Positions 1-64,000 of a DNA stretch of 64,000 nucleotides are shown here, in pieces. Every line of letters begins with the position of its first letter. The stretch's first letter is position 1. A program made the translations under genes and the position numbers. The notes below the pieces were generated by a model that worked only from the letters and a program-made list of their open reading frames with translations, was not told the origin of the DNA and did no database searches. This DNA comes from Paludibacteraceae bacterium (GTDB lineage: Bacteria > Bacteroidota > Bacteroidia > Bacteroidales > Paludibacteraceae), in the NCBI GenBank assembly GCA_024405875.1, contig JAKSOA010000004.1, positions 1-64,000 on the forward strand, read 5' to 3'.

Positions 1-88
1 CCTTCCTTGTTTTGGTTGTTTGTTGTTTCCAGTCTGTCAAAGATCTCTCTTTATTTCCCTTAACCCCGAAAAAATCGGAAAGGGAATG
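1..88 (-). other. Putative rRNA operon leader, reading leftward off the window
   Basis: Read on the minus strand, this stretch follows two tandem promoters and contains GATCTTTGACAGACTGGAAA, then a run of CAAACAAC-type sequence. From memory this resembles the leader that precedes 16S rRNA in Bacteroidales, which also carries a 'TCTTTGACA' block followed by A/C-rich sequence. No coding frame here is convincing. The 16S gene itself would lie outside the window, so its presence is an inference. Confidence 0.65.
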
Positions 89-119
89 CAAAGATACGGC
101 GAGTTTTTGAAACCGCAAA
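89..119 (-). promoter_or_regulatory. Promoter P2 of the putative rRNA operon
   Basis: On the minus strand TTTG (119-116) is followed after 19 bp by TATCTTTG (96-89), an exact match to the Bacteroidota -33/-7 signature. The proximal promoter shares the blocks TTTTGCGG and TATCTTTGCA with the distal one, so the two look like a duplicated rrn promoter pair. Confidence 0.75.
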
Positions 120-179
120 ATTTTTTGTCAAATTTTTTAAGTTTTTTTCGTCGCCTCTGCGATTTCTGCTTAGCGGGTG

Positions 180-210
180 CAAAGATATGGCTAATTTTAT
201 CTTCCGCAAA
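180..210 (-). promoter_or_regulatory. Promoter P1 of the putative rRNA operon
   Basis: On the minus strand TTTG (210-207) lies 19 bp before TATCTTTG (187-180). It is about 91 bp upstream of the second promoter. Strong tandem promoters are expected for rRNA operons. The AT-rich stretch upstream (211-358) shows no gene and may hold UP-like sequence. Confidence 0.75.
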
Positions 211-358
211 ATATTTCACCTGATTTTTTCACATTTCTTATAACTTTTTAATGATACACCTAATCCATATTGTCATTCAGATGATTACACAAATGCTGAA
301 ATATTACAAAATTATTACATCAAACCACTATATGTATTGCAAATATGAAAAGAATTAG

Positions 359-366
359 TAAATTTG
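359..366 (+). promoter_or_regulatory. -7 element for the small secreted protein gene
   Basis: TAAATTTG matches TAnnTTTG and sits 26 bp before the ATG. The -33 region has only an imperfect TATTG (335-339). Confidence 0.5.
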
Positions 367-392
367 CACATTGTATTTAAATAAAATCAATT

Positions 393-884
393 ATGAAGAA
401 ATTTTACTCCACACTTATCATTGCATTACTTAGTATCAGCACATTCGCGCAAATAAACATTAAGGACAAAGGCAGGCTGACAAACCCGATAATAGCGGCG
501 GATTCATATTGCTGCGTCATTAAAAATGACAACAATAATTATGAATTGCGCATAAGTTTACAAAACACTACGGAGCCTAATGTTATAAACATTACATTGG
601 GCACTGATGAACAATCGGCAATAAAGTCTCTGACTCAGATTGATGATTGGATGGCTGGCGCCACATTATCAGAGTACTTGATTTTTGAACAAAACGGAGA
701 GTCAATCACAATATTCAAATCACATTCCAACCGTGTTATGATTTCAAAAGGTGACCAGTTTTACTGCAAACAACTTGCAACATCTATTGCTACCGGTATG
801 GATACCAAAGACGCTCTGCCATACGGTTACTGTACCACTATTATAATAAAGAAGGCGCTAAAACAATTGAACACGGCAAAATAA
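393..884 (+). CDS. Small secreted protein of unknown function (163 aa)
   Basis: The product begins with Lys-Lys and a hydrophobic stretch ending in an Ala-Gln cleavage-like site (about residues 1-19), so it is probably exported to the periplasm or beyond. The mature part of about 144 residues has no motif I recognise. It contains two Cys close together (about residues 40-41) and a third near position 127. The gene stands alone between the rRNA promoter region and a strong terminator, with a -7 element just upstream. I cannot assign a function. Confidence 0.75.
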   Translation: MKKFYSTLIIALLSISTFAQINIKDKGRLTNPIIAADSYCCVIKNDNNNYELRISLQNTTEPNVINITLGTDEQSAIKSLTQIDDWMAGATLSEYLIFEQNGESITIFKSHSNRVMISKGDQFYCKQLATSIATGMDTKDALPYGYCTTIIIKKALKQLNTAK

Positions 885-901
885 GAATTAAAAAGATAAA
901 A

Positions 902-933
902 AAATGACTGCTCTCATAAGGGAGCAGTCATTT
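902..933. terminator. Bidirectional intrinsic terminator
   Basis: A perfect 12-bp stem (902-913 with 922-933) and an 8-nt loop are flanked by A-rich sequence on the left and a T-run on the right. It can therefore end transcription from the secreted protein gene (+) and from the convergent EF-hand protein gene (-). Confidence 0.9.
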
Positions 934-954
934 TTTATTATCATATCGGGGTTA

Positions 955-3150
955 TTACGCCCAGAATTTTAATGGTTTCAGGAAGTGATAAGGTACGCCC
1001 CACTCTTGCAGCAAGCCTTTGGAATATAGCACGACAATAATAATTGCAAGTACTACAAGCACTGTCAAGGTTATTTTCCACCATCTGCCGGTATGTTTTG
1101 GTTTGAACGCATCCTCGCCTGCATATACAGGGAACTTTGCAAGTTGTGTGAGGGTGTTTCCAAACGGAATATTCACTACAACAGCGGTATTCATAGCCCA
1201 ACCGTTGGCGTTAAGCACCGGTGAAAGGTTACGCTTACGCAGTTTAAGCCAAGCCATAATCATTGCCGGACCTGAAATCAGGAGCATAATAGCAAGAATT
1301 GCAAGAGGCATTTGCCACCAGGCAAGGCTCAGGAATCCTTCAACACAAGCCAGTAAAATACCTCCTATTGCACCTATTGCCAAACCTATGGCGGCAAAGA
1401 TACCACAGAACTTGGCTATGTCAAATGGTTGTGCAGGTTTGGCGGCTTCACCAGATGTGGCTTGAGTACCTGCATCTGATATTGAGGCGGTTGCGTCTGA
1501 TGTAACCTTGCTGTCCTTCTCTGCCGCAAACTTGTTTACCTGGTCCTCTATGAATTTGGCAAACTTTCTGTAAGGTGACCAGAATGCCTGACGGATACTT
1601 ATAGGGTTATCAATTATCTTTGTAACTACTGCATCCCAATCATTGCCCTCACGGTCATAGAATATGGCGTTTTTACCAACAGCAAGATTATCAATATCAC
1701 CATCGGTCATAACGGCTACTATTGACATTGTGCCTGGCTTGCTCTTGCAGGTGCAGTCACAATATATAAGGTACATACCGCTGGCTCCCGCCTGTGCAGA
1801 CTGTTTGCCCATATCGGCAACCTTCAGGCAAAGATTACAACTGCGTTGGTCTATATATAAGGTACCTGCTTGGAATACAGACTTGGTGCTCTGTGTAGGA
1901 GAATAGAAATCAAGGAATGTGACATAGTTTTTCAGCAATGCGAAGATATCTCTTACATAGTGAAGCATCTTATCCACATCATTTATTGCATTTGCCTGTG
2001 CCTCAAATGATTTGTCTTTCTCCACCAATGCAAGCAGTTCTCCTTTTTTATCTGCTTTTACAATTTTAGCAACCGCTTCAGCACCCAAAGATTCCACTGC
2101 GGCACCGTCTTTTGCTCCTGTCCAAGCAATGTATGGGGCGAATTTAGCGGCAAATGTGTTCCACTGCTCCATTGTAAGTGTTTTTGTCTTAGGGAAATCA
2201 ACATCTATTACAAGGCTCTTGAATGTCTCCACCGCCGCTGTCCACGCAGGATTGATACCTTTATCAAGTGGCAGTTCCGTGGTTGCTGATATTCTTGCAA
2301 GCGGATATGCGGCAATATCCTCGCCACACTCAGCCAGATTCTTTGATGTAATGGCTTGGAATTGCTCCGCCGATACGTCAAGTGGAGACTGGGCGTCAGC
2401 GTTGAATGCTGTAAGACGGCAACGCATAAAGTAATCCTCCACCTTATCTTTTATAGCGTTATAGGCGTCAAGGGCTGCCGCTGTACTGTCTCCGTACGGG
2501 AATATGTTTGCCTTGTCAGCCTCTCCAGCCTTCTGCCAAGCGTCATATTTGGCGCAAGCGTCATAGAATGCCTCAATTTTATCAGCATCTGTGCCATCTT
2601 TACCGCTACGGTCTTGAACGGCACCCATTGTGGCTATTACAGATGATATAAGTTCCTGTATCTCTTTTTTATTAGATGACTCAGGTATAATTATTCCATC
2701 GCCGTTAAATGTGGTCTGGGCAAAAATGGCTATGCTGTCAGATGTTTGCGCTATAGAGATGCTATCCTGCTCAAGTTTCATATTCTTAAGAATCTGCTGA
2801 GCGGACTGATATAGCCTACCACCCTCCTCATTTTCCTGATTAATTTCCGCAAGTGGCAGTGTATCAGTTTGTTTCAGAAGATAATTAGGGTCTTTTAGCA
2901 CAGATGTTATCCAATCTGTAGCGGCTATAACCTCTTGCACACGTATTTTCCCGTCACAGTCTGTATCAAGATATTTTAATGTATCCTTGTCAAACTCCAA
3001 CCCCGATGTAGGCATAGAAAGCACGCTCCACATTTTTTGGTCAAGTTTGCTCAGGTTCTTAATGTCCTTCCCCGATGTCAGATTAACTCTCACATTGCCT
3101 CCGGCACTGATGAATTTCCAGGGTCCTTGGTTTAGTTTTACTTTTTTCAT
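955..3150 (-). CDS. EF-hand membrane protein of unknown function (731 aa)
   Basis: Residues 62-73 form a canonical EF-hand loop (Asp at loop positions 1, 3 and 5, Gly at 6, Ile at 8, Glu at 12), which predicts Ca2+ binding. There is no signal peptide. The long N-terminal part is soluble, with a Cys-rich patch (RSCNLC and YCDCTC) in its second half. Two hydrophobic helices lie near residues 590-660 and a third near the C-terminus. It therefore looks like a cytoplasmic domain anchored by a C-terminal membrane region. The protein is known to me only as an uncharacterised Bacteroidales type. No clear TAnnTTTG element lies upstream. Confidence 0.8.
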   Translation of the reverse strand: MKKVKLNQGPWKFISAGGNVRVNLTSGKDIKNLSKLDQKMWSVLSMPTSGLEFDKDTLKYLDTDCDGKIRVQEVIAATDWITSVLKDPNYLLKQTDTLPLAEINQENEEGGRLYQSAQQILKNMKLEQDSISIAQTSDSIAIFAQTTFNGDGIIIPESSNKKEIQELISSVIATMGAVQDRSGKDGTDADKIEAFYDACAKYDAWQKAGEADKANIFPYGDSTAAALDAYNAIKDKVEDYFMRCRLTAFNADAQSPLDVSAEQFQAITSKNLAECGEDIAAYPLARISATTELPLDKGINPAWTAAVETFKSLVIDVDFPKTKTLTMEQWNTFAAKFAPYIAWTGAKDGAAVESLGAEAVAKIVKADKKGELLALVEKDKSFEAQANAINDVDKMLHYVRDIFALLKNYVTFLDFYSPTQSTKSVFQAGTLYIDQRSCNLCLKVADMGKQSAQAGASGMYLIYCDCTCKSKPGTMSIVAVMTDGDIDNLAVGKNAIFYDREGNDWDAVVTKIIDNPISIRQAFWSPYRKFAKFIEDQVNKFAAEKDSKVTSDATASISDAGTQATSGEAAKPAQPFDIAKFCGIFAAIGLAIGAIGGILLACVEGFLSLAWWQMPLAILAIMLLISGPAMIMAWLKLRKRNLSPVLNANGWAMNTAVVVNIPFGNTLTQLAKFPVYAGEDAFKPKHTGRWWKITLTVLVVLAIIIVVLYSKGLLQEWGVPYHFLKPLKFWA

Positions 3151-3187
3151 AATTAGAAATTTTTATTTAGTTACTATATATATCATA

Positions 3188-3223
3188 TTAAATTCGTCAT
3201 CCTGATTAAATTCGTCATCCTGA
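3188..3223. repeat. Tandem duplication of an 18-bp unit
   Basis: The unit TTAAATTCGTCATCCTGA occurs twice back to back (3188-3205 and 3206-3223). The second copy runs into the left arm of the palindromic repeat that follows, suggesting slippage at the repeat boundary. Confidence 0.85.
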
Positions 3224-3279
3224 GCAGAGCGAAGGATCTCATAATCATTGTGAGATGCTTCGTTTCACTCAGCATGACG
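3213..3279. repeat. Intergenic palindromic repeat, full copy
   Basis: CGTCAT...CTGAG...GCGAAG...ATCTCA on the left pairs with TGAGAT...CTTCG...CTCAG...ATGACG on the right, giving a long imperfect hairpin. A related copy lies at 24348-24423 and a half copy at about 9132-9170. The right arm overlaps the 3' end of sufE and supplies its last codons and its stop. Confidence 0.85.
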
Positions 3280-3688
3280 GGGAGAACGCAACTCCATAGA
3301 TTTTCATCTGCTTAACCATTGCAAGCAATCCGTTTGAACGGGTTGGGGATAGATGCTCCTTAAGTCCTATCTTCTCTATAAAGTAGAGGTCCGCCTCCGC
3401 TATATCTTTTGCCGGTTGGTCTGACATTACTGAAATTAGCAATGAGAGTATGCCTTTGACTATTACTGCATCGGAGTCTCCTGTAAAAATAATGTTGCCG
3501 TTCTCAGTCTTCTCTGCATCAAGCCATACTCGGCTCTGACAACCTCTTATGAGGTTTTCATCTGTCTTCTTCTCATCGGGGAACGGTGGCAGGGCATTGC
3601 CTAACTCTATCAGGTAGGAATACTTGTCAAACCACTCCTCAAACGCTGAGAAGTCCTCAATTATTTGGTCTTGTATTTGGTTTATGTT
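3269..3688 (-). CDS. sufE: SufE family cysteine desulfurase activator
   Basis: SufE accepts sulfane sulfur from SufS through a conserved Cys and passes it to the Suf scaffold in the cytoplasm. The product shows the family features: the 'LPPFPDEKKTDENLIRGCQS' region with the acceptor Cys in GCQSRVW, followed by 'GDSDAVIVKGILSLL'. I chose the internal Met at 3688 because upstream residues do not resemble the family. The last residues and stop codon are encoded by the arm of a palindromic repeat. It is the last gene of the leftward suf operon, 53 bp after sufS. Confidence 0.93.
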   Translation of the reverse strand, partial: NINQIQDQIIEDFSAFEEWFDKYSYLIELGNALPPFPDEKKTDENLIRGCQSRVWLDAEKTENGNIIFTGDSDAVIVKGILSLLISVMSDQPAKDIAEADLYFIEKIGLKEHLSPTRSNGLLAMVKQMKIYGVAFSPSC

Positions 3689-3741
3689 CATAGTTATATT
3701 CGCTTCGCTCACACCCAAACTGCAAATTTAATAAAAATTTG

Positions 3742-4968
3742 TTATGTGAAGATTTTAACCACCTTATTAATTCCGTCAATCAGTTTGTCAATCTCATCTT
3801 TTGTGTTGTAGAATGCAAAAGATGCCCTAAGGGTGCCTTCTATGCCGTAGTGTTGCATTACAGGCTCAGCACAGTGATGTCCTGTACGCAGGGCAAGCCC
3901 TAACTTGTCAAGCAGTGTGCCTATATCGTAGTGGTGAATATTGCCCACATTCATAGATATTACCGCTCCCCTTTCAGGGGCGTTACCGTAGATGCGTAAG
4001 CCGTCAATCTCTTTAAGACGCTCTGTAGCGTATTTAAGCAAACCCTGCTCATACTCCGCAATATTCTCAATACCAATGTTTTGCACATACTCAAGTGCTG
4101 TGGCAAGGGCTGTAGAGCCAATAAAATCAGGGGTGCCAGCCTCAAATTTATATGGCAGCACATTAAATGTGGTCTTTTCAAAGGTGACACGCTCAATCAT
4201 CTCTCCGCCAGCCTGATACGGAACCATTTTATCCAATAGTTCCTCTTTGCCGTACAATACCCCGATGCCTGTAGGACCGTAAATCTTATGCCCTGAGAAT
4301 ACAAAGAAGTCTGCGTCAAGGTCTGTTACATTGACTTTTGTATGTGCTACAGACTGAGCCCCGTCTATAAGCACCGGCACATTATGGCTATGGGCTATAT
4401 CAATTATTTGTTTAACAGGATTTACCGTGCCTAAAGTATTGGAAATGTGTGTTACAGCAACTAAGGCTGTACGCTCCGTGAAGAGGTTTTTATATGTATC
4501 CAAATCAAGAACGCCATTATCTGCAAAAGGTATCACCTTTAGTTTCAGACCCTTACGCTCACATAAAAGTTGCCACGGAACTATGTTTGAGTGGTGTTCC
4601 ATCTCTGAAACTATAATCTCACTACCCTCTTTTAGCAACTCTCCGTAACTAAATGCCACAAGATTTATGGACTCTGTAGTGCCACGTGTAAAAATAATTT
4701 GGCTTGTACTCTTAGCCCCGATGAAATCCTTTACCGTACTGCGTGCCGACTCGTGCGCCTCTGTAGCAACTTGACTTAAATAGTGTACGCCCCTATGCAC
4801 ATTTGCATTATGAAGAAGATAGCCGTCATCTATTTTACGGACAACGCATAAAGGCTTTTGGGTGGTCGCCGCATTGTCAAAATAGACAAGGGACTTGCCA
4901 TACACTTTTTCAGAGAGGATTGGGAAATCAGCCCTGATGGATGCGATATTTTGGATTATACTATTCAT
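3742..4968 (-). CDS. sufS: SufS-type cysteine desulfurase
   Basis: This PLP enzyme converts L-cysteine to alanine and an enzyme-bound persulfide for Fe-S cluster assembly. The PLP lysine lies in FSGHKIYGPTG, the catalytic Cys in TGHHCAEP, and the N-terminal 'YFDNAATTQKP' is typical of the group II (SufS) branch. Length (408 aa from 4968) matches the family. The ATG at 4968 overlaps the sufD stop as ATGA, which implies translational coupling and excludes the longer upstream frame. Confidence 0.96.
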   Translation of the reverse strand: MNSIIQNIASIRADFPILSEKVYGKSLVYFDNAATTQKPLCVVRKIDDGYLLHNANVHRGVHYLSQVATEAHESARSTVKDFIGAKSTSQIIFTRGTTESINLVAFSYGELLKEGSEIIVSEMEHHSNIVPWQLLCERKGLKLKVIPFADNGVLDLDTYKNLFTERTALVAVTHISNTLGTVNPVKQIIDIAHSHNVPVLIDGAQSVAHTKVNVTDLDADFFVFSGHKIYGPTGIGVLYGKEELLDKMVPYQAGGEMIERVTFEKTTFNVLPYKFEAGTPDFIGSTALATALEYVQNIGIENIAEYEQGLLKYATERLKEIDGLRIYGNAPERGAVISMNVGNIHHYDIGTLLDKLGLALRTGHHCAEPVMQHYGIEGTLRASFAFYNTKDEIDKLIDGINKVVKIFT

Positions 4969-6305
4969 AATGTTGGTCGAGATGACGGGGAGCCACAAAT
5001 CATACAACTGTCACAAGATGAGTTCTCTTTTCTTAATCTTCTCTCTATAAGTAATTTAAGTCTGTCCTTTAGAGCAGGAATCCGCACCTTCTCCAATACG
5101 TCATATACAAAGGCTGACATAAGCAGCATTTTAGCCTCATCTTTAGATATTCCTCTTGAGAGCATATAGAACAGTGCTGTATCATCTAACTGCCCCACTG
5201 TGGCACCGTGATTACACTTTACATCATCGGCATATATCTCAAGTTGTGGCATTGTACGCATTTGAGCCTTGTCTGATACACATATATTTTTATTACTCTG
5301 CATGGCTACTGACTTCTGGGCATCAGGGAAAACCTTTATCATACCATAAAAATTACCCTTTGACTCATCATCAAGTATATATTTGAATGACTCAAAACTA
5401 TTAGTATCTGGTTTCTGATGCAGAATTTCAGTATCATTGCTTACATACTGAGTTTTATCAAGAAAACACATTCCACACAATGAGAGCGATGCGTGAGGTG
5501 CATTGAGACCTGCATTTATAGTATTGAGTGTCTGACAGTTATTAAGTGTAATTATATTTGAAACCACCTCACTGCCCTCTTGCTGGTCAATTAGCAATGA
5601 GCAGATATTTGTCATACCCTCAGTGGTGTTCTCCACTTTATAGTGGTCATACACAGCGTTTTTCCCTGCATAAACCTCTGTTACCCTATTTGCCAAATAT
5701 TTCACATTACCCGATGAGTGGTCACACACAAGAACCTGAGCCTTCGCCCCCTCTTCAAGTACTATAAGGTTATGTGCCACAGCCATAATATCAACATTGC
5801 CGTACATCAGGTTTACAAGTTGGATAGGCTTTTCAACCTGCACATTCTTAGGCACATAGACAAACAATCCGTCCTGGGCAAGCAGTGCGTTCAGAGCCTC
5901 ATTAGGGTTCTCTTTTATGTGCATCTGTTTGCCTATATATGATTTCACAAGTTCTGAATGTTTCTGTGCCGCCTCTTTTAGTGAGCATATTATAACGCCA
6001 GCGGGCAATGATTGCTGCTGTGGATTGGCATAGAATGTGTCATTTACAATATAGTAGAGATATGCCCCGATGTTTGGAATATCACAAGTAAAGAGTTTAT
6101 ATGGGTCATTCTGAATGGTATATCGTTCAAAATTGAGTCCAAAGTCTGTTTCATACTCTTTTATCAATCCTTTCCCGTCAGATTCGGCACGCTCCAACGC
6201 TTGAAAGCCCTCTTCACGCAAAGCATTCAACGCCTCAGAACTATTGTTCTCAATAATAGTTCTGTACTCCCTGTAAATATTAACATATTCTTCAGTATTC
6301 ACCAT
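4965..6305 (-). CDS. sufD: Fe-S cluster assembly protein SufD
   Basis: SufD pairs with SufB in the SufBC2D scaffold. The protein (446 aa from the ATG at 6305) has the beta-helix core typical of SufB/SufD, including 'NHGATVGQLDDTALFYMLSRG' near the C-terminus, where the His and following acidic residues are conserved. The C-terminus ends in a short Cys-containing tail (CDSCMIC). A TTG three codons upstream (6314) is an alternative start. The 7-bp tandem repeat region separates it from sufC. Confidence 0.94.
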   Translation of the reverse strand: MVNTEEYVNIYREYRTIIENNSSEALNALREEGFQALERAESDGKGLIKEYETDFGLNFERYTIQNDPYKLFTCDIPNIGAYLYYIVNDTFYANPQQQSLPAGVIICSLKEAAQKHSELVKSYIGKQMHIKENPNEALNALLAQDGLFVYVPKNVQVEKPIQLVNLMYGNVDIMAVAHNLIVLEEGAKAQVLVCDHSSGNVKYLANRVTEVYAGKNAVYDHYKVENTTEGMTNICSLLIDQQEGSEVVSNIITLNNCQTLNTINAGLNAPHASLSLCGMCFLDKTQYVSNDTEILHQKPDTNSFESFKYILDDESKGNFYGMIKVFPDAQKSVAMQSNKNICVSDKAQMRTMPQLEIYADDVKCNHGATVGQLDDTALFYMLSRGISKDEAKMLLMSAFVYDVLEKVRIPALKDRLKLLIERRLRKENSSCDSCMICGSPSSRPTL

Positions 6306-6313
6306 TCTACGCA

Positions 6314-6376
6314 AATTATGAATTAAGAATTATGAATCGTCAACTGTTAATTATTAATTATTAATTGTTAATTACT
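6314..6376. repeat. 7-bp tandem repeat between sufD and sufC
   Basis: About nine consecutive AATTANN-type heptamers (AATTATG, AATTAAG, AATTATT, AATTGTT and variants) fill the gap between the sufD start and sufC. The last units include the sufC stop codon (6374-6372). Confidence 0.85.
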
Positions 6377-7127
6377 CTTTTATCCAATCATACCCTTTCT
6401 CTTCAAGAAGCAACGCAAGTTCCTTGCCTGCTGTCTTTACTATCTGTCCTTTGTAGAGTATATGCACCACATCGGGGACTATATAGTCTAAAAGCCTTTG
6501 ATAGTGGGTAATGACTATGCTTGCCGTATCTTTGCTTTTTAATTTATTAACCCCCGATGCCACTATTCTAAGGGCATCAATGTCAAGTCCTGAGTCTGTC
6601 TCATCAAGAATGGAGAGTTTTGGCTCAAGCATTGCCATCTGGAAAATCTCATTGCGTTTCTTCTCTCCGCCTGAAAAACCCTCATTTACAGAGCGGTTTG
6701 CAAGACGGTTATCAAGTTCCACCACCTCTTTCTTCTCACGCATAAGTTTTAGGAAATCTGTGGCACTAAGGGGTGGCAGATTCTTATGCTTACGATGCTC
6801 ATTTACAGCGGCACGCATAAAGTTCACCATACTGACACCCGGTATCTCAACAGGGTACTGGAAACTTAGGAACAGCCCTTCACGTGAACGCACCTCAGGC
6901 GGCATTGCAAGCAAATCCTTACCACAGAAAGTTACACTACCCTCTGTTACAGTATAGGCAGGATGCCCTGCAAGTACCGCTGACAATGTACTTTTTCCTG
7001 AGCCGTTAGGCCCCATTATGGCGTGCACCTCTCCAGACTTGACTTCAAGGTTTATTCCCCTTAAAATCTCCTTCCCTCCCACAGAGGCATGTAAATTTTC
7101 AATTTTCAGCATATAATTATTTTTCAT
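6372..7127 (-). CDS. sufC: Fe-S cluster assembly ATPase SufC (intact copy)
   Basis: SufC is the cytosolic ABC-type ATPase that drives SufBC2D remodelling. Walker A is GPNGSGKST, the ABC signature is [11 protein letters not shown], and Walker B is followed by the SufC-typical '[13 protein letters not shown]'. Length (251 aa) is normal. A second Met at codon 6 (7112) is also a plausible start. A second, broken copy of this gene lies upstream at 8573-9113 with an ATPase gene between them, so this copy must supply the function. A -7-like element at 7174-7167 may give it its own promoter. Confidence 0.96.
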   Translation of the reverse strand: MKNNYMLKIENLHASVGGKEILRGINLEVKSGEVHAIMGPNGSGKSTLSAVLAGHPAYTVTEGSVTFCGKDLLAMPPEVRSREGLFLSFQYPVEIPGVSMVNFMRAAVNEHRKHKNLPPLSATDFLKLMREKKEVVELDNRLANRSVNEGFSGGEKKRNEIFQMAMLEPKLSILDETDSGLDIDALRIVASGVNKLKSKDTASIVITHYQRLLDYIVPDVVHILYKGQIVKTAGKELALLLEEKGYDWIKE

Positions 7128-7166
7128 TCATCATACATTAAGTAAAGATTTCTCCTTTTGCCCTTG

Positions 7167-7174
7167 CAAAGGTA
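7167..7174 (-). promoter_or_regulatory. Possible internal promoter for sufC-sufD-sufS-sufE
   Basis: TACCTTTG on the minus strand (7174-7167) matches the -7 signature and lies about 40 bp before the sufC start, just after the inserted ATPase gene. No TTTG is present at the expected -33 position. If active, it would relieve polarity caused by the insertion. Confidence 0.45.
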
Positions 7175-7185
7175 ATAATAATAAA

Positions 7186-8460
7186 TTAATTTTTAAGGCA
7201 TCCTATAGGAACTACATATACACCATCTTTCCTACGATATGCAAACTGACCTACCGCTGTCATAACCATTAAGAATGACGGAGCGTGCATCTTGTCTGTA
7301 TCTATTTTTTCAGCAAGTGTCTTCAATGTACTGGCAGCCTTTTCTATGTTATCAGGTCCTCCCAACTTTATTTCTATTAGTCCGTATGAACCATTATGTC
7401 TATGTAGAACCGCATCACACTCCAATCCGTTGGCATCACGGAAATGACATATATTTCCGTCTAATGCATCTGCGTATGTACGAAGGTCTCTTATTGCCAT
7501 ATTCTCAAAAAGGATTCCAAATGTCTGCAAATCATTTAACAAATCATCAGGACCAATACCTAATGCCGCCGTTGCAATGCTTTGGTCACTGAAATAGCGG
7601 GTATCAGATGATTGAATAGCGGTTTTACTACGGAGATTAGGATTCCAGGCAGGTGCATCTTCCAACACAAACAGTTTCTTTAGTGCATCTACGTAGTCTG
7701 ATACTGTCTCATACGTAATGGATGCGTTATCATTCTCCTTTATATCAGCAGCCATTTTGCTAAAACTGACCGATGCCGCTATATTTCTTGCGTATGAACG
7801 AAGTAACAGCCGTGTTCTCTCGCTATTGCGATGTGATTGGTCAACACGCTGTATATCCACCTTGTAAATAGTTTCAAAGTAATCATGTGCTTGGTCCAAT
7901 GCCACCTTGCCACTCATAAATGTGGCTTGAGGCCAACCACCACGACATACAAGATACGCAATTTGCTCTAAGTCCAGCGGATTGTCTTGTGGCTCAATAT
8001 CCTTTCCCTCAAACAAATCTTTAACACTTACAGTTCCATTTGATTCTCCAGACTCCCAAAGACTCATAGTACGCATATTCAATCTACCGATACGACCATT
8101 GCCACTATGCCGTAATTTACCTTGTTCTATAGGAGTGCTGCTTCCTGTAAGGATAAATTGAGATACATCGCCTCTATTGTCAACCTCTGAACGAACCATA
8201 TCCCACAATTCCGGGATACTCTGCCACTCATCTATTAACCTTGGGGTGGTTCCAACCAGCAGGGACATAGGTCTTACCTGGTATGCCTCCAAAGCCTCCC
8301 TTAGAATTGCAGTATTACCCAAATCAAGAACACTTTTAGCAATTTGTTTTGCCGTAGTTGTTTTTCCACACCATTTAGGACCTTCAAGTAAAACCGCTCC
8401 TTTCCCCTGTAATTTGCGGTCGAGCAATGCATCTATTATTCTTTGCTTATACGCCTTCAT
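7186..8460 (-). CDS. AAA-type ATPase with DUF4143-like C-terminus (suf insertion)
   Basis: The N-terminal half is a P-loop ATPase: Walker A is GPKWCGKTTTA (about residues 27-37), a Walker B-like LIDEWQ follows near 115, and a sensor-like FILTGSS near 142. The C-terminal half carries a nuclease-fold-like segment with ECDAVLHR and LIEIKLGG, as in DUF4143 proteins. These proteins are common in gut Bacteroidales and their role is not established. The gene sits inside the suf operon between two copies of sufC and has a perfect consensus promoter preceded by a 23-bp tandem repeat. This context suggests a self-contained inserted cassette. Confidence 0.88.
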   Translation of the reverse strand: MKAYKQRIIDALLDRKLQGKGAVLLEGPKWCGKTTTAKQIAKSVLDLGNTAILREALEAYQVRPMSLLVGTTPRLIDEWQSIPELWDMVRSEVDNRGDVSQFILTGSSTPIEQGKLRHSGNGRIGRLNMRTMSLWESGESNGTVSVKDLFEGKDIEPQDNPLDLEQIAYLVCRGGWPQATFMSGKVALDQAHDYFETIYKVDIQRVDQSHRNSERTRLLLRSYARNIAASVSFSKMAADIKENDNASITYETVSDYVDALKKLFVLEDAPAWNPNLRSKTAIQSSDTRYFSDQSIATAALGIGPDDLLNDLQTFGILFENMAIRDLRTYADALDGNICHFRDANGLECDAVLHRHNGSYGLIEIKLGGPDNIEKAASTLKTLAEKIDTDKMHAPSFLMVMTAVGQFAYRRKDGVYVVPIGCLKN

Positions 8461-8482
8461 ACTATGGATAATAATAACGGTG

Positions 8483-8514
8483 CAAAAATACGTAAAATCA
8501 CTGATTTGTGCAAA
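8483..8514 (-). promoter_or_regulatory. Consensus promoter of the inserted ATPase gene
   Basis: TTTG (8514-8511) and TATTTTTG (8490-8483) are separated by 20 bp, an exact match to the Bacteroidota signature. The start codon lies about 20 bp further on. Confidence 0.8.
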
Positions 8515-8516
8515 TT

Positions 8517-8578
8517 TTCCGCAACTTTAGCAAATTTTATTCCGCAACTTTAGTAAATTTTATTCCGCAACTTTAGCA
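8517..8578. repeat. 23-bp tandem repeat upstream of the inserted ATPase gene
   Basis: Two full 23-bp units (8517-8539, 8540-8562), differing at one base, and a partial third (8563-8578) abut the promoter. On the coding strand each unit includes GCTAAAGTTGCGGAA (or ACTAAAG...). The position directly upstream of the -33 box suggests iterated operator or activator sites. Confidence 0.85.
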
Positions 8579-9113
8579 TTCATTTATCCAATCATACCCT
8601 TTCTCTTCAAGAAGCAATGCCAGCTCCTTGCCTGCTGTCTTTACTATCTGCCCTTTGTAAAGTATATGCACCACATCGGGGACTATATAGTCTAAAAGCC
8701 TCTGATAGTGAGTGATAACTATGCTTGCCGTATCAGGTGATTTTAATTTATTAACGCCCGATGCCACAATTCTAAGGGCATCAATGTCAAGTCCTGAGTC
8801 TGTCTCATCAAGAATGGAGAGTTTAGGCTCAAGCATTGCCATTTGGAAAATCTCATTGCGTTTCTTCTCTCCTCCTGAAAAGCCCTCATTTACAGAGCGG
8901 TTTGCAAGGCGGTTATCAAGTTACACTACCTTCTGTTACTGTATAGGCAGGGTGCCCTGCAAGTACTGCTGACAATGTACTTTTACCTGAGCCGTTAGGT
9001 CCCATTATGGCGTGTACCTCACCAGCATTAATTTCAAGGTTTATTCCCCTTAAAATCTCCTTCCCTCCCACAGAGGCATGTAAATTTTCAATTTTTAACA
9101 TATTATTATTCAT
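8573..9113 (-). pseudogene. Broken sufC duplicate with internal deletion
   Basis: The sequence is a near copy of the intact sufC. It keeps the start, Walker A, the signature and Walker B, and then ends in WINEC rather than WIKE. Relative to the intact copy, 215 bp are missing. The junction corresponds to AAGTT copies at 6714-6718 and 6929-6933 of the intact gene, so the deletion probably arose between 5-bp direct repeats. Since 215 is not a multiple of three, the frame is broken. It directly follows sufB, where sufC would normally sit. Confidence 0.95.
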
Positions 9114-9131
9114 ATATCATACATTAAGTAA

Positions 9132-9170
9132 AGATTTCTCGCTGCACTACGTTCCGCTCGAAATGACGGG
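9132..9170. repeat. Half copy of the intergenic palindromic repeat
   Basis: Only the right arm is present: an 'agattt...ttccgctcgaaatgacggg' pattern like the arms at 3250-3283 and 24398-24425. It lies at the point where the homology between the two sufC upstream regions ends, so it may mark a recombination boundary. Confidence 0.6.
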
Positions 9171-9177
9171 AAGAGAA

Positions 9178-10626
9178 TTACCCTATAGCATTATCTATAG
9201 AAATGCTCAAAAGTTTTTGAGCCTCCACGGCAAACTCCATTGGGAGTTTGTTGAACACCTCTTTTGCAAAACCGTTAACTATAAGCCCTACAGCATCTTC
9301 AGTGGAGATTCCACGCTGATTGCAGTAGAATAGTTGGTCTTCATTTATCTTGGATGTGCTTGCCTCATGCTCCACAATGGCGGTGTTGTTATGCACATCT
9401 ATTGTGGGGAATGTGTGTGCGCCACATTTATCTCCTAAAAGCAGACTGTCACACTGTGAGAAATTACGTCCGTTCTCCGCTCCCGATGTCATTCTTACAA
9501 TACCACGATACGAGTTTTCACTATGCCCTGCCGATATACCTTTTGATACTATTCGGCTTTTTGTGTTACGCCCTATATGTATCATCTTGGTACCTGTATC
9601 CGCCATCTGATAGTTATTGGTAACAGCCACAGAGTAGAACTCACCTATTGAGTTGTCTCCTTTTAGTACACAAGATGGGTATTTCCAAGTAAGAGCGGAA
9701 CCTGTCTCAACCTGTGTCCAAAACACTTTGGAACTCTCTCCTGCACACATCGCACGCTTGGTTACAAAATTAAAAATGCCTCCCTTGCCATCTTTATCGC
9801 CAGGATACCAATTCTGAACCGTAGAGTACTTGACTTCCGCTCGTTCATTTGCCACTATCTCAACTATTGCGGCGTGGAGTTGGTTCTCATCACGCATAGG
9901 GGCGGTACAACCCTCAAGATATGACACATACGCGTCATCATCAGCAACTATAAGTGTACGCTCAAACTGACCTGTATTAGAGGCGTTTATACGAAAATAT
10001 GTGGAGAGTTCCACAGGGCAACGCACCCCCTTAGGTATATAGGCAAATGAGCCGTCAGTAAATACTGCACAATTAAGTGCGGCAAAAAAGTTATCTGTGT
10101 ATGGCACTACTGAGCCAAGATACTTGCGCACCAAGTCAGGATATTGCTTGACCGCCTCACTTATGGAGCAAAAGATTATTCCAAGTTTTGCCAAATCCTC
10201 CTTGTAGGTGGTTTTAACAGAGGTGCTGTCCATTACGGCATCAACAGCCATACCTGAAAGCCGTTTCTGCTCCTCAAGCGGTATGCCTAACTTATTGAAT
10301 GTCTTAAGTATTTCAGGATCAACCTCATCAAGGCTATTCACCTGCTTTTTAAGAGGTGCGGCATAGTATGAAATGGCTTGAAAATCTATATCGGGGATAC
10401 GCAGATGAGCCCATTCAGGCATTTTCATTGTGAGCCAATGACGGTAAGCCTTTAATCTGAACTCAAGCAGCCACTCAGGTTCCTCTTTCTTCTGAGAAAT
10501 GAGACGGATTATATCCTCACTGAGTCCTTTGCGTACAACATCAGTCTCAACATCGGTGATGAAACCATACTTGTAATCACCCGATGTCAGTTTTGAAAAC
10601 TCGTCATCATTGTTAATCTTCCCCAT
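9178..10626 (-). CDS. sufB: Fe-S cluster assembly protein SufB
   Basis: SufB is the main scaffold subunit of SufBC2D. The 482-aa product is of normal length and shows the SufB core, including '[17 protein letters not shown]' and '[13 protein letters not shown]', and the C-terminal '[20 protein letters not shown]' with the conserved Glu and His. Its start overlaps the end of cvpA by 14 bp, consistent with a joint transcript from the rimP-nusA-infB operon. Its normal downstream neighbour sufC is replaced by the broken copy. Confidence 0.96.
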
Positions 10627-11119
10627 CGCCTGTCACATAAAATTTAACGTATGGTAGAATTGTTGGGACCATCTTCTGTAAAGGCTCATACAAAACTGAC
10701 TCACTTTTGGTCTGTTCCGGAATAAATGAGACATATCTGTCAACCATTATCACAAGATTAAGAATGACGCTGACAATAAGAGCGCATTTGAGAACTCCGA
10801 ATATGGCTCCCAGCAACCTGTTCAACCAGGAGAGCATAACCATTTTGAAGAACTTGTCAAGCAACTTGGATATGAGGAAACAGATGAACGCCACTCCTGC
10901 GAATATCACAAAGAATGATATTGCGTGAGCCATACCCTGAGAGAGTACAAACTGCCGCAACACGTATTCTGACATTTGTCCCGAATAGGCGTTAGCGACA
11001 TATATTCCTATTATCAAACCCAGCAAAGAGCCTACTGAGAGCAAAAAACCCTTATACAATCCTCTTACCAGTCCCCAAGCAAGAGGAATAACAAGAATTA
11101 TATCAAGAATGTAATCCAC
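10613..11119 (-). CDS. cvpA: CvpA family inner membrane protein
   Basis: The 168-residue product has four predicted membrane helices and the Gly-rich '[20 protein letters not shown]' start typical of CvpA (colicin V production) proteins. Their biochemical role is uncertain, but they are widely linked to envelope integrity and, in enterobacteria, to the purF operon. It begins with GTG at 11119, sharing one base with the infB stop (TAGTG), and overlaps sufB by 14 bp. Confidence 0.9.
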
Positions 11120-13878
11120 TACAGTTTTTTCTTAACCTCTATTTCCTCGTAGGTTTCAATTATATCACCAGTCTGAATGTCATTATAGTTGGCTATGTTA
11201 AGACCGCACTCAAAGCCGGCTGTAACCTCTTTGACGTCATCTTTCATACGCTTGAGTGAGCCAAGTTCGCCTGTGTGAATGACAATACCATCACGAATCA
11301 AGCGTACCTTATTCGTGCGCTTAACCTTACCGTCACGAACCAAGCAACCTGCCACAGAGCCGACCTTTGAGATTTTGAATACCTGCATAATCTCCAATGT
11401 AGCGGTAACTTCCTCTTTAATTTCAGGAGAAAGCATACCCTCCATTGCAGACTTGACCTCTTCAATGGCATCATAGATAATGGAATATAGACGTATATCA
11501 ACCTCCTCCTTCTCTGCCAGACGTCTTGCTTCAAGACTTGGACGTACTTGGAAACCAACTACAATAGCGTTTGACGCCGCGGCAAGAAGAATATCAGACT
11601 CTGAAATCTGACCTACCGCCTTATGAATGACATTAACCTGAATCTCTGGTGTTGAAAGTTTGATGAATGAATCTGACAATGCCTCAACTGAGCCGTCAAC
11701 ATCACCCTTTACAACTATATTCAACTCCTGGAAGTTACCAAGCGCTATACGGCGTCCAAGTTCAGCAAGTGTCACGTGAGTGCTTGTACGCTGACTCTGC
11801 TCACGCTTAAGTTGCTCACGCTTGTTGGCAACCTCACGTGCCTCTTGGTCACTCTCCATAACATTCAAACGGTCACCAGCCTGCGGAGCACCGTTCAAGC
11901 CGAGTATTGACGCCGGCTCACCTGGCTTAACCTCCTTAATGCGTTGGTTACGCTCATTGAACATTGCCTTGACCTTACCATAACTTGTGCCGGCAACAAC
12001 TACATCACCAACGTGAAGTGTTCCGCCCTCAATAAGTACGGTAGCCAAATATCCCCTACCTTTATCAAGTGAAGACTCTATTATTGAGCCAACAGCAGGT
12101 TTGTTTGGATTTGCTTTCAAATCAAGCATTTCAGCCTCAAGAAGCACCTTCTCAAGAAGTTCCTTGACACCTGTTCCCTGCTTTGCGGAGATATCCTGTG
12201 ATTGGTATTTACCACCCCAATCCTCTACCAAATAGTTCATATTTGCAAGAGTCTCCTTAATTTTATCAGGGTTAGCGGTTGGCTTATCAACCTTGTTTAT
12301 GGCAAATACCATAGGTACGCCTGCCGCCGATGCGTGATTTATAGCCTCTATTGTCTGTGGCATTACGGCATCATCAGCGGCAACAATGATTATTGCAATA
12401 TCAGTGACCTTTGCTCCGCGGGCACGCATAGCGGTAAACGCCTCGTGTCCCGGGGTATCAAGGAAAGTAATGTGCTGTCCGCTCTCAAGTTTTACGTTAT
12501 ATGCACCAATGTGCTGGGTAATACCACCTGCCTCACCTGCAATAACATTCGCTTTACGAATATAGTCAAGAAGTGATGTCTTACCGTGGTCAACGTGACC
12601 CATAACAGTTACTATAGGAGCGCGAGGCAGTAAATCCTCCGCCCTATCCTCCTGTTCGTGAATGCTCTCCTGAACCTCAGCGCTTATATATTCAGTCTTG
12701 AAGCCGAACTCATCAGCAACTATATTGATGGTCTCCGCATCAAGTCTCTGGTTTATTGAAACAAACAATCCAAGATTCATACAAGTGCCTATGACTTGTG
12801 TCACAGGTACATTCATCATTGTGGCAAGGTCATTCACTGTCACAAACTCAGTAATCTTGATTGTCTGATTCTCAAGACGTTCCTGCTCAGCCTCAGCCTC
12901 CATACGCTGATGTGCCGCCTCACGTTTGTCTTTTCTGTACTTAACAGATTTGTTCTTTTGCTTTGATGAGAGCCTTGACAAGGTCTCCTTTACATTCTTC
13001 TGCAAATCCTCATCACTCATCTGTTCGTGAGACTGATACCTATCCTTCTTACTTTTCCTGCCTCCTGTATGAACCATTCCCTCGTCATCGTATGATTTAG
13101 AGAGGTCCACACTATTCTTTTTAATGCGGTTACGCTTGCGTTTTTCCTCAGACTGCCCCCTATCCTCTGCGTTCGCATGTTGCTGTTGTTGCTTTGGAGG
13201 ATACTTACTCTCACGCTCCTTGCGTTTTTCCTCTTTTGTCTTCTTTTTTGGACGTGTCTGCTGATTAAGGCTTGACAAATCAATCTTACCTAATACCTTT
13301 GGCGCGTTAATTGAAGGAGCGTCAACTTTTACAAGGTTATCTTCCTGAGGCTCTGTCTCCACTGTCTCAACTGGTTCAGTTTCCGCCTCTTCATTCTGTT
13401 CAACAACAGGTTCATCTGGTTCAGCAGCAGTTTCCGGCTCCTCCACAACAACCTCAACCTCAGGTTCTTCAATCACCTCTTCCTTTACAGGCTCCGGTTT
13501 CTCCTCTTGCTTAGGTTTTGTCTCCTTCTTCTTGCCAATTGAATCCAAATCAATTTTTCCAAGAGTCTTAAATTGAAATTTCTCCTTTTCAGTATCAAGT
13601 TTGACAGGCTCATCCTCTACCTTTTCAGTTGTAGGAATGGATACAGCCGCCGCACTCTTTGCTTTCTCCTTATGGAGCATTGTAAACATATCAGACTCTT
13701 TCTTTTGGTCCTTATCGGGGCTGAACTTCTGACGCAGAAGCTCATATTGCTCCTCAGTGATACGAGAGTTGATATCCTCTTTAACATCAGTCTGATTCTT
13801 GGAATGAAGATATTCCACTATTGTCGGCAGACCGATGTTAAAATCTTTAGTTACTTTACTTAATTTTATTCCTGCCAT
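11119..13878 (-). CDS. infB: Translation initiation factor IF-2
   Basis: IF-2 is the GTPase that places initiator tRNA on the 30S subunit. The 919-aa protein has an N-terminal IF2_N region, a long charged and repetitive linker (Glu/Val/Pro-rich, then Lys/Arg-rich), and from about residue 415 the GTPase domain with [19 protein letters not shown] and NKVDK. The C-terminal domains that bind fMet-tRNA follow. It lies 5 bp after nusA, as usual. Confidence 0.98.
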
Positions 13879-13883
13879 AAAAA

Positions 13884-15146
13884 TTATTCCTCAAATTCAG
13901 CTTTTAATACCGCAATCACATTGTCAATAGTCTCTTCTTCAAGGTCGGTCTGCTTAATCAAGTCTTCACGAGATACAGCAAGAACACGACGGGCGGTATC
14001 ATAGCCCTGCTCCTTGAATGTGTCAAGAACCCACTGTTCAATCTCATCAGAGAATTCATCCAAATAGATGTCATCCTCCTCCATTGAGTCTCCGTCAATA
14101 TAACGGAACACCTCGATGGTGTAACCTGTAAGTTTGCAGGCAAGTTTTATATTTGAACCGCCTTTTCCGATGGCCAGGGATACATTATCTGGCTGCAAAT
14201 ACACTTCGGCTCTCTTATTTTCCTCATCAATCTTTAAAGATACAATCTTTGCAGGGCTCAAAGACCTTGCTATAAGAAGTTCAATGTTTGATGTATAGTT
14301 AATTATATCTATATTCTCATTTCTTAGTTCACGTACAATATTGTGTATGCGGGAACCCTTCACACCAACACAAGAGCCTACCGGGTCAATTCTGTCATCA
14401 AGGGACTCAACCGCCACTTTAGCGTGTGAACCCGGGATACGCGCAATCTTCTTAATTGTTATAATTCCGTCAGCAACCTCCGGAATCTCCTTTTCAAACA
14501 GTCTCTGGAGGAACATATCTGATGTACGAGAGACTGTGATTTTCAAATTGTTGTTCTTGTTATCAACACTTGACACAACCGCCATTACAGAATCCCCCTT
14601 GTGATAGAAGTCAGAGGGTATCTGTTCTGTCTTAGGAAGAAGAATCTCATTGTGGTCATTATCAAGAAGAAGAATCTCTTTTTTCCATATCTGATAAACC
14701 TCTGCTGTTACAATTTCTCCTACCAAATCCTTATATTTATCATAAATAGCATCTTTCTGAAGGTCAAGGATTTTTGATGCAAGTGTCTGACGCAGATTCA
14801 GAATTGCACGACGGCCGAACGACATAAACTCAACCGCATCAGTTACATCTTCACCCACCTCACACTCAGGGTCAACTTTCCTTGCCTCTGATATTGAAAC
14901 TTGTGTCTGTTCGTTCTCTACAGCACCATCTTCAACAACTATACGGTCACGCCATATTTCAAGATCTCCCTGTTTAGGATTGACAACAACAGTAAAATTC
15001 TCATCGGTTCCAAACATCTTGGCTATTACACTGCGGAATGAATCCTCAAGAACACTGATAAGCGTTGACTGGTCTATGCCTTTCTCTTCTGTAAACTCTT
15101 TTAATAACTCACTCAAATTTGGAGTTACTTCTGTCTCTTTTGCCAT
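13884..15146 (-). CDS. nusA: Transcription termination/antitermination factor NusA
   Basis: NusA binds RNA polymerase and modulates pausing, termination and rRNA antitermination. Visible parts are the N-terminal domain (1-130), an S1 domain, and two KH domains including '[16 protein letters not shown]' and '[18 protein letters not shown]'. The C-terminal acidic tail fits the 420-aa Bacteroidota form, which lacks the proteobacterial repeats. It starts 4 bp after rimP. Confidence 0.97.
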
Positions 15147-15150
15147 TTTA

Positions 15151-15603
15151 TTAATTAAATTTTAAATTATATTTCGTATATTTAACGTCTGAGTATTTAA
15201 ACACAATTCGCTGTGGCACAGACTTTTTTATTCCCTTCTCTTTTATTTGCACCACTATTGAGAACTCTTCTTCCCCGGCACTTTCCAACACACCGGTAAA
15301 CTTTTTTCCGCCACTCAGAACCTCAACCTCATTACCTATGTTCTTCTGATACTGACGGAGAACCTTAAACGGAGAGATGAGACCGGTGGAGCCGACTTGT
15401 AGGCTGAAATCCTCAACATCACGGTCAAGAGAAGCGTCAATGGCATTATTTATGGCGACACAAGTATCTATATCAACCCCGCTGTCTGAATCTATCTCAA
15501 CCACTATATCATTATCCTTTGATACTGTAACCTCTACCAGAAAGCCGTCAGTTCCCTGCAAACTGTCTGCCACGATACCTTCTATAACCGTTTTATCAAT
15601 CAT
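15151..15603 (-). CDS. rimP: Ribosome maturation factor RimP
   Basis: RimP assists 30S subunit maturation. The 150-aa sequence has the family core 'DVEDFSLQVGSTGLISPFK' (compare the conserved 'LEVSSPGL.RPL') and an SH3-like C-terminal half. It is the first gene of the rimP-nusA-infB-cvpA-suf transcription unit and is preceded by a near-consensus promoter and a terminator-like hairpin. Confidence 0.93.
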   Translation of the reverse strand: MIDKTVIEGIVADSLQGTDGFLVEVTVSKDNDIVVEIDSDSGVDIDTCVAINNAIDASLDRDVEDFSLQVGSTGLISPFKVLRQYQKNIGNEVEVLSGGKKFTGVLESAGEEEFSIVVQIKEKGIKKSVPQRIVFKYSDVKYTKYNLKFN

Positions 15604-15610
15604 AAATAAG

Positions 15611-15642
15611 AAAATAAAAAGAGAGGAACTTGTGTTCCCCTC
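15611..15642 (-). terminator. Terminator-like hairpin ahead of rimP
   Basis: On the minus strand GAGGGGAAC (15642-15634) and GTTCCTCTC (15629-15621) form a 9-bp stem with one G-U pair and a 4-nt loop, followed by TTTTTATTTT. It can end the upstream efflux operon. It also lies just inside the predicted rimP transcript, so it might act as an attenuator or a 5' stabiliser. Confidence 0.75.
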
Positions 15643-15652
15643 AAATCGTCTG

Positions 15653-15684
15653 CGAAGATAGTATTAATATTTCAAACCACCAAA
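15653..15684 (-). promoter_or_regulatory. Near-consensus promoter of the rimP-nusA-infB operon
   Basis: TTTG (15684-15681), 20 bp, then TATCTTCG (15660-15653), one mismatch from TAnnTTTG. Transcription would begin immediately before the hairpin at 15642-15621. Confidence 0.6.
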
Positions 15685-15696
15685 TAAATTTAAAAA

Positions 15697-17037
15697 TTAG
15701 TGCTCTGTTATCTGTTTATAGTGTCTTAAACATATAATATATGCTATACTTTGCTCAATGCGGGTATCCAAAGCATTCCTATATAGTGTCTGAGCCTCAA
15801 GCAAGTCTGACAGTGGTATTAATCCGGCATTGTAATACTGGCTGCTCATACGCATATTAGATTGTGCGTCCTCAACCGCCTGCTCCGCAAGCAGAAAACT
15901 ACGATACGCGGCTTCAAGTTCGTCCCAAATCTTCTGCGTCTGAAGTTCAAGTTTAGCGGTTACATCTGACTGCATATTCTCAGCCTCCTCTATCTTGTAA
16001 TTCTGTTTCTTTATGTTGTGGGCACTCTCCCACCAAGCGGTAAGAGGCACTTGGATAGTGGCGAACCCTGTAAGGTTTGTTCTGCCCTTCTCCAAAAGAT
16101 TGTTATATGTATATGCACCGCCAAAACCTATCTGTGGCAAAGATTCACCTATTATCATACGTTTTTGCAGACGTGACGCCTTAACATTGAGTTCCAGCAA
16201 TTTGTACTCTGACCTGCCTTGTACAGCCACACTGTTATCCACCATATACTCCCAAGGTGACTTTATTTCAGCCACACTGTCAGTAAGACAGATATCGTCA
16301 GAATACTCAATTCCTATCTGCTGACAAAGCGCGCGTTTTGAAAGTTTTATACCATTCTCTATTTTAATGACATTGGAGTTCATCTCATTTATCTTGAGTT
16401 TAACTCTTAAACCATCATTGGGAGTGATAAGACCCGCCTGCAAAGCCACCCTCACATCCTTCTCAAGATTATCAAGCAAGCCAAGCACTGTCTTAACCGT
16501 TTTCAATTTCTCCTCAAGCATCTTTATCTGCCAATAGAGTTCCTCAGTATTGAGCAATAAATCCCTTTCCGCTATCTGCCTTTGATATGTTGAAGCCTCG
16601 ATGCCCAAGTTTGCAAGTTTGTTTCCCGTTACTATTCTGCCGCCGGCATAAACAGGCTGAACCGCCACAACCCCAGCCACGACACCATTTCTCAGAAAAC
16701 TTATGTGGTCTTCAACGCCCAGCAGTTCTCCTATATTATCATATATTACCTGTAATACATCCCTGACTACATTGCTCTTAATATCAGAGATACCCAATTC
16801 TATGTAGGGCTTGTCAGAATGAAACGCCTGAGTCGACGCGCTAAACGCCGGAAAATATTTAGTCACGACAGCCTTTTTGGTCTGTTCAGCCTCTTTAATG
16901 GCAAGGTCTGCATTTTTTATGTCAGCATTATTAACCACAGCGAGCCTGAGGCAAGAGTCCAGAGACAACTCCTGACCCAAAACCGCCATAGGCAAGGCGA
17001 TGGCAATTAACAGCAATATGTACTTTTTTAAAAACAT
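15697..17037 (-). CDS. TolC family outer membrane efflux protein
   Basis: The protein has a signal peptide (cleavage after about residue 21) and two long alpha-helical, coiled-coil OEP repeats. It is the outer-membrane channel of a tripartite efflux system. Length (446 aa) is usual. It is the last gene of an adaptor-pump-channel operon (20232-21269, 17083-20169, this gene). Substrates cannot be told from the sequence. Confidence 0.92.
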   Translation of the reverse strand: MFLKKYILLLIAIALPMAVLGQELSLDSCLRLAVVNNADIKNADLAIKEAEQTKKAVVTKYFPAFSASTQAFHSDKPYIELGISDIKSNVVRDVLQVIYDNIGELLGVEDHISFLRNGVVAGVVAVQPVYAGGRIVTGNKLANLGIEASTYQRQIAERDLLLNTEELYWQIKMLEEKLKTVKTVLGLLDNLEKDVRVALQAGLITPNDGLRVKLKINEMNSNVIKIENGIKLSKRALCQQIGIEYSDDICLTDSVAEIKSPWEYMVDNSVAVQGRSEYKLLELNVKASRLQKRMIIGESLPQIGFGGAYTYNNLLEKGRTNLTGFATIQVPLTAWWESAHNIKKQNYKIEEAENMQSDVTAKLELQTQKIWDELEAAYRSFLLAEQAVEDAQSNMRMSSQYYNAGLIPLSDLLEAQTLYRNALDTRIEQSIAYIICLRHYKQITEH

Positions 17038-17045
17038 AGTTTATT

Positions 17046-17073
17046 AGTTGACAGTTGACAGTTGATAGTTGAT
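17046..17073. repeat. 7-bp tandem repeat between efflux pump and channel genes
   Basis: Four copies of AGTTGAY (AGTTGAC twice, AGTTGAT twice) lie directly upstream of the TolC-like gene, just after the pump gene stop. Confidence 0.9.
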
Positions 17074-17082
17074 AGTGAAAAT

Positions 17083-20000
17083 TCATTGTCCACTCTTATA
17101 GATTCTCCAATATGCTACTGGTAAGACTGTTACTATCAACACCAATGAAAATACTGTTCCAAAGCAAATGATGACACCCATAGGCATCCACAGTGTGCTA
17201 CGGCTTATTATCATTGGAACAACGCCAAGCGCCGTGGTGGCGGAGGTAAGGAATATAGGCCTCATTCGCCTTGTACCGGCGAGGAACGCCGCCTCCTCAG
17301 CACTCTTTTTCTCTTTCTGACGCAACTCCTCAGCATACTCAAACATTATTATACCGTTACGCACAATAATTCCTATAAGACTTACAACTCCCAATACTGA
17401 CGTTATACCAAAATCAAGTCCGAACATCTTAAGTCCGAGGAATGCCCCGAACAAACATAGCAATGTAGCGGACAAAGATAGTGTTGCAAGCCCTATGTTA
17501 CCGAAATCATATAGCAGGAATGCGAATATGACCACTATTGCAAGTATCACGCCCCATACTATCTCTGGTATCAATTCCAAATTTATACCTGTAAGTCCGC
17601 CCCATTTATAATTGACTGATGATGGCATATCAGGTTCAATGTTATTTCTTACAAATTTTTGAATCTTTTTCATTGGAACCGGCTGGCTTTTCCCAAACTT
17701 CAAATCAGCCGATACGGTAATGGCACGCATTCCTTGTCTGTGTTGTATTGAGGCTCGCTGATAATCAGGTTCAACATTAGCAACCTGGCGAAGCGGAACC
17801 CAAGTACCCGTAGCAGTAGGAATAAGCATATTCTCCAGCGCTGTAAGGTTATGCTTATCCTCATCTTTAACAACGTGAAGTACAACAGGAATACTGTAGT
17901 CATCTTCCCAAAGTGTTGTCAAGGGCTGACCCTGCTCAAAACTTGCAAGTTGGAGAGAGAGTATGGCAGGCGTAACGCCTACTCTTGCAGCCTCATCAGG
18001 TTTCAGTGTAACCTTAACGCACGGCAGTGATTCGTCGACTGATGTGTGAATCCAAATCAAATCGTGGTACAAAGAATCACGCATATATGCCTCAAGTCTG
18101 TCACTGCATTGCTGGATTTCATCCAAATCCTCTCCCATAAAGTGCACCTCTATGGGATTTGCAGCCATCTGATAATCCATTTGCTTGAATCTCACACTTG
18201 CGTTAGGAAAATAGTCATACATACGGTCAGTGTATTCTCTCAAGAAACTCTCAGTGGCTTCATTTGACTTTGTATTGACTATGAACTGAGCGTAATTGGC
18301 ACGTGGCAGTGACGGAGCATAGCAGGCGTGGAATCTGGGAGACCCGTTGCCTATGAACTTTGTAACCGCCGTAATGCGGTAATCTGTTTTAATAAGAGTT
18401 TCAATACTGTCACAAACCATTGCTGTCTCATCTATTGAACTTCCGTATGGCAATCTGACCTCAACGGCAAAGCAACTGCGCTCCGCCTTAGGCATCATCT
18501 GCACATTCAATGACAGGAAAAGCAGAACGCCCGCCACAACTGCGCCAAGACCTATTGATATAGTAATAACAGGATGCTTGAAACACAATTTCAAGAGTTT
18601 GTCATAACCGTTCTGGAGCAGATTGAAGAAGATATTCTGTCCTCGCTCAATAATACTCAATTTCTCTTTAGTCTGGGAATCATTGCGTATGAAATAGTAT
18701 TCAAGGTACGGAACTACAAGTATTGCATATAGCAACGATATTCCAAGTGAGAAGAGTACTGTCCAAGGGAAGAGTTTTATGAAGTCTGCCATCGGGCCTG
18801 TAAGTGTTTGGGTTACAGGGAAAAACATTCCTATGATGGCAATCGTGGCAAGCAGTAGTGGCGGGAACAGTTCATTAGCGCTTACAACAGCCGAATCCCA
18901 ACGTGAATATCCGTGGCGGAGCCTGTCAATATAACCGTCTATGATGACTATTGAGTTATCAACTATCATTCCAAGTACAAAGATAAGGGCGGCAAGTGTG
19001 ACTGTGTTAAGGTCTATCTTGAACAGATACATTAACAGAAGGCTTATTGCCGTACATATTGGAATGCCGGAACCAGCCACCAAGGCAGATTTTAACGGAA
19101 AGAGCATCAGCATCACAAGTATGACTATCCCTATTGAGGTGAGCAAATCTTTAAGAAAACTTGTAACGGACTCATCAACCACCTTTGGTTGGTCTGTTAT
19201 ACGGTTTACGCTTATTGAAGGAGGCAAAGTCTCCTTGAATCTGTTCAGAACCTCATCCACCTCCTTGCCAAAAGCCACGATATTGTTGCCAGGTCTTACC
19301 TCAAGTGAAATAAGCAATGTGTTGTTGCCATCTTTAACAACATAATTTGATAGCTTAGGGTAACATCTCTCTATGGTGGCAATATCTTGCAGCCTTACAA
19401 TATGACCTTGGGGGTCTGAATAGACTATCTGCTCCTCTAACTCCTCCTCACTTACAAATCCCTTCTGCAAATGAATTGGAGAAGATATGTTACTTACTGT
19501 TGAAATTCCTGAAGTGGTTGTAAAACCCTGGGTAAATAGTCTTGCAAGTAATGTATTGGAGTCTATACCATATTGGGCAAGTTTTTCCGGCTGAATATAT
19601 ACCCCTATCTGTTCACGCCGCACACCTATGATATGTGTTCTTCCTAATGATTTTATTGTGCAAAGTCTGTCTGAAAGAATATGAGCGTACTCCTCAAGTT
19701 CTCTTGGTGACTTATCATCTGATTCCAAAGTTATAAGCAACGATGATGTATTTCCGAAATCATCAATAACGGCAAGAGCAAGAACTCCTGCGGGCAGTTG
19801 TATTTTGAAATCCTTTAACCCGTGCCTAATCTTAGACCAAACCTCATCCTTATCGTGGACATCTTTTGACAGTTCCACAAAGAGATAGACTATGCCGTCT
19901 TCTGAGTATGAGTATGTTTTGGTTTTGTCAATTTCCTGAAATGAGAACAGATAGCGTTCAAGGGGCGTTGTAAGTTGCCTTTCCACTTGTTCCGAAGTGG

Positions 20001-20169
20001 CTCCTGGATATACACCGACAACAACACCTTGTCTTATTGTGAATTGTGGAAACTCATCTTTGTTCATCTGATGCAATCCATAGAATCCGCACACAACAAG
20101 CACAGCCACAATAGCAAAAATTATGCTATGTTGGCGCATTGCCTTGGATATTATGTTCCCACCACTCAT
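17083..20169 (-). CDS. RND family efflux pump, inner-membrane subunit
   Basis: The 1028-aa product has the duplicated six-helix RND architecture with large periplasmic loops. Motifs include 'VYPGATSEQVERQLTTPLE' in the porter domain and GMIVDNSIVIID in TM4, where the Asp serves proton translocation. The subfamily is closer to the multidrug (HAE1/MdtB-like) type than to metal pumps, as far as sequence shows. It forms an operon with the adaptor gene (62 bp upstream) and the TolC-like gene downstream. Confidence 0.94.
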   Translation of the reverse strand: MSGGNIISKAMRQHSIIFAIVAVLVVCGFYGLHQMNKDEFPQFTIRQGVVVGVYPGATSEQVERQLTTPLERYLFSFQEIDKTKTYSYSEDGIVYLFVELSKDVHDKDEVWSKIRHGLKDFKIQLPAGVLALAVIDDFGNTSSLLITLESDDKSPRELEEYAHILSDRLCTIKSLGRTHIIGVRREQIGVYIQPEKLAQYGIDSNTLLARLFTQGFTTTSGISTVSNISSPIHLQKGFVSEEELEEQIVYSDPQGHIVRLQDIATIERCYPKLSNYVVKDGNNTLLISLEVRPGNNIVAFGKEVDEVLNRFKETLPPSISVNRITDQPKVVDESVTSFLKDLLTSIGIVILVMLMLFPLKSALVAGSGIPICTAISLLLMYLFKIDLNTVTLAALIFVLGMIVDNSIVIIDGYIDRLRHGYSRWDSAVVSANELFPPLLLATIAIIGMFFPVTQTLTGPMADFIKLFPWTVLFSLGISLLYAILVVPYLEYYFIRNDSQTKEKLSIIERGQNIFFNLLQNGYDKLLKLCFKHPVITISIGLGAVVAGVLLFLSLNVQMMPKAERSCFAVEVRLPYGSSIDETAMVCDSIETLIKTDYRITAVTKFIGNGSPRFHACYAPSLPRANYAQFIVNTKSNEATESFLREYTDRMYDYFPNASVRFKQMDYQMAANPIEVHFMGEDLDEIQQCSDRLEAYMRDSLYHDLIWIHTSVDESLPCVKVTLKPDEAARVGVTPAILSLQLASFEQGQPLTTLWEDDYSIPVVLHVVKDEDKHNLTALENMLIPTATGTWVPLRQVANVEPDYQRASIQHRQGMRAITVSADLKFGKSQPVPMKKIQKFVRNNIEPDMPSSVNYKWGGLTGINLELIPEIVWGVILAIVVIFAFLLYDFGNIGLATLSLSATLLCLFGAFLGLKMFGLDFGITSVLGVVSLIGIIVRNGIIMFEYAEELRQKEKKSAEEAAFLAGTRRMRPIFLTSATTALGVVPMIISRSTLWMPMGVIICFGTVFSLVLIVTVLPVAYWRIYKSGQ

Positions 20170-20231
20170 ATTAAACTTCGTCTAATAGTGAAAAGTTAAT
20201 AAAGAAAAAAGAAAAGTTAACTTTTAACTTG

Positions 20232-21269
20232 TTACGGCTTCGCCTTAACACGCCCTCCCTCATAAACTTTCTGTCTGCCCTCCACTATTACGGAATCACC
20301 AGGCTCAAGACCCTGTGTAATTATGACCCCGTTATTTGCAAACCCTTTGGTCTCAACCTTTTTTCTAACTGATTTACCATCAACTATGCACCATACATAT
20401 CTCCCGTCAGGCATAAGTTGCACTGCCTGATATGGTATAATTATGTTTGTTTCATCCTTTGCTGTCTCTATGCTTGCCTTACATACCATACCTGCCATAA
20501 GATTACCATCTGTATTGGGGACGGCTATTTTCACTTGGTATGTGTGAGATATTTGGTTTGCGTCAACGTTCTTGTTTACAATTTTACCCCACAGCTGACG
20601 GTTATTAAGCGCAAGCACCTGAATTTTAGCACATTGCCCTTCATTTATGGCAGATATGTCATTTTCAGGAACATCAACCACAACAAGCATTGAATCTGTA
20701 TTGATGATTTTGATAAATGCGTTTGACGGCAGCACGTGGCTTCCAACCTCCATTGTCCTGCTGGTAATTATGCCGTTAAACGGAGCCGTAAGTGTGCAGT
20801 CATCAAGGTTCTTGCGCGCACCTTGTGCCATTGACTTGGCTTGCTCAAGTTTTGTCTCCATCTCAATCCATTTGACCTCACTGATGGAACCACTGTCATA
20901 TACCATCTTTAGCCTGTCATAACCATCTTGTGCTTGGGCAAGTGTGGCTTCCGCACTTTTCAAGGCATTTACTGATTGAGTGCTGTCAATTTCAGCAAGT
21001 TTATCTCCTTTTTTTACCTTACTGCCTTCACTTACATATACTTTAATAAGCTTTCCTCCTGTCTGGAAACTTAACAATGATGAGTAGCTCTCAGCAAGGT
21101 AACCTGAGTAGGTATATGCAGAGTATTCTGTGCTGCCATTTGACACCACAACGGCTGTAACCGGCACCGAGTCTGGTAAATTCCGCTTTTTCTGACGCAA
21201 ATTACCACACCCTGTAAGCATCGTGGCTACCAAAAGCAACAGAGTAATGTATTTTAATATCTCTTTCAT
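20232..21269 (-). CDS. RND efflux periplasmic adaptor lipoprotein
   Basis: The N-terminus has a lipobox (MLTGCGN, Cys about residue 21), so the protein is a membrane-anchored adaptor. The family features are visible: the barrel-sandwich half-motifs 'GGKLIKVYVSEGSKVKKGDKL' and 'LTAPFNGIITSRTMEVGSHV', a coiled-coil hairpin between them, and the beta-barrel C-terminal part. It links the RND pump to the TolC-like channel encoded downstream. Confidence 0.93.
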   Translation of the reverse strand: MKEILKYITLLLLVATMLTGCGNLRQKKRNLPDSVPVTAVVVSNGSTEYSAYTYSGYLAESYSSLLSFQTGGKLIKVYVSEGSKVKKGDKLAEIDSTQSVNALKSAEATLAQAQDGYDRLKMVYDSGSISEVKWIEMETKLEQAKSMAQGARKNLDDCTLTAPFNGIITSRTMEVGSHVLPSNAFIKIINTDSMLVVVDVPENDISAINEGQCAKIQVLALNNRQLWGKIVNKNVDANQISHTYQVKIAVPNTDGNLMAGMVCKASIETAKDETNIIIPYQAVQLMPDGRYVWCIVDGKSVRKKVETKGFANNGVIITQGLEPGDSVIVEGRQKVYEGGRVKAKP

Positions 21270-21303
21270 CTGAACTTGCTTCTATTATTGGCTATAAAAA
21301 AGA

Positions 21304-21335
21304 ACAAAAGAGAGACCTTGCAGCCTCTCTTTTGT
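21304..21335 (-). terminator. Terminator of the rpsF-rpsR-rplI operon
   Basis: An 11-bp stem (ACAAAAGAGAG at 21304-21314 with its complement at 21325-21335) is followed on the minus strand by a T-rich tract (TTCTTTTTT). It lies 20 bp after the rplI stop. Confidence 0.9.
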
Positions 21336-21354
21336 AATATTACTTGAATGGTTT

Positions 21355-21801
21355 TTATTCTGCGGCTGCAACCTCTACTGTAAATTCAGCAGTAACCTCT
21401 TTGTGAAGTTTGGCAGAAACCTTGAAACTTCCTAGTTCCTTGATTGGGTTCTTGAGGTCAATAACTCGCTTGTCAATGCTTATGCCCTGTTTCTCAAGAG
21501 CCTCGGCAATTTGAATTGAAGTAACCGCACCGAATACCTTACCTTTCTCGCTTGCTTTTGTGGCAACTGAAACTGTAAGACCGTTAAGTTTCTCAGCAAG
21601 AGCCTCGGCATCGGCCTTAATCTTGGCAAGTTTGTGAGCACGTTGTCTCAAGTTCTCAGCAATAACCTTTTGAGCGGCTTCAGTAGCAAGCACAGCCTTC
21701 TGCTGAGGGATAAGATAGTTACGTCCGTAACCGTCCTTAACTGTAACTACATCATCTTTGTAGCCAAGTCCGTGTATATCTTCTTTAAGTATTACTTTCA
21801 T
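21355..21801 (-). CDS. rplI: 50S ribosomal protein L9
   Basis: The N-terminal 'MKVILKEDIHGLGYKDDVVTVKDGYGRNYL' region with its Gly-rich RNA-binding face and the following long helix are diagnostic of L9. Length (148 aa) is normal. It is the last gene of rpsF-rpsR-rplI. Confidence 0.98.
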   Translation of the reverse strand: MKVILKEDIHGLGYKDDVVTVKDGYGRNYLIPQQKAVLATEAAQKVIAENLRQRAHKLAKIKADAEALAEKLNGLTVSVATKASEKGKVFGAVTSIQIAEALEKQGISIDKRVIDLKNPIKELGSFKVSAKLHKEVTAEFTVEVAAAE

Positions 21802-21819
21802 TGTCTTGTCCTCCTTTAA

Positions 21820-22089
21820 TTATTTCAACATATCAGTTACGTATGGGAGCAATGCCAAGTGACGCGCACGCTTGATAGCCTGTGCAACCTGACGCTGATA
21901 CTTGAGTGATGTACCTGTCAGACGGCGAGGCAATATCTTACCCTGCTCATTAAGGAATTTCTTGAGGAACTCAGGGTCCTTATAGTCAATATACTTGATA
22001 CCGCTACGTTTGAAACGACAGTATTTCTTCTTCTTTGTTTCCACTGATTGTGGAGTCAGATAACGAATTTCAGATTGATTCTGTGCCAT
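21820..22089 (-). CDS. rpsR: 30S ribosomal protein S18
   Basis: S18 of 89 aa with the family core '[20 protein letters not shown]' and '[19 protein letters not shown]'-like sequence. The basic N-terminus [11 protein letters not shown] is conserved. It lies between rpsF and rplI with short gaps. Confidence 0.98.
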
Positions 22090-22103
22090 AATTATTGTCC
22101 TCC

Positions 22104-22517
22104 TTATTCTGCATCATCATTTGGTTCAACTATCTCAGGAGCAGCCTCTTTTGCAGGAGCAGCCTCTTTCTTTGCGTAAATCTCACCTGAGGCGATTTTG
22201 CCACGACGCTTCTCAGCGTAAGCCTGTGCGTATTTATCCATCTTAACTGTTAAGAAACGGATAACGCGCTCATCACGGCGGAATTGTGTTTCAAGTGTGT
22301 CAACAACTTCAGGTTCTGCGTCAAACTGGAACAGTTCATAGAATCCTGTTGATTTTTTCTCAATTGGATAGGCCAACTTCTTAAGCCCCCAGTTCTCTTC
22401 GTTCACAATCTTGGCTCCGGCATTAGTCAGAACAGATTTGAACTTCTCTACCGCTTCCTTCATCTGTGCTTCAGACAAAACGGGAGTCAAAATGAAAACG
22501 GTTTCGTAATTGTTCAT
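22104..22517 (-). CDS. rpsF: 30S ribosomal protein S6
   Basis: The '[16 protein letters not shown]' start and '[18 protein letters not shown]' region identify S6. An Ala/Glu-rich C-terminal extension brings it to 137 aa, as in other Bacteroidota. It is the first gene of the operon and has a perfect consensus promoter 40-70 bp upstream. Confidence 0.98.
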
Positions 22518-22556
22518 AATGATTTAGTTTTTGTTAATAATTAAAATTTGAGGGGA

Positions 22557-22588
22557 CAAAATTACATAAGCGAGAGCAAAAAACCAAA
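22557..22588 (-). promoter_or_regulatory. Consensus promoter of rpsF-rpsR-rplI
   Basis: TTTG (22588-22585), 20 bp, TAATTTTG (22564-22557), an exact match to the phylum signature on the minus strand. Confidence 0.85.
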
Positions 22589-22746
22589 AAAATCTCGGAT
22601 TTTTTTGCTAAAAAATCAGATTTTCCTATTGGAAAGCCTGATTTACAATAGGGAAAGATGGTTTTTTTTAGAAAAAGCGGAACGCTTTTTGGTTTTGCCG
22701 AGCGATAGTTAATTTCACGAGCACCTGTAAGGTGCGAGTAAAGGTA
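22589..22746. other. Dispersed promoter-flanking element, copy 1
   Basis: This non-coding stretch shares its order of blocks with 26257-26429: a poly-A/CCAAAAAA part next to the promoter, GGAACG...TTTTTGGTTTTG, then TTCACGAG-hairpin-CGAGTAAAG. The hairpins are GCACC/GGTGC (22720-22734) here and GTATC/GATAC there, so two base pairs have changed on both sides of the stem. The element also contains other inverted pairs such as CCTATTGGAAAG...CTTTCCCTATTG-like arms. I see no gene in it. Confidence 0.6.
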
Positions 22747-22759
22747 GTGAAAAACATTG

Positions 22760-22924
22760 TTGGAAAAATGCAGAAAAGTATCATATATTATATTAGAAAA
22801 ATGCAAATTATAACACATAACTTAAAATAATAACCTGATTATTTGCATATTAAAGAAAATAATATTATCTTTGCACAAATATTGGAAAAATGGTATATTT
22901 TAAATAAAACTCGTTGGAAAAATG
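22760..22924 (+). repeat. Iterated TTGGAAAAATG motif upstream of an ATPase gene
   Basis: Copies lie at 22760-22770, 22793-22803 (TTAGAAAAATG), 22882-22892 and 22914-22924. The spacings are 33, 89 and 32 bp, so the copies form two pairs about three helical turns apart. The last copy includes the start codon of the ATPase gene, and the third lies just after the promoter. They may be operator or translational control sites. Confidence 0.8.
22842..22873 (+). promoter_or_regulatory. Consensus promoter of the second DUF4143-type ATPase gene
   Basis: TTTG (22842-22845), 20 bp, TATCTTTG (22866-22873). It lies between the repeat pairs, and transcription would start near the third TTGGAAAAATG copy. 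Confidence 0.85.
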
Positions 22925-24292
22925 ATAATCAGGAAAATAGACACATATATAGAAAACTTTTACAGCACTACAAACAAAGCACTGCTTTTAACAGGAGCAA
23001 GGCAAGTTGGGAAAAGTTACGCCATTACAAAATTTGCAAAAAACCACTACAACACATTTGTTGAGTGCAATTTTGTAAAAGAGCCTGATTTGGTAAAAGT
23101 ATTTAACAATGTTAAAGATGAAACTGATATAATAAACCGCCTACAACTATTCAAGCATAAGACATTTACACCTAACCAAACATTCATCTTTTTTGATGAA
23201 ATCCAAAAATGCCCCGATGTTCTTACCTGGATTAAATTCTTAGTGCAGGACGGACGTTTCAGATATGCTTTAAGTGGCAGCCTGCTTGGACTTGAATTAA
23301 ACAATGTCAGAAGTTTACCCGTTGGATATATAGGAGAAACCACACTGTACCCTCTTGACTTTGAGGAATTTCTGTGTGCCTTAGGCATAAACACACAGGT
23401 GATTGACAACCTAAGAATCTGCTGGAAGGAAAAGAAACCTGTTGATGAATTCATACACAATCAGGTACTTAAACTATTTCACCTATACCTGATAATAGGA
23501 GGTATGCCTGCCGTAGTGCAAAAATATGTTGATACAAATGACTTGATACAAGTAGAAAACGAGCAAAAGGACATTCTAAAACTATATAAACACGATATAA
23601 GCCAATATAACAAGAGCAAGCAACTTAAAGTAAATGAGATTTTTGACCTGATTCCATCTGAACTTAACGCACAAAACAAAAGGTTTATATTCAAAAACCT
23701 TAAAGAGAGTGCAAGGTTTGACGCTGCGGAATCAAAATTCCTATGGCTTAAAAATGCTGATATGGCTCTGCCCGTATATAATGTAGATGCCCCGATGTCA
23801 CCATTAAAACTAAATGAAAAACGGAATCTGTTCAAGTTATTCCAAAATGATGTAGGGCTGTTATCTTCACAGTACGCAAGCGGTATTCAGCTTAGAATTC
23901 TGCAAGGAGAGACCAACATAAATTTTGGAGCCATTTATGAGAATGCAGTAGCACAGGAGTTACACGCCCACGGCTTCAATCTATACTATTTTACAAGCAA
24001 GAAGCAGGGTGAGTTGGATTTCTTATTGGAATCTGACGCAAAGATAACCCCGATAGAGGTAAAATCAGGTAAGTTCTATGAGAGGCACAATGCCCTTAGC
24101 AATATTCTCTCAACCCAAGAGTACAACATAAACAATGCCATAGTACTGTGCAACAACAACCTACAGACAAAAAACACTATTGTCTATGCACCAATATATA
24201 TGATAATGTTTATACAAAAGAACAACACAAGCAAAGAACTTATCTACAAAGCAGACCTTACAGGGCTAACAAACACAACTCCACACTTATAA
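22922..24292 (+). CDS. AAA-type ATPase with DUF4143 C-terminal domain
   Basis: Walker A is TGARQVGKSY (about residues 24-33), Walker B FIFFDEIQKCP (about 88-98), with a sensor-like ALSGSLLG. The C-terminal DUF4143 part ends in a nuclease-fold-like 'KKQGELDFLLESD...ITPIEVKSGK'. Length (456 aa) is usual. The cellular role of the family is not established. It belongs to a different branch from the ATPase inserted in the suf operon. It has its own promoter, an iterated upstream motif and its own terminator, so it behaves as a free-standing unit. Confidence 0.9.
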   Translation: MIIRKIDTYIENFYSTTNKALLLTGARQVGKSYAITKFAKNHYNTFVECNFVKEPDLVKVFNNVKDETDIINRLQLFKHKTFTPNQTFIFFDEIQKCPDVLTWIKFLVQDGRFRYALSGSLLGLELNNVRSLPVGYIGETTLYPLDFEEFLCALGINTQVIDNLRICWKEKKPVDEFIHNQVLKLFHLYLIIGGMPAVVQKYVDTNDLIQVENEQKDILKLYKHDISQYNKSKQLKVNEIFDLIPSELNAQNKRFIFKNLKESARFDAAESKFLWLKNADMALPVYNVDAPMSPLKLNEKRNLFKLFQNDVGLLSSQYASGIQLRILQGETNINFGAIYENAVAQELHAHGFNLYYFTSKKQGELDFLLESDAKITPIEVKSGKFYERHNALSNILSTQEYNINNAIVLCNNNLQTKNTIVYAPIYMIMFIQKNNTSKELIYKADLTGLTNTTPHL

Positions 24293-24297
24293 CAACA

Positions 24298-24333
24298 AAA
24301 CGGGTCAAGATTTTTGAGAACCTTGACCCGTTT
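24298..24333 (+). terminator. Terminator of the DUF4143-type ATPase gene
   Basis: Perfect 12-bp stem AAACGGGTCAAG (24298-24309) / CTTGACCCGTTT (24322-24333) with a 12-nt loop, five bases after the stop codon. The following tract is T-rich. Confidence 0.85.
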
Positions 24334-24347
24334 GATTTATTTTGCCT

Positions 24348-24423
24348 CGTCATCCTGAGTGAGTGTAACGTAGCGAAGAATCTTGTAATGATTGCGAGAT
24401 TTTTCGCTAACGCTCAAAATGAC
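24348..24423. repeat. Intergenic palindromic repeat, second full copy
   Basis: CGTCATCCTGAGTG...AGCGAAGAATCT on the left and AGATTTTTCGCT...CTCAAAATGAC on the right form an imperfect hairpin of the same family as 3213-3279. It lies between convergent genes. Confidence 0.8.
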
Positions 24424-24436
24424 AAGGGAATAGTTA

Positions 24437-25846
24437 TTACTCTGCCAAAATCGCACGAACAGACATCCCGCGATAGCGGAAGTCGGTACTCACGAACCAA
24501 TATAGCGAGCATGAGTACATATTGTAGGCAGCGGCACTAGTATCATTAGTAGAACTCCAATAGAAGGCTCCACTGCCGTCATTCTCAACTACACCATTGT
24601 TGCAGACACCTGCGGCTGGAAAAAAGACAGAGTTGCCAGAGTAATCACCTATACCCGTACATAACATACCATTCTTGCCTGTGCATTTGTAATTGGATAT
24701 CCAAATTACATTGCAGTTGATATAATTAATAACAGCAGTCAATTCATTGTTTGTAGGCATACGCCAACTACCTCCCCACAAATTGGTGGCTGTGTCAAAG
24801 TTACCAGAAAGAGGGACTTCATCTTGGTTGTGGTCATCGTTCCAAGTTATTCCATCTCCATTTTTGTAATTACCACCCCAAGTGTAGTATGCGTTGTACT
24901 CGTGAGTTGCGTCTGAACCAACATTGTACTCAGCCCACTTAGGTCCATCAGCCCATAACTGAACCCACTTAACATTACCGCCAACTGCGGTTGCGTTTGC
25001 TTCACCTCTGCCAAAGTTGGCAATCACCTCTCTTGTCTTACCTATGTTAAACTCCATTGTTGTGGCAGTGCACTCAAGTGTAATTGGATTGTTATCCGCA
25101 TCTACCATATTTACAGTAAAACCACTTGCCAGCGTGCCCACAGGCAGACAGAAATAGAAATATGTGTATGTGTCTGCGTTCAAGGCAACACCATTGCCCA
25201 GATTCATTGTAATAGTATTGTCACCACCTTCCACATATTCAAGACCGGTTGTTGACAATGCTGTAATCTTAAACGTACCCCAAAGTTTGGAATCGCAATT
25301 ATTATCAATAAGCGTCATTGACTTTATGTTTACGTCACCTGTAGCATTCTTGATGCCAAGACGAAGCATACCTGTTGTATTCTCAAATGTCAAATCTGTG
25401 CTTGATGAATATGCAACCACAGGTACTGTATTAGTATCATAACTGTCTGCCACATAGTTTTGGGTACCTGTCAAGTTGAACATTATGGTACCACCGTCAG
25501 TACTGCTTGCAAGTGATGCAGGATATGCGGCTGCATACGCCTCCGCCTCAACACCCTCTCCATTAAATGTGCCGAAGTCTGAACCAGCACCTTCTGAAAG
25601 TGTGAACACACTGCCTTCTCTATCTAACGTTGAGAATATCTTTATTTGGTCGCCTTCTGTCCATATAGAGTTAAGGCCTCCGTCAAGGCCAGTACGCTCT
25701 CCGCCCTGTGGAACAGCGTAGAATGTCATTGCTGTTTTCTCCGCCTGCTTTTCCGGTTCCTGAGTAGCGGCGTTCTCTTTCTTGCAACCTGTAAACATCA
25801 TTGCCGCCAAGGCTAATGCCATTATTGAAAATGTAATCTTTTTCAT
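24437..25846 (-). CDS. Surface lipoprotein: fimbrillin-like N-domain and FISUMP-like C-domain
   Basis: A signal peptide with lipobox MFTGC (Cys about 21) marks it as a lipoprotein. Residues about 40-280 resemble fimbrillin-type domains of Bacteroidales, with 'SIWTEGDQIKIFST' and a later FNIGKTREVIANFG. The C-terminal 180 residues resemble the Fibrobacter major paralogous (FISUMP) domain: WAEYNVG, YYTWGG, GGSWRMPT.NEL, FYWSSTND and a final SVRAILAE. The whole is likely exposed on the outer membrane. It is preceded by a small companion peptide gene and a long structured leader. Confidence 0.85.
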   Translation of the reverse strand: MKKITFSIMALALAAMMFTGCKKENAATQEPEKQAEKTAMTFYAVPQGGERTGLDGGLNSIWTEGDQIKIFSTLDREGSVFTLSEGAGSDFGTFNGEGVEAEAYAAAYPASLASSTDGGTIMFNLTGTQNYVADSYDTNTVPVVAYSSSTDLTFENTTGMLRLGIKNATGDVNIKSMTLIDNNCDSKLWGTFKITALSTTGLEYVEGGDNTITMNLGNGVALNADTYTYFYFCLPVGTLASGFTVNMVDADNNPITLECTATTMEFNIGKTREVIANFGRGEANATAVGGNVKWVQLWADGPKWAEYNVGSDATHEYNAYYTWGGNYKNGDGITWNDDHNQDEVPLSGNFDTATNLWGGSWRMPTNNELTAVINYINCNVIWISNYKCTGKNGMLCTGIGDYSGNSVFFPAAGVCNNGVVENDGSGAFYWSSTNDTSAAAYNMYSCSLYWFVSTDFRYRGMSVRAILAE

Positions 25847-25884
25847 AATTCGTAGTGTTTTTTAATGTTAGTTACTCTTGTTAA

Positions 25885-26010
25885 TTAACTCCAACTGAAA
25901 CTTCTAAGGTTTCCTGTGTATGGCGTTACGCCAGAGGTCTGCATCACGGGCATTTCCGACTCCATTTTTACTTGCTCCATTTTAGGAGCGGAATAGTTGT
26001 TTTTCTTCAT
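25885..26010 (-). CDS. 41-residue 'MKK..Y..P' companion peptide
   Basis: A short frame begins MKKNNYSAPKMEQVKMESEM and ends with NLRSFSWS. Short peptides of this style (Met-Lys-Lys, aromatic, Ala-Pro, then acidic and Ser-rich) are common upstream of fimbrillin-type genes in Bacteroidales. Their function is unknown. It lies 38 bp upstream of the lipoprotein gene in the same orientation and probably shares its transcript. There is no signal peptide. Confidence 0.7.
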   Translation of the reverse strand: MKKNNYSAPKMEQVKMESEMPVMQTSGVTPYTGNLRSFSWS

Positions 26011-26063
26011 AGTTTAAATAATGTTTTAAAAGTTAATAATATGTTTGTTAATCTCATTATATC

Positions 26064-26095
26064 GGTGATGCGGTGATTTGGTGATGCGGTTACTT
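26064..26095. repeat. 8-bp tandem repeat in the fimbrillin gene leader
   Basis: GGTGATGC, GGTGATTT, GGTGATGC and a degenerate GGTTACTT follow in tandem, then TTGACCC twice. The same 8-bp family occurs at 29467-29506. Confidence 0.85.
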
Positions 26096-26109
26096 GACCC
26101 TTGACCCTT

Positions 26110-26180
26110 ACTTACGACCATATCGTAAGTTATTGATAATAAGCAAATTACCCCCCCCCGTTTACACGGGGAGGGTAATT
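26110..26180 (-). promoter_or_regulatory. Two strong hairpins in the leader of the fimbrillin/FISUMP operon
   Basis: Hairpin A has the 8-bp stem ACTTACGA (26110-26117) / TCGTAAGT (26123-26130). Hairpin B spans 26147-26179, with ATTACCC...CCCCGT pairing to ACGGGG.GGGTAAT, and includes a run of nine C. A small GCCG.TTA.CGGC-type hairpin lies nearby (about 26201-26213). All fall between the predicted promoter and the first start codon. No T-run follows hairpin B on the minus strand, so it is not a simple terminator. The C-run could be length-variable. Confidence 0.6.
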
Positions 26181-26248
26181 TTACCTCCTAATATATTTAA
26201 GCCGTAATCGGCTTCTATGTCTTAGCATTGTTTTCTTTCTATCAGGGT

Positions 26249-26280
26249 CAAAGATAGTGCAATCAGAACACAAAACCAAA
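26249..26280 (-). promoter_or_regulatory. Consensus promoter of the companion peptide/fimbrillin operon
   Basis: TTTG (26280-26277), 20 bp, TATCTTTG (26256-26249) on the minus strand. The predicted transcript has a leader of about 230 nt before the small peptide gene. Confidence 0.8.
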
Positions 26281-26429
26281 AAATGTGGAACATTTTTTGA
26301 AAAAAATACATTTTGTGAATTGGGGGCTTGTACACACATTCACAAACTAGTATTTTTCAAAAACGGAACGTTTTTGGTTTTGTTGAGGAGCAGCCTATCT
26401 TCACGAGTATCCGTAAGATACGAGTAAAG
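26281..26429. other. Dispersed promoter-flanking element, copy 2
   Basis: This copy carries the same ordered blocks as 22589-22746, including GGAACGTTTTTGGTTTTG (26365-26382) and a hairpin GTATC/GATAC (26407-26421) followed by CGAGTAAAG. It lies between tcdA and the fimbrillin operon promoter. Confidence 0.55.
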
Positions 26430-26436
26430 TTATGAA

Positions 26437-27159
26437 TTATTTTTTATTCTGCAAAAAATAAGTGATTACTTCCGATGCCAGATAGCACCCGAAAACCGCA
26501 GGAATATAACTTACGGTTCCTGTGGTTGAGCGTTTGCACTTTTCATCATTAACCTCAATGACGGAATCTTTTTTTACGGGTTCAGAACTGAAGACAACTT
26601 TAAGACCTTTGCTTATGCCGTCCTTTTTCAAACGTTCACGAACAGTTCTGGCAAGCGAGCATTGGTATGTCTTTGAAATGTCAGCAATCTGCACCTTTGA
26701 GGGGTCTAATCTGCCTCCTGCACCCATTGAAGAAATTATTTTTACCTTATTTTTTAAGCAGTACTCTATAAGGTGTATTTTAGGGGTAATGGAATCTATG
26801 GCATCAATAACATAATCAAAACCTTCTGACATTATCCGCTCCAAATTTGAGTCATCTAAAAACTCTTTTATTGCAACTATTTCTGCATCGGGGTTAATAT
26901 CTTTGAACCTTTCTGCCAATAAATCAACTTTGTATTTACCTATTGTACTGTGAAGTGCCGGCAACTGACGATTTATGTTACTTGGCTTTACAGTGTCAGA
27001 ATCAACAAGGGTTATATGCCCTACTCCAGCCCTACAAATCATTTCAGCGGCGTATGCACCAACTCCTCCCGTGCCAACCACAAGCACTCTTGCATTAGAA
27101 AGCCTGCTGACACCCTCTTCTCCTATCAGTAACTGTGTACGTTCTGTAAAATTAAACAT
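26437..27159 (-). CDS. tcdA: tRNA threonylcarbamoyladenosine dehydratase TcdA
   Basis: TcdA is an E1-like ATP-dependent enzyme that cyclises t6A37 in tRNA. The adenylation fold is visible: VVGTGGVGAYAAE for ATP binding, 'DSDTVKPSNINRQLPAL' with the catalytic Arg, and DAIDSITPK. It ends with a hydrophobic stretch that may aid membrane association. The gene overlaps the upstream TPR gene by 8 bp. Confidence 0.93.
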   Translation of the reverse strand: MFNFTERTQLLIGEEGVSRLSNARVLVVGTGGVGAYAAEMICRAGVGHITLVDSDTVKPSNINRQLPALHSTIGKYKVDLLAERFKDINPDAEIVAIKEFLDDSNLERIMSEGFDYVIDAIDSITPKIHLIEYCLKNKVKIISSMGAGGRLDPSKVQIADISKTYQCSLARTVRERLKKDGISKGLKVVFSSEPVKKDSVIEVNDEKCKRSTTGTVSYIPAVFGCYLASEVITYFLQNKK

Positions 27160-27430
27160 TATATCGGTCTGTATCGTAGAAGTTTAAGATTTGAATAATC
27201 ATATCGTAGGCATCTTTTGCAGGAGAAGAATGATTTATTTCAATGGCACGTGAATATGAGTTCAACGCACCCTCCCAATTCTCTTTCTTTCTATAGGCAT
27301 TGCCTAACAACAGGTACGCCTCATCATCGTTCCCCGATGTTGACACGTACGCCTCCAACTCCTTTATTGCAGCATCGGCGTTACCGCTTTCAAGCAAAAT
27401 TGTAATATGGTTCTTTAATTCCTTGGTCAT
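27152..27430 (-). CDS. Small tetratricopeptide repeat protein (92 aa)
   Basis: The protein has two TPR-like helix pairs, with 'DDEAYLLLGNAYRKKENWEGALNSYSRAIEI' close to the TPR consensus. It probably mediates protein contacts in the cytoplasm. It overlaps tcdA by 8 bp, and a shared transcript is likely. A TACCTTTA box on the minus strand (about 27450-27443) may be its -7 element. Confidence 0.8.
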   Translation of the reverse strand: MTKELKNHITILLESGNADAAIKELEAYVSTSGNDDEAYLLLGNAYRKKENWEGALNSYSRAIEINHSSPAKDAYDMIIQILNFYDTDRYNV

Positions 27431-27461
27431 AAATAATTCCGTAAAGGTAAAAAAAATCCAC

Positions 27462-27469
27462 TATATTTG
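27462..27469 (+). promoter_or_regulatory. -7 element of lolD
   Basis: TATATTTG matches TAnnTTTG and overlaps the possible upstream start at 27467. The true start must therefore be the downstream ATG at 27491. Confidence 0.65.
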
Positions 27470-27490
27470 CAGAATGAAAATCTGAAAATT

Positions 27491-28141
27491 ATGATAACTG
27501 CAACAGGAATAAGGAAGAGTTTTGGTGAAATTGAGGTGCTGAAAGGGATTGACCTCAATATTGAGAATGAGGAATTTGTCAGCATAGTGGGTGCAAGCGG
27601 TGCGGGAAAAACCACATTACTTCAAATTTTAGGCACTTTGGACAAAGCGGACAGCGGAAACATCATCATTGACGGAACAGACATAAACAAACTAAGTGCA
27701 AACGCTCTTGCTGATTTCAGATGCCGACATATAGGTTTTGTATTCCAATTCCACCAACTGTTGCCTGAATTTACAGCATTGGAAAATGTTACAATTCCTG
27801 CGTTGATTGCTCACAGAAAGAGCGGAGAAGCAGAAGTAAAGGCAAAGGAACTGCTTGATTATCTCGGACTTAGCCACCGTTTAAACCACAAGCCAAATCA
27901 ACTCTCCGGAGGTGAGAAACAGAGGGTTGCAGTGGCAAGAGCACTTATAAACCAGCCAAAACTTATTTTGGCTGATGAGCCATCAGGTAGCCTTGACTCA
28001 CAAAATAAAGAGGAACTTAACAAACTTCTTCTAAACCTAAAAAATGAGTTTCACCTTACATTGTTGGTTGTCACCCACGATGCCTCAATAGCCAGCATCA
28101 GTGACCGCACCATCACTATGAAAGATGGGGTGATAATATAA
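27491..28141 (+). CDS. lolD: ABC transporter ATPase, LolD type
   Basis: The ATPase has Walker [10 protein letters not shown], the Q-loop [16 protein letters not shown], signature [15 protein letters not shown] and Walker [12 protein letters not shown]. The pattern is that of the LolD/MacB-like group, which powers lipoprotein release from the inner membrane through LolCE. No permease gene is adjacent, so the partner must be elsewhere. The start at 27491 follows from the promoter position. It converges on der with no gap. Confidence 0.88.
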
Positions 28142-29458
28142 TCACTTATTTTTCGCTCTAAAGAAGAGTTGAACAGGCACGCCTGAGAAGTTCCACTGCT
28201 CACGTAGTTTGTTTTCAAGGAAACGGCGATACGGCTCCTTTACATACTGTGGCAGGTTGGCAAAGAATATAAATGTGGGCACGTATGTGTCAGGCAACTG
28301 CGTCACATATTTTATCTTGACGTATTTACCCTTCCACGCAGGAGGCGGATAGTTCTCAATAAGCGGCAGAAAGAAATCATTCAACTGCCCCGCTCCTATA
28401 TGGGTTTTCTTGCTCTCATAAACCTGCATAGCGGTCTCTATTGCCTTGTATATGCGTTGTTTTGTGGTTGCTGAGATAAAAATTATAGGAAAATCAGTAA
28501 ACGGAGCGAAACGCTCACGTATAGTCTCCTCAAAATGTTTGATTGCCTTAGCCTCCTTATTCTCAGCAATATCCCACTTATTAACGCACACAACAAGTCC
28601 CTTCTTATTTTTCTGAATAAGTGAGAAGATATTTTGGTCTTGAGCCTCAATACCACGTGTGGCGTCAATCATAAGTATGCAGACATCAGAGTTCTCAATA
28701 GTACGTATGGCACGCATAACTGAGTAGAACTCAAGGTCTTCTGTAACTTTAGACTTTTTACGGATGCCAGCGGTGTCAACAAGATAAAAGTCCTTCCCGA
28801 ACTTTGTGTAGCGTGTGTATATGCTGTCACGAGTGGTGCCTGCAATGTCTGTTACAATATTGCGGTCCTCGTCCATCAGGGCGTTAAGCAGAGATGATTT
28901 ACCTGCGTTAGGGCGTCCCACGATGGCAACCCTTGGAAGTGTGGTATCTATCTCTGGCTCAGAGTCTTCTGGAAGTTTCTTTATAATCTCATCAAGCAAA
29001 TCTCCCGTTCCGAAACCGCTCATAGATGAAACGCACATAGGGTCCCCGATGCCAAGTTTGTAGAACTCAGCCGCATCATACTGCAAGTCATTATTGTCTG
29101 TCTTGTTTGCTATGAGCAGAACAGGCTTGCCACAGTTACGCAGTTTGTTAGCCACCTCAAGGTCAAGGTGGTTCACACCCTCCTGAACATCAACCATAAG
29201 AAGCACCACATCAGCCTCCTTTATGGCAATATCTACCTGACGGTTAATCTCCCCTTCAAAAACATCATCGCTGCCCGCCACCAGACCACCTGTATCAATA
29301 AGGGAGAACTCCTTTTTACCCCACTGAACCTTTCCGTACTGACGGTCACGGGTTGTGCCGGACTCCTCACTTACTATTGCACGACGTGTCTCTGTAAGTC
29401 TGTTGAAAAGTGTTGACTTACCTACATTTGGGCGACCTACTATTGCTACGATACTCAT
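28142..29458 (-). CDS. der: Ribosome-associated GTPase Der (EngA)
   Basis: Der has two tandem GTPase domains, both visible: [12 protein letters not shown] near the start and [12 protein letters not shown] near residue 183, each with DTGG/DTAG and N(K)KTD/NKWD motifs. The C-terminal KH-like domain follows. It acts in 50S assembly. Length (438 aa) is normal. Confidence 0.97.
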
Positions 29459-29466
29459 AATTTATT

Positions 29467-29506
29467 GGTGATGCGGTGATTCGGTGATTTGGTGATGCGG
29501 TTATTC
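29467..29506. repeat. 8-bp tandem repeat between era and der
   Basis: Five GGTGATNY-type octamers (the last degenerate) fill the gap and run into the era stop codon (29503-29501). Confidence 0.9.
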
Positions 29507-30391
29507 CTGTTTTAGTTGATAGCCGAAATTCTTTAACTGCTTATCTCTGTTACGCCAATCTTTCTCAACTTTGACGAACAACTCAAGAAATACCTTCTTA
29601 TCAAAAAATCTCTCTATTTCAGTGCGTGCGGCTGTGCCTGTTTTCTTAAGCATTGAGCCACCTTTACCTATTATTATACCCTTTTGAGACTCACGCTCAA
29701 CATATATTACGGCGTTAATGCGGATTATTGAAGATTCCTCCTTGAAACGCTCCACGACCACCTCTGATGAGTAAGGAATCTCCTTGTCATAAAGTTCCAG
29801 AATCTTCTCTCTGATTATCTCCGTTACAAAGAAGCGTGCCGGGCGGTCTGTCAGAGCGTCCTTGTCAAAGTATGGAGGATTCTCAGGAAGTTTAGCCTTG
29901 ATTCCGCTTAAAAGCATATCCACTCCAAACTTCTCCTTGGCACAAAGCGGAATTATATTGGCATCGGGGAGAATAGAGTGCCACTTTTCAACAAGCGCCT
30001 CCAACTCCTTCTGGTCTGGCAGCAAATCTATTTTGTTGATAATAAGAAAAGTAGGTACGCCTGACCGTTTAGCCTTTTCAAGGAATTCCGGATTCTTATC
30101 GTATGTCTCTACGGTATCAGTGACATAGAGCAGAATGTCAGCGTCTGTAAGAGCCGACTCTGATGCCTCAAGCATAGACTCCTGCAAGCGATAGTTTGGC
30201 TTAAGAACACCAGGAGTGTCAGAATAGACAATCTGGAAATCATCTCCGTTGACAATGCCCATAATGCGGTGTCGTGTTGTCTGAGATTTGGAGGTGATTA
30301 TGGAAATACGCTCCCCCACCAACGCATTCATAAGCGTTGACTTTCCCACATTGGGGTTCCCGATGATATTTACAAATCCGGCTTTATGCAT
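29501..30391 (-). CDS. era: GTPase Era
   Basis: Era binds 16S rRNA near its 3' end and supports 30S maturation. G1 is [13 protein letters not shown]3 is DTPG, G4 is NKID, and a KH domain with GKGGSMLKKTG lies at the C-terminus. The ATG at 30391 (MHKAGFVNII) is chosen over an upstream frame that overlaps the divergent promoter region. Confidence 0.97.
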   Translation of the reverse strand: MHKAGFVNIIGNPNVGKSTLMNALVGERISIITSKSQTTRHRIMGIVNGDDFQIVYSDTPGVLKPNYRLQESMLEASESALTDADILLYVTDTVETYDKNPEFLEKAKRSGVPTFLIINKIDLLPDQKELEALVEKWHSILPDANIIPLCAKEKFGVDMLLSGIKAKLPENPPYFDKDALTDRPARFFVTEIIREKILELYDKEIPYSSEVVVERFKEESSIIRINAVIYVERESQKGIIIGKGGSMLKKTGTAARTEIERFFDKKVFLELFVKVEKDWRNRDKQLKNFGYQLKQE

Positions 30392-30400
30392 AAAGTGCGT

Positions 30401-30429
30401 CAAAGGTACGGATTTTTTCAGTAACTTTG
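30401..30429. promoter_or_regulatory. Divergent -7 elements for era and the DUF4922 gene
   Basis: On the minus strand TACCTTTG (30408-30401) precedes era. On the plus strand TAACTTTG (30422-30429) precedes the DUF4922 gene. No good -33 TTTG is seen for either. Confidence 0.55.
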
Positions 30430-30437
30430 TGAGCGTT

Positions 30438-31301
30438 ATGGAAGATTTACACAAATATCTGCAAGAGCAACTGAAAGTTTACCCTCTTGCAGCCGCCAAT
30501 TATGAGAAATTAAGGAGTGTACGCACAAAAGAGTTCAAGTTTGACAAATTCACCATCTTTGTGCACTTCAACCCTGCAAGAGCCGTATCATCACTTGCAA
30601 AACTTGACGCTAAGAGCATTGCGGAGAGACCTTGCTTTCTTTGTGAGAAAAACCGCCCCGCAGAGCAAGGCAGCATTGATTTCAAGGGTAAGTATGATAT
30701 TTGTGTTAATCCGTTTCCAATATGCACAGAGCATTACACTGTGATTTCAAAGATTCACGAGCCACAAAAACTTAGCAACGCAAAAATTGATGATTTCTTT
30801 GATTTGGCAGAGGCTTGCAAAGGTTGGGTGGCACTCTATAACGGAGCAAAATCAGGAGCCTCAGCCCCGGACCACTTCCATTTTCAACTTGGTTGTACAG
30901 AGTACTTTACATATCCCGTTGAAACCCCGATGCCTGGGCTTATCAATAAAATAAGCTTCTTCTGCAAAACAAAAGATGAGGCTGCGGCAAAACTTAAAGA
31001 TACACTCAACGCTCTTTCAGATGGCAAGTGGAATCCCGATGCCACTACCCTTGAAGAAGCGTGTGAGCCACAAATAAATATGTTCTGTGAATATAAGAAC
31101 GGTGGCTTTATGACTACTCTGTTTCCAAGAAAATGCCACCGTCCACGCCAATTCTTTGCTGAAGATGAGACTAAAATACTTATCAGTCCCGGTGCCATTG
31201 ATATGACCGGACATCTTATCGTGGCAAGGGAAGAGGACTTTGAGAAAATTACAAAAGATATTCTTATAGATGTTTATAATCAGGTGACCAATGGAATCTA
31301 A
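30438..31301 (+). CDS. DUF4922 family protein (HIT/GalT-like phosphorylase fold)
   Basis: The 287-aa product resembles DUF4922 proteins, which are related to the HIT/GalT nucleotidyl-transferase superfamily. The diagnostic HxHxQ motif appears as DHFHFQLG, with 'CFLCEKNRP' near residue 65 and 'NPFPICTEHYTVISK' further on. A nucleotide-sugar or nucleotide phosphorylase-like activity is likely but unproven. The start follows from the -7 element 9 bp upstream. It overlaps the acyltransferase gene by 11 bp. Confidence 0.8.
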   Translation: MEDLHKYLQEQLKVYPLAAANYEKLRSVRTKEFKFDKFTIFVHFNPARAVSSLAKLDAKSIAERPCFLCEKNRPAEQGSIDFKGKYDICVNPFPICTEHYTVISKIHEPQKLSNAKIDDFFDLAEACKGWVALYNGAKSGASAPDHFHFQLGCTEYFTYPVETPMPGLINKISFFCKTKDEAAAKLKDTLNALSDGKWNPDATTLEEACEPQINMFCEYKNGGFMTTLFPRKCHRPRQFFAEDETKILISPGAIDMTGHLIVAREEDFEKITKDILIDVYNQVTNGI

Positions 31302-32319
31302 GACTACGACAGACAGGATAAATTGGTTGGCGATTCTAAGGGGAATGACCATTATGTTTGTGGTTATGAACCATATACAACTGCTTGATACAAGCACAGG
31401 TGAAAACCATCAGTTTATTGAGACCATAAATTATTGGCTTCACTATCTTAGAATCCCAACATTTGTTTTTGTTAGCGGAACTTTACTATATTACACAAGA
31501 ATAAACAAAGGGTGGAATGTTCCAGACCTTTACAAGGACAAATTCACGCGCATAGGGCTACCACTTATATTCTGCACCTGCCTTGGCACTATTATGCAGA
31601 TAATGTTCAATGGAGTGGTAAAAACACCTCATCCTGTAACACTTGAATCTTTTTTCAGGTCATTTGTGGTTATTGAGGGTTTTCCGTGGCCTCATAGATG
31701 GTACCTTATGACATTGCTTACACTTATGCTGCTTTACCCACTGTATATCTCCATCAAAAAAAGGTCTCTTTCATATATTTTATTGGTGGTATTGTTTTTA
31801 TTTCAAAAAACAGACCTGACAGGTATTTCTGAAACTAATTGGTTTCACATATTTTCAATAAACAGATATATTCCGTTCTTTGTACTTGGAATAGTCTCCT
31901 GTCATTATGGTTGGTGGACAAAAATATTGGAACATACAAAAATTATAGCACCTGCATCTTGGATTCTGTATGTAATTATGGTGTTTATGGACAAATTCTT
32001 TCAAATCAATGAATTTTTCCCATTCTGTGAATTGGTTGGCATATTATCAATGATGTCAACTGCTATGCTCATTGACAAATTCATTCCATCGCTTTTTCAC
32101 TCATTCAGAAATTACATTTTTCCAATATATCTGTTTGGAATAGCCTTTCAGGCATTTATTGAACTGATTGTATGGAGAGGATTAGGTTGCCCTGAACAAC
32201 TAGTCATCCCATTTTACTTCATTAATTTAGGATTTGGCATATATTGTCCTGTTCTAATGGGAAAGATAGTGGAACGTATCCCCGTAAAATTCATACGACA
32301 GTGTTTTGGGATAAAATAA
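31291..32319 (+). CDS. Membrane acyltransferase, acyltransferase-3 family
   Basis: The protein has about ten hydrophobic segments and the family's N-terminal pattern, 'NWLAILRGMTIMFVVMNH', where the Arg and His are the conserved functional residues. Such proteins O-acylate (often acetylate) sugars or peptidoglycan at the inner membrane. The preceding DUF4922 gene overlaps it by 11 bp, so the two are translationally coupled. The acceptor cannot be told. Confidence 0.85.
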   Translation: MESKTTTDRINWLAILRGMTIMFVVMNHIQLLDTSTGENHQFIETINYWLHYLRIPTFVFVSGTLLYYTRINKGWNVPDLYKDKFTRIGLPLIFCTCLGTIMQIMFNGVVKTPHPVTLESFFRSFVVIEGFPWPHRWYLMTLLTLMLLYPLYISIKKRSLSYILLVVLFLFQKTDLTGISETNWFHIFSINRYIPFFVLGIVSCHYGWWTKILEHTKIIAPASWILYVIMVFMDKFFQINEFFPFCELVGILSMMSTAMLIDKFIPSLFHSFRNYIFPIYLFGIAFQAFIELIVWRGLGCPEQLVIPFYFINLGFGIYCPVLMGKIVERIPVKFIRQCFGIK

Positions 32320-32329
32320 TTTATCCCAT

Positions 32330-33601
32330 TTATTTTCTGCCAAACTCCTTAGGAATCTTAAGGAATGCCGCTATTATAAAGCCTGGAATTGTGCAAAGGC
32401 ACACCCAAATAAAGAATAGAGTGTAGTTGCCAAGAGCGGCTAACTGTGGTCCTACAAGTGATGCCATATTCTCCTGCACCCAACCTGCAACCATACCCGG
32501 AAGCATCATTCCAAGTGCCATAAAGCCTGTACACAAAGCGTAGTGTGCTGTTTGGTACGGACCTTGTGACACATATATTAGATATAGCATAAACGCTGTA
32601 AAGCCTACCCCGTAGCCAAATTGCTCAAGTGCTATGCAACTGCCTATTATATATATGTTCTCCGGTTGGCATAGTGCAAGATATACATATACCACATTAG
32701 GAACATTCATAAATATAATCATAGGCCAAAGCCAAAATTTAAGACCATTCCTGGAGGCAAGCCAACCGCCTAAGATACCGCCTACAAGCAGTGCCAACAC
32801 ACCAACAGTGCCATACAGCACACCAACCATACTTGTGCTTACACCAAGACCGCCCACCGCCCTGTCATCAAGCAGGAACGGAGAGGCTATTTTAGCAAGT
32901 TGGGACTCCCCTAATCTGTAAAGCAGAATAAACGCAAGGGCGAGCCAGATGCCTTTCTTTGTAAAGAATGTGTAGAATAAATCTCCAAATTTTTGAATAG
33001 ATTTGTTTGAATCATTAACAGGCTTTGGCAGTACAAACTTATGCCACAAGGCTATTAGCACAAACAACGCCGCAGTGGCAAAGAATATGATTTGCCAGGC
33101 GTTTGTAACTCCAAGTCCGTTTTCAATAAGAATACCTGCAAGGAACACCAACAAACCTTGCCCGAATATGGTGGCAATCTTGTAGAACACACTTCTGATA
33201 CCTACAAACAGAGATTGTTCATTCTCTGGAAGTGCAATCATATAGAAACCGTCAGCGGCTATATCGTGGGTGGCTGAACTGAATGCCATAAGCCAGAAAA
33301 AGGCAAGTGAAGCCTGAAAGAATAGCGGAGCGGGCAATGAAAAGGCAATTCCCGCCATACCCGCACCTATAAGAAACTGAGTGGTTGTAATCCACCAGCG
33401 TTTTGTCTTTATTAAATCCACAAACGGACTCCAAAGCGGCTTTATAACCCAAGGCAGATAGAGCCAACTTGTGTAGTAGGCTATCTCTGTATTACTCAAG
33501 CCTAAATTTTTATACATTACTACTGATACTGTCATAACAAGAACGTATGGCAGTCCCTCTGCAAAATAGAGCGTGGGTATCCAAGACCAGGAAGAACGCA
33601 T
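32330..33601 (-). CDS. AmpG-like major facilitator permease
   Basis: Twelve membrane helices and the start 'SWSWIPTLYFAEGLPYVLV' place it with AmpG-type (PAT family) permeases that import anhydro-muropeptides for cell-wall recycling. The conserved 'WVIKPLWSPFVD' loop and 'ATHDIAADGFY' are visible. The neighbours (SpoIID homologue, DUF4922) support a cell-wall role. The ATG at 33601 is preferred over one four codons upstream. Confidence 0.85.
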   Translation of the reverse strand: MRSSWSWIPTLYFAEGLPYVLVMTVSVVMYKNLGLSNTEIAYYTSWLYLPWVIKPLWSPFVDLIKTKRWWITTTQFLIGAGMAGIAFSLPAPLFFQASLAFFWLMAFSSATHDIAADGFYMIALPENEQSLFVGIRSVFYKIATIFGQGLLVFLAGILIENGLGVTNAWQIIFFATAALFVLIALWHKFVLPKPVNDSNKSIQKFGDLFYTFFTKKGIWLALAFILLYRLGESQLAKIASPFLLDDRAVGGLGVSTSMVGVLYGTVGVLALLVGGILGGWLASRNGLKFWLWPMIIFMNVPNVVYVYLALCQPENIYIIGSCIALEQFGYGVGFTAFMLYLIYVSQGPYQTAHYALCTGFMALGMMLPGMVAGWVQENMASLVGPQLAALGNYTLFFIWVCLCTIPGFIIAAFLKIPKEFGRK

Positions 33602-33603
33602 AA

Positions 33604-33638
33604 CAATTAGCAATTAGTAATTAGCAATTAGTAATTAA
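33604..33638. repeat. 7-bp tandem repeat upstream of the AmpG-like gene
   Basis: Four YAATTAG heptamers and a fifth TAATTAA lie directly upstream of the start codon, between divergent genes. Confidence 0.9.
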
Positions 33639-33643
33639 TTTTG

Positions 33644-33680
33644 CAAAGGTAGTAAATGTGCGTCGGATTTGTTATCTTTG
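33644..33680. promoter_or_regulatory. Divergent -7 elements for the AmpG-like and SpoIID genes
   Basis: TACCTTTG on the minus strand (33651-33644) serves the AmpG-like gene. TATCTTTG on the plus strand (33673-33680) lies 27 bp before the SpoIID start. Confidence 0.6.
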
Positions 33681-33706
33681 CGTGATATAGTTATCAACAC
33701 AACGCA

Positions 33707-34885
33707 ATGAATATAAGCGTAGGAATATTGAGCAGGAAAAACATCGGGGTGACATTTCACGGGGAGTTCAGGGGGAGCGACAGCAAAACATACAGCGGTC
33801 ACCACTCCATTACCAAGCCTGTTACTCTGACGCCTTGCCACGATACCTCTTTTTTGGAACTTGAGGAGGTGACAATTGGAATCCAATTCCATTGGCAACG
33901 CAATGAAAACCAACGCTTTTCAGGCACGCTTGACATTGTGGGAAGAGATGACGGACTACTTACGGCAATTAACATAATTGACATTGAAGAGTATCTTAAA
34001 AGTGTCATATCATCAGAGATGGCAGGCACTTCAATGCTTGAACTGCTTAAGGCTCACGCCATAATATCACGCAGTTGGGCTATACGCAAGGTACTTGAAC
34101 GCAAGCAACTGCAAGGTGGCGCCGGCTGCGTTACTGATGTGCGTTTTGACTCTGATGACAAACATATAGCCTGGTACGGAGCGTCACCGCACACTCTGTT
34201 TGATGTTTGTGCCGATGACCACTGCCAACGCTATTATGGTAAAAGCGGGTCGCTGAATCCAACTGTAATAGAGGCAGTTAATGATACCGCCGGGCTTGTG
34301 CTGTCATTTGGTGATGAGATTTGTGACTGCCGTTTTCACAAATGCTGCGGTGGCAGGACAGAGAGATATGATGTCTGTTGGGAAGATGAGAACAAACCAT
34401 ACCTCACCTCAGTTGAAGATGATTGGTGCGAAAAGGCTACGCCTGAGGTTCTAAAACAAGTTCTCAATGATTTTGACTATGAGACCAAAGGCTACCACGA
34501 TTGGGTTGTTGAATACAGTGCGGAGGAACTCTCAGAGATAGTGAGGGAACGTTCAGGCATTGATTTTGGTTTGATTAAGGATTTGATTCCAATGAAAAGG
34601 GGGGATTCTGGCAGAATATATAAACTAAAGGTGGTAGGCTCACTCAGGGCTCTGACTATAGGCAAAGAATTGGAGATACGCAAATGGCTGTCCCATAGCC
34701 ACTTATATAGTTCAGCCTTTGATGTGTCCCGCACCATTGACGGCGGATTCCTACTTACAGGGAAAGGCTGGGGGCACGGTGTTGGATTATGTCAGATTGG
34801 TGCCGCCGTTATGGCATCAGAGGGAAAAACGTATAAAGAAATATTGGATTTTTACTACAGAGGGGCTGAGGTGACTAATTTGTAA
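33707..34885 (+). CDS. SpoIID/LytB domain protein
   Basis: SpoIID enzymes are lytic transglycosylases that act on denuded glycan strands. The 392-aa protein has 'EEYLKSVISSEMAGTSMLELLKAHAIISRSWA', with the catalytic Glu region. Near residues 220-245 lies 'CCGGRTERYDVCW...PYLTSV', and GKGWGHGVGLCQIGA lies at the C-terminus, all conserved in the family. No signal peptide is evident, which is common for these Bacteroidales homologues. It sits beside the AmpG-like permease and DUF4922 genes. Confidence 0.9.
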   Translation: MNISVGILSRKNIGVTFHGEFRGSDSKTYSGHHSITKPVTLTPCHDTSFLELEEVTIGIQFHWQRNENQRFSGTLDIVGRDDGLLTAINIIDIEEYLKSVISSEMAGTSMLELLKAHAIISRSWAIRKVLERKQLQGGAGCVTDVRFDSDDKHIAWYGASPHTLFDVCADDHCQRYYGKSGSLNPTVIEAVNDTAGLVLSFGDEICDCRFHKCCGGRTERYDVCWEDENKPYLTSVEDDWCEKATPEVLKQVLNDFDYETKGYHDWVVEYSAEELSEIVRERSGIDFGLIKDLIPMKRGDSGRIYKLKVVGSLRALTIGKELEIRKWLSHSHLYSSAFDVSRTIDGGFLLTGKGWGHGVGLCQIGAAVMASEGKTYKEILDFYYRGAEVTNL

Positions 34886-34904
34886 TGACTGGCAACCACG
34901 ATTT

Positions 34905-35036
34905 ATGTTTGTGGGAGGCTGTAGATATTACGGAACAGTGAATCAAGACGGAATAATATTCTCCAATGGTGCTTCCATTGACAATTCATATAGCGTGTTT
35001 CACAAACCTAAGGTGTTTGTGTGTAAAGAGGTATAA
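34905..35036 (+). CDS. Possible 43-residue small ORF or gene remnant
   Basis: A short frame starting MFVGGCRYYGTVNQDG fills most of the 160-bp gap before the SprT-like gene. It has no start signal I trust and no recognised domain. The mixture of Gly, Tyr and Asn resembles C-terminal pieces of surface proteins, so it may be a remnant. Confidence 0.25.
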   Translation: MFVGGCRYYGTVNQDGIIFSNGASIDNSYSVFHKPKVFVCKEV

Positions 35037-35045
35037 CGACTTATA

Positions 35046-35729
35046 CTAAAAAAACTTGACACTTTTGCCGTCACAAACAAGGCGTTCCGCATCTTGAAGG
35101 TTATCAAGCATCAACTGCTCATCAATGTAGTGTATGCGCAGTGCCGATGAACTTGGGTAGCGATTAAAGAAGGGGTTGTCTGACATATATAGTTCTATCT
35201 GATTTATCTCAGGGTTGCGGCGTATGCCGTTGTAATAGTGCAGAATGTGCTTAGCCATACGAGGCAGCACCTTGACACCGCATTTGCCATCGTGGAAACG
35301 GACAAAGGCAATGGCGTGCAGTTTCCTCTGTTTGTCCACCGCCTGCTCACGCTGTTCAGCGGTACACTTGTGTGATATGGTCAGATGCCTGCCGAACTTC
35401 TTATTTATAGAACTCATAATGCTACGGAAAAGTTTTCCGTGAGCACTGGTATCATTCATATTGTTCACCCCTATGTAGTAGTGAATGAGTTCGTGGATTA
35501 TGGTATCCTCCACCTCATCTTCAGGCAAATCCAGCCTTTTGCTGAAGCGCAGACGGAAATCATATTTCTCAATTCCTCCAAAGAACTTACGACGCCTCTT
35601 GTACACACAGAGTCCGAGATAGGTTTTGGCGTTACTCAGGCTCACAGGCACAGGCGGCAATTTGCCGTCAAACATCTGGCGGTTGAACTCATCTACTTTT
35701 TGCTGTATGTATTGAATGGTGGGTTTCAT
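35046..35729 (-). CDS. SprT-like zinc metallopeptidase domain protein
   Basis: HELIHYYIG supplies the HExxH zinc site, with a downstream His in TSAHGKLF as a likely third ligand, as in SprT/Spartan-type domains. The C-terminal part has a second His-containing region ([12 protein letters not shown]). Length from the ATG at 35729 is 227 aa. The family in bacteria is poorly characterised. Confidence 0.83.
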
Positions 35730-35776
35730 CACTACAAATGTACGCATTTATATTTTTTTACTAACAAAAGAATCAC

Positions 35777-35784
35777 TAACTTTG
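35777..35784 (+). promoter_or_regulatory. -7 element of aspS
   Basis: TAACTTTG lies 26 bp before the aspS ATG. A T-run occupies the -33 position (35753-35759). Confidence 0.6.
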
Positions 35785-35810
35785 CGATTCATAAAAATAG
35801 AGCAATACAA

Positions 35811-37571
35811 ATGTTTAGAACAGTGACTTGCGGTGAGCTTCGCGCCACCGATGCTAAAAAGAGTGTGACGCTTGCCGGTTGGGTGCAACGCATAAGGAAG
35901 ATGGGGGGTATGACTTTTGTTGATTTGCGTGACCGTTACGGCATAACCCAACTTGTATTCAGTGAGGATTCAAATGCTGAACTCTGTGCTCAGGCTAATG
36001 AACTTGGCAGGGAGTTTGTCATTCAGGTAAAGGGAGAGGCATCACTTCGCAGTAATCCAAATAAGAACATACCAACAGGTGATATAGAGATTCTTGTAAG
36101 TGAGATGAATGTGCTTAACAAATCTCTTACACCACCATTCACAATAGAGGATAACACTGACGGTGGCGATGACCTGCGTATGGTGTATCGTTACCTTGAT
36201 TTACGCCGCACGGCAGTACGCAAGAACCTTGAGTTACGCCATAAAATGACTATGGAGGTACGCCGTTACCTTGACAGCAAGGGATTCCTTGAGGTTGAGA
36301 CCCCGATGCTTATAGGTTCCACACCAGAGGGAGCAAGAGACTTTGTGGTTCCAAGCCGTATGAACCCAGGTCAGTTCTATGCCTTGCCACAATCACCACA
36401 AACTCTAAAGCAGTTATTGATGGTCAGCGGTTTTGACCGTTATTTCCAAATAGTTAAATGTTTCCGTGATGAGGATTTGCGAGCCGACCGTCAGCCGGAG
36501 TTTACCCAGATTGACTGTGAAATGTCATTTGTGGAGCAGGAGGATATAATAACCCTGTTTGAGGGTATGGCAAAACACCTTTTCAAGGAGTTAAGAGGCG
36601 TTGAATTTAAAGATGATTTTCAGCGTATGACTTGGCAAGATGCTATGAAATACTATGGAAGCGATAAACCAGACCTCCGTTTTGGTATGCGTTTTGTGGA
36701 GCTGATGGATACCCTTAAAGGTTTTGGCTTCAGTGTGTTTGATAATGCCTCATACATTGGCGGTATCTGTGCAAAAGGTGCCGCAACATACAGTCGCAAA
36801 CAACTTGATGCTCTTACAGAGTATGTAAAACGTCCGCAGATAGGTGCCAAAGGAATGGTTTACGCCCGTATTGAGGCAGACGGTTCAGTTAAATCAAGCG
36901 TTGACAAATTCTACACACAAGATACACTTCAAGCCCTCAAGTCTAAGATGGAGGCAGAGACAGGTGATTTAATTCTTATTCTGTCAGGCTCTGACACACA
37001 GAAAACTCAGAAACAACTCTGCGAGTTGCGTTTAAAAGTTGCTGAGGATTTGGGATTGCGAGACCGCAATAAGTTTGCCCCTCTTTGGGTAATAGATTTC
37101 CCTATGTTTGAGTGGAGCGATGAGGAGAACCGCCTTATGGCTATGCACCATCCGTTCACTCACCCTAAAGATGAGGATATACCACTACTTGATACAGACC
37201 CTGCGGCAGTCCGTGCCGATGCCTATGATATGGTTATAAACGGAGTAGAGGTTGGTGGCGGTTCCATTCGTATTCATGACCCTAAACTTCAAGCCAAGAT
37301 GTTTGAGATTCTTGGATTTACACCAGAAAAGGCACAAGAGCAGTTTGGATTCCTGATGAACGCCTTTAAGTATGGTGCACCACCTCACGGCGGTCTTGCA
37401 TACGGTCTTGACCGTTGGGTAAGTCTGTTTGCAGGACTTGACAGCATACGTGACTGCATTGCATTCCCTAAGAACAATAGCGGACGTGATGTTATGCTTG
37501 ACGCACCTGCCCCACTTGACCAGAAACAACTTGACGAACTACAACTGAACGTAAAAGCAAAAAACGTATGA
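35811..37571 (+). CDS. aspS: Aspartate--tRNA ligase
   Basis: The 586-aa class II synthetase has the N-terminal OB-fold anticodon-binding domain ([15 protein letters not shown]), motif 2 [18 protein letters not shown], the GAD insertion domain typical of bacterial AspRS, and motif 3 GLAYGLDRW. The frame is open far upstream (from 35385), but the promoter and homology fix the start at 35811. Its stop overlaps an ATG of a 12-bp tandem repeat. Confidence 0.97.
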
Positions 37572-37673
37572 GTCCCAAAGTGAGCCCCAAAATGAGCTCC
37601 AAAGAATGATGCTATGGGAACAACCGACTTCCCAAAGAAGTTCCCAAAGAAATTCCCAAAGAAGTTCCCAAAG
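37568..37673 (+). repeat. Two 12-bp tandem repeats downstream of aspS
   Basis: Three units of RTGAGYYCCAAA (37568-37603) begin inside the aspS stop. They encode a 13-residue peptide, [13 protein letters not shown]. Then almost four units of TTCCCAAAGAAR (37629-37673) follow, readable in one frame as repeated Phe-Pro-Lys-Lys from an ATG at 37614. That frame runs on into the insertion element. Whether either peptide is made is unknown. Confidence 0.8.
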
Positions 37674-37709
37674 GTATGCTTACGGTGTAAAATGATGGAT
37701 TTTTATATA

Positions 37710-38264
37710 TTATCATTAGTGTCCACTAAGAATTAAAATTTGTTCTTTGAAATTATTGAAAATTAGTTAGTTGCAAGGTTTTTGGAGTACGACGATTTGA
37801 ATTGTATTTTTACGGAAATTTCAATCCGTATGAATAATGAGAAATATGTGTTCGTATAACTGGTTCAGTTTCCGACTCACAGGCTTTTATCCGTCACAAA
37901 GGTATCCAGAGCAACTGAGAATCATTAGATATTGGGATGACGAACAAAAACGTGAGTTTATGTTTCTGACCAATAACTTTGAACTCAGTGTATTGCAGAT
38001 ATACACCGCCATCATAACCTACTGCCTGGTAGCGATCGTACAACACTATATGAGGCTTGAACGCTCCACATACGAGGTGCTACAGATACTTAGCATATCC
38101 TTGACGGATAAAACTCCGCTGGCGGATCTCTTTGCTAAAACTAATTTCAATAATGTCAATGAACGCAATGGCTCCAAAGAGCCTTATATGTTAGATTTGT
38201 TTGAAAATTTTAAATATTAAACTTTTAAAATCGTGTCCAATTTTTTAGTGGACACTAGTGATAA
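37710..38264 (+). mobile_element. Internally deleted IS4-type insertion sequence
   Basis: Terminal inverted repeats of about 20 bp, TTATCAYTAGTGTCCACTAA at 37710-37729 and its complement at 38245-38264, bound a 555-bp element. It holds the remains of an IS4-type transposase. The normal element would be roughly 1.3 kb or more. No clear target-site duplication is visible because the flanks are themselves part of the repeat. Confidence 0.85.
37830..38220 (+). pseudogene. Transposase remnant (IS4-type)
   Basis: The start MNNEKYVF resembles the N-terminus of Bacteroidales IS4-type transposases, then the frame breaks at a stop. A second frame resumes with FRLTGFYPSQRYPEQLRIIR and FLTNNFELSVLQ, then jumps directly to YTAIITYCLVAIVQ. 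The central catalytic part and the segment containing the Y-(2)-R-(3)-E region appear to be missing. Two internal deletions therefore explain the structure. The gene cannot encode an active transposase. Confidence 0.85.
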
Positions 38265-38278
38265 CTGGTACTCTCAAA

Positions 38279-39433
38279 TTATCTAAGTCCTTCATTCTCC
38301 TTTCGCAGAAAATCTGTCATACATTCTTTTGAAGGAATGCTAAGTTCATACTTTGAAACAAAAACATTCTCATCTATATCAAGCAATGTGTATTCAGCCA
38401 TCTCTTGACCCACTTCTGAACACATCAGTATACCAATAGGCGGATTGTCATCCGGCATCATTATGTTCTTGCGGTAGTAAGCAAGGTACATTTTTAACTG
38501 TGCTGTATCAGCATAGTCTAAGCGGTTGGCTTTGAGTTCTACGATGACGTGGCGCTTAAGAATTCTGTGATAGAACACCAAATCAGCCTTAAAGTATCGG
38601 TCGTCAATTAGAAGTTTTTTCTGACGTTCTTCAAAACAGAATCCCATACCAAGTTCAAGGATAAAATCCTGCAAGTGGTCAATCAAAGCTGTCTCAAGGT
38701 CAGACTCTTCAACTACATCCTTTGCTGTTAATCCAAGGAACTCAAAAGTAAACGGTGACTTGATGTCAAGGGCAAGAGAAGAGTGTTCTGCCTTACCGTC
38801 AACCATATCGGCTAATGCCATTGGCTTCTGGCTCCATCCGCTACGCTCGTAATAATTAGAGTCAATCTGCCGTTGCAATTCACGTACACTCCAAGTGCCA
38901 CGTATAGCCATTGTCTCATAGAAGGCACGCTGTAGTGGATCTTTGCATGGAAGAATGGCTGCAAGATGGGTAAAAGAAAGGCGGTTGAAAAGCAGGTCGG
39001 GGTTAACACCATTGAATTGGCTAACAGGTGGTTTTGAATTAAATTGGGCAATCAGTGATTGCCCAATTGTAATATTAAGATTATCAGCATCTTCCAATTG
39101 GGCAATCACCGATTGCCCAATTGGTAATGTCTTTACAATGAATTCTTTGACAGGTATAGCCAATGTACTATATGTCATATAGAATAAACGGTATAATTTG
39201 AGTGTTCTGTAACTAATACCTTTGCCTAACCGTTCTGCCAATTTCTGTAACAACTGCTCTCCGTACTGTGCTCTGTCGCTTCCATTCTGTTCATACTCCA
39301 CAATATAATACCCTGTAAGCCATGCCTTGGCTGTGACATGACGATTGATAACGAGACGAGCATTGTTTTGCAACGCTTCATTGGTATGTTCTATCTGCTG
39401 AACTAGATTGTTGAAATTTATTTCTGGTTTCAT
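38279..39433 (-). CDS. DUF1016/YhcG-type PDDEXK nuclease domain protein
   Basis: The N-terminal part matches the DUF1016 start, with 'GYYIVEYEQNGSDRAQYGEQLL' and 'GKGISYRTLKLYRLFY'. The C-terminal half holds a PD-(D/E)XK-like core: 'DDRYFKADLVFYHRILKRHVIVELKAN'. Members are often found near restriction systems and mobile elements, and the function is uncertain. It lies directly next to the IS remnant and follows a truncated small ORF, so the locus looks accessory. Confidence 0.88.
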   Translation of the reverse strand: MKPEINFNNLVQQIEHTNEALQNNARLVINRHVTAKAWLTGYYIVEYEQNGSDRAQYGEQLLQKLAERLGKGISYRTLKLYRLFYMTYSTLAIPVKEFIVKTLPIGQSVIAQLEDADNLNITIGQSLIAQFNSKPPVSQFNGVNPDLLFNRLSFTHLAAILPCKDPLQRAFYETMAIRGTWSVRELQRQIDSNYYERSGWSQKPMALADMVDGKAEHSSLALDIKSPFTFEFLGLTAKDVVEESDLETALIDHLQDFILELGMGFCFEERQKKLLIDDRYFKADLVFYHRILKRHVIVELKANRLDYADTAQLKMYLAYYRKNIMMPDDNPPIGILMCSEVGQEMAEYTLLDIDENVFVSKYELSIPSKECMTDFLRKENEGLR

Positions 39434-39448
39434 AATCTGTAGTCTTCC

Positions 39449-39649
39449 TTATTTCTTTATTAGGTTCTGCAAACCACTGATAGCAAATTTGTCGCCAGTA
39501 AGTTGGCCAATTAGAGTGGCAAGTTTTTGCTCTGACTCTATGATACCTTGTTCAATATCATTGTAGTTAACTGCATACTTTGCACTAAGTGTTGTAATTG
39601 AGTCTACAAGTGCCTGTATAATGGCATCAGGGTGATTTTCTATTTGCAA
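39449..39649 (-). pseudogene. Truncated small ORF upstream of the DUF1016 gene
   Basis: The frame encodes about 66 residues ending in LATLIGQLTGDKFAISGLQ and NLIKK, a pattern like the C-terminal tail of some type I restriction-modification subunits. It has no ATG. The only candidate start, TTG at 39649, falls inside a TAAATTTG box. I read it as a 3' remnant of a lost gene, possibly of a restriction system. Confidence 0.45.
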
Positions 39650-39833
39650 ATTTAACGATTTTATTCCTTAGATAGTTAGAATTTGTCATTAAAAAATAAA
39701 AAAATACAACTTTTTTTGTATCTGTGCATATAGATTGCATAGCAGATAAATATCTTTGTTTGTCATTAGACCTAAATTTCGGGAGATTGTGGCGATTTTG
39801 TTTGGTAGATTGTACTGATTTATTCTTTTTTGT

Positions 39834-39841
39834 TAAATTTG
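39834..39841 (+). promoter_or_regulatory. -7 element of mnmE
   Basis: TAAATTTG lies 9 bp before the ATG at 39851, which argues against a longer N-terminus. A second TATCTTTG lies at 39751-39758. Confidence 0.6.
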
Positions 39842-39850
39842 CAATCAAGT

Positions 39851-41227
39851 ATGAATGCTATAGCCGCCATATCAACGGCTCCCGGAGTGGGAGGTATTGC
39901 TGTTATCAGGGTCTCAGGCCCCGATGCCATAGACATTTGTTCTACAATTTTCCGTAGCAAACGCTCTCTTAAGGAGTTTGAGAGCCACACAGTGCATTAT
40001 GGCACCGTTACAGCCTCTGATGGCTCTGACATTGATGACTGCGTTTTAACAATATTTAAGGCTCCGCATTCATATACTGGTGAGGATACAGTGGAAATAG
40101 CGTGTCACGGTTCTGTCTTTATTCAGCAAAGCATACTTAAGGCATTGATTGCCAATGGTTGCCGTATGGCAGAGCCGGGTGAGTTCACTCAGCGTGCGTT
40201 TCTCAACGGAAAAATGGACTTGGTAAAGGCAGAGGCTGTGGCAGACCTTATATCATCATCCAATGCCGCCGCACACAAGGTGGCTCTTAACCAAATGCGT
40301 GGAGGAATCTCTACAGAACTTGAAAATTTGCGTGGCAAGTTGCTTGACTTTACATCACTGCTTGAACTTGAACTTGATTTTTCAGAGGAAGATGTAGAGT
40401 TTGCAAACCGTGGGCAAATGCTTGAACTTCTTGATACAATAAAGAGTAAAATAGAGCACCTTACCAAGTCATTTGACACTGGCAATGCCATTAAGAATGG
40501 TGTGGGAGTAGCCATCGTGGGAGAGACCAACGCAGGTAAATCAACTCTGCTTAACCTGCTCATCGGGGAAGAGAGGGCTATAGTAAGTGACATTCACGGA
40601 ACCACACGCGATACAATAGAGGATACTACCGTTATAGACGGCTATCTTTTCCGCTTTATTGATACGGCAGGTATTCGTGAAACTTCTGATAAAATAGAGA
40701 ATATAGGCATCAAACGTAGCCTCAGCACTATAGAAAAGGCAAATGTGGTGCTTTGGGTAATTGACTGCAAGAGTGTGAATGAGCATATAGACTGGATGGC
40801 AGGCAAGATTGTGCCACTGTGTAAAGACCGCACTCTTATATTGGTTTTCAATAAAACAGATTTGCTCCCCGATGATGAGATTCCTACTCTTGAAAATCTT
40901 TTTTCTGATATTGACGCTCCGCATATCTGCATTTCTGCAAAGCAAGGCATAGGCATTGACACACTAAAAAAACAACTTGTGTCATCGGCACACCTTGATA
41001 GCGTGCAAGGCGATGTGGTAATTACAAATATGCGTCATTATGAGGCACTATGCACCGCTCTCAGTGCAATAGACAGGATAAAAAGCGGACTTAACGCAGG
41101 TCTTAGCGGTGAACTTGTATCTATGGATTTACACGATTGCCTTGACGCTCTTGGCTCAATAACAGGCAAAATCTACTCCCAAGATGTGCTCAACAACATC
41201 TTCAGCCATTTTTGCATCGGGAAATAA
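39851..41227 (+). CDS. mnmE: tRNA modification GTPase MnmE
   Basis: MnmE with MnmG introduces the carboxymethylaminomethyl group at U34 of certain tRNAs. The N-terminal folate-binding domain ('IAAISTAPGVGGIAVIRVSG'), the G domain (GETNAGKSTLLN, DTAG, NKTD) and the C-terminal CIGK with the essential Cys are all present. Length (458 aa) is normal. Confidence 0.97.
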   Translation: MNAIAAISTAPGVGGIAVIRVSGPDAIDICSTIFRSKRSLKEFESHTVHYGTVTASDGSDIDDCVLTIFKAPHSYTGEDTVEIACHGSVFIQQSILKALIANGCRMAEPGEFTQRAFLNGKMDLVKAEAVADLISSSNAAAHKVALNQMRGGISTELENLRGKLLDFTSLLELELDFSEEDVEFANRGQMLELLDTIKSKIEHLTKSFDTGNAIKNGVGVAIVGETNAGKSTLLNLLIGEERAIVSDIHGTTRDTIEDTTVIDGYLFRFIDTAGIRETSDKIENIGIKRSLSTIEKANVVLWVIDCKSVNEHIDWMAGKIVPLCKDRTLILVFNKTDLLPDDEIPTLENLFSDIDAPHICISAKQGIGIDTLKKQLVSSAHLDSVQGDVVITNMRHYEALCTALSAIDRIKSGLNAGLSGELVSMDLHDCLDALGSITGKIYSQDVLNNIFSHFCIGK

Positions 41228-41292
41228 TTTTTTGTATCAATATATCATAAAATAAAGAAAGATAGATTTACTGTTTACTAATAAATAAAGCA

Positions 41293-43005
41293 ATGAAACT
41301 ATTTACACGTATCTATGGGGTTATACTCACTTTATTAGTTTTGGTCAGTTGCACGCATACAAAGATTGAAACGAACGTCAATTTTGATTGGTCAAAGGCT
41401 ACAGTCTATTTTGTTATGACAGACCGTTTCTGTAACGGAGATTCCACTAACGATATAAACTACGGCAGACGTGTGGATTACGGTAGCGAGCAAATGAATG
41501 CCGCCACATTTCACGGCGGCGATTGGATGGGAATGCTGCAAAAAGCGAAAGAGGGCTATTTTTCAAATCTTGGCGTTGATGTAGTCTGGATTACAGACCC
41601 GTATGAGCAGATTCACGGCTGGATGACAGGCAGCGGAGAGGTCAATGATTTTCCTCACTATGGGTATCACGGCTACTATCCTCTTGACTATACGCAAACA
41701 GACAAGAATTACGGCACAGTTGAGCAGTTGCACGCCCTTGTGGACACTCTTCACGCACAAGGCATAAGAGTTATGATGGGTGCCAATATAAATGACCCTG
41801 GATATCCGACACTGCTTGACGCACTTCAATATAAATTCGCCCCTGTTACTGTAAAAACAGAGGCTGAGGCTACGGAGCATATAAAAGAGTGGAATTATAG
41901 CAAGTGGTATGCCACAAGTGAGCAGTGGGAGCGTTGGTGGACAAATGAATGGCTGCGTCTTGGTAAGGATTGTAACTGCAATGACCAACTTACCTGCACA
42001 CTTTATGGTTTGCCAGACTACCGTTCAGATAAGACTACCGCTGTAAAAATTCCACAATTCTTAAAGGATAAGTGGGCTGCTGAAGGCTCAGACAACGATG
42101 CCTACACTTGGCAAGCAATAAAAGAGTTGCGTGCAGACCGTAACGCCGCACCGCTTGATTATGTGTCAAGTTGGATTGCGGCTTGGGTAGAGGAGTTCGG
42201 CTTTGACGGTTTCCGTTGTGATGTTGTGGAATATACAGAAGATTGGCGTTGGCGTCAACTATATGACAAATGTGATTCAGCCCTTATACGCTGGCGTGCC
42301 GCCCACCCTGATGACCCGGCGTCAAAGTGGACAAGCCGTATGTACTTTACCGGAGACCACGAAGATGCCTTTATAACCTACCTGCCAGAGTATTCCAAAG
42401 CAGGATTCAGTTCTATGGTAAATATGAAATTTCCTAAGGATGGTAATCTCAATACTATTGTAAGCACCTGGCAGCAATACTCTGATTCCCTTAACGCACA
42501 TAATGATTGGTTCCCATTCAGTTACTTGAACAATGCCTATTTTCGTGACGCAGCCCCCGATAGAACTTTTGAATGTGCCACATCGTTTGTACTTTCACCT
42601 GGTGCCGTTCAAATTTTCTACGGTGATGAGGTTAACCGACAAATGTCTGACGCAAAATATAACGTAGATGCCGCACAAGCATTTCGCTCAGATTATGATT
42701 GGAGCAATATGGATTTGGAACTTATGGAGCATTATAGTAAACTTTGTACTTTCCGTAAATACCATCCAGCCGTAGGAATGGGTGTGCAAACCACTATTGA
42801 CTCAACAACCTGTGTCAGAAAGTTCAATACAGACGTAGTTTTAATTAAGGTTCTGCCTCCAACTAATGTCCCAATTAACTTAGGAGGAGCGTTTGCAGAT
42901 GGAACCGAGGTTATAAACGCCTATACAGATGAAGTATGTCAAGTAAGTAACGGCACAATAACCCTCACCAAACCAAGTGGTACGGTAGCACTGATTGCAA
43001 GGTGA
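41293..43005 (+). CDS. GH13 alpha-amylase-like lipoprotein, probably inactive
   Basis: A lipobox (LVSC, Cys20) makes it a lipoprotein. The fold and landmarks are those of a Bacteroidales GH13 alpha-amylase: YFVMTDRFCNGD, YGYHGYYPLDYT, and LSPGAVQIFYGDE near 435-446. The four GH13 catalytic regions are altered. Region I reads MMGANIN (161-167) instead of DxxxNH. Region II GFRCDVVEY (307-315) keeps the nucleophile Asp310 but has Tyr for His. Region III has TGD (353-355) where the acid/base Glu is expected, and region IV reads LNNAY (412-416) where the HD pair should be. A binding or structural role is more likely than hydrolysis. Confidence 0.88.
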   Translation: MKLFTRIYGVILTLLVLVSCTHTKIETNVNFDWSKATVYFVMTDRFCNGDSTNDINYGRRVDYGSEQMNAATFHGGDWMGMLQKAKEGYFSNLGVDVVWITDPYEQIHGWMTGSGEVNDFPHYGYHGYYPLDYTQTDKNYGTVEQLHALVDTLHAQGIRVMMGANINDPGYPTLLDALQYKFAPVTVKTEAEATEHIKEWNYSKWYATSEQWERWWTNEWLRLGKDCNCNDQLTCTLYGLPDYRSDKTTAVKIPQFLKDKWAAEGSDNDAYTWQAIKELRADRNAAPLDYVSSWIAAWVEEFGFDGFRCDVVEYTEDWRWRQLYDKCDSALIRWRAAHPDDPASKWTSRMYFTGDHEDAFITYLPEYSKAGFSSMVNMKFPKDGNLNTIVSTWQQYSDSLNAHNDWFPFSYLNNAYFRDAAPDRTFECATSFVLSPGAVQIFYGDEVNRQMSDAKYNVDAAQAFRSDYDWSNMDLELMEHYSKLCTFRKYHPAVGMGVQTTIDSTTCVRKFNTDVVLIKVLPPTNVPINLGGAFADGTEVINAYTDEVCQVSNGTITLTKPSGTVALIAR

Positions 43006-43052
43006 TTATTTCCCGATGCAGAAACTAGAAAATTATTTTTGAAACCAATATC

Positions 43053-43151
43053 TTAAAAAGCGAATGCTATTCCATTTGTTTTAATAGTAAATTCGTATGG
43101 TGAAGCCTGACATATCCCATCTTTGTACATTTGAACACTTACTTTGCCTTT
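43053..43151 (-). pseudogene. Possible C-terminal remnant downstream of the FISUMP lipoprotein
   Basis: In the frame offset from the lipoprotein stop, the minus strand reads KGKVSVQMYKDGICQASPYE and continues to TIKTNGIAFAF before a stop. The composition looks like real protein, but there is no independent start except an internal Met (43130). It may be the tail of a former longer protein or neighbouring gene cut by a frameshift. The rest of 43006-43156 shows nothing. Confidence 0.25.
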
Positions 43152-43156
43152 ATGTA

Positions 43157-43864
43157 TTATTGGTTTTTCACACACCTGACACTAAAAGAATGATCTTTTA
43201 GGAAATTGTTGAACTCGTGGTCCTTATTGTAAAAATATTTGAATGTCAATCCATACGCATTAGAGTCAGAAATAGAGGTTGAAGACCAGAAATATGTTGC
43301 CTTCCATAATGCAGAACCATCAAATCCAGCTGGTAACATATTAAAACCGTATTCATCAGTACCATATCCATAATCATACCATTCTTCTGTTTTTGATTTT
43401 AATTTATTCAAAGCATTTTTATATCCACCACAAAAATTAATTAGTTCATTCCATTCGTTCATTGTTGGAACATGATAACCATTAGGGCAAATACCCTGCC
43501 TTATTTCAGTATCACCACCAACGCCAACTGTTGTATGCCAATTATACAAATATCCAAAATGTGAAAATGATTCTTTTTTTTCAGTTCTTTTAAGTTCGGC
43601 TTCTTTAAGTAATTCGTCAGATAGTTTGTAGCATACTACATCCTTGCCGAATGATTCACTTTCTGTATCATACTTATCGCATTTTAAATTTTCCGCCATC
43701 CATAGTTGGTTTCCTATCTTTACAACAGGATACTTGTTTCCGATGCAATCAGATACATATTCTACAGCCTTGGAATTTTCAGGAGAATATGGTTCTCCTT
43801 GCTTTTTACATCCGCATAACACACATAGTGTGATGCAAGTTAATAATAAACTCAATTTTTTCAT
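43157..43864 (-). CDS. FISUMP domain lipoprotein
   Basis: A lipobox (LCGC, Cys about 19) is followed by a full Fibrobacter major paralogous (FISUMP) domain: YPVVKIGNQLWMAENLK near residue 48, GYLYNWHT near 105, 'ICPNGYHVPTMNEWNELI' near 125, YFWSSTS near 190 and SFSVRCVKN at the end. Such proteins are presumed surface-exposed, and their ligand is unknown. The gene has a consensus promoter about 280 bp upstream and a long leader containing an intrinsic terminator. Confidence 0.88.
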   Translation of the reverse strand: MKKLSLLLTCITLCVLCGCKKQGEPYSPENSKAVEYVSDCIGNKYPVVKIGNQLWMAENLKCDKYDTESESFGKDVVCYKLSDELLKEAELKRTEKKESFSHFGYLYNWHTTVGVGGDTEIRQGICPNGYHVPTMNEWNELINFCGGYKNALNKLKSKTEEWYDYGYGTDEYGFNMLPAGFDGSALWKATYFWSSTSISDSNAYGLTFKYFYNKDHEFNNFLKDHSFSVRCVKNQ

Positions 43865-43881
43865 TGTAACTATAATTTAAT

Positions 43882-44139
43882 AATATTCAGCAAAAAAAAC
43901 GTGAACTTCGTTGTAACTCAGTTCACGCCTTGAGGTTCTAGCATACCCTACACAAAGAACGAGTAACGCAGAAGCTCACGCTGAATATTATGGCTATCAT
44001 AGCCACAATAGTACGTGACAAACATCTACGAATACTTCGTTTTGGTTGTGTATTGATAATTTGCTAGATTTCAAGACACCAGAACAAAGTTCAAGTAAAT
44101 ATTAATATGTATCGCTTTTCGTCAAAAGCCACTACATAT
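43882..44139 (-). ncRNA. Structured leader with mutually exclusive hairpins
   Basis: Between the promoter and the lipoprotein start lies a leader of about 275 nt. Its 5' part holds a strong hairpin (ATATGTA...GGCTTTT / AAAAGC...TACATAT, about 44138-44104) and smaller ones. Its 3' part is bounded by a perfect 10-bp inverted repeat AATATTCAGC/GCTGAATATT (43989-43980 and 43891-43882). Inside, a terminator stem (43927-43900) competes with an upstream arm (43979-43957), whose sequence GTGAGCTTC...ACTCGTTC can pair with the same bases. This is the layout of an attenuator or riboswitch-like switch. No known riboswitch class is recognised. Confidence 0.6.
43892..43927 (-). terminator. Intrinsic terminator inside the FISUMP gene leader
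   Basis: On the minus strand CGTGAACT and AGTTCACG form a perfect 8-bp stem with a 12-nt loop, followed by eight T. It lies only about 30 nt before the start codon, so readthrough would be needed for expression. Confidence 0.85.
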
Positions 44140-44145
44140 CGTCCG

Positions 44146-44177
44146 CAAAACTATATATTTTTTGCGAAAAAAACAAA
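44146..44177 (-). promoter_or_regulatory. Consensus promoter of the FISUMP lipoprotein gene
   Basis: TTTG (44177-44174), 20 bp, TAGTTTTG (44153-44146) on the minus strand, an exact match. It lies just downstream of truA. Confidence 0.8.
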
Positions 44178-44220
44178 TCCTATTTTCTAATTTAATAAAA
44201 TGCAGCAAATAGTCAGACTA

Positions 44221-44952
44221 TCAGTATTCCACCCTCTCCAATACCAAGCCTTTGGCTGGAACTGACATACCTGCGGTGCAGCGGTCTTTTTTCTCAATGA
44301 CCTCAGCGAATTGCTCCACTGTGAGTTTCCCTGTACCCACATCAAGCAGAGTGCCTACAATGGCACGCACCATATTTCTAAGGAAGCGGTCTGCCTTAAT
44401 GGTGAACTCCCAATGTGTCTCTGATGTCTGAGTCCAATGCGCTTCCATAATCTTGCAATTATTGGTCTTTACATCGGTGTGAAGTTTACTAAAACTTGTA
44501 AAATCCTCATATTCAAACAGATACTTACAAGCAACATTCATCGCCTCAAAATCAACCGTGGTATTTACACGCATACGGAACATACCTTCAAACGGGTCTT
44601 TACGTGTAGTGACGTAATATTTATAGGTGCGTGATTTCGCACTGAAACGGGCGTGCATATCATCGGGGACTTGCTTTATTGAGAATATGACTATATCATT
44701 AGGCAGATAAGCGTTAAGTCTCTCCGTAAGAGCGTCTGTATTCTCAATCTCCTCCACGATGTCAAAGTGGGCGTACATATTACGGGCGTGGACGCCTGCA
44801 TCGGTTCTGCCAGCCCCTGTAATGGCAATATCTTGTTTAAGTATAAGTGACAGAGCACGCTCTATGGTCTCCTGCACGCTGATGCCATTGGGCTGGTTCT
44901 GCCATCCGTGATAGGCGGCGCCGTTATATGCTATGTGAAGGAAGTAACGCAT
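44221..44952 (-). CDS. truA: tRNA pseudouridine synthase A
   Basis: TruA modifies U38-U40 in the tRNA anticodon arm. The catalytic Asp lies in GAGRTDAGVHA, with the N-terminal YNGAAYHGWQNQP and RNMVRAIVGTL near the C-terminus. Length (243 aa) is usual. Its ATG overlaps the pdxB stop as TAATG. Confidence 0.97.
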   Translation of the reverse strand: MRYFLHIAYNGAAYHGWQNQPNGISVQETIERALSLILKQDIAITGAGRTDAGVHARNMYAHFDIVEEIENTDALTERLNAYLPNDIVIFSIKQVPDDMHARFSAKSRTYKYYVTTRKDPFEGMFRMRVNTTVDFEAMNVACKYLFEYEDFTSFSKLHTDVKTNNCKIMEAHWTQTSETHWEFTIKADRFLRNMVRAIVGTLLDVGTGKLTVEQFAEVIEKKDRCTAGMSVPAKGLVLERVEY

Positions 44953-45947
44953 TAATAATTAGAAATCAAGTCTCTACGAATTGGATAGTTATTTCTGAAC
45001 CACTCAAATTTTTCAGGGTGTGATTTCAGGGCTATGCTCTCTGATTCTATGTCATACCGCTTGGAATAGTCCTTGGGAGGCAGTCCTAACAAATCAACAC
45101 TCACACGCACACCCAAATCAAAAAAGTTTGAAACCGCATTTACTACTGCTACTGTGCCGTTAGCCTTGCCATCTAAACTATAACCCGCTATATGAGGTGT
45201 GGCAAGAAGAGCCTTATCAAGCAACTGCCGGTTAATTGACGGTTCACCCTCCCAACAGTCTATAATAAACTTTTGTGTCGCCCTCAGAGCATCGACGGTG
45301 GATAGCACAGCACCTCTGGAAGCGTTAATGATAATAGCATCCGGATTGCAGGAATGCAGAAAATAAGCATTAATTATGTGGTGCGTTGTTGCATCAAGCG
45401 GCACGTGGAATGTAACTATATCAGCCACAGACGCCACCTCAGACAATTCGTAAAAGCGTATCAGAGAACCATCAGAATCAAGAGTATCACCAGCGGCAAC
45501 CCTCGGAGGGTCACACGGCATAACATTCATACCCATAGCCTCAGCAATCTTGCACACTTTTGAACCTACGTGCCCTACACCAATCACCCCGATTGTCTTA
45601 CCCTTGAAATCAGGAAGTGAGAAACGTATGGCTGCGTCAATGTAGTTTGCCACAGACCAGGCGTTGCAACCAGGAGCGTTCACCCACTCTATTCCGTTTG
45701 AACGACAATAAACAGAGTCAATATGGTCATACCCTATTGTAGCCGTGGCGATAAACCTTACAGATGAGCCTTCAAGAAGTGCGGCGTCACATTTTGTGCG
45801 AGTGCGAATTATCAAGGCATCGGCGTAGTGAACCCTATCTACAGTGAACTCAGACGGCTCAATATATTCAACATCAGCCACAGTGTCAAGCAATCCCTTG
45901 ACAAGCGGAATGTGGCGGTCAATCAATATTTTCAGCCTCTTCCTCAA
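44952..45947 (-). CDS. pdxB: 4-phosphoerythronate dehydrogenase PdxB
   Basis: PdxB oxidises 4-phosphoerythronate in PLP biosynthesis. The Rossmann motif GVIGVGHVGSKV (about residues 118-129), RFIATATIGYDHID, the catalytic-region INASRGAVL and the terminal ATPHIAGYS His are present. There is no ATG near the expected start. TTG at 45947, or a CTG/TTG a few codons later, must be used, and the frame overlaps the end of the S46-like gene by about 29 bp. Confidence 0.92.
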   Translation of the reverse strand: MRKRLKILIDRHIPLVKGLLDTVADVEYIEPSEFTVDRVHYADALIIRTRTKCDAALLEGSSVRFIATATIGYDHIDSVYCRSNGIEWVNAPGCNAWSVANYIDAAIRFSLPDFKGKTIGVIGVGHVGSKVCKIAEAMGMNVMPCDPPRVAAGDTLDSDGSLIRFYELSEVASVADIVTFHVPLDATTHHIINAYFLHSCNPDAIIINASRGAVLSTVDALRATQKFIIDCWEGEPSINRQLLDKALLATPHIAGYSLDGKANGTVAVVNAVSNFFDLGVRVSVDLLGLPPKDYSKRYDIESESIALKSHPEKFEWFRNNYPIRRDLISNY

Positions 45948-48075
45948 CTTCTTTTTCAGGCTCCACCTCTTTTATTTTGACCATCTTCTCAACCTCACCG
46001 AACCTCAATTCCTCAAATATATAATCGGCTTTTGCATATTTATCTATGACAAAGGCTACATAGTTCATATCAAGGACCACCAGCCTTTGGTAATCAGAGT
46101 CATACAAATGGGTGTTAGTCAGCGCTTCAGCATTACTTGAGGTTACAATTCCCAATAGTTCCCCGTTTTTGTCATATACTCCGTATCCCATACGACCTGT
46201 CACCATATCACAATCAGTCATAAAGGTTATATTCATTTTTTTTGCTGACGGTACGGTCTCATACAACGATGTCATTACAGAGTCGACTCTAGTTTTGGGA
46301 ACTAGATAACTGTGAGAGAACACACCACTCAATCTTGACACCGCACCAACATAGTGCACATCATCTTGTGCATAGCCAGCAATTTTTCCGTAACTTAATC
46401 TAAGTGAGTAATTTGCGTCAGGAGCCATAGTCAGTGCAGGCTTGTATATGGCATAACCTTCATTGAAAACTCTGGTCATCTTAGCAATCTCAGCATCATC
46501 GGCTATTGAGAGAGCATACATATATTTTCTAGCCTGTGCTATCTTGTTAACAAGTGAGACAAGCGGGTCTGAGAGCAAAATCTCCTGTGATGGTTTGTCT
46601 AGATATTTCAAGAAGCGTTTCTCATCTGTCACAACTGATTTTGAAAAGATGTCATCAATATACTTGATGCGGTTTCCCTTATACTTTTTACTCTTCTCCA
46701 CTTCAAAAAGAGAGACTGTTACTGATGAGTCAATGTTTGCCTCAAAATAATCCAACACCTTTACAAGCATCTCCTTCTCCTTTGAAGCGTCCATATTCAC
46801 AAAATAGTGGTTGAGTGCGGCAAACACATCCTCTTCATTCTCATCATTCCAATCAAGTGTGCGGTCAACCGCACTTAATGTCTCTACATTCTGTGATATG
46901 GTATTAATAATTTCATACTGTGAAACGTATGTACATCTCTCTTTATATTTCAGATTAATTTTTGGGATAAGGTTAGCGTAACGCAGAACCTGATTAAAAT
47001 CAGACCTGTTTGCCGCCCAATTAGTAAACGCCATCTCTCTCTTAACCTTACCATCAATAACACTGCTGCCGCGCAAACTTGAGAGCGACTTGTTTATGGC
47101 ATTAATTTTCTGGGAGAGTGACTTATAACCTGTGCTGTCAATAAATTGCATCGCCTTTATCTGAGCCTCATATCTTGTGGCATAATTCTCAATAATCTCA
47201 GCACTCAAGACCTGACGGTTGCTCTTGTTAGGATAACCCAATGCTGTAACAAAGTCTAATATTTGATATTTATTTCTGGAAATTACAGCAGAGTGATTTG
47301 AAAAATATGTCTGGTTTGAATTATCATACGCCGCCGGCTCATTGCTACGGTCAGCATATATTCTCAAAATCACAAAATCAGCACTATGACGTTCTTGCCT
47401 CAAACTGTCATTCGCTATACCTTTTGGCGGAAGATATGCAAGACGGACATCGCCAAAACATTTGTAATGATACAAATAATATGCGCCCGTGCTTGTTTTT
47501 GATATGGTAGCCAGATGTCCCGATGGTAATACCATAGAACTACATATAGAATTTGACACCGAATCTACCTTGTGTGCAATGGTCTTTTCATCATTTACCC
47601 CTTGCAACTTAGATGTAATCTGATAGGTCACATCTTTTGCACTCTGCAAAATCCAAGCGGAGAGGTTGCCTAATGGTATCTCCTTGAAAACCGATGGGCT
47701 TTTATAGCCGGAATCAGGCTTGATACTATCTGGCAGGTAGTTTCCAACTGCGCTATAAGGTGCTATGACCAGACCTTTTTTTGATATTATGGTACCAGTG
47801 TAACCGCTTGTCAGATATACGGTAGCGTCTTTCAGACTACCCTGTTTACCGCTATAAACGGCATCCATATCAAATTCCATTCCACACTCATCCATAGCCT
47901 CTATCACATCATCAGGTAGGTTAGGCAGGAGCCACATTCCTTCAGAAGAGAATGAAAGGAGAAATATTTGAGTAGCGAGAGCAGAGAAAATGAGTTTTCT
48001 ATGCCGAGTCACGAAAATATTCACAAAACGAAGTTTTGTAAAGGAGACTGTTACTATATGTTTCATAACACCCAT
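45919..48075 (-). CDS. S46 dipeptidyl-peptidase homologue lacking catalytic residues
   Basis: The N-terminal EGMWLLPNL, VYSGKQGSLKDATVYLTSGY and the C-terminal GELLGIV and YQRLVVLDMNYVAFVIDKYA match the S46 (DPP7/DPP11) family. The His-containing NHHCGY segment is replaced by APYSAVG (about residues 105-111). The serine motif GNSGSP reads GRMGYG (about 627-632), so the nucleophile Ser is Met. The DFxxxRxYA region with the Asp is kept (DFVILRIYA). A hydrophobic N-terminal segment (about 24-42) directs it to the periplasm or membrane, and the tail is highly acidic. A peptidase role is unlikely. A start nine bases later (48066) is possible. Confidence 0.88.
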   Translation of the reverse strand: MGVMKHIVTVSFTKLRFVNIFVTRHRKLIFSALATQIFLLSFSSEGMWLLPNLPDDVIEAMDECGMEFDMDAVYSGKQGSLKDATVYLTSGYTGTIISKKGLVIAPYSAVGNYLPDSIKPDSGYKSPSVFKEIPLGNLSAWILQSAKDVTYQITSKLQGVNDEKTIAHKVDSVSNSICSSMVLPSGHLATISKTSTGAYYLYHYKCFGDVRLAYLPPKGIANDSLRQERHSADFVILRIYADRSNEPAAYDNSNQTYFSNHSAVISRNKYQILDFVTALGYPNKSNRQVLSAEIIENYATRYEAQIKAMQFIDSTGYKSLSQKINAINKSLSSLRGSSVIDGKVKREMAFTNWAANRSDFNQVLRYANLIPKINLKYKERCTYVSQYEIINTISQNVETLSAVDRTLDWNDENEEDVFAALNHYFVNMDASKEKEMLVKVLDYFEANIDSSVTVSLFEVEKSKKYKGNRIKYIDDIFSKSVVTDEKRFLKYLDKPSQEILLSDPLVSLVNKIAQARKYMYALSIADDAEIAKMTRVFNEGYAIYKPALTMAPDANYSLRLSYGKIAGYAQDDVHYVGAVSRLSGVFSHSYLVPKTRVDSVMTSLYETVPSAKKMNITFMTDCDMVTGRMGYGVYDKNGELLGIVTSSNAEALTNTHLYDSDYQRLVVLDMNYVAFVIDKYAKADYIFEELRFGEVEKMVKIKEVEPEKEVEEEAENID

Positions 48076-48096
48076 TTTAATTAGTGCGTAAAAATG

Positions 48097-48134
48097 CAAA
48101 GATAGCAAATTTGTTCCAATTTTTACTACCTTTG
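48097..48134. promoter_or_regulatory. Divergent -7 elements between the S46-like and ABC-F genes
   Basis: TATCTTTG on the minus strand (48104-48097) and TACCTTTG on the plus strand (48127-48134) both match TAnnTTTG. Neither has a TTTG at the standard -33 spacing. Confidence 0.6.
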
Positions 48135-48142
48135 CAACCAAT

Positions 48143-49945
48143 ATGAACAGTTATCTGCAAATAGAGAACCTGACAAAGAGTTTCGGGTCTTTGGTTCTGT
48201 ATGAAAATGTGGACTTTGAACTGAGTCAGGGGCAGAAAGTCGCCATCGTGGCTAAGAACGGAGCAGGGAAAAGCACGCTTCTGAATATAATAGCAGGCAA
48301 GGATACCGCTGACAGCGGAAAAATCACATTCCGTTCAGGCTTAAGGGTGAGTTTTCTGGAGCAGACACCGCACTATGACCCTGAAAGCACTGTGTATGAC
48401 GCTTTTATGGCTGTGGAGAACTCTCTTAAAGAGTTTCATAGCGAGGATTGGTGGCAGTATGAGACCAAGGCAAAGCAGATTATAACAAAACTGAAAGCGG
48501 GTGACTTTGACGCTAAGATTTCCACACTGTCTGGCGGACAACTCAAGCGTCTGGCTCTTGCAAACGCACTTATATCAGAGCCTGACCTTCTTATCCTGGA
48601 CGAGCCTACAAACCATCTTGACCTTGAAATGGTGGAGTGGCTTGAGGATTACCTCACAAGAACAAACCTCACCCTGCTGATGGTGACTCACGACCGCTAT
48701 TTTCTTGACCGTGTATGCTCTGACATAGTTGAGATTGATGGAGGTAAGTTTTACAGATACAGAGGAAATTACAGTTACTACTTGGAGAAACGTCAGGAGA
48801 GGATTGATGTTCACAACGCCTTTCTTGCAAGTTCCAATAATATTTTCAGGCACGAACTTGAATGGATGCGCTCCACACCGCAGGCACGTAGCGGCAAGGC
48901 TAAGGGGCGTATTGACGCATTCAATGCTCTCAAGGAGATTGTGGCGGAGCGTCCGCAGGAGACAAACATTAAACTTGAGGTAAAGTCAACTTACATAGGC
49001 AGCAAGATTTTTGAGGCTAAATATATATCAAAGTCCTACCCCGACAGGGTTATACTTAAGGATTTCTACTACAATTTCAGCCGATATGAGAAACTTGGCA
49101 TTGCAGGAAACAACGGAACGGGCAAATCCACTTTTCTGAAGATGCTTTTGGGTAAGGTTAAGCCTGACAGTGGCTCATTTGACATAGGAGAGACTGTCAA
49201 GTTCGGCTATTACAGCCAAGATGGCTTGAAATTCAATGAGCAGATGAAAGTCATTGATGTGGTGCGTGCCATATCTGATGATATTGACCTTGGTGGTGGC
49301 AGACGGCTCAGCGCCTCTCAATTCTTACAACACTTCCTATTTACTCCGGAGGCTCAATACAACTATGTTTACAAACTCTCCGGCGGAGAGAAACGCCGAC
49401 TGTATCTCTGCACGGTTCTCATAAACAACCCGAATTTTCTTGTGCTTGATGAGCCTACAAATGACCTTGACATAGTTACGCTGAATATTCTTGAGGATTA
49501 CCTTCAAAACTTTAAAGGTTGCGTAATAGTGGTCTCTCATGACCGTTACTTTATGGACAAAGTGATAGACCATCTGCTTGTTTTCAAGGGTGACGGAGTG
49601 GTTAAGGATTTTCCGGGCAACTACACTCAATACCGTGAGTGGCTTAAAGAGCAGGAGAAAGCGGAACAGAAGTCAAAGCCGGGCAATAGTTCCAAACAGT
49701 CATCGGGGCAAAAACAACAAAAACAGAGTGACAAGCCACGTAAACTATCATACGCTGAGCAACGTGAACTTGACCAACTAAACAAGGATATGGAGGCTTT
49801 GAATAAGGAGAAAGCGGAACTTGAGGCTTTCTTTCAAAACCCCGATGCCACGTCAGATGAAATCACCGCTAAATCAAAGAGACTGAATGATGTAAACACT
49901 TTGATTGATGAAAAAGAGATGAGGTGGCTGGAACTTTCACTATAA
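48143..49945 (+). CDS. ABC-F family ATPase
   Basis: Two ABC domains on one soluble chain, with Walker A NGAGKSTLL and NGTGKSTFL, signatures LSGGQLKRLALA and LSGGEKRRLYLC, and the ABC-F linker between them. A C-terminal coiled coil rich in Lys and Gln (about residues 510-600) is typical of the Uup branch. ABC-F proteins act on ribosomes or, in some cases, DNA. No antibiotic-resistance assignment can be made. Confidence 0.92.
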   Translation: MNSYLQIENLTKSFGSLVLYENVDFELSQGQKVAIVAKNGAGKSTLLNIIAGKDTADSGKITFRSGLRVSFLEQTPHYDPESTVYDAFMAVENSLKEFHSEDWWQYETKAKQIITKLKAGDFDAKISTLSGGQLKRLALANALISEPDLLILDEPTNHLDLEMVEWLEDYLTRTNLTLLMVTHDRYFLDRVCSDIVEIDGGKFYRYRGNYSYYLEKRQERIDVHNAFLASSNNIFRHELEWMRSTPQARSGKAKGRIDAFNALKEIVAERPQETNIKLEVKSTYIGSKIFEAKYISKSYPDRVILKDFYYNFSRYEKLGIAGNNGTGKSTFLKMLLGKVKPDSGSFDIGETVKFGYYSQDGLKFNEQMKVIDVVRAISDDIDLGGGRRLSASQFLQHFLFTPEAQYNYVYKLSGGEKRRLYLCTVLINNPNFLVLDEPTNDLDIVTLNILEDYLQNFKGCVIVVSHDRYFMDKVIDHLLVFKGDGVVKDFPGNYTQYREWLKEQEKAEQKSKPGNSSKQSSGQKQQKQSDKPRKLSYAEQRELDQLNKDMEALNKEKAELEAFFQNPDATSDEITAKSKRLNDVNTLIDEKEMRWLELSL

Positions 49946-49951
49946 ATTAGT

Positions 49952-49959
49952 TACCTTTG
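49952..49959 (+). promoter_or_regulatory. -7 element of the peptide transporter gene
   Basis: TACCTTTG lies 24 bp before the start codon. No -33 TTTG is seen. Confidence 0.55.
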
Positions 49960-49982
49960 CACATTAATTTTCCCCCCAAGCA

Positions 49983-51299
49983 ATGAGACACCCTAAAGGA
50001 TTATATTTGATTTGCACAGTTGAGATGTGGGAGCGTTTCAGTTACTATGGAATGCGTGCGCTGCTTGTGCTATTTCTTACCGCCCAACTAATGAACGGAG
50101 GACTTGGCTTTGATGACAGTTACGCATCACTGACATACGGAATTTTTACTGGCCTGATATATTTCACACCGCTAATAGGAGGCTGGCTTTCTGACAGATA
50201 CTTAGGGCAACGAAAGGCTATTTCATTAGGTTTGTGGTTCCTTATAGCAGGACAACTTACAATGGCGTTCGCCACTACAGCGCCAATTCTCTACATCTCT
50301 CTGCTTTTACAGATATGCGGAAACGGACTCTTCAAGCCTTCAAGTACAGTTATTGTGGGCTCCCTCTACCCTGAGGGCGACAGCCGCATTGACAGTGCCT
50401 ACACAATATTCTATATGGGCATTAACTTAGGCTCATTCTTCTCTCCTATTCTTACCGGCTGGCTTGCGGTAAACTACGGATTCAAATATGGTTTTCTTGC
50501 CTCAGCCGCAGGTCTTATACTTGGATATTTGAACTATGCTATTCTTGCGAACAGATATTTAGGTGAGATTTGCAAACAGCCTGTACGCAAAGAGAGTAAC
50601 ACTGATGACGCTCCATCAAAACCTCTTACTAAGGATGAGAAGCAGAGAATATGGGTTATTACAATACTGACACTCTTTGCCATTGCCTTTTTCGCCGGTT
50701 TTGAACAGGCTGGCTGCTCTATGACCATATTCTCTGAAAAATACGTAAACAGGAATGTTCTTGACTTCAACGTCCCTACGGCGTGGCTTCAGAGCATAAA
50801 CCCGCTCTTTATTCTGCTATTGGCACCACTCTTCTCATTAATGTGGACAAAATTGGGAGAGAGAGGGAAAAATCCCTCAATACCGGTAAAAATGGGACTC
50901 GGACTCATAATGCTTGGAATAGGTTTTATTCTAATGATTGGAGCGGTCTTTGACAGAGGTGGTGACATTGACACAATCAGTGACACCAACGCCAAGGCAT
51001 CAGTGTGGTTTATATTCTTTGCCTATATGTTCCACACCATAGGTGAGTTGTGTCTCTCACCAATAGGACTCTCAATGGTCAGCCGTCTTGCTCCCATTAA
51101 ACTTGCCTCAATGCTGATGGGTGTTTGGATGGCGAGCAGTGCCGTGGCTAATTTCCTTGCCGGGTACCTGGCATCATACACACCAACATCAGGCTATCTT
51201 GAGATATATGCCGGACTTACACTCTCAAGCATAGTTCTTGGATTAATTCTTATTTTTATCAAAAAACCTCTAATTAGAATGAGTTACGGAAGATTATAA
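49983..51299 (+). CDS. Proton-dependent oligopeptide transporter (POT/MFS)
   Basis: The protein has about 12-14 membrane helices. The POT ExxER-type motif appears early (VEMWERFSYYGMRALLVLFL), and 'GGWLSDRYLGQRKAISLG' and 'GNGLFKPSSTVIVGSLY' are conserved. It imports di- and tripeptides with protons. It precedes nadA by 10 bp, and the two may be co-transcribed. Confidence 0.94.
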   Translation: MRHPKGLYLICTVEMWERFSYYGMRALLVLFLTAQLMNGGLGFDDSYASLTYGIFTGLIYFTPLIGGWLSDRYLGQRKAISLGLWFLIAGQLTMAFATTAPILYISLLLQICGNGLFKPSSTVIVGSLYPEGDSRIDSAYTIFYMGINLGSFFSPILTGWLAVNYGFKYGFLASAAGLILGYLNYAILANRYLGEICKQPVRKESNTDDAPSKPLTKDEKQRIWVITILTLFAIAFFAGFEQAGCSMTIFSEKYVNRNVLDFNVPTAWLQSINPLFILLLAPLFSLMWTKLGERGKNPSIPVKMGLGLIMLGIGFILMIGAVFDRGGDIDTISDTNAKASVWFIFFAYMFHTIGELCLSPIGLSMVSRLAPIKLASMLMGVWMASSAVANFLAGYLASYTPTSGYLEIYAGLTLSSIVLGLILIFIKKPLIRMSYGRL

Positions 51300-51309
51300 C
51301 TTTTTTACT

Positions 51310-52230
51310 ATGGATAAAGAGAATCTAAAGGCTGAGATACGCCGTATGTGCAAAGAGAAGAACGCTGTGGTTATGGCACACTACTACACATTAAGTGATG
51401 TGCAGGATGTGGCTGATTTTGTAGGTGACTCACTTGCCCTCGCCCGCAAGGCGGCTGAGACCGATGCCGATATTATTGTTATGTGCGGTGTGCATTTTAT
51501 GGCTGAAACCTGCAAACTCCTCTCTCCTGAAAAAAAGGTTATTGTGCCTGATATGAATGCAGGTTGCTCCCTTGCCGACTCCTGCCCTGCTGACGAACTA
51601 CGCAGGTGGAAAGAGTCTCACCCTGGCTACACTATAGTTCAATATGTGAACACAACGGCTGCCACAAAGGCGCTGACCGATGTGGTAGTGACATCGGGGA
51701 ACGCTAAAAAGGTGATAGACCAACTGCCCTCTGACGCTAAAATTCTCTTTGGTCCGGACTACAATCTGGGCTCTTACATAAACTCCGTCACCGGACGTAA
51801 TATGGAACTTTGGAATGGCGGCTGCCACGTTCACGAGCGTTTTACCGAGAGTGCCATTGACTCCCTTAAAACGGAGTACCCCGATGCCATAGTTATGGCT
51901 CACCTTGAGTGCAAGGCGGCTGTGCTTGACAAGGCTGATGTGAAAGGCTCAACAGCCGATATGATTAAATATGCTAAGGCTAACCCTGGGAAGCGTTACA
52001 TTGTAGCCACTGAAGCGGGCATAATGCACGAACTAAAACGCACCTGCCCATCTACAGAGTTCATACCTGTACCTGTTGAAGGTTCCTGCAATGAGTGTGA
52101 GAATATGAAACTAAGCACACTTGAGAAGATTTATTCAGCACTTAAAAATGAGAGTCCTGAAGTCTCAGTACCTGCTGATATTGCCGTTGATGCGGTTAAG
52201 CCTATACGACGTATGCTTGAGTTAAGCTGA
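51310..52230 (+). CDS. nadA: Quinolinate synthase
   Basis: NadA condenses iminoaspartate with dihydroxyacetone phosphate, using a 4Fe-4S cluster. The N-terminal 'NAVVMAHYYTLSDVQDVADFVGDSLALA' and the cluster Cys residues (in MNAGCSLADSCPADE, VMAHLECKA and GSCNECENM) are present. It converges on the aroD-aroA gene with only 2 bp between stops. Confidence 0.96.
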   Translation: MDKENLKAEIRRMCKEKNAVVMAHYYTLSDVQDVADFVGDSLALARKAAETDADIIVMCGVHFMAETCKLLSPEKKVIVPDMNAGCSLADSCPADELRRWKESHPGYTIVQYVNTTAATKALTDVVVTSGNAKKVIDQLPSDAKILFGPDYNLGSYINSVTGRNMELWNGGCHVHERFTESAIDSLKTEYPDAIVMAHLECKAAVLDKADVKGSTADMIKYAKANPGKRYIVATEAGIMHELKRTCPSTEFIPVPVEGSCNECENMKLSTLEKIYSALKNESPEVSVPADIAVDAVKPIRRMLELS

Positions 52231-52232
52231 TT

Positions 52233-54104
52233 TTACCTGAAGTATTTACAGAATTCAGGGAATGACTTTGAGACACAACTCTCATTGTCAATCTCTATGT
52301 TCCCTTTTGCTCCCTCTGCCGCAAGTTTAAGAGCCATAACCATACGGTGGTCTGCATTTGAAGTGAATTTCCCGCCCCTAAGAAGCATATTATTGGCATA
52401 ACGGTATGTAAGAGATTTGCCATATATATGAAGAGTATCATCTTTTTGATAGCACTCCACTCCCAACTGTTTGAGCATTTGAGTAATAGCAACCGCTCTG
52501 TCAGACTCCTTGACTTTCAGGCGTTCCATACCTTTAAGTAGTGACTCGCCCTGAGAGAAAGCCGCCAATACTGAGACCACAGGAAACAAATCAGGTGCTT
52601 GATTAAGGTCTATGCAGAATGAGTGTAACGGAGATTTTGCGGCTCTTATTTGGGTTCCGTTTACAGAAACTCTGGCACCTGCCTTTCTAAGAATATCAAG
52701 TATCAGTCTGTCTGCCTGAACAGAATCCGGGCTTAAATGATTCAGTGTAACACCTGAGAATATGGTTCCCGCTATAAGGAAAGGTGCGGCACCACTCCAG
52801 TCCGCCTCCAAATCAATGGTGGCTGGTCTGTATTGCTGACCTCCCTTAACAACTAACTTGATTCGCTCTTTTTGTTCCTCATACCCTATCTTGATGTTGA
52901 ATTTTTCAAGAATATCAATAGTCATCTTAAGGTACGGAATACTCTTGGGCTCTTTTATTATTACCTCTGAATCTTCCCTTAACAACGGCAGTGCTGCCAT
53001 AAGTCCGCTTAATATCTGAGAACCGTTCTTGCCAGAGACAACAACTCTCCCCGCTTGAAGTCTGCCCGCTACCTTAAGCGGAACTGATACTACATTTGCG
53101 GCGGCGTTACTGAGAGACTCAAGTTCCACCCCAAACGCACTCATAATCTCTTTAGCACCTTTGAGCGGTCTGCCTACAAGGCTCTTCTCTCCCCTTATTA
53201 CGGTCTCTCCATTATGTTTTACTGAGATTATTGGTATTAAGAATCTTGTAAGAAAGCCTGACTCCCCGACAAAAACCTCAGAGGGAATGCCGTCTTTAAG
53301 TGTTTGACAGACTCTGAGAGAGGATTCAGAGTCATCACAAGGTGAATATCCGCTGAGTTGTGACTTGCCGCCGGCAAGCATATCAGCCACGATGGCTCTC
53401 TGTGCCATACTCTTTGACGCCGGAATCTCTATGCTCTTAACCTGCCAGCGTCTTGAATCTCCGTAGAGTGCCTTTGTCATTTCCGCCGCACTCCACTGGC
53501 CTGCCGCGGTAGCCTCATCGGCATTAAGAGCGGCGTATGTGAACGGGGCTCCGTATCTTAACGCCTCCATACGGCTTTCCCGCCCCGCATCTCCCATACA
53601 AAACGCTATTAGTGAGCCATCGGGGTAAGATTTATAGAGTGACATCACGCGCTCCACATCATCTGAGGTATAGGCGGTTGTAACTATCTTGGCTATCTCA
53701 GCACCTGACTCATAACAATCTGCTGTTACCTGACGCAACCTCTCTGTTGTTGGTGTGCCGTTAAAGAAGTGAACTGAGCGAATATAGCGGCAAGCATTCT
53801 CCTTTGCCACCTTACGCACTCTTGAAGCCATATCAGCCGGTGCCTCTATCTCAACATCAACAAATGCGGCACCTGCCTTAACGGCAAGCGTAAGTTTACT
53901 CTCCGCCTCTACAGCGTTTAAATTATCTGATATTCTGCAAGTTGCAAGAAGCGTTACAGGTGAGGTACTAAACAATTCCGTAATGTCAGCATCAGAGAGA
54001 GACGGACAAAGGTCCAATCTGACTTCCGCCATCTCCACCACACCAGACTCAAGAATTTGAAGTAGTTCCCTTACGCTCTTATTTTGCAAACTTGTACAAA
54101 CCAA
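52233..54104 (-). CDS. aroDA: Fused 3-dehydroquinate dehydratase (type I) and EPSP synthase
   Basis: Residues 1-about 210 match type I AroD: MAEVRLDLCPS with the Glu and Arg, RSVHFF with the catalytic His, and EIAKIVTTAY with the Schiff-base Lys. Residues about 215-623 match EPSP synthase (AroA): EIPASKSMAQRA, GESGFLTRF, DWSGAAPF, NQAPDLFPVVSVLA with the catalytic Asp, and ERLKVKESDRA with the Glu. The product would perform two non-consecutive steps of the shikimate pathway. The start is a TTG. No frameshift separates the domains. Confidence 0.93.
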   Translation of the reverse strand: MVCTSLQNKSVRELLQILESGVVEMAEVRLDLCPSLSDADITELFSTSPVTLLATCRISDNLNAVEAESKLTLAVKAGAAFVDVEIEAPADMASRVRKVAKENACRYIRSVHFFNGTPTTERLRQVTADCYESGAEIAKIVTTAYTSDDVERVMSLYKSYPDGSLIAFCMGDAGRESRMEALRYGAPFTYAALNADEATAAGQWSAAEMTKALYGDSRRWQVKSIEIPASKSMAQRAIVADMLAGGKSQLSGYSPCDDSESSLRVCQTLKDGIPSEVFVGESGFLTRFLIPIISVKHNGETVIRGEKSLVGRPLKGAKEIMSAFGVELESLSNAAANVVSVPLKVAGRLQAGRVVVSGKNGSQILSGLMAALPLLREDSEVIIKEPKSIPYLKMTIDILEKFNIKIGYEEQKERIKLVVKGGQQYRPATIDLEADWSGAAPFLIAGTIFSGVTLNHLSPDSVQADRLILDILRKAGARVSVNGTQIRAAKSPLHSFCIDLNQAPDLFPVVSVLAAFSQGESLLKGMERLKVKESDRAVAITQMLKQLGVECYQKDDTLHIYGKSLTYRYANNMLLRGGKFTSNADHRMVMALKLAAEGAKGNIEIDNESCVSKSFPEFCKYFR

Positions 54105-54135
54105 CTCTTCTTTTTTCTTTTTTCACTTTTAACTA

Positions 54136-55167
54136 TTATAATAGTTCCGCCAAATCATATATCAATCGTTCCGTCTTCTCCCACCCTAAACAAGGGTCTG
54201 TTATTGATTTACCATATACGCATTCACCAGTGCTTTGTGCCCCGTCTTCAATGTAAGACTCTATCATCAAGCCCTTTACCAATGACTTAATGTCAGCACT
54301 GTGACGCATACTGTGTAGAACCTCTTTGGCAATGCGTACCTGCTCAAGATACTTCTTTGCTGAGTTTGAGTGGTTGCAATCTACAATAACGCCAGGATTT
54401 TCAAGTCCCTTTGCGGCGGCGTATAAATCTGAAAGATGGCACAAATCCTCATAGTGGTAGTTTGGATGCGTCACGCCATCGTTGTCAACATAGCCACGCA
54501 GAATGGCGTGAGCGAACGGGTTTCCTGTACTTTGCACCTCCCAGTTACGGTATATGAATGTATGACCACCTTGAGCGGCCTTTATTGAGTTCATCATTAC
54601 AGAGAGGTCTCCACTGGTTGGGTTCTTCATTCCTACAGGTATGTCCAAACCGCTTGCTGTCAGACGGTGCTGCTGATTCTCAACACTACGCGCTCCGACA
54701 GCCACGTATGAGAGCAGGTCTGAGAGAAATTGGTGGTTCTCAGGATATAGCATCTCATCGGCACAGGAGAAACCTGTCTCATTAAGAGCACGCATATGTA
54801 GTTTGCGTATGGCAACCAAACCCTTGTGAATATCGGGGTCGGCAAGTGGATTAGGCTGGTGGAGCATTCCCTTGTAACCGGCACCTGTTGTTCTTGGTTT
54901 GTTTGTATAGATTCTTGGTACTATTACAATCTTATCCTTAACTTTATCCTGCACCGGACGCAGACGGCTTATATAGTCAATTACGCACTCCTCGTGGTCT
55001 GCGCTGCAAGGACCTATGACAAGCATAAGTTTGTCTGACGCACCTGTGAGCACATCTCTTATAGCCTTGTCATTCGCACATTTTGCAGCCCTACCCTCCT
55101 CTGACACAGGGTACATCTCCTTAATCTCCTTGGGTTCAAACAGAGCCCGCTTAAATATCATATTCAT
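54136..55167 (-). CDS. 3-deoxy-7-phosphoheptulonate synthase (AroG/F/H type)
   Basis: This enzyme starts the shikimate pathway from PEP and erythrose 4-phosphate. The class I alpha pattern is clear: VIGPCSADH, VPRIYTNKPRTTGAGYKG, NPTSGDLSVMMNS and VDCNHSNSAKKY with the metal-binding residues. Length (343 aa) is normal. Feedback type cannot be judged by eye. It lies between the tyrA-type and aroD-aroA genes in one leftward cluster. Confidence 0.95.
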   Translation of the reverse strand: MNMIFKRALFEPKEIKEMYPVSEEGRAAKCANDKAIRDVLTGASDKLMLVIGPCSADHEECVIDYISRLRPVQDKVKDKIVIVPRIYTNKPRTTGAGYKGMLHQPNPLADPDIHKGLVAIRKLHMRALNETGFSCADEMLYPENHQFLSDLLSYVAVGARSVENQQHRLTASGLDIPVGMKNPTSGDLSVMMNSIKAAQGGHTFIYRNWEVQSTGNPFAHAILRGYVDNDGVTHPNYHYEDLCHLSDLYAAAKGLENPGVIVDCNHSNSAKKYLEQVRIAKEVLHSMRHSADIKSLVKGLMIESYIEDGAQSTGECVYGKSITDPCLGWEKTERLIYDLAELL

Positions 55168-55170
55168 AAT

Positions 55171-55198
55171 AATTAATAATTAACAATTAATAATTAAT
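55171..55198. repeat. 7-bp tandem repeat between aroG-type and tyrA-type genes
   Basis: Four AATTAAY heptamers fill the gap and contain the tyrA stop codon (55196-55194). Confidence 0.9.
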
Positions 55199-56045
55199 GA
55201 TTGAAATAATTTCTACGTTTTGTGGAGATGCGCATCATATTACGCAACTCATCAACATTCTCACATTCCACCGCCTTCTTCAGTTTTTCAAACTGACCTG
55301 CAAACAGTTCCATCTGCTTCAGCAGTTCCTTCTTGTTCATTATGAAAAGTTCACTCCACATCTCATCATTTATGTTGGCAATACGTGTAAGGTCTCTGAA
55401 AGAGTCTCCCGTAAAACGGACTAGGTCTTTGGAATCCTTACAATTCATAAGTGACACGGCTATGCAGTGTGTAAGTTGGCTTAGAAAGCCTATCATCTCA
55501 TCGTGATGCTCAGGGGTGAGACGTGATATTCTTGTGCAGCCTATAATGCGTCCAAGTTCCTCACAATCCTCTATCGCACTCTCCTTATTCTCAGGTGTAG
55601 GGGTGACAATATAGTTAGCCCCTTTAAAAATATCACCCGATGCGTTTTGTACTCCACTTGTCTCCTTGCCTGCCATAGGGTGAGCGCCAATGAATTCAAC
55701 ATCGGGGCGGAGAATAGATTGAACTTTATAGACCACAGAGCCCTTGACACCTGTCACATCAGTAAGCATCGCACCTGGTTTGAGGAACTGCTGATATCGC
55801 TCAATCCAACTGATGAATGTATGCGGGTATAATGAAAAGACCACGATGTCAAATTGCCCGACATAGCCGGCGTCAACGTCCGCCATTCCGTGACGAATAA
55901 GCCCGCGACTCAAGGCATTGTCAATGGAACTTTGAGAGCGGGTTATGGCACCAACCTCATAGCCGGCCTTTGTGAGAGCGTCAGCATAACTGCCACCCAT
56001 CAACCCTAAGCCAACTATCAATATCTTCTTATCCTTGCTTAACAT
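55194..56045 (-). CDS. tyrA: Prephenate dehydrogenase
   Basis: The NAD(P)-binding motif GLGLMGGSYA lies at the N-terminus, and 'GAHPMAGKETSGVQNA' holds a conserved catalytic-region His. The C-terminal helical domain has LTHCIAVSLM. Length (283 aa) is that of a monofunctional enzyme without ACT or chorismate mutase domain. It makes 4-hydroxyphenylpyruvate for tyrosine synthesis. Its ATG overlaps the aroC stop (TAATG). Confidence 0.93.
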   Translation of the reverse strand: MLSKDKKILIVGLGLMGGSYADALTKAGYEVGAITRSQSSIDNALSRGLIRHGMADVDAGYVGQFDIVVFSLYPHTFISWIERYQQFLKPGAMLTDVTGVKGSVVYKVQSILRPDVEFIGAHPMAGKETSGVQNASGDIFKGANYIVTPTPENKESAIEDCEELGRIIGCTRISRLTPEHHDEMIGFLSQLTHCIAVSLMNCKDSKDLVRFTGDSFRDLTRIANINDEMWSELFIMNKKELLKQMELFAGQFEKLKKAVECENVDELRNMMRISTKRRNYFNH

Positions 56046-57049
56046 TATCTCAAACTATCTGTTCCACCTTTAAGTGACAGCATATCACATAACACTATAG
56101 CCACAAGGCTTGTAATTACAATACAGATGCGGCGTACTATGGCAGGGTCGTGTCTGCCTTTTATTTCAAGTTTGCACTCCTCACCTGTAATAAAATCCAC
56201 ACTTTGCTGCTCTTTGGCTATTGACGGAGTTGGTTTTACCGCCGTATTAAACACAATTGGCATTCCGTTTGATATGCCACCGTTTATACCTCCGTTATTA
56301 TTTGTAGTTGTACAGATTTTACCATCTCTTATACAGAACGGGTCATTTGCCTCCGACCCTCTCATTTCAGAGAATTTAAAGCCAGCGCCAAACTCAACAC
56401 CCTTTACCCCGCCTATTGCAAACAGAGCCTTTGCTATGACACCTTCAAGAGAATCAAACCAAGGCTCGCCCACTCCTGCCTGAAGTCCTGTAATTACAGT
56501 CTGAACCTTTCCACCTACTGAGTCCAAATCATTTTTGGCACTCATAATCTCAGCCTCAACATCGGAGCCTCCGCCACAACTGAGTATGCTTGTCTCTATT
56601 CTGACCCCCTTTTTCTCCAACGCCTTAAGAGCAATGGCTCCTGCCGCCACGATGCCTGCGGTTATTCTTCCGCTAAAGTGTCCGCCACCTCTGTAATCTT
56701 CAAAACCGCAATACTTTATATGAGCGGTATAATCTGCGTGTGACGGACGGGCTTTGCCTCTCATTGCCTCATAGTCAGCGCTACGTTTGTTCTCATTAGG
56801 GATTATTATACATATAGGAGCCCCTGTTGTGAACCCGTTGAAAACTCCGCTCACAATTCTGAAATTGTCTTTCTCAACTCTTGCGGTCTCAGTCGGACCT
56901 TGAGGACGGCGTTTTGATAACTGTTCCGCTATGAACGCCTCACTAACCTCAATGCCAGGTGCCATACCGTCAAGTACAGCACCTATCTCATCTCCGTGTG
57001 ATTCGCCAAAAAGCGTTAGGATAACATTTGTACCTATGCTGTTCTTCAT
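56045..57049 (-). CDS. aroC: Chorismate synthase
   Basis: AroC makes chorismate from EPSP with reduced FMN. Conserved parts include [16 protein letters not shown], '[28 protein letters not shown]' and [10 protein letters not shown] near the end. The 334-aa length is slightly short for the family. The start overlaps the rubrerythrin stop as ATGA, so the two are translationally coupled. Confidence 0.96.
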
Positions 57050-57588
57050 TTGAAATAGCGCTTGAACAAGCCTTCAAAGCCCTTGCCGTGACGAGCCTCA
57101 TCTTTAGCCATCTCGTGAACAGTGTCGTGTATGGCGTCAAGGTTAAGTTCTTTGGCACGCTTTGCAATACGCATCTTATCAGCGCAGGCACCAGACTCAG
57201 CATTCATACGTTTCTCAAGGTTTGTCTTTGTATCCCATACAACCTCACCAAGAAGTTCCGCAAACTTGGCGCAATGCTCAGCCTCCTCAAACGCATAACG
57301 TTTGAAAGCCTCAGCAATCTCAGGATAACCCTCACGGTCTGCCTGACGACTCATTGCAAGATACATACCAACCTCTGTAGCCTCTCCCATAAAGTGAGCG
57401 TTAAGGTCTTTTCTCATCTCATCATCAGTATCTTTTGCAACACCAATAACGTGCTCTGTTACAAAACTTAAAGACTTTGACTCATCAAGAGCGTTAAACT
57501 TTGATGCCGGTTGTCCGCACTGCGGGCACTTTGCAGGTGCGGCGTCACCCTCGTGAACGTAACCGCAAACTGAACAAATGAACTTCAT
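57046..57588 (-). CDS. Reverse rubrerythrin
   Basis: A rubredoxin-like domain lies at the N-terminus ([10 protein letters not shown], then CPQCGQP), followed by a ferritin-like four-helix domain with E...EEAEH and DEARHG diiron ligands. The domain order is the reverse of classical rubrerythrin. It reduces peroxide with electrons from the rubredoxin domain in anaerobes. It is the gene directly upstream of aroC, with a 4-bp overlap. Confidence 0.93.
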
Positions 57589-57665
57589 AATAAAACTTAT
57601 TTAATTAAACGTTACAAATAATCTAACAAAAGTAGTAAAAATATTTCAGTTAAAGCCTAAAAGAC

Positions 57666-58346
57666 TCAACTATTCTCTCTTGCGTACGCTATCGCCTGGT
57701 TCAGAATATTATTAAACTCCACACACCGTGTGAAATTCTCCATCACCCAATCATAAAGTCCATCTGAGAAGAGAATGTCATCGGGGGTTGACCTGCCTAT
57801 TGAATATGATTTATATTTCAGCAACTCAACATATTTGAAATCGGCAGGAAAACCTTTGGGAACCTTCACGGTACGGGCGTTATCTGAGAGGTCAAAGCCA
57901 CTTGCGGCATTCAACGCCTTGATAAAGGCATCGGGGTTGTCAAAAATCTCCTCACGCACACTCTCAAGTTCCTTAGGAGGCAGACAATAGGCACCTGCGG
58001 CTATCATATTACGCCCTATATAGTCATTCAGGTGTGACTCTATATGAAAATAGTATCCCGCAAAACCTGATTTCTTACCAAAAGGGCAAACATAAGCGCC
58101 TATGTGAGACTTGTACGGACGCTTGTCAGGAGAGAACCTTATGTCACGGTTAATGCGGTAAGTGCAGTCACTCACCTTTAGGCCTGAGACCAACGGGTCT
58201 ATAGCCGCCACTCCCGTTATAAGTTTCTCCGTCCACTCAGCCCACTCAGCCTTTACTTCATTCCAACGGCTGCGGTTGGCGTCAAACCACGCCTTATTGT
58301 TATTATCGGCAAGTTCATCAATGAACTTTACAATATCCTTCATCAT
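57666..58346 (-). CDS. DUF2461 family protein
   Basis: The 226-aa product matches the DUF2461 (TIGR02453) pattern: 'NNNKAWFDANRSRWNEVKAEW' at the start, 'RINRDIRFSPDKRPYKSHIGAYV' in the middle and a C-terminal 'DDILFSDGLYDWVMENF'. Function is unknown. It sits between aroC-linked genes and the 5'-nucleotidase gene. Confidence 0.88.
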   Translation of the reverse strand: MMKDIVKFIDELADNNNKAWFDANRSRWNEVKAEWAEWTEKLITGVAAIDPLVSGLKVSDCTYRINRDIRFSPDKRPYKSHIGAYVCPFGKKSGFAGYYFHIESHLNDYIGRNMIAAGAYCLPPKELESVREEIFDNPDAFIKALNAASGFDLSDNARTVKVPKGFPADFKYVELLKYKSYSIGRSTPDDILFSDGLYDWVMENFTRCVEFNNILNQAIAYARENS

Positions 58347-58357
58347 ACTCTTTGGTT

Positions 58358-59695
58358 CTATTTGGTCACATCAGTATTTGAGCCGGCAAAATATTTGATT
58401 AATATGTCATTTGACTTTATACCGGTCTGTCTGGCTTCTCTCTTATGCTTGAAATCAGAAGTCTCATATATGAATGTGTTTACAGCAACTGTATAATACC
58501 TGTTTTTTTTGAGTTTCCCCTTCTCATACCCCGATGTTATAGGTTCCCTGTCTTTATCAGACTTCTGACACGCGGCAAGCAAATCCTCTATCTCTGACGG
58601 AGTCAGTTCATAAATTACAATGTCATTATCAAAAGGGTCAAGGCGGTATAGGTCTGCAAGAGTGAACACCCCGCTGTGGATTGTGTCTATTCTCACACCA
58701 CCGTAGTTCTGTACCGCGATGTCAACCCCGCAAGCCTGTCTGAGAACATCGGCTTTAAGTTCTCCCACAGCCAGCGTGCCTGTGTAATCCTCATCAAACA
58801 CAGTAACCACCCTGTTGAACAGTTCATTATTAGAATAGAAATCAACAAGGGCTTTTGCCGCAGGGTGAGGTTTGAACTCAGATAAGTCAAATGTCCGGCA
58901 ACTGCGTCCCGCCACCTTGCCGTCAACAATATCAAAAACTGTGAGGGTGGCGTATTTCAAATATTTCTCAGACTGCGTTATAAGCACACTATCTACAACC
59001 GTACCGTCCTTTACAAGGGTGTGTGAATGCCCACCCACTATCTCATCAACTATGCCGTAGCATTGTTTTGCAAGCAGTTTATCTGCATCATAGCCTAAAT
59101 GGGTAAGGTATATAAGCACATTGCAACTGTCTCTCAATGCGTAAAAATCCTTAGCCCTTGAAAGAGGGTCATCAAAAGAGAAGCCGGAGACATCTGACGG
59201 CAAAGCATCAGGAATCCCTTTGCTGTTCAACTCTATAAGACCAACCACGGCAACTTTCAAACCTGAACGGGTCTTGAATATCCTGTAAGGCTCAAACTTC
59301 CATCCGAGGGAGTCCGCCACATATCCGTTTGCCATAAGGTATGGGAAATCAGACAATTTCATATTTGTCTTAAAGTCATCAAAAACAAAGTCAAACTCGT
59401 GATTTCCTACGACAGAGGCGTCAAAACCGGCAAAATTCATAAGCGAGGTCATAGGCAAAGAGGGCGGGTTATAAAAATCATTGAACGGATTGCCTGTTCG
59501 GTTATCACCTGCTGAAAGCAGGAGAAAATCGGGGTAAATGAGTCTGAGACTATCTGATAGTGTCATCAGATTAGGGATACCCGTATATGTGCCGTGCATA
59601 TCATTCACGCTTAGCACAGCAAGTTTGCAATTCTGAGCCACCGCCAGGCAAGGAATCAGAATTACGAATGTCAGAAATCTCTTAAAGCAGTTCAT
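58358..59695 (-). CDS. Secreted 5'-nucleotidase/metallophosphatase
   Basis: A signal peptide (about residues 1-20) leads into a metallophosphoesterase domain with SVNDMHG, LSAGDN, VVGNHEFDF and GGHSHT metal-binding motifs. The C-terminal half is a 5'-nucleotidase substrate domain with NYGGVR and FDNDIVIYELTP. It probably releases phosphate from periplasmic nucleotides. It overlaps aroK by 14 bp, so both are likely on one transcript. Confidence 0.92.
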   Translation of the reverse strand: MNCFKRFLTFVILIPCLAVAQNCKLAVLSVNDMHGTYTGIPNLMTLSDSLRLIYPDFLLLSAGDNRTGNPFNDFYNPPSLPMTSLMNFAGFDASVVGNHEFDFVFDDFKTNMKLSDFPYLMANGYVADSLGWKFEPYRIFKTRSGLKVAVVGLIELNSKGIPDALPSDVSGFSFDDPLSRAKDFYALRDSCNVLIYLTHLGYDADKLLAKQCYGIVDEIVGGHSHTLVKDGTVVDSVLITQSEKYLKYATLTVFDIVDGKVAGRSCRTFDLSEFKPHPAAKALVDFYSNNELFNRVVTVFDEDYTGTLAVGELKADVLRQACGVDIAVQNYGGVRIDTIHSGVFTLADLYRLDPFDNDIVIYELTPSEIEDLLAACQKSDKDREPITSGYEKGKLKKNRYYTVAVNTFIYETSDFKHKREARQTGIKSNDILIKYFAGSNTDVTK

Positions 59696-60161
59696 ATATC
59701 TTATTTACGGCATCTTGCGGAGTGCCATTGTTATCTATTACATAGTCGGCGGCATCGTGGTATATAGGCATACGCTTCTCATACATTGCACGCAAAGCCT
59801 CCGTGTTACTTGAGAGCGGACGGTCAGGGGTAGGCGTGAGAAACTCAGGCTTCCTGTCTAAAAAAATTATAGTACCGTTCTGTTTCAAAACTGAGACATT
59901 TGACGGATTAAGAACCGCTCCGCCGCCAAGTGCTATCACTACTCCCGCACGCTTTGCAACGCTCTCTATCACCCTGCTCTCAATAGCCCTGAAAACCGCC
60001 TCTCCCTCTTTTGCGAATATTTCAGGTATGCCGCGTCCCTCACTCTCAACTATAGTGGAATCTGTGTCAATAAAATCAACGCCAAGCCTCTCTGAGAGCA
60101 TATAACCCACCGTTGACTTGCCTGATGACGGCATTCCGCAAAGCACAATATTTCTCTTCAT
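59682..60161 (-). CDS. aroK: Shikimate kinase
   Basis: Walker A GMPSSGKST, DTDSTIVE, 'EGEAVFRAIESRVI' and the GGGAVL loop are all as in AroK. Length (159 aa) is slightly short but complete. It phosphorylates shikimate and is the first gene of the leftward aromatic cluster that ends with aroD-aroA. Confidence 0.95.
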   Translation of the reverse strand: MKRNIVLCGMPSSGKSTVGYMLSERLGVDFIDTDSTIVESEGRGIPEIFAKEGEAVFRAIESRVIESVAKRAGVVIALGGGAVLNPSNVSVLKQNGTIIFLDRKPEFLTPTPDRPLSSNTEALRAMYEKRMPIYHDAADYVIDNNGTPQDAVNKIYELL

Positions 60162-60182
60162 ATTTCCGCTCCAAGTAATTTA

Positions 60183-60214
60183 TTTGCAAATATTGCCATA
60201 TTTTTTTAAGTTTG
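60183..60214 (+). promoter_or_regulatory. Consensus promoter of the unknown membrane protein gene
   Basis: TTTG (60183-60186), 20 bp, TAAGTTTG (60207-60214), an exact match 26 bp before the start codon. Confidence 0.8.
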
Positions 60215-60239
60215 CAATGATTTTTAACACCAATTTTCT

Positions 60240-61232
60240 ATGGAACACAGAAGAACCAAACATTTGGCGGTGGTTTTATTCGCCTTGAGCATACTTACTC
60301 TATGCGGCATAGTATTTGTAGTACTCCAGTTATTCACCTCAAAAGAGTTCTCATACGAGTTCTGCTGCTGCGCCATAGGTATGATTTCAACCGCTCTTGT
60401 CACATACTTCCTTTTGCAAGGTCAGTCAAGCAGCGTGGAGCAGATAAACAAGAACACAAAGATTTTTGAGAAGAAGATGGAGGTATTCTCCGCATTCTCA
60501 CAGAAACTCAATGATATAGTCAGAGAGGGGCGCATATCTGACAAGGAGGCTATTGACCTGCAGTTCCAGGTGAGTTACCTTGACACACACATAAATTCCC
60601 CTGAAAGAATCAAGGAGATAAGTGAGCACGTTAAAAAAATAGTTGAGGGTATTGAGAACAAATGGAAGCAACACGACCTTCTCTCTGAACTCTTCGCCAT
60701 AAACAAATCCATCAGGGCGGAACTCTACCCTATGCTTGAGCAAGAGGACAAAAAAGATTGCCGTGAGCAGGCTGTAAACAACTTCAGATACCTTGCCATA
60801 CCTTCTGACAAAGAGGCGGCTTATATGCAATGTAACAAAATAATCCACGCATTACACGCATTGGATAATGCCGACAGAGAGAATATCCTCAAGAAATTCC
60901 GCATAAGCATAGAGAACTACAACACTCTTATTTTTGACATAAGGAAAGACATTCTCATTTATGGCGGTCACAGATGGAACGCTGTGTTCGCAGAGGTTAA
61001 ATTCTCAGATGACGCAAAAAATGTCAATATACGCGTATGGCATAAAGACCAGGCAAAGAGAGGTATTCTTAACTATCCCGCTTTCAAGTCAGGGAAACTT
61101 AAACTTGAGGAGAGTAACGGACTCTACTGGTTTGACTGCTCAAAACTCAAGACAGAAGATGAGATAGTCCGCTTTATCTACCACGATGTGCTTCCTAATC
61201 TTCTTGAGTACAGGAAGACACTTGCCTGGTAA
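60240..61232 (+). CDS. Membrane-anchored coiled-coil protein of unknown function (330 aa)
   Basis: Two hydrophobic helices at about residues 8-32 and 40-62 are followed by a charged, partly coiled-coil cytoplasmic region (about 65-160) and an alpha/beta-looking C-terminal half with Trp-rich 'GHRWNAVFAEVKF' and NVNIRVWHKDQ. I recognise no family. It is expressed from its own consensus promoter and converges on rmuC with adjacent stops. Confidence 0.75.
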   Translation: MEHRRTKHLAVVLFALSILTLCGIVFVVLQLFTSKEFSYEFCCCAIGMISTALVTYFLLQGQSSSVEQINKNTKIFEKKMEVFSAFSQKLNDIVREGRISDKEAIDLQFQVSYLDTHINSPERIKEISEHVKKIVEGIENKWKQHDLLSELFAINKSIRAELYPMLEQEDKKDCREQAVNNFRYLAIPSDKEAAYMQCNKIIHALHALDNADRENILKKFRISIENYNTLIFDIRKDILIYGGHRWNAVFAEVKFSDDAKNVNIRVWHKDQAKRGILNYPAFKSGKLKLEESNGLYWFDCSKLKTEDEIVRFIYHDVLPNLLEYRKTLAW

Positions 61233-62426
61233 TCACTCTATCTGCTCCAACTCTGTAGATGAAAGTTCAGCAGGAATGGACTTGCCTGATTTAACCCCTA
61301 ATTTTATCAGACTTTGAACCTTGCCTGAAAGGTTGCCCTTGCCATCTTTGAGTTGACCACGCGCCTCCTCGTACGCTTTCTGAGCCTGCTCAATCTTCTC
61401 TCCCAACTTCTTGTAGTTCTCAGCAAAAGCGGCATATTTTTCATATATGCCCTCAGCCGCCTTAATTATAGCTTGCACATTCTCCTCCTGACGGCTGTTC
61501 TGCCAAGTCTTGAGAATAAGGTCAAGTGCGAGCATAAGGTTTGTGGGATTGATAATGATAACACCCTTTTTATACGCCTTCTGCCCTAACTGTGGGTCTT
61601 TGTTCATAGCAAGAATGTAACTACCCTCATTAGGCACAAACATAAGCACAAGCGGTATGGAATCTGGCACCTCACTCTTGTAATTCTTGTTTGAGAGTTC
61701 AGTCACGTGTTTCCAGATGGAGTCATAATTCTCCTTGACAGCCCTGTTTCTCTCCTCATCAGACGCCGCACCCACATAATCTGTATAAGCGGTCAGAGAG
61801 ACTTTTGAATCTATTATTATGGCTGAGCCGTCAGCCGCCTTCACTATGACATCGGGGCGTAAATCCCTGCCGTCCTCATTCTTTACACTCATCTGTACAT
61901 AATACTCTCTACCCTCTCTTAATCCACTGTCATTCAGAATATTAGTAAGCACTTGCTCTCCCCAGTCACCCTGCACCTTACCACGATTCTTAAGAGCCTC
62001 AGCAAGGTCTTGAGTAACCTTGTCACGGTTTTGGTCGTGGAGTAACACATTTTGGATGGACTCGTGCAACGTACTCGTAGCCTTGTCATTATTCTCCTTT
62101 GTCTTGTTCACAAGTTCACGCAACTCTTTTAGTTCCCTTTGCAGAGGGTCCACCACCCCGTTCATCTGCTCACGGTTAGCCTGCTTAAACTCCGCCTCAC
62201 GTACTTTCAGTTGCTCCTCAAACTGAGATGTCATCTGCTCACGGGCAAGTTTCAGTTCATTCTCCGCCTGTTTGGCACGCAACCCGGCGTTCTCCTCTGA
62301 CGCATCAAGTCTTGCCTGCAACACAGAATGCTCAGCCCTTGAGATGTTCTTCATTACTAAATAAGTGACAACGGCGGCAATCCCTGCCCCGATAACAAAA
62401 ACAAGAAAATATAAAAGGAGTTCCAT
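61233..62426 (-). CDS. rmuC: RmuC family DNA recombination protein
   Basis: An N-terminal membrane helix (about 1-22) and a long coiled coil (30-135) precede the RmuC domain, with 'RGKVQGDWGEQVLTNILNDSGLREG', RPDVIVKAADGSAIIIDSKV and LALDLILKTWQ. The domain has a PDDEXK-like nuclease core, and RmuC limits DNA inversions at repeats in E. coli. Length (397 aa) is normal. Confidence 0.93.
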   Translation of the reverse strand: MELLLYFLVFVIGAGIAAVVTYLVMKNISRAEHSVLQARLDASEENAGLRAKQAENELKLAREQMTSQFEEQLKVREAEFKQANREQMNGVVDPLQRELKELRELVNKTKENNDKATSTLHESIQNVLLHDQNRDKVTQDLAEALKNRGKVQGDWGEQVLTNILNDSGLREGREYYVQMSVKNEDGRDLRPDVIVKAADGSAIIIDSKVSLTAYTDYVGAASDEERNRAVKENYDSIWKHVTELSNKNYKSEVPDSIPLVLMFVPNEGSYILAMNKDPQLGQKAYKKGVIIINPTNLMLALDLILKTWQNSRQEENVQAIIKAAEGIYEKYAAFAENYKKLGEKIEQAQKAYEEARGQLKDGKGNLSGKVQSLIKLGVKSGKSIPAELSSTELEQIE

Positions 62427-62429
62427 ATC

Positions 62430-63035
62430 TTAAAATGTTATGATTTTGGCGTATGATATGCCGTCTTTCTTACCTAAAACAACCCCTTGGTAACAGACGC
62501 CATCCTTAATCAGATTATCCGCCTCTAATGGTTTACCAATGGTAACGGTGCTGAAACACAATGTATCAGACACATCAAGAGTGCCAGAGTTCTGAACCTC
62601 AATAACCTCATACTTGTTCTCACCCTTATACTCCAGAACACATCTCCTGTCCGGCAACCAGGATATCTCCACTCTGTCACCCTTTGAAAGTTCCTTAGAA
62701 ACAATAGTGGCTTTTTTGGTATTGATATAACTTTGCACACCACCGGCATCAGTGTGGCGGGCGTTAAAATCATCCCAATCAGCATAACCCACATACTGGC
62801 TCAGCACATCAAGCGTAAATTTCCGAACACTCTTATAACCTGGTTTAAGCCCGAATAGCCGACGCAAAGTGTCATCACAGATTTTTGCTTTCAAATACTT
62901 ATCTTTAAGCGTAAAAATACCTTCTGTAGTATCCAACGGCTTTTCATCATCACCTTTGGTTTCATTATATCTTGAAGTTACCGCTCTTAACAACGCAGAT
63001 ATTGAAGGAGTTGAAGCAAGAATTGAAGTTGACAT
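62430..63035 (-). CDS. Uncharacterised Bacteroidales protein with regulator-like N-domain
   Basis: The 201-aa product (ATG at 63035) has an N-terminal helical part with 'DDTLRRLFGLKPGYKSVRKFTLDVLSQYVGY' and 'DWDDFN', a pattern recurring in Bacteroidales proteins of unknown function. The C-terminal half is beta-rich (GDRVEISWLPDRRCVLEYKG). No catalytic motif is seen. It is divergent from the kinase gene, with only about 50 bp between, and 3 bp from rmuC. Confidence 0.75.
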   Translation of the reverse strand: MSTSILASTPSISALLRAVTSRYNETKGDDEKPLDTTEGIFTLKDKYLKAKICDDTLRRLFGLKPGYKSVRKFTLDVLSQYVGYADWDDFNARHTDAGGVQSYINTKKATIVSKELSKGDRVEISWLPDRRCVLEYKGENKYEVIEVQNSGTLDVSDTLCFSTVTIGKPLEADNLIKDGVCYQGVVLGKKDGISYAKIITF

Positions 63036-63051
63036 TTTAATAATTTTTTTG

Positions 63052-63059
63052 CAAAGATA
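63052..63059 (-). promoter_or_regulatory. -7 element of the regulator-like gene
   Basis: TATCTTTG on the minus strand lies 16 bp before the ATG at 63035. A weaker TACTTTG box on the plus strand (about 63072-63078) may serve the kinase gene. Confidence 0.6.
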
Positions 63060-63087
63060 GATAAAACCATTTACTTTGCAACCTGAA

Positions 63088-64000
63088 ATGACAAAGACTG
63101 GTGAATCTTCTGAAATAATAACATCCACCACACCAGATAAGACGGAGGAATTGGAGTTCAATCAACTGACTGAACTTAAATCGTTGTCTCAAAATCATAA
63201 ACTCTACAAGCAAAGTGTAGGCGGCAAAGTCTATTTCATAAAGGCAATTAACAAGGCTCAGGGCAATTACGCAAAAGAGAAAGCCTTGTTGGAGAGAGAA
63301 CACACCATACTTTCAGGGGCAAGCAGCAAGCATATTGTCAAGTCATACGGCATATTTCATAATGACCAACTTGGCTACTACCTGAAACTTGATTACATTG
63401 AAGGCTCCTCTCTTGAAAAATTTCTACAATCTAACCCCGATGTCAAAACCCGCACCCTTATTCTGAATGATATTTTTGAAGCCATAGAGGATTTACACGC
63501 ACAAGGCATTGTCCACAATGACATAAAGCCGCAGAACTTTATGGTCAGGAAAGAGGGAAACCGTGCGGTTCTTATAGATTTTGGGTTGTCTGACTCAGAT
63601 TCATACACAGAAAAGAGCCAAGGCTACACAAAGCAATACGCATCTCCTGAGCAGACAAATGGCGGTGAAACACATATACCTACAGACATCTATGCCTTAG
63701 GCAAAATAATCAGGTTAATATTTCCACACAGATACGCATTTATTTGCCGCAAGTGCAGGCGTACAAACCCAAAACACCGATACCAAAATATTTCTGAAAT
63801 TAAGAGTGCCATTGCCGCGGCGGACAGAGCCAGAGCGTTGCTGCTTCTGCTTCCGCTAATTATAATCGCCGCCACACTTTGGTGGTTCAGTCCAAACAAC
63901 CACCCTACTGCCACTCCACCTGAAGAGGTGAACCCTGTAATAGTTAAAGATACGGTTTTTAAGACGGATACCATCAGTAGTATTGACACTATAAAACCCA
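63088..64000 (+). CDS. Membrane-anchored Ser/Thr protein kinase, partial (runs off the window)
   Basis: The frame is open from the ATG to the window end (304 codons). The kinase core is clear: KVYFIKAINK with the ATP-binding Lys, catalytic loop VHNDIKPQNF (Arg of HRD replaced by Asn), IDFGLSD for DFG, and YASPEQT for the activation end. A membrane helix (about residues 251-269) follows, then a Thr/Asp-rich outer region that is cut by the window edge. It is a eukaryotic-type kinase with an extracytoplasmic C-terminal part. Confidence 0.9.
   Translation, partial: MTKTGESSEIITSTTPDKTEELEFNQLTELKSLSQNHKLYKQSVGGKVYFIKAINKAQGNYAKEKALLEREHTILSGASSKHIVKSYGIFHNDQLGYYLKLDYIEGSSLEKFLQSNPDVKTRTLILNDIFEAIEDLHAQGIVHNDIKPQNFMVRKEGNRAVLIDFGLSDSDSYTEKSQGYTKQYASPEQTNGGETHIPTDIYALGKIIRLIFPHRYAFICRKCRRTNPKHRYQNISEIKSAIAAADRARALLLLLPLIIIAATLWWFSPNNHPTATPPEEVNPVIVKDTVFKTDTISSIDTIKP

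Follow-up and report, generated by a model that had tools for sequence, protein, structure and literature searches.

The asymmetric word CCMCGATR, which is not a palindrome, is strongly over-represented in the genome of a gut bacterium of the Bacteroidales that is related to Paludibacter, and sites in the same orientation exclude each other within 600 bp. The word may be a one-way signpost for a DNA-repair or DNA-exchange machine. Our leading but tentative reading, held at somewhat less than even confidence, is a strand-polar, genome-wide 'self' word that is read one way and acts like Chi, most likely through a helicase-nuclease of the AddAB kind. A DNA-uptake sequence was ranked as less likely.

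Results

The word in the window and in the draft genome

The window, that is, the whole 64-kb stretch of DNA analysed, was scanned on both strands for the exact octamer CCCCGATG. The sequence-only reading had reported about 33 copies on both strands, and all 33 were confirmed at their coordinates (18 + and 15 -, with no further copies), compared with a mean of 0.85 and a maximum of 4 in 100 dinucleotide shuffles. It had also mentioned about ten sites matching seven of eight bases. Such sites exist, but ten was an undercount: 55 words had exactly one mismatch, or 88 including the exact copies (shuffles 24.2, sd 5.4). Among its examples, 9481 and 47518 were correct, whereas 8757 and 31037 are placed properly at 8756 and 31034. 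The motif CCMCGATR has 59 sites in the window, with a widest gap of 3.7 kb (Table 1). An apparent 'cold' core region for the exact word at 8.7-23.2 kb was gone once CCMCGATR was used. Two exact sites, 6470 and 8674, both lie inside one duplicated segment. Scanning the window for Rfam families and tRNAs gave no matches.

Table 1. CCMCGATR sites in the 64-kb window. Exact sites are CCCCGATG; variant sites are CCCCGATA, CCACGATA or CCACGATG from the CCMCGATR scan.
Site	Word	Position	Strand	Scan
variant	CCCCGATA	944..951	-	CCMCGATR
exact	CCCCGATG	3001..3008	+	exact
exact	CCCCGATG	3070..3077	+	exact
exact	CCCCGATG	3574..3581	-	exact
exact	CCCCGATG	4260..4267	+	exact
exact	CCCCGATG	4716..4723	+	exact
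exact	CCCCGATG	6065..6072	+	exact
exact, duplicated segment with 8674	CCCCGATG	6470..6477	-	exact
exact	CCCCGATG	6552..6559	+	exact
exact, duplicated segment with 6470	CCCCGATG	8674..8681	-	exact
variant	CCACGATA	9503..9510	+	CCMCGATR
variant	CCCCGATA	10389..10396	-	CCMCGATR
variant	CCCCGATA	13713..13720	-	CCMCGATR
variant	CCACGATA	15570..15577	+	CCMCGATR
variant	CCACGATA	19275..19282	+	CCMCGATR
variant	CCACGATA	19851..19858	-	CCMCGATR
variant	CCACGATG	21219..21226	-	CCMCGATR
exact	CCCCGATG	23212..23219	+	exact
exact	CCCCGATG	23790..23797	+	exact
variant	CCCCGATA	24048..24055	+	CCMCGATR
exact	CCCCGATG	26886..26893	-	exact
exact	CCCCGATG	27332..27339	+	exact
variant	CCACGATG	28075..28082	+	CCMCGATR
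variant	CCACGATG	28918..28925	+	CCMCGATR
exact	CCCCGATG	29044..29051	+	exact
exact	CCCCGATG	29962..29969	-	exact
exact	CCCCGATG	30925..30932	+	exact
variant	CCACGATA	31217..31224	-	CCMCGATR
variant	CCACGATA	33262..33269	-	CCMCGATR
exact	CCCCGATG	33742..33749	-	exact
variant	CCACGATA	33838..33845	+	CCMCGATR
variant	CCACGATG	35288..35295	-	CCMCGATR
exact	CCCCGATG	36301..36308	+	exact
exact	CCCCGATG	39919..39926	+	exact
variant	CCACGATG	40513..40520	-	CCMCGATR
exact	CCCCGATG	40561..40568	-	exact
exact	CCCCGATG	40867..40874	+	exact
variant	CCCCGATA	42555..42562	+	CCMCGATR
exact	CCCCGATG	44661..44668	-	exact
variant	CCACGATG	44754..44761	+	CCMCGATR
variant	CCACGATG	48244..48251	-	CCMCGATR
exact	CCCCGATG	49701..49708	-	exact
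exact	CCCCGATG	49840..49847	+	exact
exact	CCCCGATG	51692..51699	-	exact
exact	CCCCGATG	51879..51886	+	exact
variant	CCACGATG	53387..53394	+	CCMCGATR
exact	CCCCGATG	53618..53625	-	exact
variant	CCCCGATA	54831..54838	-	CCMCGATR
exact	CCCCGATG	55700..55707	-	exact
variant	CCACGATG	55841..55848	+	CCMCGATR
variant	CCACGATG	56647..56654	+	CCMCGATR
exact	CCCCGATG	57779..57786	-	exact
exact	CCCCGATG	57929..57936	-	exact
exact	CCCCGATG	58529..58536	+	exact
variant	CCACGATG	59753..59760	-	CCMCGATR
variant	CCACGATG	61181..61188	+	CCMCGATR
exact	CCCCGATG	61850..61857	-	exact
variant	CCCCGATA	62387..62394	+	CCMCGATR
exact	CCCCGATG	63435..63442	+	exact

Enrichment was also found elsewhere in the draft genome, which held 665 copies of CCCCGATG (331 + and 334 -) against 16 of the reversed word. 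A Markov-model count gave the same result: 309 copies were observed in 850 kb, compared with 8.2, 2.7 and 10.6 expected under models of order 3, 2 and 1, an enrichment of about 38-fold over the order-3 model. The one-mismatch excess was due mostly to CCACGATG and CCCCGATA and was not spread across all positions. The full motif, CCMCGATR, had 585 sites in the 850 kb, one per 1.45 kb. They occurred across most of the genome sampled, at 3 to 26 per 20-kb stretch, and one prophage region carried 3 sites where 23.3 were expected. Conservation of flanking bases, which had been proposed as a check, did not go beyond weak preferences for A before the word and C at the second base after it. Replication-strand bias had been proposed as another, and no clear bias was seen (226 leading and 234 lagging for 460 of the 585 sites, by an indirect GC3-skew proxy on unordered contigs); these counts do not support a replication-oriented word. 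Transcription terminators were likewise rejected, with 29 of 585 sites intergenic and few close inverted pairs: 14 pairs lay less than 50 bp apart, 9 of them in opposite orientation.

Predicted genes hold nearly all sites, as would be the case if the word reflected ordinary composition, a preference for certain codons or dipeptides, or a mobile repeat scattered through the genome. However, sense and antisense sites were alike (288 and 268, with no clear gene-strand bias), and 146 coding sites in a 464-kb sample compared with 5.7, at most 13, in 100 within-gene synonymous-codon shuffles. Codon and amino-acid use accounts for about 6 of these 146, and the shuffles rule it out as the cause. A mobile repeat was rejected by the flanks, which are not conserved except in the one duplicated segment (6470, 8674). 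This explanation is contradicted for G000 and is highly improbable. The shuffles and the sense/antisense parity support the earlier claim that the word exists at the DNA level, independent of genes and codons. Neither of the two outcomes that the sequence-only reading had named as refuting it, counts near expectation after codon correction or no enrichment elsewhere in the genome, was seen.

Sites in the same orientation exclude each other

Pairs of CCMCGATR sites closer than 600 bp were compared by orientation. In one half of the data, 40 pairs were in the same orientation (null 64) and 92 in the opposite orientation (null 73). In the other, previously unseen half, the identical cut-off gave 38 same-orientation pairs (null 65.6, sd 7.9) and 78 opposite pairs (null 73.1, sd 8.8). 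Both halves together contained 78 same and 170 opposite pairs, a same-orientation share of 0.31, against a mean of 0.551 and a minimum of 0.405 in 150 control patterns. Between 600 and 5000 bp the share was 0.47-0.50 in all six bins, with no avoidance. The exclusion persisted among pairs not inside one ORF (22 same vs 47 opposite, p 0.0035), and it was not significant for the exact octamer in the second half (10 vs 17). It was weaker in four other word-rich genomes (71 same vs 89 expected; 98 opposite vs 95 expected). Taken genome by genome, neighbour orientation was uneven in G000 and G003 and not in G001, G002 or G010. The orientation-specific exclusion indirectly favours one-way reading, as for Chi, over an orientation-blind uptake word.

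The word marks one clade of the genus

Presence in related genomes, also suggested earlier, held for part of the genus. RpoB was used as the marker for the tree of 16 genomes, of which six were word-rich and formed one clade; in samples of each of the 10 word-poor genomes no word of like strength was seen. Spelling differed within the clade, giving dialects among the five genomes profiled (all but G012). The sister pair G002/G010 shares one dialect and the sister pair G000/G003 does not; G010 has 1015 sites of its own dialect pattern per Mb. Between G002 and G010, 29 of 37 G002 sites were intact, and identity was 0.938 at sites against 0.870 in flanks, compared with 0.840 and 0.862 for control words. 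No gene marking the word-rich clade was found among nine chosen families in the 16 genomes. The pattern is consistent with one gain inside the genus and several spellings.

Genes of the AddAB type

PDDEXK_1, the nuclease domain that AddA and AddB share, was matched in all 16 genomes, and two matches were found in 12 (6/6 word-rich and 6/10 word-poor). In G000, both matching proteins have the nuclease at the C terminus; one is a UvrD helicase of 1036 aa, and the second is 973 aa long. Their domain order suggests that they are AddA and AddB, respectively. Since AddA/AddB-type matches also occur in word-poor genomes, such genes do not by themselves account for the word. On the stem of the word-rich clade, the AddB-like protein showed by eye no clear extra rate compared with RpoB.

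Discussion

Chi switches degradation to recombination. Similarly, a helicase-nuclease of the AddAB kind would meet CCMCGATR while processing DNA ends, whether broken or incoming, and a word in the right orientation would switch it from degradation to recombination. The reader would be a one-way machine, that machine AddAB, and recombination the outcome. Each chromosome stretch would benefit from having roughly one word per orientation; a nearby second word would add nothing in the same orientation and would be independent in the opposite one. Like Chi, CCMCGATR is a short asymmetric word iterated genome-wide, with an exclusion pattern that suggests one-way reading, AddA/AddB-type genes in the genome and a prophage region nearly without sites; CCCCGATG is also over-represented under several Markov models (orders 1-3, 850 kb), as is asked of Chi motifs. 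Unlike Chi, the word has no leading-strand polarity by the GC3-skew proxy and is confined to one clade, whereas AddA/AddB-type matches also occur outside it. Its enrichment (about 38-fold, order 3) also seems stronger than that of Chi. Published Chi motifs were searched for via leading-strand polarity in a study that also lists non-polarised candidates (PMC8022716).

The uptake words of Neisseriaceae (DUS) and Pasteurellaceae (USS) are raised in number by transformation. If CCMCGATR were such a word, a surface or periplasmic receptor would prefer word-bearing fragments, transformation would raise the copy number, and receptor change would yield dialects. The many copies, strand balance and intragenic spread resemble DUS and USS, and hundreds to thousands of copies without strand bias are characteristic of a DUS (here 665 exact, 331/334). 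The prophage region nearly without the word also fits, as do the dialects, which fall within a clade of the RpoB tree; DUS dialects track phylogeny according to Frye et al. (PMC3630211). ComEC was matched in 6/6 word-rich and 6/10 word-poor genomes, DprA in 5/6 and 8/10, and HHH_3 (ComEA-type) in 16/16. Transformation in Riemerella, also of the Bacteroidota, requires ComEC, DprA, ComF, RecA and other proteins whose function is unknown, according to a previous report (PMC8459023). The type IV pilus/T2SS ATPase PF00437, by contrast, exceeded the cut-off in none of the 16 genomes and thereby gave no sign of the pilus-based uptake machine of DUS genomes; two weak sub-threshold matches were both in word-poor genomes. 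Bacteroidota may employ another uptake machine than the type IV pilus. Inverted DUS pairs at terminators are numerous according to the same authors (PMC3630211), whereas they are no feature here, and the one-mismatch excess is concentrated in two variants. The scale of the exclusion equals the 600 bp from the word at which short-fragment uptake in Haemophilus reaches baseline according to one report (PMC7811141), but word orientation had no effect on uptake there according to another (PMC1939737). An uptake word should therefore show exclusion in both orientations, and only same-orientation CCMCGATR sites exclude each other. We consider uptake possible but doubtful. Slightly more doubtful is a third kind of directional self-mark, neither Chi nor uptake, with one clade, a reach of about 600 bases, both replication strands and drifting spelling, or else one word with a role in uptake as well as in recombination.

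A binding site for an abundant, clade-specific DNA-structuring or chromosome-segregation protein would agree with sites over most of the sampled genome, the single clade and the depleted prophage region. It is unlikely, since segregation words have a replication-strand bias that is missing here, the density is uneven, and the 600-bp orientation exclusion does not follow in any obvious way. More unlikely still is a word linked to methylation, comparable to cyanobacterial HIP1, that a methylase and the repair associated with it create or maintain. HIP1 and the alternate HIPs are likewise octamers iterated at high frequency, with other words in relatives, and are swapped along with methylases; they are, however, palindromes tied to methylases (PMC4390886), and CCMCGATR is asymmetric. 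The type-I N6 methylase PF02384 was matched in 6/6 word-rich genomes, but also in 6/10 word-poor ones, and the G001 match was weak (22 bits). The C5 methylase PF00145, D12 (PF02086) and N6_N4 (PF01555) were matched in 3/6, 2/6 and 3/6 word-rich draft genomes, and G010, with the 1015 sites per Mb given above, matched PF02384 only. No family among these four sets the word-rich genomes apart; the genomes are drafts, in which absences are not final. Among the explanations offered by the sequence-only reading, recombination and uptake are retained; methylation gained no support.

The best-known self-words that are strongly iterated and have dialects are those of Neisseriaceae, Pasteurellaceae and cyanobacteria. 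Among the matches listed in literature searches that covered few subscription journals, none had a title dealing with a word of this kind in Bacteroidota. A clear case in gut Bacteroidales would allow the origin and drift of self-words to be traced. The orientation-exclusion test uses sequence only and is applicable to any iterated word for which one-way and orientation-blind readers are compared.

Abundance of the word in the window and the draft genome

The sequence-only reading had listed 33 exact copies of the octamer CCCCGATG in the window. This list was confirmed as complete, with 18 sites on the + strand and 15 on the - strand, against 0.85 in shuffled sequences. Its estimate of about ten near-matches was an undercount, since 88 sites with at most one mismatch were present against 24.2. 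Of four example coordinates for near-matches, two were right and two were wrong by 1 and 3. Ordinary core genes were present in the window, among them those for IF-2, Der, NadA, an aspartyl-type tRNA synthetase, and enzymes of the shikimate pathway. By the Der protein, the nearest named relatives were a "Paludibacteraceae bacterium" found in horse faeces (92%) and, at 88% each, two RUG genomes labelled "uncultured Bacteroidales" and a "Muribaculaceae bacterium" of the goat reticulum.

The enrichment extended beyond the window. The draft genome, G000 (38 contigs, 1.85 Mb, 79% complete), contained 331 + 334 copies of CCCCGATG, compared with 9 + 7 of the reversed word. Under an order-3 Markov model, 156 exact copies were observed in 464 kb of G000 where 4.2 were expected. 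Among the 24 one-mismatch words in this sample, CCACGATG (82 vs 7.3) and CCCCGATA (34 vs 4.4) were outstanding, and the flanks favoured a preceding A and a C two positions beyond the word. Over-representation there extended to AT-rich 12-mers, for example AATTAACAATTA (32 copies) and AATTAGTAATTA (24). In 850 kb of G000, CCCCGATG was the top-scoring octamer with at least 30 copies (309 observed, 8.2 expected), and CCACGATG, CCCCGATA, and CCACGATA were found 138, 72, and 66 times vs 13.5, 8.4, and 13.9 expected. The four spellings joined, CCMCGATR, gave 585 sites vs 43.9 expected; the window held 59, with gaps up to 3.7 kb.

Codon choice had been judged insufficient to explain the word, and this was borne out by synonymous-codon shuffling within each of 380 G000 ORFs, predicted by simply picking the longest ORFs, with a coding fraction of 0.89: 146 coding sites were observed vs 5.7 after shuffling (100 shuffles, maximum 13). 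A gene-level effect as the cause of the word was thereby ruled out. CCMCGATR also occurred in both orientations relative to genes, as had been claimed for the exact octamer in the window (288 sense, 268 antisense, and 29 intergenic in 850 kb).

Orientation-dependent exclusion of neighbouring sites

CCMCGATR showed no replication-strand preference, with 226 leading and 234 lagging sites (third-position GC skew on unordered contigs, 460 of 585 sites). Adjacent sites were often opposed: the orientation was the same in 120 of 289 pairs in the first half of the G000 sequence and in 103 of 268 in the second. For 200 control 7-mers, the mean same-orientation share was 0.550, and 2 were as low as 0.415. 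Neighbours were mostly opposed because same-orientation pairs, and not opposite pairs, were scarce below 600 bp (first half: 40 same vs 64 expected; 92 opposite vs 73 expected). The exclusion was replicated in the second half, a further 386 kb of G000, with the 600-bp cut-off unchanged: same pairs numbered 38 (null 65.6, sd 7.9), opposite pairs 78 (null 73.1, sd 8.8); the binomial p for this contrast was 0.00026, which is approximate, as pairs are not fully independent.

With both halves joined, 78 same and 170 opposite pairs lay within 600 bp, a same share of 0.31, and in all six bins between 600 and 5000 bp it was 0.47-0.50. Random degenerate patterns of similar abundance (n = 150) had a mean share of 0.551 and a lowest of 0.405. 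The exclusion was seen inside ORFs (56 same vs 123 opposite) and in other pairs (22 vs 47). The exact octamer alone showed the same direction over both halves (22 vs 45) and was not significant in the second half (10 vs 17). In four relatives examined with their own dialect patterns (variant spellings of the word), same pairs numbered 71 vs 89 expected and opposite pairs 98 vs 95; in one of them, G003, counts were tiny and opposite pairs were low too (5 vs 10.5 expected).

Distribution, dialects, and turnover in the genus

The word was abundant in six of 16 genomes of the genus (G000 665, G002 367, G010 303, G001 287, G012 282, G003 199), and the ten word-poor genomes had 10 to 77 copies. Four of these were classed as word-poor despite a 2.5- to 4.3-fold excess over the reversed word (G014 56/22, G005 77/26, G007 54/17, G015 73/17). 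The word-rich genomes formed one clade (support 100/99) in an RpoB tree of 14 rows; G005 and G015 were absent from it for want of an RpoB match, and G004 and G014 were partial. No octamer of comparable strength was found in samples of the ten word-poor genomes (13-58 kb each, except G009 and G011). The top octamer of G011 (94 kb) had z 4.6, and the high scores of G008, G009, and G006 came from repeats bunched at few places. The strongest dispersed word, TCGTCCAA in G005 (17 vs 3.1 expected in 58 kb, 13 bins), may reflect codon use or be a weak word in its own right. In equal-sized samples of five word-rich genomes, word-family octamers scored 9.6 to 22.1.

Dialects were profiled per 100 kb in five word-rich genomes (G000, G001, G002, G003, and G010). 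CCMCGATR reached 64.7 in G000 and 20.7-33.9 in the others; (A/T)CCCGATR 46.7 in G002, 65.0 in G010, and 3.5-12.8 elsewhere; CNNCGATGC 46.3 in G001, 43.3 in G003, and 10.1-23.3 elsewhere; and CGSCGATG 36.6 in G001 and 6.2-10.6 elsewhere. The sisters G002 and G010 had a common dialect, and G000 and G003, sisters in the RpoB tree, had different ones.

From G002 to G010, 29 of 37 sites were intact, with identity of 0.938 at sites vs 0.870 in flanks; control words showed no excess (0.840 vs 0.862). The reverse comparison gave 29 of 54 (0.897 vs 0.866), G000 to its close relative L001 6 of 12 (0.906 vs 0.839), and G001 to its sister G012 4 of 10 (0.867 vs 0.832). Across dialects, sites were mostly less identical than flanks (G000 to G003, 13 of 58 intact, 0.711 vs 0.776), and from G001 to G003 they were level (0.744 vs 0.742). 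These results suggest that sites tend to be retained inside a dialect and newly formed once it changes, in small sets with common ancestry.

Prophage region and other loci

A prophage region of G000 (tape measure, DUF2586, and S78 protease), whose limits are our own reading, had 3 CCMCGATR sites vs 23.3 expected; it was the only such region looked at. Cas genes flank it on opposite sides, an arrangement suggestive of phage insertion into a type II CRISPR locus, and the reverse transcriptase next to a prophage tail region possibly belongs to a diversity-generating retroelement.

Coordinates and records of individual features
Feature	Sequence	Position or record
48-bp segment around the word, copies differing at one base	window	6450-6497; 8654-8701
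Cas1 and Cas2-like small ORF (by size and place)	G000 contig C1	101463-102723
Prophage region	G000 contig C1	103-137 kb
RVT_1 reverse transcriptase adjoining the prophage tail region	G000 contig C1	103161-104456 (L086:3161-4456)
Cas9 domains	G000 contig C1	139763-142873
TCGTCCAA sample	G005	L117-L120
TTAGGAGTT-like unit repeated in clusters, few places	G008, G009	L129-L136
ComEC, short frame of 414-448 aa	six word-rich genomes	L222-L227

What may read the word

The fit of CCCCGATG/CCMCGATR to Chi, uptake sequences, and methylation-linked words was mixed, and it was therefore filed in none of these families. We tentatively read it as a word for recombination or repair that is recognised in one direction, in the manner of Chi, which is possible rather than probable. 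A machine that moves along DNA and recognises the word from one side only would produce orientation-dependent redundancy, as could recognition on single strands; with a receptor blind to orientation, redundancy would be expected in both pair types. The polarity of the exclusion fits Chi. Two nuclease matches, which we take to be AddA and AddB, were found in all six word-rich drafts and in 6 of 10 word-poor drafts, and this occurrence in word-poor genomes argues against Chi. Chi motifs have been searched for via leading-strand polarity, according to an excerpt of PMC8022716, and CCMCGATR differs in showing none by GC skew.

A role as a DNA-uptake sequence appears doubtful. Copy number and dialects speak for it, by comparison with the DUS described in part of PMC3630211, as do the competence genes found in genus genomes and a Bacteroidota member that transforms with partly unknown proteins (PMC8459023, excerpt). 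However, no type IV pilus ATPase over the cut-off was found in the drafts, in which gene absences may be assembly gaps, and Haemophilus uptake was found to be independent of orientation (PMC1939737, excerpt), whereas exclusion here affects same-orientation pairs only. Short-fragment uptake peaks in Haemophilus have a 600-bp reach, equal to the exclusion range here (PMC7811141, excerpt). A methylation-linked word is very improbable, as no gene among the methylase families tested marked out the word-rich drafts, with the same reservation on absences.

An HHH_3 protein of 710-745 aa (E below 1e-27) was found in the word-poor G007, G011, G014, and G015, the other twelve genomes being without a match that strong. 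In the G000 ComEC, Pfam gave the Competence domain only, and the gene was followed by those for a DHH protein and a phosphoglycerate mutase.
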